Of a stretch of DNA of 32,063 nucleotides, positions 1-32,063 are shown in pieces (position 1 is the stretch's first letter; every line of letters starts with the position of its first letter). The stretch covers positions 1 to 32,063 of IMG/VR virus record IMGVR_UViG_3300034140_000015. The stretch is one strand, 5' to 3'. Origin of the DNA: a virus. Below the pieces are notes generated by a model. It was not told where the DNA came from. It did no database searches and saw only the letters and a list, made by a program, of their open reading frames with translations. The translations under genes and the position numbers were made by a program.

Positions 1-87
1 GCCCTGTTCATCAACCAGCTCAATTAAAATCGAATCGGTTACGGGGCCGGGGGTTACGGTGTGTTTTATCCAGTATTTAGTTGGCAT
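1..87 (-). CDS. Partial structural-region protein (N-terminal 29 codons)
   Basis: The reverse strand reads MPTKYWIKHTVTPGPVTDSI and continues off the left edge of the window without a stop. The ATG lies at 87, nine bases after the stop of the SGNH fibre gene, which fits the same operon. The fragment is too short to assign a family. Its position downstream of the fibre genes suggests another tail or host-recognition component, but that is inference from neighbours only. Confidence 0.5.
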   Translation of the reverse strand, partial: MPTKYWIKHTVTPGPVTDSILIELVDEQG

Positions 88-96
88 ATTAATTTA

Positions 97-2730
97 TTAA
101 GATAAAATCTGTAATCTAGGCCTGATACTTGAATGGAATTTACCCATACGAAGCATCACAAATAATTCACCTGTGTAGTTGTTAATGAACTGGTGATCCA
201 CCCAGGTGGTACCATCCATACTATATTGCCAGTAAATATCCCCACCTACCCTGCGATGTAATGCCCAATACGGTCTATATGTACTCAGTTGATTTTGAGA
301 AAGCACGTTATTCACATAAAGCTGGTTATAGTGATTACTTCCGGCAACATCATTGCTCAGTCCGTAGTCCATAGAAGCGTTATCAGCAGAAGTGCTTACT
401 TTAGAAAACTGCAATTTATATCCTCCTGTATTTTGAGGATTAAGCCCGTACAATAATCTTCCTGATTGATTTGCTGCCAGGTAGCCGTTAGTGGATGTTC
501 GGGCGTGGTCAAACCAGGTAGCCCCGCTAGTAAGATTCGTCCACTTCTTAGTAAGAGGGTCGATTTGATAGAAAGGAAAATTAAGTTCTATTCCGATTGT
601 AGCATCCTGAGCTGAAGTATAAGCTGAAGCGTTACTTAAAATGCCAGAAGCTAATGCTGACTGGGTAGCTTTAACTCGCACTTGAACTTCTCCTACTGCG
701 TATAGCTCATTATATAGCGGTTGGGGATTAGCTGTTCCACCAACCCATCCACGACTTTTTACATTATATTCGTATGCAGAAGGGGTAGTAATCCCTGTGC
801 TGTAAGTAAACGAGAATGCTTTATTAATATCATCAACCACAAAATTAGTAGGTGTCTCTGCTGGTGCTAGTGGTGCAGAGAATGCAACTAAATTAAATAA
901 TGGTAACGAAGCGTGGCTCACACCTGCGACGGCCTTTACTCTTACTCCGACCTGACCAGCAGCTTTGTTTACAGCACCTCCTATAGCAGAAGGTTTAGCT
1001 GTAACTGTGTTCCAGGTTGTGCCTCCATCAAGAGTTAATTGATAATCAGCTAATGCAGTATAGGCAGCGTTATTAGTCCAATTAAACGTATCTGCCGTAT
1101 CATCCGTAACCGGATTAGTCGGAGCATTCGGCATCGGAATGACAAGTACCGGCTGCGTATTGTCTTTCATCTTAACGTGACCGTTCACATTCGGATGTAA
1201 GCCGTCTGTTGTAGTGATCTGGTTTGCCCACGCTGCCGGATTGATATAATTAGGACCTTTAGCAGCAGCTACAGCTTGTATCTGGGCTTGTTTAGTTCCT
1301 GCAACCGGAGAGAGTAAATGTATTTCAGCAAAAGGCCATCTTATTCTGATCTGATCTATAAGAGAATAATAGTGCGTGTTGAAGGTTGCATCGTCAGCAG
1401 AACCATCATTATTACCGTGGTAAATAAGTACCTTTTTAGGAACAAGTTCATTGTACATCTTAATTGTAGACATATAACTGAAGATGTTATCAGTGGCTTT
1501 AGGAACAGAAGCACTTCCGATCTGCGTAATACCCGTTCCTGCGAATCCCCTGGCTACAGTTCTCATATTAAGAGCATCCCCAAGTAAATGAGAGAAGGAG
1601 TATTCCCCGCCAAGCGAGTTATCGCTTGTAATACCGTTACCGGCTACGATACTTCCACCAAATACGAAAAGCACATCTCTGTTGTCTGTCGGTTTGGTTA
1701 TTAAGAATCCGGTAGATCCTTTAATGCCGCTGATATGAAGCCCGTAACCAAGTGACCATATACTTGATCCGGTATCTAGTAAACTTAATGCGATCTTAAC
1801 ATTGTACGTTGTCGCGGGATTCAGCCCACTGGCCAGCGTATAGAATCCTACTCCCTGGAAGTTGGGCTTGGTTGCCCGGGCATATGCTGCTCCGTTCAAG
1901 CTGTACGAGATCTCCGGGCCGTTAGCTGTAGCAATATTTAATGCGAGAATAATTTCTGTGGTATTGGAAATCGTGAATTCAAGGTAGTTACCATTATTGA
2001 TCGTGGTCATGTATGGCTTACCATCCCGTACAAACCTGAACCAGTTACCAGTAAACAGAATGCTATCCTTCAGTACGTTAGTTTCGTCACGGATTTCAAG
2101 CTTTTTAAAACCTGCCGCATCCGTGGCGTTCATGCTTTTAAATACGATATAGTCGCCTGTGGTAGCAGGTTCTGTACCTGTAAAAGTGTATATAAGATCT
2201 GCCGTTAACGGCCTGGTGCCGGTTGTTGCTTTCCAGCTTCTAAACTCAATTTTCTTACCGGCTTGCTGACCATTATACCTGATTTCAAACCATCTATCTT
2301 CTGACCAAAAATCGCCTTCATTGGGAAAATTACCAAAACTTGTAGTTACTCCACTATTACGTACCCCCATGCTTGCATGGGTTGAATCAGTTGACCATAA
2401 AGAAAAATGATTATCGCGCGTAGCATCTGTCGCTCCTGCACAATAACCCATCATAAAGAGTCTGTTATCTTTACTGATAAGGACTCTAATTACACCTGTA
2501 TCAAACCTTCTGGGGCATCTAACTCCATGCCCTGTTTGCCATGCGGGAGTGGTAATAAGCGAAACTCCGGTAGAATTTACTGTCGATGTAGGAGTACCGT
2601 ATTTCTCAAAACCGTTCTGGCCGGATAGCTCACCAGCGAACAGCGTGTCCATCATTTTATCATAATCCCCTACCACATCAATATGGGCAGAGGGTTTTCT
2701 TCTCGATAAACTATGCTTTAATCTAATCAT
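97..2730 (-). CDS. Tail fibre/receptor-binding protein with SGNH hydrolase-like domain
   Basis: An 877-residue protein. Residues about 1-340 look like a beta-rich, lectin- or jelly-roll-like region. Residues about 350-525 resemble an SGNH/GDSL hydrolase: a GGSIVAG block around Ser360 (GGS where GDS is usual), Gly395 in a block II position, GNND at 439-442, and DGLHPN with Asp509 and His512 as the end of the triad. Two segments beginning near 533 and 640 resemble fibronectin type III repeats, followed by a C-terminal binding-like region. SGNH domains on fibres commonly deacetylate surface polysaccharide, so a host-glycan esterase role is inferred. Its start overlaps the stop of the preceding fibre gene by one base. 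Large, last-in-module position and modular build support a fibre. Confidence 0.7.
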   Translation of the reverse strand: MIRLKHSLSRRKPSAHIDVVGDYDKMMDTLFAGELSGQNGFEKYGTPTSTVNSTGVSLITTPAWQTGHGVRCPRRFDTGVIRVLISKDNRLFMMGYCAGATDATRDNHFSLWSTDSTHASMGVRNSGVTTSFGNFPNEGDFWSEDRWFEIRYNGQQAGKKIEFRSWKATTGTRPLTADLIYTFTGTEPATTGDYIVFKSMNATDAAGFKKLEIRDETNVLKDSILFTGNWFRFVRDGKPYMTTINNGNYLEFTISNTTEIILALNIATANGPEISYSLNGAAYARATKPNFQGVGFYTLASGLNPATTYNVKIALSLLDTGSSIWSLGYGLHISGIKGSTGFLITKPTDNRDVLFVFGGSIVAGNGITSDNSLGGEYSFSHLLGDALNMRTVARGFAGTGITQIGSASVPKATDNIFSYMSTIKMYNELVPKKVLIYHGNNDGSADDATFNTHYYSLIDQIRIRWPFAEIHLLSPVAGTKQAQIQAVAAAKGPNYINPAAWANQITTTDGLHPNVNGHVKMKDNTQPVLVIPMPNAPTNPVTDDTADTFNWTNNAAYTALADYQLTLDGGTTWNTVTAKPSAIGGAVNKAAGQVGVRVKAVAGVSHASLPLFNLVAFSAPLAPAETPTNFVVDDINKAFSFTYSTGITTPSAYEYNVKSRGWVGGTANPQPLYNELYAVGEVQVRVKATQSALASGILSNASAYTSAQDATIGIELNFPFYQIDPLTKKWTNLTSGATWFDHARTSTNGYLAANQSGRLLYGLNPQNTGGYKLQFSKVSTSADNASMDYGLSNDVAGSNHYNQLYVNNVLSQNQLSTYRPYWALHRRVGGDIYWQYSMDGTTWVDHQFINNYTGELFVMLRMGKFHSSIRPRLQILS

Positions 2731-4247
2731 TAGATGCTTACTCCTGATAAATAACAGATACTAGGGCTTTTAAACAGTAGCGTTACAGGAGTGAATTGTC
2801 CGCTGGACTTCACGTAGCTACTTTCCGAACGTAATGTCATACCAGTACCGGCAACGATCGTGAATTGAGAGGTCCCATCTTGCCACAATACAAGTTCGTC
2901 ACCAGCACCAAATACCGCGCTTGGAACTGTGATATTAAAGGCTCCGGTTACGTATCGGGATGTGTCTTTATCAGCTATTGTCAGCGGGTAATTAGCGGTA
3001 ATATCCGCTAGCACCGTTAATTTATTAGATTTCCCGGTTCCTAAATCATCTATCTGTTTTTGAGTTTTCCCAAATGCTCCCAATATTGAATCACCCGCAG
3101 CTATTTGAGCATTCGTTCCAAGTACATAGCCTACAAGAGCCGTTCCTCTGATCGTGGCCGCTATGCCGTTAATGAAGTTGGCTATTTTACCGAAAGCAAG
3201 CAGTACGCTATCAGTTGCCGAAAGGGCTCCTGATTGGGTGTTGTCTAAACTAGTTAAGACGGTAGCTCTTACTTTCGCTTCTGAAAACTGATTGATCGCA
3301 TTAATAGCATCATTTAAAATCTTTCCCTGGCGAGCATCCAGCACCTTACCGGAGGTAACTTCGGTAAGCGTATTAATAATAGCGGAAGTTTCAATTTTAT
3401 TCCCTAACGCTGTAACCAGATCTACCCCTTCTGGGTAAGTGGCGAAAATTGCTAGTAGCTCCTGAATGGTGCCTACCAGGTTATTCGCATCGGGAGTTGT
3501 ACCTGTTACAATAGAATTAAGGGTTTGTAACGAATTATATAGCTTATTAAGGTCGTCACCATCTAGCGGGACACCGTTACGAAGGGCAGTTGTAACTTCC
3601 GATTTAGCTTCCGCTTTAGCGGCAGCAATCAGGGTGGTTACCTCACTTTCAGTAAAGTACCTCTCGTCATGGTTATGGGCAAGAGGTGTACGTGCATCCG
3701 ATAATCTCGGATCTGTAGTTTCAACTTTTGCATCCCAGTAAGCAATTTTAACATCGCTTACCATACGCTTCTGTGCAGTTTCTACTATAGATAGTAAAAT
3801 ACTGTCTTGCGCATCATTAATGGCGATATTCAGTACACCTGAAGTAATAATAGCAGCTCCAATAATATCACGGACCTGTTCCGGATCAAGTGAAGCTTCA
3901 CCTCCACCACTGGCCGAGCCGGTAAAAGATATAGCGCCTGTTGCGTCATTATAGGAGAAGGAACCGTTTAATTGTGTGCCTAAAGCAAACATATTACCTA
4001 CGATATCTTCCACCATTTCCTGCGTGAACAGGTTTGCTCCAGTGTCAATTCCGTTAAGCTTATTCAATAAAGCTGTGGTAAAAGATGCTGTATTAGCATC
4101 CAGTATAACCTTGTTTGAATGGGAATGAGATGCCGGTAATTCATTCTTAAAAAGAACTGAATCTAACAAGTCATAGAATTGTTCCTGACTTGGCTGATCG
4201 CCGCTTTCAAAAAATTGTTTAATCAGATCTCTTGTCTTTTCTGCCAT
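2730..4247 (-). CDS. Tail fibre / structural protein
   Basis: A 505-residue protein with the low-complexity, helix-and-repeat composition of phage fibres. Two His-rich segments, HSHSNKV near residue 41 and HNHDERYFTESE near 192, resemble the HxH/HNHDxRY motifs common in fibre and collar proteins, where they may bind metal along a trimer axis. The remainder alternates helical connector-like segments with a C-terminal beta-rich domain (ITVPSAVFGAGDELVLWQDG region). It starts one base after the stop of the upstream gene and its stop overlaps the SGNH fibre start, indicating co-translation. It may form the shaft that carries the SGNH protein. The structural role is likely and the exact role unknown. 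Confidence 0.6.
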   Translation of the reverse strand: MAEKTRDLIKQFFESGDQPSQEQFYDLLDSVLFKNELPASHSHSNKVILDANTASFTTALLNKLNGIDTGANLFTQEMVEDIVGNMFALGTQLNGSFSYNDATGAISFTGSASGGGEASLDPEQVRDIIGAAIITSGVLNIAINDAQDSILLSIVETAQKRMVSDVKIAYWDAKVETTDPRLSDARTPLAHNHDERYFTESEVTTLIAAAKAEAKSEVTTALRNGVPLDGDDLNKLYNSLQTLNSIVTGTTPDANNLVGTIQELLAIFATYPEGVDLVTALGNKIETSAIINTLTEVTSGKVLDARQGKILNDAINAINQFSEAKVRATVLTSLDNTQSGALSATDSVLLAFGKIANFINGIAATIRGTALVGYVLGTNAQIAAGDSILGAFGKTQKQIDDLGTGKSNKLTVLADITANYPLTIADKDTSRYVTGAFNITVPSAVFGAGDELVLWQDGTSQFTIVAGTGMTLRSESSYVKSSGQFTPVTLLFKSPSICYLSGVSI

Positions 4248-4248
4248 A

Positions 4249-4803
4249 TTATAATATTGTAAATGTTGATCCTATTGTCATTGCGCCTATTCCTTCAGTA
4301 ATTACCTGTTCGCCCAGGTCATCCCAAACATTGGTTTGTATTTCACCGTCAAAGTCTTCAACCACGTTAAATGAAGCTTCCCAACCATACAAAGAATCTG
4401 CGGTGCGCTCAATTGGCCCGGTTTTAACTCCGCCTATATTGAAGCCTTGGATAATGCCAAGGTTATTATCATGGAGAATTCTCCGGATGAATTGATCTAC
4501 GATGTTTTTTGCTGCATCCTGAACCTCTTCTTTGCGTGATATATCGTTTTTTGGAAGCGGCAAAAGAATTATGAATGTCGATTCCTGAGACTCGGTGATG
4601 CTATCAATAGTTTCGCCTCCAAAGTCAGATTCGGGGGTCATTAGGAAAAGCGCAGGAAATTTTATCGTCTTTAAGGATGCCGTCAGATTCTCGACATCAA
4701 GGCTAATAAAGTATATGGGTTTTACAGCCGATTGCGGAGTCTCCTGGTACTTGTAATTTGCACAGTAAGATTTGAACAGATCAACAAAGGCGGCTATTCC
4801 CAT
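4249..4803 (-). CDS. Phage structural-region protein, unknown
   Basis: A 184-residue soluble protein without signal peptide or membrane segment. It mixes a helical N-terminus (AAFVDLFKSYC) with beta-rich sequence and a conserved-looking IIQGFNIGGVKTGP segment. Size and position, between virion genes and the fibres, would suit a tail terminator, completion or baseplate protein, but no motif fixes this. It is the first gene after one copy of the 42-nt upstream element, whose end directly touches its ATG, so it probably begins a transcription unit that includes both fibre genes. Confidence 0.45.
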   Translation of the reverse strand: MGIAAFVDLFKSYCANYKYQETPQSAVKPIYFISLDVENLTASLKTIKFPALFLMTPESDFGGETIDSITESQESTFIILLPLPKNDISRKEEVQDAAKNIVDQFIRRILHDNNLGIIQGFNIGGVKTGPIERTADSLYGWEASFNVVEDFDGEIQTNVWDDLGEQVITEGIGAMTIGSTFTIL

Positions 4804-4845
4804 GTCTCCAATATCGGAAGACCGGGAGAGCTGCTAAACGACAGG
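4804..4845 (-). promoter_or_regulatory. 42-nt conserved upstream element, copy A
   Basis: Read on the minus strand, the block CCTGTCGTTTA begins at 4845, CTTCCGATATTG follows, and the ATG of the next gene comes exactly 42 nt after the first C. The whole 46-bp intergenic gap is essentially this element. Copies B and D match both blocks at identical spacing; copy C matches the first block. A promoter whose start site is at or near the ATG is the favoured reading; an RNA-level control site is the alternative. Confidence 0.65.
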
Positions 4846-4849
4846 AATA

Positions 4850-5719
4850 TTAAGCGTTATTCTTCGATTTAAATTCGGTCCACTGGCGCTGCGCCTTATT
4901 AAGATAGTCCAAAACGAAAAAAGCATTGGTGTATTTGAGCTGTGCCGAGGTTCCGAATTTAGGACCGATAAGGTCGGTATAGATATCCATCCAGCTGCCG
5001 TCTGCTCCGGGCTCATCGTCAGATGTTACCGGTACAGGCTTACCATTTTCGTCAAGCTGCTTTAATGGCTCGGGGAACACATCAGGCCTTGCGTCTTTTG
5101 CTTGTTTAATGGCAATGGATATCCATTGAAAAATTGCCATCTTCTCGTTTCGCTTCATATCCTGAAGCATTTCAACCCGTTTTGGAATAAGGTTCTCGTT
5201 AAACGGTTCCCGCTTGTCTCCGGTGTAGTTCGGCGAGTTTTCGTCAGACTCCGGATCCACAGGCCTGTAAACGGTGGCAATCATTTTATCCAGCCATTCT
5301 TCATCACCCTGCGAGCGGTAGAAGTAACTGAGGTAAGTATCGAGGAAACACCATTCACCAAAACCAATATTAGAAAGGTCCGGAGCTGCCGGTAGAAGTT
5401 CTCCAGCTTTAAGCTTTAGTTTAGGGAAGAAGTTTTTTAGAGGCGGCTCAGTATCATAAAAGAATTTTGTGAGCTCCTTTTTTAGCTCATGCTTTTCTTC
5501 TGCAGTGAGGCCTGCTAGTATTGGCCAGTGTTTTTCAAATAATAGCGCAAGGAGACTTAATTTTATCCATTCAGGATCTGCTTTGGTAGTTACCTGGAGA
5601 CAAAAGATTGCTGCACCGAATTGGCCGGGCTGCATTTCATCCCAACTACCAGGTACTTCGATATCAAACTTCTTTCGCTTGTTTCTTTCAGTTTTATAAA
5701 GTCCGGATATCTTTCTCAT
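4850..5719 (-). CDS. Phage protein of unknown function, 289 aa
   Basis: A mainly helical, charged, soluble protein without signal peptide. It contains a WDEMQPGQF segment near residue 25 and a long helical centre (KHELKKELTKFFY). I do not recognise the family with confidence. Its ATG overlaps the stop of the small membrane-protein gene (ATGA, 5716-5719), so the two are translationally coupled, and its stop lies just before copy A of the 42-nt element. Genes in this position in Bacteroidota prophages are often virion-associated, but lysis or assembly roles are equally possible. Confidence 0.45.
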   Translation of the reverse strand: MRKISGLYKTERNKRKKFDIEVPGSWDEMQPGQFGAAIFCLQVTTKADPEWIKLSLLALLFEKHWPILAGLTAEEKHELKKELTKFFYDTEPPLKNFFPKLKLKAGELLPAAPDLSNIGFGEWCFLDTYLSYFYRSQGDEEWLDKMIATVYRPVDPESDENSPNYTGDKREPFNENLIPKRVEMLQDMKRNEKMAIFQWISIAIKQAKDARPDVFPEPLKQLDENGKPVPVTSDDEPGADGSWMDIYTDLIGPKFGTSAQLKYTNAFFVLDYLNKAQRQWTEFKSKNNA

Positions 5720-5889
5720 TCTTCTTGTGAACGGTCAATAATATTCATACCAGCATAAAGCAAAACCGCCATTAGAACCATGTAAAGTTGGGCCACAGTA
5801 ACAGCGTCGGTTCCGAAGGAAAAATAGATAGGAATACATACAAGTACATCAACCACGATTAGCCATAAACATAAGTTTATTCTGCCCAT
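5716..5889 (-). CDS. Small two-TM membrane protein, holin candidate
   Basis: A 57-residue frame (start MGRINLCLWLIVVDVLV) with two hydrophobic segments, roughly residues 5-23 and 32-51, and a short charged tail ending DRSQEE. It starts two bases after the stop of the 236-aa membrane protein and overlaps the next start as ATGA, which strongly suggests a real gene. Size, two-segment topology and position three genes after the amidase are typical of a holin. No sequence family is recognised, so the holin call rests on topology and context. Confidence 0.55.
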   Translation of the reverse strand: MGRINLCLWLIVVDVLVCIPIYFSFGTDAVTVAQLYMVLMAVLLYAGMNIIDRSQEE

Positions 5890-5891
5890 GA

Positions 5892-6602
5892 TTAAAAAGT
5901 TATTAGGTTATAACTCAGCCCGGCACCTATCATAGGCCTGATGTTATTAGTCAACGGATCGTAATAATAGCCCACATGTAATCCTAGGCCAATGCGCCTG
6001 CGGTCAACATCCGGTAAAACGGTGAAGCTTCGAACTCCATCAATTAGCATATTAGGATCCTTGGCGGAAAAATCCCGATACGAATGCTTTTTGCCCAGCA
6101 ACCATTTTTTCTTATCGTATTTAGTAATATCAAACTGAGCGTTGTACTTATAATTAAGCACAGTATCCCTTTCAGCAACAGAAGCCTGCAGATATGGGCC
6201 ATTAAAGTGCGTTACCTTTCCTTTAATTGAATCGTGGCTTACGGTACCTTTTAATTTCCCCTCCAGTGTGGCAATTATTCTCGTGCTTTCGGTAATATCA
6301 TTTTTAGCAAGTTTTAATGCAGTAGCCAAGCTGTCAACATAAGCAGGGCGAATAGCTGTGCCGTCTTTTATTTGCCTCCGGGTAACCGGGTTTTCCTCCA
6401 GTACGGCATGGTTACTTTCATTAGCATCCACGTACCTGCCAACGATTACAGCGAGTTCCTGCTCACGGTTATCGGTTGTTTGCTGGGCTTTTTTAAGCCT
6501 GTTGTTCTCTTTAGCAAGACAGATGGTGATTACTCCAAGGGCTACCAGGAGCACACACACTCCCATTAATAAGCCGAAAATTGTTGTGTTAGTGGACTTC
6601 AT
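5892..6602 (-). CDS. Inner-membrane anchored coiled-coil protein, lysis cassette (spanin-like?)
   Basis: A 236-residue protein. Residues about 8-29 form one hydrophobic anchor (IFGLLMGVCVLLVALGVITI), followed by a charged helical stretch with coiled-coil character to about residue 115 (KENNRLKKAQQ; DSLATALKLAKNDI), then a mixed region, and a C-terminus whose last strands (GLGLHVGYYY; MIGAGLSYNLITF) resemble outer-membrane beta-strands ending in Phe. It lies between another anchored protein and the holin candidate, downstream of the amidase. A protein spanning from inner to outer membrane would fit a spanin-type function, but this topology differs from classical lipoprotein-based spanins. I recall similar genes beside lysis genes in Bacteroidota phages but do not name a family. 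Confidence 0.5.
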   Translation of the reverse strand: MKSTNTTIFGLLMGVCVLLVALGVITICLAKENNRLKKAQQTTDNREQELAVIVGRYVDANESNHAVLEENPVTRRQIKDGTAIRPAYVDSLATALKLAKNDITESTRIIATLEGKLKGTVSHDSIKGKVTHFNGPYLQASVAERDTVLNYKYNAQFDITKYDKKKWLLGKKHSYRDFSAKDPNMLIDGVRSFTVLPDVDRRRIGLGLHVGYYYDPLTNNIRPMIGAGLSYNLITF

Positions 6603-6610
6603 GACATTGG

Positions 6611-6910
6611 TTATTTATTTAGTTCTTTTAAAAGCTCTTTCGTTGGTGTTTCCGTTTTAGATCTTACCAGACTGTCGGTGCGCGCCATTGCTGTATTTTG
6701 ATCGCCAATCACTTGATTTTTCTGCAGCACCATAATGGAAAGGTTCCATATCTTATCATTAAGCTGCTTTTTTTCGTCTTCACATTTACCACAGTCGCTG
6801 CCCTGATGAGCCATAAGGTATACACATAAGCCTATCAGGAATGAGCATAAAACAGCCATTGGATATTTAGCAATGTCTTTAAGGCTATATGGCTGTTTAA
6901 TTTCCATCAC
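6611..6910 (-). CDS. Small single-TM protein of lysis cassette
   Basis: A 99-residue protein with one hydrophobic segment at about residues 16-35 (YPMAVLCSFLIGLCVYLMAH), a CGKC pair near residue 40, and a charged helical tail with possible coiled coil (CEDEKKQLNDKIWNL). It starts two bases after the amidase stop. A second Met follows the first, so the exact start is uncertain. Context suggests a lysis accessory: a holin-like, pinholin or spanin-partner role is possible. No family is recognised. Confidence 0.5.
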   Translation of the reverse strand: MMEIKQPYSLKDIAKYPMAVLCSFLIGLCVYLMAHQGSDCGKCEDEKKQLNDKIWNLSIMVLQKNQVIGDQNTAMARTDSLVRSKTETPTKELLKELNK

Positions 6911-6912
6911 GA

Positions 6913-7416
6913 TTACAATCCTAATTCCTGAAGCCAGGCATTTACACTAAAAGAAGGGCAGGCCTTCATCCATTCTCCGGGAGATATGATGCCGTCGCGA
7001 TTTTTATCCTCACTAAAATCCCGATGCCCTAAAATTTTCGCACCAGGGAACATTTTGTGAAACTTTCTTACCAAAACCTCCATAGTTTGCTTTTGAACAG
7101 CGGTTCTGTTATCAATAGGCTTACCAGTTATATTGATAGGATCGCCCTTTGCGTTTTTTCCTTTAAGGACTTCCACGCCACCGATATATGAGATATTAAT
7201 TGAATGGGCATTATGTCCGGCCACGCCATTTGAAAGTTTCTCAATGGGTACCAGGTGATGGGCGATGCCATCAGGAGAAATTAAGAAATGATACCCTGGT
7301 GTTTTCCAGCCACAGCCTTTAGGTACATCTGCTTTCCAATAGTTTACAATATCCTTTACGGTTTGATATTGAGGCCCGGCCGTACAATGAAGTACGATGT
7401 ATTTTATCTCTCTCAT
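6913..7416 (-). CDS. N-acetylmuramoyl-L-alanine amidase (phage endolysin, amidase_2 type)
   Basis: A 167-residue enzyme predicted to cut the amide bond between muramic acid and the peptide stem of peptidoglycan at lysis. Zinc ligands typical of T7-lysozyme-like amidases are visible: His10 in IVLHCTA, His131 in GHRDFS, and Cys153 in KACPSF, with Lys151 and Tyr42 at the usual catalytic positions. An EF-hand-like loop (DKNRDGIISPGEW) sits between the second and third ligands, as in many Bacteroidota phage amidases. There is no signal peptide, so export should need a holin, fitting the small membrane proteins just downstream. It starts three bases after the preceding stop, within the virion operon. 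Confidence 0.9.
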   Translation of the reverse strand: MREIKYIVLHCTAGPQYQTVKDIVNYWKADVPKGCGWKTPGYHFLISPDGIAHHLVPIEKLSNGVAGHNAHSINISYIGGVEVLKGKNAKGDPINITGKPIDNRTAVQKQTMEVLVRKFHKMFPGAKILGHRDFSEDKNRDGIISPGEWMKACPSFSVNAWLQELGL

Positions 7417-7419
7417 CTT

Positions 7420-8418
7420 TTACCAAATAAAAATTCGTTTTTCTTCACCGTTATCGAAGTTCAGCCGCTTGCGGTTAGTACCGGCATCAGCAAAGGCATC
7501 GAAATCGGCGGGGTTTGCTTTTATAAAATCGGTAGCCTCTTGCATCCAGTTACGGGCATCGCCAATTAGCGAGGACATTGTAGAATTAAGTTCAGACTCC
7601 TTCGGCGCCCGGGTTTCATCCATGTTGTCGGTAGTGCCCGAAAACTTGACTTTCAGCGTACCTGATGACATATCGATTAAGCGTTCCTGTAATGCTTTTG
7701 CAACCGTGAATAGCGCAATCGCAGGCTTTAAATACTCCTCCAAAAGTTTCTTCAGGTTTCCGTTTATAGAACCGGCTTTATCATCCAGCTTCAGCTTATC
7801 GAATAGTGCTGCACCAATCGTTTTTTTAATCTCGAAAGTTTCAACCCGGTTCATACAGTACTGGATGAGGTGGAACAGGTACCGGCTGTTATTAATGTTG
7901 TAATGAGCGCTGAAGTCGGTAGCCGATCGCAAAAAGAATTGCTGATAGGTTGCATATACCGGATCCGTTGCCCATTGAGCGAACGAGCCTTTCTCAACTT
8001 CGAGATAGGTCAAAAGAGAATCGATTGTCCTGTGGCCGATATCGCCCAGAGAATCAAACACCTGGTTTGTCCTCCATTGAGAAGCGGGAGCCATGTTGTC
8101 GTTTTTAACGACTTGGATCCCATTTACACCTATCTGCACCGAAAGAACCGGCAGCGCGTGTAAGATGCTCAGGTTGGCTATTACTTCCTGGCAATATTCA
8201 AGTACTTTCTGAACTTTCGCGTCGGTTATTTCTGAAGTGTTTTTCCCAGCTGTAGAATAGGCCTCTTCCAGGGTACCAAGAAAAGTAAAGCCCAGTACTG
8301 GCTCCAAATAATTTCGCTCAGCAAGCCTCATGTATGGAAGAAGTGTTTCCATGCTGCTGGTAGCATTCACGGCAACATACTTCTGAACTTCGTCGATGGT
8401 GTTAATCAGCTTTGACAT
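7420..8418 (-). CDS. DUF6712-like phage protein (connector candidate)
   Basis: A protein of 332 residues if started at the ATG at 8418, which begins MSKLINTIDEVQKYV one base after the portal-like gene's stop. A longer frame to 8448 would overlap that gene and is less likely. It is mostly helical, with segments such as SMETLLPYMRLAERNYLEPVLG and a long helical middle. It resembles a protein that commonly follows the portal gene in Bacteroidota phages and is catalogued, as I recall, as DUF6712. Function is unknown; its place after the portal suggests an adaptor or head-completion role. Confidence 0.6.
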   Translation of the reverse strand: MSKLINTIDEVQKYVAVNATSSMETLLPYMRLAERNYLEPVLGFTFLGTLEEAYSTAGKNTSEITDAKVQKVLEYCQEVIANLSILHALPVLSVQIGVNGIQVVKNDNMAPASQWRTNQVFDSLGDIGHRTIDSLLTYLEVEKGSFAQWATDPVYATYQQFFLRSATDFSAHYNINNSRYLFHLIQYCMNRVETFEIKKTIGAALFDKLKLDDKAGSINGNLKKLLEEYLKPAIALFTVAKALQERLIDMSSGTLKVKFSGTTDNMDETRAPKESELNSTMSSLIGDARNWMQEATDFIKANPADFDAFADAGTNRKRLNFDNGEEKRIFIW

Positions 8419-8419
8419 A

Positions 8420-9784
8420 TTAATCGAGTTTTTTAGCTGTACCGGCACCGGTATCGAGCGTAGTTAATATTTCATCCATGGTAGCTATCCTTGCCTTCGG
8501 ATCATATCCGTTATAGAGCTTTACGAACTTGAAGACGGTGTTTAGAATATTGCGATCGGCGCCCATCAGCGAGCGTGTCTTGATGTGGCTTTCGCGGATA
8601 TTGGATCCGCCGTTATTGTCGCCACCCGTGTAAGCTCCGGAAGAGCTGCCTAATCCGGTTTCAGCCGGGTTGATCAACATCGAGAATAATATCTCAGCGT
8701 TAGCTGCAGCAGCATCAGGCAAATAGGCCTCATTCTTCATTTTGTCATCAATTACCGTAATCTTGAATTCACCCATGGCTTTATTTGCGCCTTGGGTCTG
8801 GCTACGGTAAAAGGTCATGATAGCTTTTTGAGCGTTTTCTGCACCGGTTAAGCTTTCCTCCAACTCAGTATAGAAGGCATCGATAGCATCATTTTGAACA
8901 TCATCACCCAATTGCTCCCATTTCGGAAACTTCCATTCCCAATACTCCAGCGGTACCTGAATGTGATATTTCAGACTCATTTGATTTTCAAAGAGCGCTT
9001 TCTTGAATTTTGGGATGGAATTGGAAATTTCCATGTATCCATTATTGCGTGAGCTGTCCCAAAATGCCAGCGAGTAATAGTCGCGCCTGGCGTCTGGCCA
9101 GCGAAGCGGCAGCAGGTATTTATAAGATTGTTTATCTAATCTGATTTCTTCAACCTGAGCAGCAAAATGTATCGGATCGATAACCGGTATTTTCTCGCAA
9201 TCAACCTCTTTCGGGTTTTCAGCCCAGTTGGCTGAAACATAAGCGTGTTTTATTCTTCCTTTATCTGCAGGAGCAAAGCGAACTTTACTGGCTTTTTGAT
9301 AGCTAATGCTGTGCACCTTATTCTTCATGCCATCAAACAGGATTTCAGCAAAGCCCATCGAGAGAATAGAATAATCTTGAGTTTGCGCCAGGCGAACGAT
9401 GTCGTAATTGGTGCGGCTCTGGATCAGATCCCAGTCTTCAATATCGAGATACTCGCGGAGCTGCCGGTTCTGCTCGTCGAAACCTTTAAACAAGTAGGTA
9501 AAATTTTCCTGACCGTAGATCATCTTGGTGAGGTAGTGCAGGCCTGCGCGGCCGACAGTGCTTTTCTCAACCATATTTAGCACCAGGTCCGGAAAGTCAT
9601 TGTTAATTCCCCAGGGCACGAAGAAGGTTTTACCTTCCTCTTCTTTTTTAGAAGTGGAAGAATTGTGCTGCGATTTTAGCGGGGCGCCACCGGTACCAGT
9701 ACTGGTGACAAGTAGAGAGCCTCCAGTTTTAGTAACCATGGCCGGAAAGCCATTGGTGGATTTATCAATTTTTACATTACTCAC
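8420..9784 (-). CDS. Portal-like protein
   Basis: A 454-residue protein with features of Bacteroidota phage portals: a Gly/Ser-rich N-terminus followed by a PWGINNDFP segment near residue 57, a helical middle, and a C-terminal acidic/Gly-rich stretch (GGDNNGGSNIRESHIK) that precedes a long helix. It would form the dodecameric ring through which terminase packages DNA. The large terminase gene lies upstream, but the accessory block intervenes. It overlaps the previous gene's stop by four bases and is followed after one base by the DUF6712-like gene. The portal call depends on context and fold-like features; sequence similarity to classical portals is weak by eye. Confidence 0.65.
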   Translation of the reverse strand: MSNVKIDKSTNGFPAMVTKTGGSLLVTSTGTGGAPLKSQHNSSTSKKEEEGKTFFVPWGINNDFPDLVLNMVEKSTVGRAGLHYLTKMIYGQENFTYLFKGFDEQNRQLREYLDIEDWDLIQSRTNYDIVRLAQTQDYSILSMGFAEILFDGMKNKVHSISYQKASKVRFAPADKGRIKHAYVSANWAENPKEVDCEKIPVIDPIHFAAQVEEIRLDKQSYKYLLPLRWPDARRDYYSLAFWDSSRNNGYMEISNSIPKFKKALFENQMSLKYHIQVPLEYWEWKFPKWEQLGDDVQNDAIDAFYTELEESLTGAENAQKAIMTFYRSQTQGANKAMGEFKITVIDDKMKNEAYLPDAAAANAEILFSMLINPAETGLGSSSGAYTGGDNNGGSNIRESHIKTRSLMGADRNILNTVFKFVKLYNGYDPKARIATMDEILTTLDTGAGTAKKLD

Positions 9785-10050
9785 CAGTAGATCTCCTGTC
9801 CGTTAATTTTGAAAATAAGTCGTTCGTGAACTGCTATATGCCGGCCGGTCTCATGATCATATATGCCAACCATGTATTTGTACCCAGGATGATTCCTTAG
9901 GCCGTGCTTTTGCGCCCGGGCGAGCTTGAATATTTCGCCTCCGGATTTCTTATCCCGATTGCAGGTGCCGAATTCAATTGAAACGGTTTTAGGAGACTCT
10001 CCAAAAACTGCCTGATTCAAAATTTCGATTCCTTCTTTCAGCGACAACAT
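9781..10050 (-). CDS. Small protein of unknown function heading the portal module
   Basis: An 89-residue soluble protein with a basic centre (RAQKHGLRNHPGYKYM) and a beta-rich C-terminus (HIAVHERLIFKINGQEIYW). Its stop overlaps the portal-like start as ATGA, so it is co-translated with it. Its ATG is preceded at exactly 42 nt by copy B of the conserved element, making it the first gene of this module. No family is recognised. Confidence 0.5.
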   Translation of the reverse strand: MLSLKEGIEILNQAVFGESPKTVSIEFGTCNRDKKSGGEIFKLARAQKHGLRNHPGYKYMVGIYDHETGRHIAVHERLIFKINGQEIYW

Positions 10051-10092
10051 GGTGTCAATATCGGAAGGAGAGGAGGCGTGGTAAACGACAGG
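10051..10092 (-). promoter_or_regulatory. 42-nt conserved upstream element, copy B
   Basis: On the minus strand the CCTGTCGTTTA block begins at 10092 and CTTCCGATATTG ends five bases before the ATG at 10050. Length and both blocks equal copies A and D. It sits at the border between the accessory block and the portal module, so it may re-initiate late transcription downstream of that block. Confidence 0.65.
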
Positions 10093-10104
10093 TATTTAAG
10101 GCTT

Positions 10105-10124
10105 GACTAATAAGAATATTAGTC
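10105..10124. promoter_or_regulatory. Palindromic operator candidate between divergent genes
   Basis: A perfect inverted repeat, GACTAAT and ATTAGTC with a six-base spacer, lies between the minus-strand portal module and the plus-strand HTH gene. The word CTTGACTAA occurs at 10102-10110, overlapping the left arm, and again at 10142-10150, forty bases downstream. This arrangement suggests binding of a dimeric regulator, possibly the HTH protein encoded next door. Confidence 0.45.
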
Positions 10125-10155
10125 TAACATCGCCACGAAAACTTGACTAACAAAC

Positions 10156-10191
10156 AAAGTCCTTTAAATATAAAGAGATTTTGTATATTTG
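10156..10191 (+). promoter_or_regulatory. Promoter/operator of the accessory HTH gene
   Basis: The 20-mer AAAGTCCTTTAAATATAAAG at 10156-10175 is repeated exactly at 11910-11929. It is followed by TATATTTG at 10184-10191, a perfect match to the Bacteroidota minus-7 consensus TAnnTTTG. The second copy also precedes a TATATTT site. The minus-7 element ends only three bases before the ATG at 10195, so a leaderless message is possible. Confidence 0.55.
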
Positions 10192-10194
10192 AAT

Positions 10195-10503
10195 ATGACA
10201 ACGAAGGAAGCATTTGAAGAGCTGATCAGTCAGCGAGCCTGGTATAAGGATCTGGGACTATCGGAGAAAGCGGCATCATCGCTGAAGACCAATTTCAAGG
10301 CAGGAAAGGTGAGTATTGAGAAAATGGAAGAGCTGCTGGAGAAGTCCGGATTTTATTCTGTAGTGGTAGAGAAGCATTGGACAAAAACCAGATTTACGGG
10401 CACCGGTCCCATTTATTACATTGTAGATGGTATTTACCATGATGTAATTACGGAAGAGGTGATCGGAGATGAAGAGAATGGGTTTTATGAAAATAAAGAA
10501 TAA
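10195..10503 (+). CDS. Small HTH-like DNA-binding protein of accessory block
   Basis: A 102-residue protein. The helix pattern LGLSEKAASSLKTNFKAGKV then SIEKMEELLEKSGF at about residues 22-56 resembles a compact helix-turn-helix seen in small Bacteroidota phage regulators. The C-terminal half (VVEKHWTKTRF and an acidic tail) is not recognised. I take the ATG at 10195; an in-frame TTG at 10189 would fall inside the minus-7 element and is rejected. It runs opposite to the virion genes and starts a three-gene plus-strand set. It may regulate the two palindromic promoters that bracket the block. Confidence 0.5.
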   Translation: MTTKEAFEELISQRAWYKDLGLSEKAASSLKTNFKAGKVSIEKMEELLEKSGFYSVVVEKHWTKTRFTGTGPIYYIVDGIYHDVITEEVIGDEENGFYENKE

Positions 10504-10720
10504 AAAAAACTGGTATCAAATGGCTTTAGAAGCTAAAAAGGCAAAGCCAATGCCTCAGCAAGAATATTTTTACGATGAAGCCTGCTTATTAGATGAAAAG
10601 CCGTCAAAAGGCCTAAAAAAAATAATAGATGAAGCGATTGAAGCTGGGAAAATAAAAGAAAAAATATTCATTACTGAGATTATTGATATCGATCACGAAG
10701 AAGTAACACCTAACAATTAA
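10487..10720 (+). CDS. Small protein of unknown function, accessory block
   Basis: A 77-residue, Lys/Glu-rich protein if started at 10487 (MKIKNKKNWYQ); ATG codons at 10469 and 10478 are in frame and would add a few residues. All starts overlap the end of the HTH gene. The sequence is mainly helical with an acidic C-terminus (EIIDIDHEEVTPNN). The stop is one base before the next ATG, so these two are probably coupled. No family is recognised; an antitoxin-like or other small accessory role cannot be shown. Confidence 0.45.
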   Translation: MKIKNKKNWYQMALEAKKAKPMPQQEYFYDEACLLDEKPSKGLKKIIDEAIEAGKIKEKIFITEIIDIDHEEVTPNN

Positions 10721-10721
10721 A

Positions 10722-10994
10722 ATGAGATTTGAAGAATTTACATCAAGAGTAAGACAGTATACTAGTCTACAAGACTTCACCGAAAACCAACATTTATTAG
10801 AAGGAGTTGACAACGCTTATTACGACGCATACTTACACTGCCTGGTTTCAGGGTCTTCTATAAAACCCGCGTTTAAAGCGTTAGATACGCTAATCAGGAT
10901 ATCAGGCCAAGTTGCGCTGTCTCCGGAACACGTTTTAGATTTACTTCCTGATTTTAGGGAATTGATAGGAATTTTTGACGCGAGGCTTAAGTAG
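10722..10994 (+). CDS. Small helical protein of unknown function, accessory block
   Basis: A 90-residue, apparently helical soluble protein (MRFEEFTSRVRQYTSLQDF to IGIFDARLK). It starts one base after the previous stop and is followed closely by a hairpin plus T-run at 11010-11040, marking the end of the plus-strand accessory unit. No motif or family is recognised. Confidence 0.45.
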   Translation: MRFEEFTSRVRQYTSLQDFTENQHLLEGVDNAYYDAYLHCLVSGSSIKPAFKALDTLIRISGQVALSPEHVLDLLPDFRELIGIFDARLK

Positions 10995-11207
10995 CCCCAT
11001 TCTTTTGTTACTTTTCTTTTGTTGGCAAAGAAAAGTTTTTACGCGGCTAACGACCTCCTTCAGGGCGTTAGCCGATTTTCATGCCTGTGCCGCCCAAGTG
11101 TCTAATCCCGGCGGCGGCATGGTGCATTTTCAGGGGTTTTCTTTAAAGCCTAAACCATCTCAAAAGCACTTCTTCAAAATGCAGCATAAAGGCGTCACTA
11201 TAGTTTT
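10995..11207. repeat. Host-type intergenic repeat block with two hairpins
   Basis: This gene-free stretch begins with CATTCTTTTGTTACTTTTC, a sequence I recall as a recurrent intergenic element in Sphingobacteriaceae genomes. An inverted repeat, ACTTTTCTTT and AAAGAAAAGT (11010-11019 and 11027-11036), is followed by a second, CGGCTAACG and CGTTAGCCG (11044-11052 and 11066-11074), and then GC-rich sequence. It suggests that this block was acquired from, or shared with, a host chromosome. A plus-strand open frame here is considered spurious. Confidence 0.5.
11010..11040 (+). terminator. Terminator of accessory plus-strand unit
   Basis: A perfect ten-base-pair stem (ACTTTTCTTT with AAAGAAAAGT) with a seven-base loop is followed by a run of T. 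It lies 15 bases after the stop of the last plus-strand accessory gene. Confidence 0.6.
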
Positions 11208-11336
11208 TTAATTATCGTACACGTTCAAGAAATTTTCCATTTCTACAACGGCTCTGTCTGGGTTGTTCAGGATCATATCTTCCGCAAAACCATCAAAATA
11301 TAAGTCATCAATAAATTCTATAAATAATTCGTACAT
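11208..11336 (-). CDS. 42-aa acidic microprotein, accessory block
   Basis: A frame of 42 codons, MYELFIEFIDDLYFDGFAED then MILNNPDRAVVEMENFLNVYDN, rich in acidic and aromatic residues. It is supported by a 19-nt leader (TAACATTTTAAAAGGTAAA) nearly identical to the leader of the next gene upstream (one difference, R at one site), which includes an AAGG purine stretch. It is separated from that gene by a terminator at 11365-11399. Function is unknown; acidic microproteins of phages sometimes inhibit host enzymes or defence, but nothing here shows that. Confidence 0.5.
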   Translation of the reverse strand: MYELFIEFIDDLYFDGFAEDMILNNPDRAVVEMENFLNVYDN

Positions 11337-11364
11337 TGCTTTACCTTTTAAAATGTTAAGAATA

Positions 11365-11399
11365 AAAAGCCCCTTGTACCGCAAATACTTGGGGCTTTT
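11365..11399 (-). terminator. Intrinsic terminator after the 149-aa gene
   Basis: AAAAGCCCC (11365-11373) pairs with GGGGCTTTT (11391-11399), and on the minus strand the stem is followed by a T-run. It lies just downstream of the gene ending at 11407. Confidence 0.75.
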
Positions 11400-11406
11400 G
11401 CTTTAA

Positions 11407-11856
11407 TTAGACAGGAATAACTATTTGAGCCTCAATTTCTCCCAAACGTTCCAAAAACTTAACTTTTAGAAAGCTTACAACCTGCTCAATAATAGCAGGG
11501 TTTTTTGTGCTCCATTCGTTACGGTTATCATCTTTAATCGTAATAATGCAACCCTGATAATAATTTTTATCATCTAAATCCTCAGTTCGTTGGGTAACTT
11601 CAAAACCTTTTAATTGGTCAATACTCAATTCTAGCCTGTCACGGTGTCTTTTTTTCAGGTGCAGATCTTCAACCAATTTCAACGTTTCATCCAAATTTAA
11701 AACGGGCTTTTTTTGCGGCTCTGTAACCTCTTGAAAATCCGTTTCAACTGTTTCTGTGTTGTGGTCTGAACTAATTACCTGTAGGCCCATTACTTGTGCC
11801 TCAATTGGCTTTTCTGCTACTGTAGCAGGTGCCGAGTTTCTGTTTTTTCTATTCAT
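11407..11856 (-). CDS. Accessory protein of unknown function, 149 aa
   Basis: A 149-residue protein with a low-complexity, Glu/Thr/Gln-rich N-terminal 55 residues and a more structured C-terminal half (LNLDETLKLVEDLHLKKRHRDRL; YYQGCIITIKDD). It has its own promoter-like site (TATATTTA at 11898-11905), a palindromic operator candidate upstream and a terminator downstream, so it is an independent unit within the accessory block. I recall related proteins scattered in Bacteroidota genomes and mobile elements, but cannot name a function. Confidence 0.55.
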   Translation of the reverse strand: MNRKNRNSAPATVAEKPIEAQVMGLQVISSDHNTETVETDFQEVTEPQKKPVLNLDETLKLVEDLHLKKRHRDRLELSIDQLKGFEVTQRTEDLDDKNYYQGCIITIKDDNRNEWSTKNPAIIEQVVSFLKVKFLERLGEIEAQIVIPV

Positions 11857-11897
11857 TTTACCTTCTAAAATGTTAGTGCTTTATTGCCTAACTCCTA

Positions 11898-11934
11898 TAA
11901 ATATACAAAAAAGTCCTTTAAATATAAAGGACTT
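11898..11934 (-). promoter_or_regulatory. Promoter/operator of the 149-aa gene
   Basis: AAGTCCTTT and AAAGGACTT form a perfect inverted repeat (11911-11934) with a six-base centre. On the minus strand it is followed after five bases by TATATTTA (11905-11898), a minus-7-like element. The same 20-mer sits before the HTH gene at 10156, so one regulator probably controls both. A protein bound there would compete with polymerase. Confidence 0.55.
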
Positions 11935-11940
11935 TTTGAA

Positions 11941-12234
11941 ATAAAAGCGTAATTAATTTTTGTCTCAGATTTTTCCCAATATTTCCCAAAAAAACCACTC
12001 TAAATCACTCATTACCAACGATAAAAACGGCTGTATAATTCAATACAGGCCGTTTTTTGTCTCACACGAGCCCCGCATTCCCTATCCGCTGAGGGCAATT
12101 GCCCTCCTTGAATCAACCGGAATATGATAGGGCATAAGCGCTAACAAAGTGCGTTTAAATGCGATAGGGGCACATTGTAGGTGTGCCCCTTGTGTGGGGT
12201 AAGCTAGGCCCCTTGTGGTGGTGGTTGGTGCCCC
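11941..12234. other. Gene-free palindrome-rich gap after terL
   Basis: No convincing gene is seen. The gap holds a terminator-like hairpin (12024-12056), a perfect 16-bp palindrome GAGGGCAATTGCCCTC (12091-12106), a hairpin GGGGCACA/TGTGCCCC (12167-12189), and the ten-mer GCCCCTTGTG twice (12185-12194, 12208-12217), with a partial third match at 12229. It directly follows the large terminase gene. A packaging site or terminator cluster is possible but unproven. Confidence 0.45.
12024..12058. terminator. Bidirectional intrinsic terminator
   Basis: AAAACGGCTGTAT pairs with ATACAGGCCGTTTT (one bulged G), flanked by A and T runs on the two sides, so it can act in either direction. It separates the accessory block from the terminase genes. 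Confidence 0.6.
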
Positions 12235-13803
12235 TTAGCGTCGGGATCCCAGGCGAGGTGCGGCCATAGATGTGCCCTTGCTCATCTGCTTGTAGTACTT
12301 GCCAAAGATTAAGTTATCATGCGCATCGGAGAAGTGGGTAGTGGTACGCTGATCGATCTCGTGGTACTGCTCGTCAGTCTTATCCTTCTCGAATCCATTC
12401 TTACCTTGCTTAACGCCTGCATTCTCCATAGATATGATCAGCCATTTGCAGTTGTGCTTATGATACTCAACGGTAGGCACACCCGGAGCAATGCCCCTGT
12501 GTACCTTACCAAAGAAATCATAACGCTCCTGGTATGCAGGAACCTTACCAAGGTATACAGATGTAACCTCCCAGCCTCGAGAGCGCAAAGTCTTCATCCA
12601 TATATCGAAGTATGTTTCGGTGGTACGTCCATCAGTACCAATGGCTGTACTGTCATAGTAGTAGTAGACGTGCTTAGTTGGGTGCCACCGGTAGTAATCA
12701 CACCAGGCAATTGCCACATCTTCCGTCTGTTTCTTCTCATCATAGGATATCGAAGATAGTACCAGGTAACGGTTAATGTCCAGCTGCTCCTGTCCGGTTA
12801 CTACACCATTGAACCAGGAACCATAATCGACGGATATCTCCATCGATGCGTTGGGATCCTGCCCCATATTAGCAAAGCTCTTAAAGTCTTGCCGGCAGTC
12901 AAGGTTAGTGAAGTTGTCAACCTGGTAGTTCTCGCCGATCAGCGACTCAAGGTGACTATCGTTATAATCATTATAGCAATGCCTTCTGCTGTCGAAGAAA
13001 GGATAGAAACCGCCTTCAATCCCTTTAGGCCTGAGGTTCTCGATCTCGATATCATACTCTGCAGGCGACATCATTCGCTTTTGCTCAGAGAAATAATCAG
13101 TAGGAAGGTTGAACGAATTAACCCGGGACGGCGCTTCCAGGAATAAATACTTTTTCGGGTCCTTACGGGCCAACTCCTGCCACTCATAAATCCATTCACC
13201 GGCACGAGTCCGGGGAGTTGAGGTGAAGAAAGAGAGCTGGCCATAGGTAGGATGGTTTCCTGATTTACCGAAGCGGTGCCACTGTCCGCGAAGTGTGGCC
13301 ATTGTTTCTTTTTTAATTTTGATTGGATCCAACAACAACGCTTCTTCGCCAATGCCTGAGCAATAGTTAGGTCCCCGGGTGCTGCTCTTTTGTGAAAGTA
13401 AGTCGTAAACGGTACCGTTGTAAAAGAAGAATGCTCGCTTCGGATCCATTGGCGGATCATAAGGAGCTGGCCAGTTTCTTTTCTTTTCCGGGTACCTACC
13501 AAAAGTATAATGAACATCTCTCTTCAGTCCTAAAAAATCTAATCCCTGAATGGTTGAGGGAAGTGTATTGGTAAGGGCAAACTGAAAGCTTTCATTAAGA
13601 ATGAAGTTTTTACTCCTGGGCATATCATGCAGCACGTTGTTAATCTTTAATGCCATGGCCACGGACTTACCGGCACCACGACCAGCGCGAACCATAAGAA
13701 AGCGCTGATAGGCGAGAGCGATATAAAGCTGGAGAAGATTAAGGGTTACTTTCCTTGTTTCCTGCCCCTTCAGATTCATCGGGGAGTTCGGTATAGTCAG
13801 CAT
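12235..13803 (-). CDS. terL: Terminase large subunit
   Basis: A 522-residue packaging motor. The N-terminal ATPase shows a Walker A, GRGAGKS, at 41-47, a Walker B-like segment YCSGIGEEALLLD ending near 159, and a coupling motif FTSTPRT at 193-199. The C-terminal RNase H-like nuclease shows acidic residues in expected places: Asp326 in ISVDYGS, Asp384 in YYYYDSTA, and Asp493 in FSDAHD. It would cut and translocate DNA into the prohead through the portal. The start at 13803 overlaps the small subunit by 65 bases; an in-frame ATG nine codons in reduces the overlap. The stop is followed by the palindrome-rich gap. Confidence 0.88.
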   Translation of the reverse strand: MLTIPNSPMNLKGQETRKVTLNLLQLYIALAYQRFLMVRAGRGAGKSVAMALKINNVLHDMPRSKNFILNESFQFALTNTLPSTIQGLDFLGLKRDVHYTFGRYPEKKRNWPAPYDPPMDPKRAFFFYNGTVYDLLSQKSSTRGPNYCSGIGEEALLLDPIKIKKETMATLRGQWHRFGKSGNHPTYGQLSFFTSTPRTRAGEWIYEWQELARKDPKKYLFLEAPSRVNSFNLPTDYFSEQKRMMSPAEYDIEIENLRPKGIEGGFYPFFDSRRHCYNDYNDSHLESLIGENYQVDNFTNLDCRQDFKSFANMGQDPNASMEISVDYGSWFNGVVTGQEQLDINRYLVLSSISYDEKKQTEDVAIAWCDYYRWHPTKHVYYYYDSTAIGTDGRTTETYFDIWMKTLRSRGWEVTSVYLGKVPAYQERYDFFGKVHRGIAPGVPTVEYHKHNCKWLIISMENAGVKQGKNGFEKDKTDEQYHEIDQRTTTHFSDAHDNLIFGKYYKQMSKGTSMAAPRLGSRR

Positions 13804-14338
13804 CTTGAATAGGTAGATTGTTAAGGAAATCAGCGAAGTTGATATTACCGGTGCCCATCATCTTATTCATGGCCAGTAAGCTTTGCTGATCAAGGTTCAG
13901 GATATAGGTGTGAGGCTCCATTTCTTTCATAGCCTCTTCCATCGGGTTCTGTACATTCCAGGCCTTACCAAGCTTGTCTGCAGTAATAGCCATGATGCCA
14001 GGTTTACGCATTTGGCGAGCCATATTGATAGCCTCGAGGTAAACCTCTGTCATCAGGAACCGGACAGAGTTGATGGACATTTTAGCGGCGTCACCAAAAA
14101 GACTTACAGCAGTGGCAAAGTCGCGGTAGGCCTGGGGTCTGCTGATGTTGTGCACCTTCATAAGCTTGGCAACCGAATCTGTCCTGGACTTAGTATCGCG
14201 ATAGAAATTATAAATGTCTATGTACCGCTTGGCCAGGATCTTCTCGTGATCGGTTAAGTCGTTGTGTTCACCATTGATATCTTCCAGATAAGCAAGGATC
14301 CTGTCGTAGGTGGTTTGATCATCCAGAAGTTTGCTCAT
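13739..14338 (-). CDS. Probable terminase small subunit
   Basis: A 199-residue helical protein immediately before terL. An HTH-like segment, SVAKLMKVHNISRPQAYRDF at about residues 55-74, would suit recognition of a packaging site, and the central helices (AKMSINSVRFLMTEVY) could oligomerise. Its start overlaps the upstream stop by four bases, and its end overlaps terL. Assignment relies on HTH, length and position; sequence similarity to classical TerS proteins is not evident by eye. Confidence 0.65.
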   Translation of the reverse strand: MSKLLDDQTTYDRILAYLEDINGEHNDLTDHEKILAKRYIDIYNFYRDTKSRTDSVAKLMKVHNISRPQAYRDFATAVSLFGDAAKMSINSVRFLMTEVYLEAINMARQMRKPGIMAITADKLGKAWNVQNPMEEAMKEMEPHTYILNLDQQSLLAMNKMMGTGNINFADFLNNLPIQDADYTELPDESEGAGNKESNP

Positions 14339-14616
14339 GAGCGGACACCTCCAAGCGCTGCAGCTTCAGCAATTTTTAATTCGATAGCCTGAGCAGGAGA
14401 GGAGAGCTGATCAGAGAGCCTGATCACATTGTCGTTGAACTTTGCTTTGCGCAAAAGTTTCCCCTTCAGGAAGGCTTTGCCGTAAAGTGTCGTCGGGTCT
14501 AGGATCTCCAGCACCTCAACTTCTACAATAATTGAAATCTCTTCAGCGGATAAATATTTATAAGCAAAACTTTGAATCTCTTCGCAGGCCTGCACGGCGT
14601 TATGAGCTACTTCCAT
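14335..14616 (-). CDS. Small phage protein before terS, unknown
   Basis: A 93-residue protein started at the ATG at 14616 (MEVAHNAVQACEEIQSFAYK). A longer frame to 14769 runs over the PLD-like gene in another phase and is rejected. The sequence is helical and acidic at its centre (SAEEISIIVEVEVLEILDP). It overlaps the PLD-like gene by 17 bases and the next gene by four (ATGA), so it belongs to the packaging operon. No family is recognised. Confidence 0.55.
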   Translation of the reverse strand: MEVAHNAVQACEEIQSFAYKYLSAEEISIIVEVEVLEILDPTTLYGKAFLKGKLLRKAKFNDNVIRLSDQLSSPAQAIELKIAEAAALGGVRS

Positions 14617-15193
14617 CGACGATCGTTTTAATCCAGTTAAATGAAAAGTCTGCTGATTCCCGGGAGCAGATGATAACCCCGGCTTCTTTGCGCGGATTCT
14701 TAGTGAAGTTGGCAGAGCCAACAACCAGGAAAGAAATGTCCGGAGAAACAATGGAAAGAACTTTTGCATGGCAATGCGTAAGTTTTAGGTTTTTAAGCGT
14801 AGCGATAGCTTGCTGGTAGATGTGAGGCTTCCGGTTTCGGATGCCTACATCGAGCACGGCATAGAGATCAATGATTTGCCCCTGCTGTACCCATTCATTC
14901 ATTCGAGTGATGCCAATTTCAGAAATAGACCAGGTAGTGAAGCCGACCAGAGCCGGTCCAGATATCTGAAGCAAATACTCCATCAGTTCATAGTTACTCC
15001 AGCTGCCATCAGAAAAAAATAGCCGGTTATCTCCGGACTTCATCTTGGGAATAAATTCTTCTATAGACTTAAAAGATTCTAAACGGGCGCCATTAAAGAC
15101 TCCAGGTATATCGAAGCTGGCAGTCATTACTACATCAACTACTTCTCCAGGCTTAGAAAGCTGATCGATATCGGAGTTGAAAAATAAACTCAT
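14600..15193 (-). CDS. Phospholipase D-like domain protein
   Basis: A 197-residue protein with one PLD/HKD-like half: His142-Ala-Lys144 in THCHAKVLS, then GSANFT at 159-164 and a Glu170 as in PLDc_2 nucleases. The Asp expected five residues after the lysine is replaced by Val149, so activity may be altered. PLD-fold proteins in phages can be DNA or RNA endonucleases, often working as dimers to make a complete site. It sits just before the terminase genes, so a role in DNA end processing or packaging is a possibility. It overlaps its neighbours by four and 17 bases. Confidence 0.65.
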   Translation of the reverse strand: MSLFFNSDIDQLSKPGEVVDVVMTASFDIPGVFNGARLESFKSIEEFIPKMKSGDNRLFFSDGSWSNYELMEYLLQISGPALVGFTTWSISEIGITRMNEWVQQGQIIDLYAVLDVGIRNRKPHIYQQAIATLKNLKLTHCHAKVLSIVSPDISFLVVGSANFTKNPRKEAGVIICSRESADFSFNWIKTIVDGSSS

Positions 15194-15888
15194 TCGTTCA
15201 TCCTCCTGTTAATTTCCTCCAGGCGCTGCTGCCGGTCAGCAATCCGGGTTTGAATCTCAAAGTATTTAGCAGAGCCTTCTTCGGCATCCTTCAGGCGTTT
15301 ATTGTCTTTGGTTAGATAAGTCGGGATATTCTTGGCCTCAGTGAGCAGCTCCCTGATGGTGAGCTCGGCCACCGGCTTCAATTCTTTACTAACGGGAGCA
15401 GGCTCAGGCGTAACGGATCCGGTGTTAAGGAATGCCTGCACCTTGGCCATTAGCGCCCGGTTGTCATCAAAATCATTCAACAACTGCAGTTGCATCTGAA
15501 GTCGCTGCGCTCGGGAGTCGGTTACCGGTATGCGAGCAAATAACCACTTCGCGCGGTTGAAATGATTTTGGGCTTTAGTGCGGATATCCTTCAGCTCGGG
15601 CGGGAGCTTGGAGTACTCGGTATCGGAAACACCGGTACCACCTTTATTTTCTTTTTGAAACGAATTGAGATCCGGAATAAGAATCTTCGTTTCGGAAACA
15701 GGCGATGTATTGGCAATTGCTTTAAGAGCATTTTCCAGATAAGAGAAGTGATAGCTGCTCCCCTGGTGGCCGGCATTGATAATCGTTTTGGTTACGATAT
15801 TATTGCCATACTGCTCATAAAGCAGTTTGCCGTGATGATAAGTGCGGTTGGGTTCAGAAAGCCATTGTAATACTGGAGCAATTGCCAT
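15190..15888 (-). CDS. Phage protein of unknown function heading the terminase module
   Basis: A 232-residue protein with an N-terminal conserved-looking segment (VLQWLSEPNRTYHHGKLLYEQYG), a charged middle and a C-terminal coiled coil from about residue 170 (RLKDAEEGSAKYFEIQTRIADRQQ). I recall related proteins just before terminase genes in Bacteroidota phages, without an assigned function. Its ATG is preceded at exactly 42 nt by copy C of the conserved element, and it overlaps the PLD-like gene as ATGA. It is likely the first gene of the terminase unit. Confidence 0.55.
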   Translation of the reverse strand: MAIAPVLQWLSEPNRTYHHGKLLYEQYGNNIVTKTIINAGHQGSSYHFSYLENALKAIANTSPVSETKILIPDLNSFQKENKGGTGVSDTEYSKLPPELKDIRTKAQNHFNRAKWLFARIPVTDSRAQRLQMQLQLLNDFDDNRALMAKVQAFLNTGSVTPEPAPVSKELKPVAELTIRELLTEAKNIPTYLTKDNKRLKDAEEGSAKYFEIQTRIADRQQRLEEINRRMNE

Positions 15889-15930
15889 ACTCCTAATTTA
15901 CGGGAGGGCAATTGCCTGCTAAACGACAGG
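15889..15930 (-). promoter_or_regulatory. 42-nt conserved upstream element, copy C (diverged)
   Basis: CCTGTCGTTTA begins at 15930, again 42 nt before the ATG, but the proximal half differs: TAAATT replaces the GATATT of the other copies at the same place, and an AGGAG sequence lies just before the ATG. GAGGGCAATTGCC within it equals part of the palindrome at 12091. The retained spacing argues that the distal block and position matter most. Confidence 0.55.
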
Positions 15931-15935
15931 AAGAG

Positions 15936-16334
15936 TTATAGCTGGTTTACCTTGATGTATGCTCCAAGCTGGATAACATATTTTGAATAGATTTCCTTTG
16001 TTTCTTTCTCAGGGTCGAAGAGGAGAATTTTTTCTATCATCCAGTCTTCTTTGTAAATTGGATAATATTTATGGAATAAAACAACAGACATTTCATAACT
16101 GGGAACAAACTTTATTCCTTCATAAACTAAAGATTTCGTATAATCTTCCAGGCTCGATATTTGATATTTTTGCCTGAGGCCTTGAAAAAACATATCAATA
16201 ATAAGCTGAGGGGCGGAGATAATAACATTATCTTCTCTCGAGCATTCGTGAAGTAATTTAGGATGTGCATTGAAAATAAGATCCTCAATCATCTCAACTA
16301 CTAACCCACGGACTTCGATAAGATTCATTTCCAT
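15936..16334 (-). CDS. Phage protein of unknown function, 132 aa
   Basis: A 132-residue mixed alpha/beta soluble protein. A segment PSYEMSVVLFHKYYPIYKED near residue 78 looks like a conserved core, and the C-terminus is IQLGAYIKVNQL. It overlaps the upstream small gene by ten bases. It lies between the virion proteins and the terminase module. No family is recognised; a structural or assembly role is only inferred. Confidence 0.5.
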   Translation of the reverse strand: MEMNLIEVRGLVVEMIEDLIFNAHPKLLHECSREDNVIISAPQLIIDMFFQGLRQKYQISSLEDYTKSLVYEGIKFVPSYEMSVVLFHKYYPIYKEDWMIEKILLFDPEKETKEIYSKYVIQLGAYIKVNQL

Positions 16335-16600
16335 TTCGCCAAATAATAATACTCACCATTATGCTCGTTCCGATCCTTCTCGATCCGCATGGCGTGTAGT
16401 GCCAGTATCATATCCTCGTAAACATACACCTGCCCGGGGAAAGCTTTATTGAAGATGACGCAAATCCCCTCCAACGTTTCAATAATCTCAGCATCCTGCC
16501 AGTCCCGGGCCGGAGCGATTTCATTCGAGAACAGATCTACTATCTGCGGCCAGCGCGGAGCGTTCTCTTTTTTCGGTTTTTCGTCTTCGTCATCAAACAT
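16325..16600 (-). CDS. Small phage protein of unknown function, 91 aa
   Basis: A 91-residue protein with an acidic/Lys-rich N-terminus (MFDDEDEKPKKENAPRWPQI) and a mixed fold (IIETLEGICVIFNKAF). A 15-codon frame (MDVTVQEQPLPFLYV, 16593-16640) overlaps its start by eight bases in another phase, so translation may be coupled to a leader, or the true protein may begin upstream through a frameshift. The upstream DNA forms a large structured inverted repeat. Function unknown. Confidence 0.5.
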   Translation of the reverse strand: MFDDEDEKPKKENAPRWPQIVDLFSNEIAPARDWQDAEIIETLEGICVIFNKAFPGQVYVYEDMILALHAMRIEKDRNEHNGEYYYLAKWK

Positions 16601-16640
16601 AAAGAAACGGCAAGGGCTGCTCCTGAACAGTCACGTCCAT
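16593..16640 (-). CDS. Possible leader microORF
   Basis: Fifteen codons, MDVTVQEQPLPFLYV, start inside the left arm of a large inverted repeat and stop eight bases into the next gene. The overlap resembles translational coupling. It could instead be the true N-terminus of the 91-aa protein separated by a plus-one shift, or chance. Confidence 0.3.
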   Translation of the reverse strand: MDVTVQEQPLPFLYV

Positions 16641-16731
16641 CGGCGGCTTTCCCCCGAACTTGTCGGGTTTATAAACACGCCCGCCCCTTACCGTTATACC
16701 GGTATGGCGGACGTGACTAATATTCAGGAGC
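16619..16731. repeat. Large structured inverted repeat in the 16.6-16.8 kb gap
   Basis: The arm GCTCCTGAACAGTCACGTCC (16619-16638) pairs with 16709-16731, whose complement has the same 9- and 10-base blocks with a small internal bulge. The 70-bp interior contains two further hairpins, CCCGA/TCGGG (16653-16667) and TACCG/CGGTA (16689-16704), giving a branched fold. It lies between a terminator and the start of the 91-aa gene, so it would form its 5' leader if transcribed. Confidence 0.6.
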
Positions 16732-16742
16732 GTTTCAAAAAT

Positions 16743-16771
16743 AAAAAAACCCTGCTCATTTCTGGCAGGGT
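16743..16771 (-). terminator. Intrinsic terminator in the virion operon
   Basis: ACCCTGC (16749-16755) pairs with GCAGGGT (16765-16771), with a T-run following on the minus strand. It lies 29 bases after the gene ending at 16800 and probably ends the capsid transcript or sets its ratio to the genes below. Confidence 0.75.
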
Positions 16772-16799
16772 GTTAGATAATTAAACGATATGGATTAAA

Positions 16800-17021
16800 T
16801 TAGTCAGCTTTTATGGCTGGCTGATTTTCTTTTGATACTTGCGTATCTTTTTTTTTAAGGTACTGGAAACCTGCTTCAACCAGGTTAGCAGCGTCTTTGG
16901 CCGTTAAAGCGCAAAGGTCTACGTTTCCAAATTGAGAACATTTTACAATGCCAGGCGTCGTTCCTACCAGCTCGAAGTTTTTTGCAACTTCATCCGATAA
17001 TTTTAATTCTTTTTTATCCAT
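16800..17021 (-). CDS. Small virion-operon protein, 73 aa
   Basis: A 73-residue protein with a conserved-looking middle (GIVKCSQFGNVDLCALTAKDAANLVEAGF) and a Lys-rich tail. This FGxVDLxxLTxxxAxxLV pattern I recall from small Bacteroidota phage proteins beside capsid or tail-tube genes. It starts 15 bases after the stop of the 183-aa gene, with a good purine-rich site (AGGAGG) a few bases before ATG. Role unknown; a capsid accessory or chaperone is possible. Confidence 0.55.
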   Translation of the reverse strand: MDKKELKLSDEVAKNFELVGTTPGIVKCSQFGNVDLCALTAKDAANLVEAGFQYLKKKDTQVSKENQPAIKAD

Positions 17022-17036
17022 GATATGGCCTCCTTA

Positions 17037-17588
17037 TTAAACTGCTACAATTAACAAACTAGCCACACCACCCACAGGTTTGTAGATCGGCGGCGCAGTT
17101 TCCTGTGCAGATTTAAACATTAATTTAGTTGCACGGCCGTCAGAGATTGCTTTCCCGGAAGTACCGTCGCTATCATCTTTGTAAGCAGGGTCGTTTTTGC
17201 TTCCCAATACTCTCCATTTGCCATTTTTCTCCAATACAAGGAAAACCATGGGAAGGTTATCGGTAAAAGCATCGAAACCAAGGAAAGCAGCCTCGTTACC
17301 AGGGAAAGAAATATCCATAGTGTTTTCGCGGCCTTTGCCGTCACGCGGACCGGCAAGTTTCGATTTTAATTCTCCGGTTTCTAATGTGCAATAAAGCTCA
17401 TTAAATTTTTTACCGGCTTTCATGGTGATGGCTGTTAGTATTTCAACCAGCTCATTAAAGGTTGTTGCAACTTCGGGATCTCCGAGTTCTGGAAATGTTG
17501 CTATGTCTTCTGCAAGAGCATACAACACCCTGTTTATACCAGCTGCATTTCTGCGGCCAGCTGGCCAGGTGAGATTTGCTAAATTCAT
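17037..17588 (-). CDS. Putative virion structural protein (tail-tube or decoration candidate)
   Basis: A 183-residue beta-rich protein (MNLANLTWPAGRRNAAG at the start; FLGFDAFTDNLPMVFLVLEKNGKWRVLG in the middle). No signal peptide or membrane segment. The composition, length and position just after the capsid genes fit a major tail-tube or head-decoration protein. A DDSDGTSGKAISDGR loop is Gly/Asp-rich like loops in tube proteins. No specific family is recognised. Confidence 0.5.
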   Translation of the reverse strand: MNLANLTWPAGRRNAAGINRVLYALAEDIATFPELGDPEVATTFNELVEILTAITMKAGKKFNELYCTLETGELKSKLAGPRDGKGRENTMDISFPGNEAAFLGFDAFTDNLPMVFLVLEKNGKWRVLGSKNDPAYKDDSDGTSGKAISDGRATKLMFKSAQETAPPIYKPVGGVASLLIVAV

Positions 17589-17625
17589 AGGTAGATGAAT
17601 TAAATGGATTAAATATTTTTGTTAT

Positions 17626-18174
17626 TTATTTGGCCGGGCGAATGTTACCAGACTCCTTATCTATCAGCATTTTAAGGAAAGCTTCATCCTTAGCCGCGTC
17701 TTCAGCTTTTACAACACCATCTCTGGTGTGCATATCTGCGCGGCTCAACAGGTATTTTACGCCGTCAACAGAAACAAGGATATCCTCCTGGTTATTTACT
17801 GTAGACTGAGCGGCCACCTGAGCGCTTAAGGATTCGACCATAGAAAGAGCTTCTTCCCTTTGTTCTGTCAGAGAAGCTAAAAGAGTGTTTGCTGTAGAAT
17901 TCTCGGAGCTCAGCCTTTCAATCTCAGTTTTTGAAGCCGATATTGATTCTGCAAGTCCACTTTTCAATGTTTGTACAGATTCTTTAAGCTCAGCGATTAG
18001 CGTCAAGTTTTTTTCATTTGCTCCAGCAAGCTTTGATATCTCCTTGTTAGCGGATTCCAAAGCTACAACCGTGTATTCAGTTAAGAATTCAGCGATTATA
18101 TTTTCAAAAGCCTCGGGAGCTGCTCCCCCGATTAGTACCACTAAACCTTTAGCGGTTAAATCTTTTTTTGCCAT
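17626..18174 (-). CDS. Coiled-coil virion/assembly protein
   Basis: A 182-residue protein. Residues about 35-120 are a coiled-coil region rich in Ser, Glu, Ala and Lys (SKTEIERLSSENSTANTLLA; LTEQREEALSMVESLSAQV), followed by a short C-terminal domain (DILVSVDGVKYLLSRADMHT). It lies directly after the capsid gene. Scaffolding, capsid-associated or tail-assembly roles fit such a fold and place. Function is not shown. Confidence 0.5.
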   Translation of the reverse strand: MAKKDLTAKGLVVLIGGAAPEAFENIIAEFLTEYTVVALESANKEISKLAGANEKNLTLIAELKESVQTLKSGLAESISASKTEIERLSSENSTANTLLASLTEQREEALSMVESLSAQVAAQSTVNNQEDILVSVDGVKYLLSRADMHTRDGVVKAEDAAKDEAFLKMLIDKESGNIRPAK

Positions 18175-18227
18175 TATAAAAAGTATTAGTCCCGGACTAG
18201 CCGGGACAGGATTAATAATTTAGTTAC

Positions 18228-19343
18228 TTACACTATCGCAACGTTGTTACGATAAACAAAACCGTCATTCCAGAAACCAACTCCTTTGTAGAAATCAGTC
18301 ATTGCAAGAACCTCACGTTTCGCCTCTTCAATTTTGAAGATCTTATCGTTACCTGGTTTCTTCGTTCCGCAAATACGGTTAACCGCAGGAGTAGTCCAGA
18401 TGGTGGTTGATGTGCCATGAGAAGCGCGACCAGCAATCTTCACTTTCGTGTCGATGATGGTGGTTAAATCATCAACCTGGCTGTAGTTAATGTTATATTT
18501 TTCGCGCATACCAGTTTTGAAGCGAAGCTCCAAATTTTTCGACATAAAGATTTTGTCCAACTCATTACGGTGAAGTTCCGGAATACTGTAAAACATATCT
18601 TCGATGTATTTTACAAAAAGAACAGCATCTGCAGGTACAGCGCCAACTGCCACTTGCTGAATTGCAGCTCCTTTTAATTGCTCACGAATACCCAACATTG
18701 AAGTTCCTGCAGCTGTAGCAGTTCCAGGAACAATTACTCCGGGTACACCAAAGAAGAATTCGTTTTTCTCCAAATCTTCCTGCAATTGCGCAAGCGCCAA
18801 CTCCTCAAGCAGGTAACGGATCAACGGCCATTCTTTGCGATCCAAACCATTTGACGCAAGGAAACCTAACCAGCTCTCTTCAACTTCATCCGGATAAAAA
18901 GAAAGGTCGACTTTCATTTTATACAAGTCAATTATTTGAGGTGTGAAAGTAGGATCGCCGATCGGTGTGAAAGCTTTCTGGAAACGCTGTAACACGCGCG
19001 AAATAGTTGCGTTTGCTAGTTCGAGTCTCGTTGCCTCAGTAATCCGGCTGTTAAAGTCTGCTTCCGTTTCCGATTTCTGGAAAAACTTCTTCAGTAAAGC
19101 TTTTTTGTTGTCTTCGCCGCTGTAGTAGGCACCGAACTCGGTTAAGATATCGGTGATCGTAAGCACGGTAGCGCTCAACATGGCAGTAGGACTGCCGGCC
19201 GGAAGAAACGTAGCTGAATAAGCTAAGCATCCAAAAGTAACTGCTAAATCTGAGTGTCCGGCAGCCTGGGCCGAAAACGCGCCAATTAAGAATAAAAGTA
19301 GCAGTGATACTTTTACCAAGGTTAGAAGGGATTGAGTTTTCAT
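18228..19343 (-). CDS. Probable major capsid protein with signal-peptide-like N-terminus
   Basis: A 371-residue protein immediately after the S49-protease gene, in the usual place of the major capsid protein. The region after residue 90 has a helix and beta pattern compatible with an HK97-type shell protein (IGDPTFTPQIIDLYKMKVDLSFYPDEVE; a long C-terminal domain to the end). The N-terminus is odd: positives at residues 2 and 11, a hydrophobic core at 12-23, then SAQA|AGH, a textbook signal-peptidase site after residue 27. It may be removed by the phage protease or represent a true export-like feature. Confidence is good for capsid by context, not by direct family match. Confidence 0.65.
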   Translation of the reverse strand: MKTQSLLTLVKVSLLLLFLIGAFSAQAAGHSDLAVTFGCLAYSATFLPAGSPTAMLSATVLTITDILTEFGAYYSGEDNKKALLKKFFQKSETEADFNSRITEATRLELANATISRVLQRFQKAFTPIGDPTFTPQIIDLYKMKVDLSFYPDEVEESWLGFLASNGLDRKEWPLIRYLLEELALAQLQEDLEKNEFFFGVPGVIVPGTATAAGTSMLGIREQLKGAAIQQVAVGAVPADAVLFVKYIEDMFYSIPELHRNELDKIFMSKNLELRFKTGMREKYNINYSQVDDLTTIIDTKVKIAGRASHGTSTTIWTTPAVNRICGTKKPGNDKIFKIEEAKREVLAMTDFYKGVGFWNDGFVYRNNVAIV

Positions 19344-19371
19344 AGATGATGTAGGGTATTTAAAAAGATTT

Positions 19372-20769
19372 TTATCCTGTTATGCTGTCGGCTTTTCTGT
19401 TATGCGGTAGCGCATCCATTATAGCCTGAGCATTAGTTTGTGATTCTGGGAGTGCGGTATCACCGGCAGCGCCTTCGGAAGAGTTGTGGCTTCCACCAGG
19501 AAGAGCAGCCAAGCGAGTTTCAAGCTCAGCGATCGTAGCATTTGCAGTAGCCAGATCTGAAGTAGCAGTATCAAACTTTGCCTGTACATCGGCAAGAGAT
19601 CCGTTTAAAGTTTCCAAGGAAGTATTAGCAGTAGCCAATTCTTCAGTAAGGCGGGTTACATCGTTAGAGGCCTGCTCTGCAGACTCAAGAAATCCGGTTT
19701 CAACCAGGAGAGCTGTAGTAATGCCGGCATCTTTAAGATTTCCGTTTGCTTCCTGAATAAGGGCATCAACCTGATCTGGTTGAGCCGTAGCAAGTGCTAC
19801 AAGATTTTTAGTTTCAAAATTCATTTGGGAATTATTTTGGGTTATTGTAAGTGCACCAGGAGTGGTGGAAGTAGGGAATATCTTCCCTCCACGAATTTCG
19901 GCTATAGCATCATTCATTGATTTGATGCCGTCGATTAGGCCGATACGGATTGAATCTGAAGCATTGAAAACCTTACCGGTATTCCATTCATCAGACGTAA
20001 GTTTTGAACCTCTATTTTCAGCGAAAGCTGCTATAAAAGATTTTGCTAGTTCTGAAATTTCTTCAGTAATAAGTTTATCGTTTCCGTCGATAGAATTACG
20101 ATATGAAAGATTTTTGTCTTTAGAAGCTTCCGGATAGATTGATTTAACCTTATATCCTTGTTTTTCGAAGTATCCACGGTAATCTACAATTGTGGTGTAG
20201 GCTCCAATAGAACCAAAGCCAGCGTGTTTATTTGCGGCGTAAACGCGTTTATGGCCAGAAGCTATCCATGCTCCGGCGCTGTAAGCTCCGCCTTCAACCA
20301 GGGCGATAGTGTTTTTAGCTATGCCTTGTACATAGTCGGTAAATTGAGGAGTACCATCTGCCTGGCCACCGGGAGAATCAATAAATGAAATCATCCCTTC
20401 TATATTAGGAAGCGATATTAAATCATCAATCCAGCCCTGGCGTTTCACCATTCCAGGTTCACCGCAAGATCCGTTATATTTCATAACAGGTCCGATAACT
20501 GGAATTACCAAAACGCTGCCGGCGTCTATGCCTTTTTCGTTCAGCTCGTACTTCTCTTCTCTCCAGTTATAGATGTATGCCTGAACCTTTTTATTTTTAC
20601 TGTTAAGAACAAAAGGTCCTTCCATTTCACCACGGCCAGAGAAGAACTCCGAACCACTAAGCTTACCCTGAAGCATACCCAGAACTAAAGGCAGATGGCT
20701 CTCAGCAAATTGCTGGTCTATAAGCCAACCGCCGCGAAGTATTGCAGACAGAGTGTTGTTGTAGTTCAT
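19372..20769 (-). CDS. S49-family head maturation protease with scaffold-like C-terminus
   Basis: A 465-residue protein started at the ATG at 20769; a TTG six codons upstream is less likely. Residues about 80-300 are a SppA/ClpP-fold S49 peptidase: MISFIDSPGGQADG oxyanion segment, GGAYSAGAWIAS with Ser164, and Lys217 in ASKDK, 53 residues later as in single-domain SppA. It probably cleaves scaffold and capsid precursor during head maturation. The C-terminal part from about residue 316 is a coiled-coil, Ala/Thr/Leu-rich scaffold-like domain, with an internal in-frame ATG at 19824 (MNFETKNLV) that could give a separate 150-aa scaffold, as in lambda C/Nu3. Confidence 0.82.
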   Translation of the reverse strand: MNYNNTLSAILRGGWLIDQQFAESHLPLVLGMLQGKLSGSEFFSGRGEMEGPFVLNSKNKKVQAYIYNWREEKYELNEKGIDAGSVLVIPVIGPVMKYNGSCGEPGMVKRQGWIDDLISLPNIEGMISFIDSPGGQADGTPQFTDYVQGIAKNTIALVEGGAYSAGAWIASGHKRVYAANKHAGFGSIGAYTTIVDYRGYFEKQGYKVKSIYPEASKDKNLSYRNSIDGNDKLITEEISELAKSFIAAFAENRGSKLTSDEWNTGKVFNASDSIRIGLIDGIKSMNDAIAEIRGGKIFPTSTTPGALTITQNNSQMNFETKNLVALATAQPDQVDALIQEANGNLKDAGITTALLVETGFLESAEQASNDVTRLTEELATANTSLETLNGSLADVQAKFDTATSDLATANATIAELETRLAALPGGSHNSSEGAAGDTALPESQTNAQAIMDALPHNRKADSITG

Positions 20770-20816
20770 TGAGAACAATAATCGCAATTGCGTTTTACTG
20801 GCTAAACGACCGCTTT

Positions 20817-21296
20817 TTACAGTACCTCTTCCAGCGCTCTATGAAGCGCATTTCCAAAGAATTCTATGGCGTATCCTTTGCCAGAGTTTCGCTGATCACC
20901 GGAGTTGAAATTGGCCTTAAATTCCAATGGAAATGTAGGAGAACCTATTATTTTAATCTTTCCCCGGGTATCAGTAAGGCGAACGACAAAGTGCGTACTC
21001 TCCATTTCAAATAACAAATTGGTAAGCTCTGGCTTATCACCCGGTACCAGCCCTGCTACTTTCAAAATGAAATAAGTGCCATTGTTCGTTTTTTCCGGAC
21101 TATCGTTAAACTGGAGGGTTTGGTTTGTAGCATATCCCTGGTACCAAGATTTTCCGGCATGCAGCAGTATTTGGTTTCTTTTAACCGTGTTATTAATTAT
21201 TGCAGGGAAAGACAATATATCGTAATAGGGAATGAAATCAAATTTGAGATATCCGCCTCGGTTTCTTAATGGTATGGATGGGAAGTTGCTTTTCAT
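20817..21296 (-). CDS. Virion-module protein of unknown function, 159 aa
   Basis: A 159-residue beta-rich protein (YLKFDFIPYYDILSFPAI; LLHAGKSWYQGYATNQTLQF; FPLEFKANFNSGDQRNSGKG). I recall similar proteins in Bacteroidota prophage structural modules, with no firm role. Its ATG directly follows copy D of the 42-nt element, and its stop lies 47 bases before the protease start. It is likely the first gene of the capsid transcription unit and may be a head or tail completion protein. Confidence 0.55.
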   Translation of the reverse strand: MKSNFPSIPLRNRGGYLKFDFIPYYDILSFPAIINNTVKRNQILLHAGKSWYQGYATNQTLQFNDSPEKTNNGTYFILKVAGLVPGDKPELTNLLFEMESTHFVVRLTDTRGKIKIIGSPTFPLEFKANFNSGDQRNSGKGYAIEFFGNALHRALEEVL

Positions 21297-21338
21297 GTAA
21301 GCAATATCGGAAGGAGTAAAGAGCTGTTAAACGACAGG
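21297..21338 (-). promoter_or_regulatory. 42-nt conserved upstream element, copy D
   Basis: CCTGTCGTTTA begins at 21338 and CTTCCGATATTG ends five bases before the ATG at 21296, as in copies A and B. It is in a 108-bp gap whose other part holds no clear gene, and it stands at the head of the capsid module. Confidence 0.65.
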
Positions 21339-21404
21339 GAAAATGCAGTATTTTAAATTGGTTTTAGTTTGCGACTACTTCATGAGCGAAATAATTGAAA
21401 ATTA

Positions 21405-21869
21405 TTAGGCTGATTTATAGATAGTTATTCTATTCTTCTCACGCTCCCATGCCTTTTGCATTGTTTTGATAGGTAATTCGTCTTCTGAAATTGAAAATTT
21501 CTCCCGAAAAGTTAAAAGCCTCATATTTAAGTCTCCTTTCCGCTCCAGCCGCGGCTGTACAAATTCAACCATCTTCTCCTGGAATTCATCAAGTAAAAAA
21601 TTATTGAAGCGATACTGGCATTTAAGGGGGATTACGTTACCGAAGTTTCTCCAATAGAACTCTGATAATTCGATGTCGACTTTAGTAGTAAGGTAGCGGT
21701 AATTCATTCCCCGGCCCTCTGGCTCTACTTTACTTTTATGTCTTAGTGAATTGATCAGGAAAGCACCATGACGGTTTTTTTCCGTCAGGATGAAGGGTTC
21801 AACCGAATAGTGGTATGCGAGGTACTTCTTCAGATAAGGCTGAAGGGCTACCGGTAACGATAAACGCAT
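21405..21869 (-). CDS. Conserved Bacteroidota mobile-element protein, unknown
   Basis: A 154-residue, basic, mixed alpha/beta protein (MRLSLPVALQPYLKKYLAYH; KVDIELSEFYWRNFGNVIPL). The pattern of a PYLKKYL N-terminus, a ten-strand-like core and a C-terminal helix (DELPIKTMQKAWEREKNR) resembles a family I recall in Bacteroidota phages and conjugative elements; its function is unknown. A promoter-like TATATTTA lies about 36 bases before its ATG at 21905-21912. It is the first minus-strand gene left of the control region, so it may be an intermediate or late gene. Confidence 0.55.
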   Translation of the reverse strand: MRLSLPVALQPYLKKYLAYHYSVEPFILTEKNRHGAFLINSLRHKSKVEPEGRGMNYRYLTTKVDIELSEFYWRNFGNVIPLKCQYRFNNFLLDEFQEKMVEFVQPRLERKGDLNMRLLTFREKFSISEDELPIKTMQKAWEREKNRITIYKSA

Positions 21870-22513
21870 GAAAATAAACTATTTAAAACTCATCAAAAGG
21901 AGCTTAAATATACTCTATACACGAGAATTAGTTACATATATCGAAAAAATCATAAAAAAACAGGAAAACAGTGATTTTAAAAAAAACCTAAACGTATTGT
22001 TACACTGTTACAGCCGTTACAAACCCTCTTATCTCTCTCATAATGAAAAGAATACACTTGTAACAACGCTGTAACAGTTGTAACAGTAGTGTAACAGTTG
22101 TAACAGTGTACAATGTATTGTTACATCTACTGTTACATTAAATAAACCTGTCAAACTGTCTGATTAATATTCTTTTATTTTCTTATAAAGAAATATTGTA
22201 ACAGTTGTAACAGCAAAAACGTGAATTTAAAATGTAGACACTTTTTCCCATTTCGGGAGGGGGTTTCTGAAATTTCAAAAAAAAATCGCTGGATACCGCA
22301 CCCCCCCCAACAGAAAAAGGGAGCGGCGTTTTTTTTGCCCTTTTTCCAAGGTTTTATATGGAATTCGCTGCGCTCATGAGGTATTGCGTTGTCTCGGCCA
22401 AGCCTCGACGACGCCAGGCGCCCTGGTGAAATGGGAGAGTGCTGATGCCCCTAGAATCGCGTATTTGAAAACACTTCGATACTTGACCTTGTATATTTAA
22501 TTCTGGAGGTGTT
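21870..22513. other. Control region: repeat array, homopolymers, divergent promoters
   Basis: No convincing gene lies in this 644-bp stretch; the plus-strand frame at 21868-22074 is judged spurious. It contains TATATTTA promoter-like sites facing out (minus 21905-21912, plus 22492-22499), the TGTAACAG repeat array (21998-22213), A9, C8 and T8 runs (22277-22337), a hairpin GAAAAAGGG/CCCTTTTTC (22313-22346), and GC-rich sequence at 22370-22450. It separates early and late operons. Confidence 0.6.
21998..22213. repeat. TGTAACAGTTGTAACAG repeat array
   Basis: The 17-mer TGTAACAGTTGTAACAG occurs exactly at 22070-22086, 22090-22106 and 22197-22213. Related inverted copies of TGTTAC occur at 21998-22003, 22006-22011 and about 22119-22135. 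The first two full copies are 20 bp apart. Such an array could be iterons of an origin or operators of a phage regulator. Confidence 0.65.
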
Positions 22514-22828
22514 ATGAAGTTCAGTTATCAGGCAGGTTTCCCGGACGATCCCTGGTTGATGGAAGTAAGCGTGATAAACAATGCCGGCTCGCCGCTGGCC
22601 TCGGTATACAAAAACGGGAAGTTGATCATGCAGCTGAGTCGGGGAGCTTTCGGATGGGGACAGTCAGGGCGAATGAAGCTGGATGAGGATGAGCCGGCCG
22701 CGATACGTGTTAAGGCCCGGATTGAGTTTGCCTGGGACGAGGTTTGCGCGGTAACTGATGAGATTGAAAATGAATTCGAAAAAGCACAAAAAAACCCGAA
22801 TAAATCGGGTTTTGAATTTGGAAAATAG
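22514..22828 (+). CDS. Plus-strand protein of unknown function, 104 aa
   Basis: A 104-residue acidic protein (KFSYQAGFPDDPWLMEVSVI; ARIEFAWDEVCAVTDEIENEF). It has a strong GGAGG site before ATG, unusual among the genes here, and a TATATTTA promoter-like site at 22492-22499. Base composition is more GC-rich than its neighbours. It is convergent with the early operon and its last codons contain that operon's terminator. No family is recognised; an accessory or regulatory gene is likely. Confidence 0.55.
   Translation: MKFSYQAGFPDDPWLMEVSVINNAGSPLASVYKNGKLIMQLSRGAFGWGQSGRMKLDEDEPAAIRVKARIEFAWDEVCAVTDEIENEFEKAQKNPNKSGFEFGK
22788..22813 (-). terminator. Terminator of the early operon inside a coding 3' end
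   Basis: AAAACCCGA (22791-22799) pairs with TCGGGTTTT (22805-22813); on the minus strand the stem ends in a run of T. It lies 86 bases after the last early gene and within the final codons of the convergent plus-strand gene. Confidence 0.75.
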
Positions 22829-22898
22829 ATACTAATCGCTTATCTTTAAGCAAGATTTGCGGGGGAAATTTAGGTTATTGATAGGGTATTAACGTCCG

Positions 22899-23111
22899 TC
22901 AATAGAACGATTCTTCATCCTCAGAATATTCCAGCCTCTTCGTATCAATAATTTTCACCTGGTAAGTAGCCATTGATAGGAAATCTAATCTCTCCTGCCT
23001 TCTAACTTTAGCCTTAACAACATCCAAGTCATCGTTTTCGTCGCATCGGACTTCTATTGTTCCTGAATATGATCCATAAACAACATCAACAGTGTGAATT
23101 ACTTGTGCCAT
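22899..23111 (-). CDS. Small early protein, 70 aa, unknown
   Basis: A 70-residue beta-rich protein (AQVIHTVDVVYGSYSGTIEV) with an acidic tail (SEDEESFY). It is the last gene of the early operon, starting three bases after its neighbour's stop, and is followed by the terminator. No family is recognised. Confidence 0.5.
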   Translation of the reverse strand: MAQVIHTVDVVYGSYSGTIEVRCDENDDLDVVKAKVRRQERLDFLSMATYQVKIIDTKRLEYSEDEESFY

Positions 23112-23114
23112 AAT

Positions 23115-23369
23115 TTAAGCTGGTGGTAAATCTCTACTCGGTCCGCCGTTCTGTACTGCAGCTACATCAGTAGTAAGAATGCCAGGTCCTGTAATCTCTA
23201 TGCGGCCTTCATCAAAAAACTCGGCAGATTTGACCTGGCCATCTTTAGCCTTTGGTACCAGGCCATACTGATCGCAGCCGGTAAGGTATTCAGCCCGGCA
23301 AATAATAATGCCTTCGAAATCGGTGATTTTGTCTTTAGCCAATTGGCCTAACGTGTAATTTTTTTTCAT
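23115..23369 (-). CDS. Small conserved phage protein with FDEGRIEI motif
   Basis: An 84-residue protein with a DFEGIIICRAEYLTGCDQYG core and a FDEGRIEI motif near residue 51. I recall this pattern from short phage proteins in many Gram-negative and Gram-positive phages; function is unknown. It lies in the run of tightly packed early genes, with a 14-base gap before it. Assignment is by motif recall only. Confidence 0.6.
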   Translation of the reverse strand: MKKNYTLGQLAKDKITDFEGIIICRAEYLTGCDQYGLVPKAKDGQVKSAEFFDEGRIEITGPGILTTDVAAVQNGGPSRDLPPA

Positions 23370-23383
23370 GATTTGTTTAACTA

Positions 23384-23605
23384 TTAGTTTTTTGGTATTA
23401 AAGGTTTGATTTCTCCGTCTTCAATTAGCTTCTTGAAATCTTCAGTTGAGTATTGGATAGGGGTAAAGTGCGAGTATTCCAAAAGTTCCACACTTTCGTG
23501 CTGGCCATGCCATAAGCCAATAATCACAAAGTGGCGCTGGCCGCTGCGGCTCGTCCACCAGGTATGTAGCCGGGGCTCTGGTTTTAACTTTGGTTTGTCA
23601 GCCAT
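23384..23605 (-). CDS. Small early protein, 73 aa, unknown
   Basis: A 73-residue protein started at the ATG at 23605 (MADKPKLKPEPRLHTWWTSR), one base after the preceding stop. A longer frame from a TTG at 23632 would overlap that gene and is rejected. It has an aromatic and His-rich N-terminal half (TWWTSRSGQRHFVIIGLWHG). No family is recognised. Confidence 0.5.
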   Translation of the reverse strand: MADKPKLKPEPRLHTWWTSRSGQRHFVIIGLWHGQHESVELLEYSHFTPIQYSTEDFKKLIEDGEIKPLIPKN

Positions 23606-23606
23606 T

Positions 23607-23831
23607 TTATTTTTGGTATTCGGAGTAATCAATAAGATTAAGAGCCGATGGATCTATAAGGCCGTAGCATTTACAACATTTGATTGCAAAAAAGCCTTGT
23701 GGAAGAAGGACCTCCGGCTGATCGGTGACGGTCTCACCCGAAACCGCGTCGTATTGGCGAATAATGCCGGTCTGCTTTGTTTCGCATCTATGGCAAACGA
23801 TGGTGTGTATGGAGATAAAGTCTTTAGTCAT
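23607..23831 (-). CDS. Small zinc-ribbon-like protein
   Basis: A 74-residue protein with CHRC at residues 13-16 and CCKC at 52-55, two Cys pairs with the spacing of a zinc ribbon and a beta-rich stretch between them. Such proteins may bind nucleic acid or partner proteins. It overlaps the upstream gene by four bases (ATGA) and is within the early operon. Function unknown. Confidence 0.55.
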   Translation of the reverse strand: MTKDFISIHTIVCHRCETKQTGIIRQYDAVSGETVTDQPEVLLPQGFFAIKCCKCYGLIDPSALNLIDYSEYQK

Positions 23832-24253
23832 ACCTTAACCTCATTTTCTTCCTTTAACGTCATCCTATACAGCTTACAATTTTCTGCTGTTATAAAACTC
23901 GCTGTATCAACAGTAAACAAGGCTTTATCAGGCATCGGGATACCGAGTTTGGAAAACAGCCAACGTTTTAAATGAGTACAGCAAAATTTCTTACTATGGT
24001 CTTTTCTGCCGTGTGTACTCCCCATATTTAAAAGCAAATCTCTTTGAGTGTCAGGAGTATTAGGGATAACCAAGTAAGGAACACCTTCTATCACCGTAAA
24101 ATTCAGGAATGAGTTTGTTTCAAGCTTTAAATCCTGACAGACTTTACTGCTAATAATCCAGATATAGCCTTTAGTTATTCTGATAAATGGCACAATATCC
24201 TTTTCGTACCATGGCCTTCGTTTAGCTCCTTTGTCGTATAATTCTATTTTCAT
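23828..24253 (-). CDS. Early-operon protein, 141 aa, unknown
   Basis: A 141-residue basic protein with an N-terminal KGAKRRPWYEKDIVPFIRI segment, a beta-rich middle and a C-terminal region with several Cys/His (KFCCTHLKRWLFSKLG). It overlaps both neighbours by four bases. No family is recognised; a DNA-binding role would be a guess. Confidence 0.45.
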   Translation of the reverse strand: MKIELYDKGAKRRPWYEKDIVPFIRITKGYIWIISSKVCQDLKLETNSFLNFTVIEGVPYLVIPNTPDTQRDLLLNMGSTHGRKDHSKKFCCTHLKRWLFSKLGIPMPDKALFTVDTASFITAENCKLYRMTLKEENEVKV

Positions 24254-24486
24254 CCCTCAACCTCCTTTATCTTCGGCGCCCGGGACGAATGCAAATAACC
24301 AGGTACCACTTCATCAATAATACCGGTTATAGCTTTCTCGCCATGCTCCCGGGCCAGCTGCTGCAGGTGATCAACTACCTGCTGAGAATTAAGGTCCTTT
24401 TTCAGAGCGTATGCATTAACCCGGTCCTTAAAAAAAGTAACCCGGTCCTCCACAAGGTCGAAGGCTTTAGGATCTATCTTTTCCAT
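24250..24486 (-). CDS. Small early helical protein, 78 aa
   Basis: A 78-residue helical protein (DPKAFDLVEDRVTFFKDRVN; SQQVVDHLQQLAREHGEKA). Overlap of 20 bases with the upstream gene and four with the downstream gene fits the packed early operon. No family is recognised. Confidence 0.45.
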   Translation of the reverse strand: MEKIDPKAFDLVEDRVTFFKDRVNAYALKKDLNSQQVVDHLQQLAREHGEKAITGIIDEVVPGYLHSSRAPKIKEVEG

Positions 24487-24916
24487 CGGTTAAAAGTTTA
24501 AAATCAGATTTAAGGCACTTGTTATAGAAAGATTCCTTTCCGTCGTGCAGATAAGGAAGGAAGACCTGCAGCAACTCTGCCTGTTGCAGTTTGATCATAC
24601 TGATCTGTATTTCTACCCAATCGCTAATAAGCTTCCAGGCTGTACGCTCGGCCTGCTCAAAACACACCTCAAAGCTTCTTTGTGTAGGCTTGGAACGCTC
24701 GGCAAGCAACAGCTTATAAATGGCTTCAATATTGGCTGGAAGGTGAAAACTCATCATTGCATCGTTAACCGGTAACTGGAAAGATATAGCGGTGCATTGC
24801 TGATCATCGTTATACTCTTTCATAATCCGACGGCCACCAGCTGCTACCAGGTTCTTTTCTATCTTACCCATCGACTTTTCGACCGGCATTTCGGAGGTGT
24901 GATTTTTAATTTGCAT
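24467..24916 (-). CDS. Conserved phage protein with PVEKSxGKIEKxL motif
   Basis: A 149-residue protein whose MPVEKSMGKIEKNLVAAG segment, AISFQLPVNDAMMSFHLPAN region and AERTAWKLISDWVEIQISMI helix resemble a protein I recall as common in early regions of tailed phages, with unknown function. Its start overlaps the upstream stop by one base. An in-frame Met at residue 10 could be the true start. Confidence 0.6.
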   Translation of the reverse strand: MQIKNHTSEMPVEKSMGKIEKNLVAAGGRRIMKEYNDDQQCTAISFQLPVNDAMMSFHLPANIEAIYKLLLAERSKPTQRSFEVCFEQAERTAWKLISDWVEIQISMIKLQQAELLQVFLPYLHDGKESFYNKCLKSDFKLLTDGKDRS

Positions 24917-25443
24917 CAGAAGTCCTCAATTTCGATTAGTTCGTTTTCAATCACGTATTTCATTATCTCTAAATATTTGAATGGGAAGCTTCTTTTGGAG
25001 ATGTACGCGAGAAAATTTTTCTTCGAGTAATTGATTCCCTGGCTGCCTATATATTCTAAAAAAACTTCAGTGGTTACTTCGTAGCCTTCATAGCGGTCTT
25101 TATACTTGTTGGCTACAACTTTTTTGATTAAATCGTAATACTCATTTAGGCTTTCCTTTTGTAACTGAGCCAGGTCTTCATATTTCAATTTCATTAGCCG
25201 CATCTTTTCCTTTGGCGGAAGATAATCGGCTAGTTTGTTGATTAATTCGATATCCGGACCTACTAAATGCATATGTGCTATTTTCCCTTCTGGAACATTA
25301 CGAACCATATTTCTTAGAATCTGCTTTTCGCCAAACTCTTCAATGCGTTCCGCTAACATTTTCACCTCACTATTTGTAAGTTTTTCGGATAAGTCAGCAA
25401 GTATTTCCTCCGGAGTAGTAAACAAGTCAATAAACATTATCAT
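24916..25443 (-). CDS. Early-operon helical protein, 175 aa
   Basis: A 175-residue helical, charged protein (SEVKMLAERIEEFGEKQILR; MRLMKLKYEDLAQLQKESLN), soluble, with a second Met at residue 3. Its start overlaps the upstream small gene by 17 bases. Nothing marks a specific activity. No family is recognised. Confidence 0.45.
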   Translation of the reverse strand: MIMFIDLFTTPEEILADLSEKLTNSEVKMLAERIEEFGEKQILRNMVRNVPEGKIAHMHLVGPDIELINKLADYLPPKEKMRLMKLKYEDLAQLQKESLNEYYDLIKKVVANKYKDRYEGYEVTTEVFLEYIGSQGINYSKKNFLAYISKRSFPFKYLEIMKYVIENELIEIEDF

Positions 25444-25648
25444 CCTCCTTTAAATCAACCAATGCATCCGGCGCCATTACGCATTGGCCACAGTTATCGT
25501 GAATTATCAAAATTTTCCCACGGTGTTCTTCTGGTATTCCTTCTCCATCAGGAAGAGGGTGAAGCTTCATTACCGTTCTGAATTTGCGTTGCTTACCAAT
25601 TTTGTATTGGTCACCGAATTTCAAATTTTTTACGGCTGTGCTTATCAT
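25427..25648 (-). CDS. Small early beta-rich protein, 73 aa
   Basis: A 73-residue protein (FGDQYKIGKQRKFRTVMKLH) with a CGQC pair near residue 53 and an acidic tail. It overlaps the previous gene by four bases. The pattern looks like a compact beta-barrel, but no family is recognised. Confidence 0.45.
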   Translation of the reverse strand: MISTAVKNLKFGDQYKIGKQRKFRTVMKLHPLPDGEGIPEEHRGKILIIHDNCGQCVMAPDALVDLKEDDNVY

Positions 25649-25902
25649 TCGTCAGCGCCTCCCATCAGATTGATAAACCCTTTAATTCCTTCATACAGAG
25701 CTTCGGCTCGTTCTTGATCTACACCATCAAAATGCGCGTCACGTTCCTCCTTAGAATCATATCCAGCCTTTTGGTCAATGGTTAAACCTTCCTCCGTTTT
25801 AACCGTCGTCACAAGTAATTCGCTTTGATCTCTATCGTCCCAACTTTTTGTAATTAAGATCTGATCGTCATCGCCTACATCAAATAATTTAGCGAACCTC
25901 AT
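25645..25902 (-). CDS. Small acidic early protein, 85 aa
   Basis: An 85-residue acidic protein (MRFAKLFDVGDDDQILITKS; a helical C-terminus ALYEGIKGFINLM). Its start and stop overlap its neighbours as ATGA. I recall similar short acidic proteins in phage early regions, without function. Confidence 0.5.
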   Translation of the reverse strand: MRFAKLFDVGDDDQILITKSWDDRDQSELLVTTVKTEEGLTIDQKAGYDSKEERDAHFDGVDQERAEALYEGIKGFINLMGGADE

Positions 25903-26198
25903 CCCTCAGCTTCTCCTTCCGCGATCAGTAAGCTTATTTCTATTTTTACATTACTGATGCGCAGCTCTACCATTTGCATCTCGTTAAAAAAAGCAATAAG
26001 CTCTGCCTTCATTACATTGAGAATGGCGCGAGAGCGCATCAAAGGCAAGTCGCTGTCATGAAATTGCTGAGGAATGCGATTTAAAAGGGCCTCATTTGAG
26101 TTTATCAGGTTTGTGTGACTATCTATCTGCGTTTTCAGAAAGATGGCCAGCTGGTGGAGGTTGCGAAGCTTCTCCTGTAATTGATTTTTGATTTCCAT
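25899..26198 (-). CDS. Small early coiled-coil protein, 99 aa
   Basis: A 99-residue, almost wholly helical protein with coiled-coil character (MEIKNQLQEKLRNLHQLAIF; AILNVMKAELIAFFNEMQMV). It starts 21 bases after the primase-helicase stop and overlaps the next gene by four bases. No family is recognised. Confidence 0.5.
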   Translation of the reverse strand: MEIKNQLQEKLRNLHQLAIFLKTQIDSHTNLINSNEALLNRIPQQFHDSDLPLMRSRAILNVMKAELIAFFNEMQMVELRISNVKIEISLLIAEGEAEG

Positions 26199-26219
26199 AT
26201 CGTTAATCGTTGTTAAGTT

Positions 26220-28655
26220 TTAAAATAGTTTGTTGTCATCAGGTTCGTTGGTGAACTCCGGTGATCCAGGCTCTGCCGGATCCTCCGGTTCCTTGTCTTC
26301 CTGGAGTATTTGCGTTTCATGCGATTTAATCGGTATTACCACCTGCTTTTCTCCGCGCTGAGATATAATGGTATCATAATCTATCCACTCACTAAGCTCC
26401 TCACGGATCTCCTCTTCAGTAAGGAAATTCTCTATCCGGAACTCATAGCACCGGCCGAGCTTTTCTTCAGTTCGTTTCAGGTTTGGAGATTTGGGATCCC
26501 ATTCAACCGGCTGATGGTAGCGGCCAAGCTTAGGGTTTAGATCGAATTTGTCGCGCAGTTGCGTTTTGATATCAGCCTGGCGGTATTTAACCGGTGCGCC
26601 CGGACTGTTAAACAGGTTGTGAAGTTCTGTAAGCGTATAATACAGCGAGTGGTATTTATAGCGGAAGAAAAGTTCCTGCATAATTTCTTTCAGCTCTGCA
26701 GAGAACCATCCTTTAGATTTTTCCTGTACGCGCAGCAAGGCATCAGTAACCAGGAGATTGTTTGCAAACCAGAAACGACCTTCCTGCTCGTGTTTAAGTT
26801 TGCGCTGGCGCAGGTAGTGTAAGAAAGCCGGAATCTCGGCCGTCATTTTCTTCAAAAGGTTCGGGTCATCACCGGAGAGCTTTGGCACTTTAAGCACCCA
26901 AAATCTGATTTCGCCTTTTTCTATAGCAATGAAGTTTTCCTCATCGTTTGAGGTTAAAATAAACCAGCCGAAGAAACTCACATCCTTACGGCCGGCATAC
27001 ATACCCCTCAACTTAATTTTATCATTGGTTGATTGTGATTTAATGCTTTCCAGTACCGATTTTTTATCGATAAAGCCCTCATCAATACCAATTACTCCCT
27101 TAGTTACCCAGTCATCGTTAAACTGATCGGCTATTTCCTTATTACCAATAATGGTGGCGTTCTCTTTAAAAATCTCGCGCATCAGGAAGAGGAAAGTAGA
27201 CTTACCGGTGTTCCGCTCTTTGTTCACCAGGCACATAATGGGAAGCTTCTGAGTAGGATTGAGATACTTCATCTGGATGCAATCCATTCCGATATCATAG
27301 GTAGTGGTAGCACCATCGCCCACCGGTGTATTTCCAAATACGTGCTTCAGGTAATTTTCGATGGTTGGCCATGGGCCTTCTACCACTTCGTGATCCAGCG
27401 GGTAATACAGGTTATAGCAACCTGAAATTACCGGCTGAAAGTTTTCTGTATTGTCCGGAACGTTGCAAACTGCATCGTACTTCTCGATGGTGTCGAAAAA
27501 GTTCGGGAAGCCCTTGTCTACATAATCCATCTTTATTTCCGGCTTGCTCCATTCTGTTAAGCTTTTCTCGAGTATTCCCTTGGAGTTTGGAACGTAGATA
27601 ATTTTGAAGTACTTCACGCCGATCCGCACGAACTTGAAGCTGTCCTGGTGCTTTGTAAGCTCGAGGCCTTTTTCTTTTGTGAACTGATACCGGCGGCCGG
27701 CGAAGTTGAATTCTTTATCGCCGATCAGTTCCTTATGATCATTGTAGAAAGCAGATGGAACGCCTTTTGTAAAATCGAGCCTAAAATGTTCTTTAACCTT
27801 GGATATTGAGTCTGCAGACAAACTCATGGTGAAGAAGTACACCCGGGATGATTTCAGTTTAAGCAGATCTTCAATTACTGTCGCTTTCTTTTCTTTGGCG
27901 TAGATGAGAAGGTCGTCAAGGCCTTTAGCGTTCTCAAGGTAGTTTTCGCGGATGTGGGAGAAGTAAACGTCTTTTACTTTGCCTTTGGAAACTTCGCGGA
28001 AGCGATTAACTGTATTATAAAACGAGTACTGGCGCTTTGCTAGATCTTTATTCGGGTCGTTCTCTGCATCCCACACTAATTGAAATACGTCAGCATCCAG
28101 AACGAGCACCAGGTTCTCTACTTCGCAGTTGCGTAGTATGGCCTGTATGTCCGGGTGCAGATCCTTAGATTCCTTTTCGCCATCGGTAAACAGATCCTTA
28201 CCACCAATCCCGATAATATCTAACCCATTAAGCGCTCCGGCGAAACACTTAAACTCTCCCTCAATAACGAAAAGCGTTTTGATTTTTGTCTTTTTCGTGA
28301 ATTTCTCGACAATTGCAGGCGGGAAAAAGATATGGACTCCAGTTCCTTTCTCCTGCCAGTACTTAAAGTCTGCCTGCTGGTTATCCGGATGGATGCGAGT
28401 GCGGAGAAACTCGCGCTCAGAGTCTGGTACACATTCCGGACCTCCATAAAGCGATGGATAATGGATTTCGATATTGCCATTTTTAGCTTCAGTAAAAATC
28501 TGTTGTTTGTATGATGAACCCGGGAAATCTACATCTACTTTAAAAAAGTGATCTGCCGTATTGGTTACACCAATTTCATGCATTCTTTTTTTGAAGTAAG
28601 TATCGAGCTGGGCAGGGTCTACGTCTTGAGGGGCGTTATTCTTTCTGGTAGCCAT
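26220..28655 (-). CDS. Primase-helicase (TOPRIM plus SF3/D5-like helicase)
   Basis: An 811-residue replication protein. A TOPRIM domain spans about 125-260: LFVIEGEFK with Glu132 and Glu134, GIGG at about 149, and LVLVLDADVF with Asp187 and Asp189. A C-terminal SF3/D5-like helicase shows Walker A NTGKST with Lys485, Walker B VIGIDE with Asp525 and Glu526, a LTSN motif ending at Asn570, and GEIRFW with Arg584 as an arginine-finger candidate. The TOPRIM part resembles DUF3854 and the helicase DUF5906. It probably primes and unwinds phage DNA. Its start overlaps the DUF4406 gene stop by one base (TAATG). This is the main replication protein of the window. Confidence 0.85.
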   Translation of the reverse strand: MATRKNNAPQDVDPAQLDTYFKKRMHEIGVTNTADHFFKVDVDFPGSSYKQQIFTEAKNGNIEIHYPSLYGGPECVPDSEREFLRTRIHPDNQQADFKYWQEKGTGVHIFFPPAIVEKFTKKTKIKTLFVIEGEFKCFAGALNGLDIIGIGGKDLFTDGEKESKDLHPDIQAILRNCEVENLVLVLDADVFQLVWDAENDPNKDLAKRQYSFYNTVNRFREVSKGKVKDVYFSHIRENYLENAKGLDDLLIYAKEKKATVIEDLLKLKSSRVYFFTMSLSADSISKVKEHFRLDFTKGVPSAFYNDHKELIGDKEFNFAGRRYQFTKEKGLELTKHQDSFKFVRIGVKYFKIIYVPNSKGILEKSLTEWSKPEIKMDYVDKGFPNFFDTIEKYDAVCNVPDNTENFQPVISGCYNLYYPLDHEVVEGPWPTIENYLKHVFGNTPVGDGATTTYDIGMDCIQMKYLNPTQKLPIMCLVNKERNTGKSTFLFLMREIFKENATIIGNKEIADQFNDDWVTKGVIGIDEGFIDKKSVLESIKSQSTNDKIKLRGMYAGRKDVSFFGWFILTSNDEENFIAIEKGEIRFWVLKVPKLSGDDPNLLKKMTAEIPAFLHYLRQRKLKHEQEGRFWFANNLLVTDALLRVQEKSKGWFSAELKEIMQELFFRYKYHSLYYTLTELHNLFNSPGAPVKYRQADIKTQLRDKFDLNPKLGRYHQPVEWDPKSPNLKRTEEKLGRCYEFRIENFLTEEEIREELSEWIDYDTIISQRGEKQVVIPIKSHETQILQEDKEPEDPAEPGSPEFTNEPDDNKLF

Positions 28656-28990
28656 TAGGCAATTGGTTTTAAATTGAGTCGGTTAATAAAGGTGTCGTAC
28701 ATTTCGGTAGGCATGCATAGTTCTTTGGCAAGGCCGTATTCGATTTTAGAACCGCGGCTGTCATACCAGTCATCAAGCATCAGTATCAGATCGCACTCGA
28801 GCATTACTTTGATGCATTGTTTCATACAGTCTTCCCATTTTTCGGGTTCAATGCCTGTGCATATTTCGTGTGGGCTGCGAACGATGTAGCCGCGGGAGCG
28901 AAGCTCTCTGGTAGCAGCTTCAAATTTGGGCGCGTTATGGTCAGCAAGTCCGGATACCTTTCCGGCGATGTAGATTTTAGGATTTTCCAT
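28655..28990 (-). CDS. DUF4406 family protein
   Basis: A 111-residue protein with the DUF4406 pattern: IYIAGKVSGL at the start, an EIxxxxW segment (RSPHEICTG then WEDCMKQCI), an ECDLILMLDDW core and SRGSKIEYGLA. The fold is related to nucleoside 2-deoxyribosyltransferases, so nucleotide or base handling is possible, though function is unproven. It overlaps the primase gene by one base and the small membrane-protein frame by 14 bases. Confidence 0.75.
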   Translation of the reverse strand: MENPKIYIAGKVSGLADHNAPKFEAATRELRSRGYIVRSPHEICTGIEPEKWEDCMKQCIKVMLECDLILMLDDWYDSRGSKIEYGLAKELCMPTEMYDTFINRLNLKPIA

Positions 28991-29153
28991 GCGAGAGCGT
29001 CCTTAATATTATTCCTACCACTAGGCCTGTAAAGAAATTCCCTAAAAGAATCACCACAGCGTTTTCGAATAAATTGCAGAAAAGGTGTGTTGAAAGTATG
29101 CCTGTACAGGCTACTAAAATTATAATGACGAAGTACTTTAGAAAACGGTCCAT
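28977..29153 (-). CDS. Small two-TM membrane protein, early operon
   Basis: A 58-codon frame, MDRFLKYFVIIILVACTGIL then STHLFCNLFENAVVILLGNF, with two hydrophobic segments (about residues 6-24 and 32-50). It starts three bases after the P-loop gene's stop and ends 14 bases into the DUF4406 gene, so it fills a gap that would otherwise be empty. Such short early membrane proteins may act in superinfection exclusion, but this is inference. Confidence 0.5.
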   Translation of the reverse strand: MDRFLKYFVIIILVACTGILSTHLFCNLFENAVVILLGNFFTGLVVGIILRTLSHGKS

Positions 29154-29156
29154 TGC

Positions 29157-29492
29157 TTAATTCAAATCAATTAGCGTAATTTTTTGATTCACAATCAGGT
29201 ATTCAGGGAGCTGCAATTTTTTTAGACAAGCAGTCAATATTATCTCCGGAGCAGGGAGGCCTTCGACCCAAGTGAGAGTCATGGCAGTATTTAGCTTTTC
29301 GGTATCTAACAACAGCTTTTCACAGCCTTCAATAATTAGTTTTTCGGTTCCTCTTGGGATGAAAGAAAGCATGCAGTCTTTTAGTATTTCTTCCGGATGG
29401 GCGAAGTAAGCACAGCGACCTTCCGCTATTTTCAAGGCTGTAGTGGTTTTCCCTGAAGCTCGTGGCCCGATTATCAAAATAGACTTCTTCAT
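29157..29492 (-). CDS. Small P-loop NTPase-like protein
   Basis: A 111-residue protein with a clear Walker A, GPRASGKTT at residues 9-17, in a typical beta-strand then loop (SILIIGPRASGKTTTALKIA). A possible Walker B is KLIIEGCEKLLL near residue 51. Its small size suggests a kinase- or AAA-like core without extra domains. It starts three bases after the upstream stop. The specific substrate is not visible. Confidence 0.6.
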   Translation of the reverse strand: MKKSILIIGPRASGKTTTALKIAEGRCAYFAHPEEILKDCMLSFIPRGTEKLIIEGCEKLLLDTEKLNTAMTLTWVEGLPAPEIILTACLKKLQLPEYLIVNQKITLIDLN

Positions 29493-29495
29493 GGT

Positions 29496-29924
29496 TTAAT
29501 TATGGTTTTTTGAACAGAATTCAAGTATAGGTTTAATGCTGGTTTCGAAGTGCTTTAAGTGACGGCTGGTTTTACCAGGAGCGAGGAACATAAACAGGTC
29601 GCGGTTATTGTTAATCACATTCCCCAGGTGACGGCAGCTGCTGGCTTTATAATAGTCGAGCTTGATTAATAATTCATGTACTGCTGCCATACGATCTACA
29701 TAGAGGTCAGATTTCGGATTCAGGTTTATTGCATGCTGCCGCTGAAGAAGCCAGGAAACGAGCGTTGTACAGATATATCTCCTGATGCGGAAATAGAGCT
29801 GGCGGTAAGCGTCTTCAGTATTAGCAGCGAAGCTGGTTACATACTTGGTTTTCCCATGGTCAGGAATTTGAAACCTGACAAAACATTTGCCGTCAAGTTG
29901 AGTTTCAACAGTTGCAGTTATCAT
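29496..29924 (-). CDS. Early-operon protein, 142 aa, unknown
   Basis: A 142-residue protein with a beta-rich N-terminus (ATVETQLDGKCFVRFQIPDH) and a helical C-terminal two-thirds (YRQLYFRIRRYICTTLVSWL; HLGNVINNNRDLFMFL). Three bases separate its stop from the P-loop start. No family is recognised. Confidence 0.45.
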   Translation of the reverse strand: MITATVETQLDGKCFVRFQIPDHGKTKYVTSFAANTEDAYRQLYFRIRRYICTTLVSWLLQRQHAINLNPKSDLYVDRMAAVHELLIKLDYYKASSCRHLGNVINNNRDLFMFLAPGKTSRHLKHFETSIKPILEFCSKNHN

Positions 29925-29947
29925 AGAATGCAGATTTAAAATTTAGA

Positions 29948-29972
29948 CCTCAGCGCCAACTGGGGTTTTTTT
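29948..29972 (+). terminator. Plus-directed terminator-like hairpin
   Basis: CCTCAG (29948-29953) pairs with CTGGGG (29960-29965) and is followed by seven T on the plus strand. No plus-strand gene lies upstream, so it may stop an antisense or structured RNA, or be a chance match. Confidence 0.45.
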
Positions 29973-29976
29973 GTGT

Positions 29977-30201
29977 CTAGTTGAAAAAGATGCTAATGCT
30001 TGTTCCCGACCTTTTAAGTTTCATATTTACTTCTTCGGGAACCAAGGCGAGAATCTGTAGCTGCTCTCTATTAATTTCAGGAACCGTAACTACCATTGTC
30101 TTTACATCGCCATCATCACTTGTCGTTCCCCGAACACTTGATTGAGGAAACGCATTGCGTAAGGCTGAAAGCAAAGCGGGTTTAATTTCTCTTGTAATCA
30201 T
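29977..30201 (-). CDS. Small early protein, 74 aa
   Basis: A 74-residue alpha/beta protein (TREIKPALLSALRNAFPQSS; a beta strand with TMVVTVPEI; IFFN end). It lies between the tRNA and the early operon with gaps on both sides, so it may be the first gene after the tRNA. No family is recognised. Confidence 0.45.
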   Translation of the reverse strand: MITREIKPALLSALRNAFPQSSVRGTTSDDGDVKTMVVTVPEINREQLQILALVPEEVNMKLKRSGTSISIFFN

Positions 30202-30236
30202 CTCTTAAAAATTTAATTGTGGCACTATTACCATCG

Positions 30237-30309
30237 CCCAGGCAAGAGGGGTCGAACCTATAACCTCCGGTTTTGGAGACCGGCGCTCTACCAATTGAGC
30301 TATACCTGA
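30237..30309 (-). tRNA. tRNA-Trp (anticodon CCA)
   Basis: The 73-nt minus-strand sequence starts TCAGGTATAGCTCAATTGG and folds as a cloverleaf: acceptor TCAGGTA with TGCCTGG (two G-U wobbles), D-stem GCTC/GAGC, anticodon stem CCGGT/ACCGG with loop CTCCAAA giving anticodon CCA, and a T-arm with TTCGA (one mismatch). No CCA end is encoded. It would read UGG. Confidence 0.92.
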
Positions 30310-30310
30310 G

Positions 30311-30364
30311 TAAAAAAGCAGTCCGGGCTCCCAAACAATTAAGTTTAATTATTCGCCGAACTGC
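30311..30364 (-). terminator. Terminator before the tRNA gene
   Basis: On the minus strand GCAGTTCGG (30364-30356) pairs with CCGGACTGC (30326-30318, one mismatch), with an inner AATTAA/TTAATT stem, and is followed by T6. It ends just two bases before the 5' end of the tRNA, so transcripts from the regulator genes probably stop there. Confidence 0.6.
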
Positions 30365-30430
30365 CACCGGTAAAGCACAAAAACCGGGTTTTTACCTAAA
30401 CCTTATCAAATGAATGATTGGTGCTTTATG

Positions 30431-30452
30431 CCCGTTCGAGCGGGTCTTTTTT
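30431..30452 (+). terminator. Plus-directed terminator-like hairpin
   Basis: CCCG (30431-30434) and CGGG (30441-30444) with a TTCGAG loop are followed by CT then a T-run to 30452. It could end a small plus-strand RNA read from near 30366. Confidence 0.5.
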
Positions 30453-30546
30453 AGAATACAATCTCACGACTGGTGATACTGGAGGTGCAACCAATATCCG
30501 GAGGTCCTATTAGCTGAAGTATTTCCCAATACTCCTGCAACTCCAT
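30451..30546 (-). CDS. Possible 31-aa microprotein
   Basis: A frame MELQEYWEILQLIGPPDIGC continuing to 31 codons sits between the regulator gene and the tRNA. It has a protein-like pattern but no clear ribosome site. It may be chance. Confidence 0.25.
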   Translation of the reverse strand: MELQEYWEILQLIGPPDIGCTSSITSREIVF

Positions 30547-30580
30547 TTAAAAAGAACTTATGCGCTCACCTTTTAAGGTT

Positions 30581-31123
30581 CTAACCTATGCCGTATTGCA
30601 CGGCCCTCATCGCTACCTGTGGTTTGCGATCGGCTTTTAATTTTGTCTGAATGTTTAATTTGTGAACTCGTAATGTTTGAGGCTGAATGCCTACGATATC
30701 GCAGATTTCTTTATCCTGGTAACAGTCACGAATAAGCGATGTAATCCGAAGCTCAGCCATTGTCACTTTCTGGCCATCTACTACAATTGGCTGGCAGCCT
30801 TTCCCTTCATAGTCACACTTGCCACGAAGCGGGCAGGCTACATATTCTGTACGGAGGCTGAGCTCTCCTTCAATAATGTCTGGAGTATAATCGTAAGAAC
30901 TAAGATTGCATTTAATGAATTGAACCATCCGCAGGAAAGCGTCTTCAATTCCCATTCTATCTAATGTTGAATGGTGTTTAGGCGTTATGTGGTTAACTAC
31001 AACAGCATGTATGGCAGGGTGGAGGTCTGCTATTTCTTTCCGGACACCTGAATGCATCGCAAGCAATTGCTCTCCATCAAGAAAAAATTCCACCTCGCCG
31101 TGTCTTATGCCTGCAGGGATCAT
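30581..31123 (-). CDS. LuxR-type HTH regulator with Cys-rich segment
   Basis: A 180-residue protein. The C-terminal part from about residue 122 is a LuxR/GerE-type HTH (MAELRITSLIRDCYQDKEIC; IVGIQPQTLRVHKLNIQTKL). A Cys-rich segment, CPLRGKCDYEGKGC at about 97-110, precedes it, as I recall in regulators of Bacteroidota phages and plasmids, and may bind metal. It overlaps the upstream small HTH gene by four bases, so both are made together after the lytic switch. It may activate the early genes or the 42-nt elements, which is speculation. Confidence 0.65.
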   Translation of the reverse strand: MIPAGIRHGEVEFFLDGEQLLAMHSGVRKEIADLHPAIHAVVVNHITPKHHSTLDRMGIEDAFLRMVQFIKCNLSSYDYTPDIIEGELSLRTEYVACPLRGKCDYEGKGCQPIVVDGQKVTMAELRITSLIRDCYQDKEICDIVGIQPQTLRVHKLNIQTKLKADRKPQVAMRAVQYGIG

Positions 31124-31365
31124 AGGTTATTGGCTTGTAGTGCTAAACCTTGAATTTTTTGCTTCTCCTCTTCAGCCAGTCTTATTGCTTCGGAAAGTAT
31201 ATCGAGATCGTAATTGCCTTTTTCCGGATTACAAACATTTGAAATTGTGCCTACACTTTTACTTATTCCTTTTTGCGACAACCTTGATTGAATTTGTCGA
31301 ACATATCCGTCTGGCAAAAACGGCTTCACCTTATCCTTAATTTCTTTTATCTCTGCTAGTTCCAT
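31120..31365 (-). CDS. Small HTH regulator (Cro-like position)
   Basis: An 81-residue protein with an HTH-like pattern at about residues 22-45 (VRQIQSRLSQKGISKSVGTI). It is transcribed leftward away from the repressor-like gene, the position of a Cro-like lytic regulator. Its stop overlaps the LuxR-type gene start by four bases. The regulatory role is inferred from layout. Confidence 0.6.
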   Translation of the reverse strand: MELAEIKEIKDKVKPFLPDGYVRQIQSRLSQKGISKSVGTISNVCNPEKGNYDLDILSEAIRLAEEEKQKIQGLALQANNL

Positions 31366-31500
31366 CTGTATGACTTAAATCATATTGTACACATTGTACA
31401 ATATCGTTCCCTTTGTTGAACAAATATGAACAATGTTGAACGAAACTGCAAAACATATTTGTAAATAAATCTGAACAAGTATGTCAAGAACTTTACAATT
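31366..31500. promoter_or_regulatory. Genetic-switch operator region
   Basis: A perfect inverted repeat ATTGTACA-CAT-TGTACAAT (31384-31402) is followed by TGAAC at 31417, 31427 and 31437, exactly ten bases apart, and again at 31472. CATATTFG-like minus-7 sites, written CATATTTG, occur on both strands (minus 31428-31421, plus 31454-31461) among these repeats. Bound regulators could therefore block either promoter, as in a lysis-lysogeny switch. Confidence 0.65.
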
Positions 31501-31884
31501 ATGAAACTGTATGTAGGCGAAACTGTAAAGAAAGCTGTCTATGATGAACTACAACCGGTTTCTATTACCAAAATAGCCAAGCTGGTGGGACTGTCCCGAA
31601 CTAGGCTTTATGGGATTTTGGAAGAGCCTGAAATGGAGGTGAAGTATATCCTCAAACTTGGGAAAATATTAAATGTCGACTTTTCTAAGAAGGTTAAAGG
31701 GTACGATGAGCACGTAGCTGAGCTTGCAAAGTTTGAAGATATCGAGGTTCAGTACGGAACTCGAAAAGAGAATGAAGCCAGCGATCTCTTAGATCTGCAG
31801 CGTAAATATATCGCTGCATTGGAAGACATTATCCGATTAAAAAGAGAATTGGATAAAAGCAAGGAGGAGAAAAAGGCCGGCTAA
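31501..31884 (+). CDS. Repressor-like HTH protein with coiled-coil tail
   Basis: A 127-residue protein with an HTH at about residues 22-42 (ITKIAKLVGLSRTRLYGILE) and a C-terminal coiled coil (LLDLQRKYIAALEDIIRLKR). It is divergent from the leftward early genes and ends at a strong terminator, the expected position of a CI-like repressor. The HTH resembles Xre/Cro-type repressors without a cleavable peptidase domain, so induction would differ from lambda. Role inferred from layout and motif. Confidence 0.65.
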   Translation: MKLYVGETVKKAVYDELQPVSITKIAKLVGLSRTRLYGILEEPEMEVKYILKLGKILNVDFSKKVKGYDEHVAELAKFEDIEVQYGTRKENEASDLLDLQRKYIAALEDIIRLKRELDKSKEEKKAG

Positions 31885-32063
31885 ATACGGGCTTCACTCC
31901 GGGCTTGTTAGTAAGTGTTTAGTTTTTAACTGGTTATAGCGGTTAAAATACCCCGGCGCTGGGTACCTTGCCGGAGTAAATCGAATTTTTCGATTTTACT
32001 CCGGCTTTTTTTTGCTCTAACTGTTTGTTAAACAAGTAGATAAGTTCCATTGCAGAGTTGACT
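31885..32063. other. Intergenic end with no confident gene
   Basis: It holds the repressor terminator and then AT-rich sequence to the window edge. A short minus-strand frame from 32050 (MELIYLFNKQLEQ) runs through the terminator and is not accepted. Confidence 0.4.
31970..32013 (+). terminator. Terminator of the repressor gene
   Basis: GCCGGAGTAAATCGAA (31970-31985) pairs with TTCGATTTTACTCCGGC (31989-32005; one extra T) and is followed by eight T. It is about 86 bases after the repressor stop. Confidence 0.85.

Follow-up and report, generated by a model that had tools for sequence, protein, structure and literature searches.

The viral record IMGVR_UViG_3300034140_000015 carries the same 42-nt stretch directly in front of four of its genes, which raises the question of whether this stretch is a promoter, a control site acting in the mRNA, or a repeat without function. 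The whole record of 32,063 nucleotides (hereafter the window) was searched for CCTGTCGTTTA. Exact copies were found four times, all on the minus strand, and each began exactly 42 nt before the start codon of a conserved structural gene (ATGs at 4803, 10050, 15888, and 21296), as a preliminary description of this DNA had claimed. That description had named many equally good copies elsewhere as an argument against a functional element; the window contained neither a further exact copy nor a match to the reversed control pattern. When two mismatches were allowed, 10 matches were observed against 8.2 expected. Because inexact matches of this kind are not rare, the signal comes from the exact copies at their fixed distance. 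Indeed, when 200 genomes were simulated with a first-order Markov model, a maximum of two copies was reached by any 11-mer at one ATG distance, compared with four in the window; this test covered any 11-mer at a single distance of 12-80 nt before the ATGs on one strand.

The second block was also as described earlier: positions 26-37 of the element read CTTCCGATATTG, including GATATT, in copies A, B, and D, and in copy C positions 25-37 read CTCCCGTAAATTA, with TAAATT in place of GATATT at the same location (31-36). The gene blocks confirmed that genes D, C, B, and A head the capsid, terminase, portal, and fibre modules, respectively (Table 1).

Table 1 Features of the window discussed in the text. 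Boxes are those resembling the -7 element.
Feature	Position	Strand	Remarks
Element A	4804-4845	-	Block 1 CCTGTCGTTTA at 4835-4845; box GATATTGG at 4808-4815; adjoins ATG 4803
Gene A, 184 aa	4249-4803	-	Heads tail/fibre-side block
Element B	10051-10092	-	Block 1 CCTGTCGTTTA at 10082-10092; box GATATTGA at 10055-10062; adjoins ATG 10050
Gene B, 89 aa	9781-10050	-	Heads portal block
Element C	15889-15930	-	Block 1 CCTGTCGTTTA at 15920-15930; box TAAATTAG at 15893-15900; adjoins ATG 15888
Upstream arm GGCAATTGCC of inverted repeat at element C	15907-15916	-	Partner arm at 15877-15886, inside first codons
Gene C, 232 aa	15190-15888	-	Heads terminase block; MAIA... start conserved
Element D	21297-21338	-	Block 1 CCTGTCGTTTA at 21328-21338; box GATATTGC at 21301-21308; adjoins ATG 21296
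Gene D, 159 aa	20817-21296	-	First of protease/capsid block; N-terminus conserved in relatives from ATG 21296
154-aa protein, activator candidate	21405-21869	-	Directly upstream of element D; universally conserved in the phage group
LuxR/GerE-type regulator, candidate activator	30581-31123	-	PHROG 10300, Pfam GerE; near or at head of early operon

A protein-pattern search of viral contigs for close relatives of the capsid and terminase found none, whereas a DNA pattern with a fixed ATG distance succeeded. This pattern combined the 11-mer and its ATG distance with an additional fixed base and was scanned against viral contigs and GTDB genomes. Most of the matches were due to chance; together with these, a clear group preceded homologues of the same four genes, so that the search of related phages proposed in the preliminary description did return the expected group. 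Complete records were compared for G001, G002, G003, G005, G006, G007 (a prophage in a Sphingobacteriaceae MAG), and G008 (a Pedobacter terrae prophage). G008 is apparently the same phage as G002. Three more relatives (G009, G010, and G011) were reached through the 154-aa protein listed in Table 1. Gene-by-gene comparison indicated that the late region was conserved, mostly with 28-92% identity. In total, the same bipartite element was found at homologous late genes in 16 other phages and prophages, although the proteins encoded by the homologous genes bearing it were mostly only 27-50% identical across many of the phages. For further analysis, 52 copies standing before the same genes in ten divergent phages, including the window, were curated.

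The 52 curated copies aligned without any gap to the consensus TGTCGTTTA-N19-SAHHTTNG with an invariant spacer. With the A of the ATG taken as +1, the first block spans -40 to -32 and the second -12 to -5. A -7 score of at least 4/5 was reached by 52/52 copies at a spacer of 19 and by at most 9/52 at any other spacer, and the sequences of the spacers have diverged between copies while the blocks stay conserved. Across approximately 420 kb, the late strand had 48 occurrences of TGTCGTTTA and the opposite strand none. All 48 occurrences, one of which is a contig-end duplicate, were at late operons; four of them lay beyond the curated list (three protease copies and the contig-end duplicate), and all four were accompanied by the second block. 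When 151 host-family genomes were searched for the bipartite motif, multiple copies were found only in two known prophages, and elsewhere the matches were no more frequent than with the reversed control. The remaining copies of CCTGTCGTTTA in the host genome of G007 had no -7 box.

The distance to the start codon was examined for each gene. For genes A-D, 34 of 38 copies were at 42 nt (one with a GTG start), three at 41, and one at 46, with a gap of 3-4 nt between the box and the start codon at nearly all of them; element C was at 42 nt in 10/10 phages, and the counterpart of element D was 41-42 nt before the homologous gene in eight of the nine relatives having this gene. A fifth copy (E), at the neck gene, was found in all nine relatives whose record reaches that far. 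It kept both blocks but was located 56-69 nt from the ATG, the gap after the box being 14-27 nt longer. The window record ends just before the corresponding site. Several relatives also had copies at the protease gene (P), at 42 to approximately 74 nt from the start. Intrinsic terminators were not enriched in the 100 nt upstream of the copies (3/52 versus 7/400 random windows), and a general role of such terminators as insulators was rejected on these numbers.

Subsequently, the second block was compared with promoters of the Bacteroidota. The -7 element of F. johnsoniae has T-12, A-11, T-8, T-7, T-6, and G-5, with virtually no G at -10 or -9, and is located 4-5 nt from the start (PMC6847099). 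When +1 was assumed to be the A of the ATG, the phage copies had A-11 in 45/52, T-8 in 51/52, T-7 in 52/52, and G-5 in 43/52, with G at -10 in 1/52 and at -9 in 0/52. The host consensus bases T-12 (4/52) and T-6 (17/52) were mostly missing. Furthermore, TTT was present at -35 to -33 in 52/52 copies, where the TTTG of the -33 motif is expected, and position -32 was A or T, never G; the -33 motif is not evident in F. johnsoniae itself (PMC6847099). With this +1, the phage element partly resembles the primary-sigma promoters of Bacteroidota (sigma-ABfr/sigma-A; -33 TTTG and -7 TAnnTTTG) in the position of the box, the four conserved bases, the avoidance of G at -10 and -9, and the TTT. It differs from them in having G or C instead of T-12, a relaxed T-6, TTTA rather than TTTG, and an extra invariant TGTCG just upstream. 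The two blocks had previously been named -35-like and -10-like; the two-block promoter reading stood, whereas the labels should be -33 and -7 after the primary sigma factor of the host. A further difference is that the phage start is predicted on the ATG, whereas leaderless mRNAs are rare in the hosts studied. In F. johnsoniae, 87% of leaders are longer than 10 nt. Leaderless mRNAs account for 5.5% in F. psychrophilum (PMC9723704), and leaders shorter than 10 nt for approximately 3.7% in B. thetaiotaomicron (PMC7366714).

Very probably, the element is a phage late promoter at which host RNA polymerase, assisted by a phage activator, would produce leaderless mRNAs for the four operons A-D. Host RNA polymerase would use block 2 as a weaker version of the housekeeping -7 box of Bacteroidota. 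Block 1 takes in the -33 region together with the flank upstream of it and would be read wholly or partly by an activator that is encoded by the phage and made before the late phase. At A-D, transcription would start at the first base of the ATG (give or take roughly one base), and such a start would fix the distance to the ATG. The fifth copy, before the neck/tape-measure operon and beyond the end of the record, would be the same promoter making a short leader. We infer both the need for an activator and the actual start sites. The phage-specific late promoter with its predicted start at the ATG, which had been proposed from the window, is well supported by the comparison across phages and by the -7 register.

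We also examined more distant phages. In the named isolates Leef_1, Ingeline_1, and Mea-Yong924-1, whose terminase is only approximately 30% related, the variant TGTCCTTTT-N19-box was present at the corresponding genes. Leef_1 had six copies, all on the late strand; the distance was exactly 42 nt for three of them, 44 nt for one, and 54 nt for the neck copy. The copies of Ingeline_1 were at 42, 42, 44, 61, and 72 nt, and Mea-Yong924-1 had three copies at 41-43 nt. In addition, four prophages were chosen without reference to the motif, purely by homology to the 154-aa protein, and the element was found in 4/4, at homologous genes and in most cases with 41-44 nt to the ATG, by a search that accepted any five bases after TGTC and was accordingly sensitive but not fully strict. 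The variants were TGTCCTTTC in G076 and G022, TGTCCTTTT in G068, and TGTCATTTC in G077. For the Duneviridae laban6-1 and 1H, inspection by eye points to the blocks TGTCACAA and TGTCTTAAA together with a similarly spaced box, which is weaker evidence.

Other explanations were weighed against the promoter with primary sigma and an activator. It is unlikely that a phage-supplied or alternative sigma-like factor, either the LuxR/GerE-type protein or another factor, reads both blocks. The bases A-11, T-8, T-7, and G-5 and the avoidance of G at -10 and -9 obey the host rule, the boxes of distant Duneviridae and Helgolandviridae are nearer TAnnTTTG, and no full sigma-factor match was found among the proteins examined, even though the phage copies do not conserve the host bases T-12 and T-6, the helix-turn-helix of the LuxR/GerE-type protein resembles sigma region 4, and a weak match (E 2.3e-4) links the LuxR-type protein of Ingeline_1 to a phage 'sigma factor' family. 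In favor of such a factor, too, all relatives whose record covers the early left end have a LuxR/GerE-type gene close to the head of the early operon.

A translational operator is highly improbable. The 42 nt would then be the 5' leader of mRNAs begun further upstream, and an RNA-binding protein or the ribosome would read the blocks. This would agree with the fixed distance to the ATG at A-D, and because the hosts lack Shine-Dalgarno signals, other start signals are conceivable (PMC6847099). However, a start signal acting in the RNA would be tied to the codon, whereas the conserved unit is block 1, spacer, and block 2, with the spacer never varying and the distance to the start codon changing, as in the fifth copy. 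In addition, block 2 resembles the Bacteroidota -7 box and, with +1 at the ATG, lies exactly in the published register, and no common promoter-like sequence was found further upstream of the four window copies. The published register, the restriction to a single strand, and the placement at operon heads point the same way, toward a promoter. The RNA-binding control site that had been offered as the alternative is consequently disfavored. Finally, the idea of a functionless element, repeated by chance or by recent duplication, which the similarity of A, B, and D outside the blocks might suggest, was refuted by the comparisons across phages, as the element is conserved at homologous genes despite the low identity of their proteins, the spacers have diverged around conserved blocks, and the Markov genomes never exceeded two copies.

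Returning to the late promoter, inverted repeats were observed across the predicted start. At gene C of the window, the spacer arm GGCAATTGCC is complementary to ATGGCAATTGC at the gene start. In 8/10 phages, the predicted +1 of gene C was spanned by an inverted repeat of 10-13 bp, and repeats of at least 10 bp occurred in 7/500 shuffles. At the neck copy, hairpins of 8-16 bp spanned the predicted +1 in 7/9, and in several phages (G002, G005, and G006) a T-run followed the hairpin immediately before the ATG. At both gene C and the neck gene, all or part of the upstream arm precedes +1, and a complete hairpin is therefore predicted for read-through RNA alone. We infer that these hairpins may stop the use of read-through transcripts; for the repeat at gene C, a palindromic DNA operator is an alternative.

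Two proteins are candidates for the activator. The gene for the 154-aa protein is the last before the first late promoter in the group and is without a late promoter of its own. The protein was found in all named relatives, and its C-terminal motif ED-L---T---K--R was invariant in the ten-phage group. An AlphaFold model was confident (pLDDT 85), and a fold search with it gave no significant PDB match and, in the viral library, only the Leef_1 homologue (TM 0.82). The predicted topology (strand-helix-helix twice, followed by two helices) and weak matches to F-plasmid relaxosome proteins are a non-significant hint of a tandem ribbon-helix-helix protein. A dense array of TGTAACA repeats upstream of the gene in the window and G007 might be as expected of a tightly regulated gene. 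The chances that the 154-aa protein is the late activator appear about even.

The LuxR/GerE-type protein may conceivably be the late activator, with the balance leaning somewhat against it. Its gene was absent from the records of G003 and G009, which are possibly cut short, and in other prophages seeming to lack it the gene was located further upstream; because of the possible truncation, the absence was dropped as evidence against this protein. A paper on Leef and Ingeline discussed their LuxR genes solely in connection with quorum sensing or lifestyle and mentioned no promoters (PMC8776804). Mantel tests of block-1 divergence gave a rho of 0.67 for the portal (a neutral control), 0.51 for the 154-aa protein, and 0.29 for LuxR, with partial values given the portal of 0.17 and 0.03 for the latter two, and they do not decide. 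A 104-aa plus-strand protein (10189-10503) was rejected as the activator, being absent from the element-bearing G011, Leef_1, Mea-Yong924-1, and Ingeline_1.

Taken together, the element is real and strongly conserved and very probably represents a class of late promoters of Bacteroidota siphophages, and judging from the sequence comparisons the mRNAs of four of its operons are probably leaderless. A wider reading is tentative and rather doubtful: the class would extend across at least two Bacteroidota siphophage families, the 154-aa protein would be a new kind of activator, late genes would be expressed only from local leaderless mRNAs, and the inverted repeats at the gene C start and the terminator-like hairpin at the neck promoter would silence or terminate read-through transcripts but spare those begun locally. 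The motif allows the late operons of Helgolandviridae, Duneviridae, and related prophages to be recognized from sequence, and it names two testable activator candidates. It also points to phage operons that seemingly use leaderless mRNA routinely in hosts where such mRNAs are rare. As E. coli promoters are not functional in Bacteroidota, the system could yield inducible, phage-controlled expression tools for these bacteria. In the open literature on Flavobacterium, Bacteroides, crAss-like, Duneviridae, and Helgolandviridae phages, we found no description of the element and no late promoter of a Bacteroidota phage.

Among known systems, the middle promoters of T4 carry a MotA box (TGCTTtA) centred at -30 and located 12 +/- 1 bp from the -10 element, and they work by sigma appropriation (PMC2988021). 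Like these, the phage element keeps a host -10-type box, replaces the -35 element with a phage box, and has a near-fixed spacing. In contrast to T4, its box spans -40 to -32 instead of being centred at -30, its spacer is 19 rather than approximately 12, its second block is a Bacteroidota-type -7 box, and it heads late structural genes instead of middle genes. No MotA or AsiA homologue was identified for it, and the position of TGTCGTTTA and the spacer of 19 ruled out membership in the MotA/AsiA system. The late promoters of Mu use the activator C and those of P2 use Ogr. As is proposed for the present phages, they serve a few dispersed late operons that are turned on jointly by a small activator, whose phage gene precedes the late block; their box sequences, activator families, and hosts are different, and systematic leaderless transcription is not known from them. 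The element would work like the activator-box promoters of T4 middle and of Mu or P2 late genes, and is not a member of any of these systems.

An inverted repeat occupies the predicted gene C start, at the head of the terminase block, both in the window and at the matching place in nine relatives. The complementarity of its arms is preserved although they move position from phage to phage. A terminator-like hairpin was also observed at the neck-gene promoters of four related phages or prophages, G002, G005, G006, and G009 (for example, near 14130 in record L194 and near 17403 in L203), with its upstream arm overlapping the promoter end and the predicted start (+1). In at least G002, G005, and G006, a T-run is present immediately 5' of the ATG of the neck gene.

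Positions of the sequence features in the window
Feature	Position	Strand	Location
Inverted repeat GGCAATTGCC / ATGGCAATTGC	15877-15916		Spans predicted gene C start
Small gene	10189-10503	plus	Divergent from gene B
TGTAACA/TGTTACA array	21996-22215		Upstream region of 154-aa gene

Most close relatives retain the small gene divergent from gene B, which heads the portal block; there too, it is reversed relative to the late region that surrounds it. Upstream of the 154-aa gene, which encodes a candidate late activator, TGTAACA/TGTTACA repeats form a dense array containing 11 of the 13 copies in the window. This array was absent from the relatives other than G007, in which 6/10 copies are found at the matching place.

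Another relative, G010 (L224-L226), has two copies of the element together with gene A sequence, one close to either end of the contig, which suggests terminal redundancy or an assembly overlap.

In the Flavobacterium phages laban6-1 (L231) and 1H (L233), late genes are preceded by the apparent variant late boxes TGTCACAA and TGTCTTAAA, accompanied by a -7-like box at roughly unchanged spacing. Mea-Yong924-1 (L230), labelled a Microcystis phage, carries genes and late promoters of the Bacteroidota type; therefore, it may actually infect a member of the Bacteroidota that accompanies the cyanobacterium.
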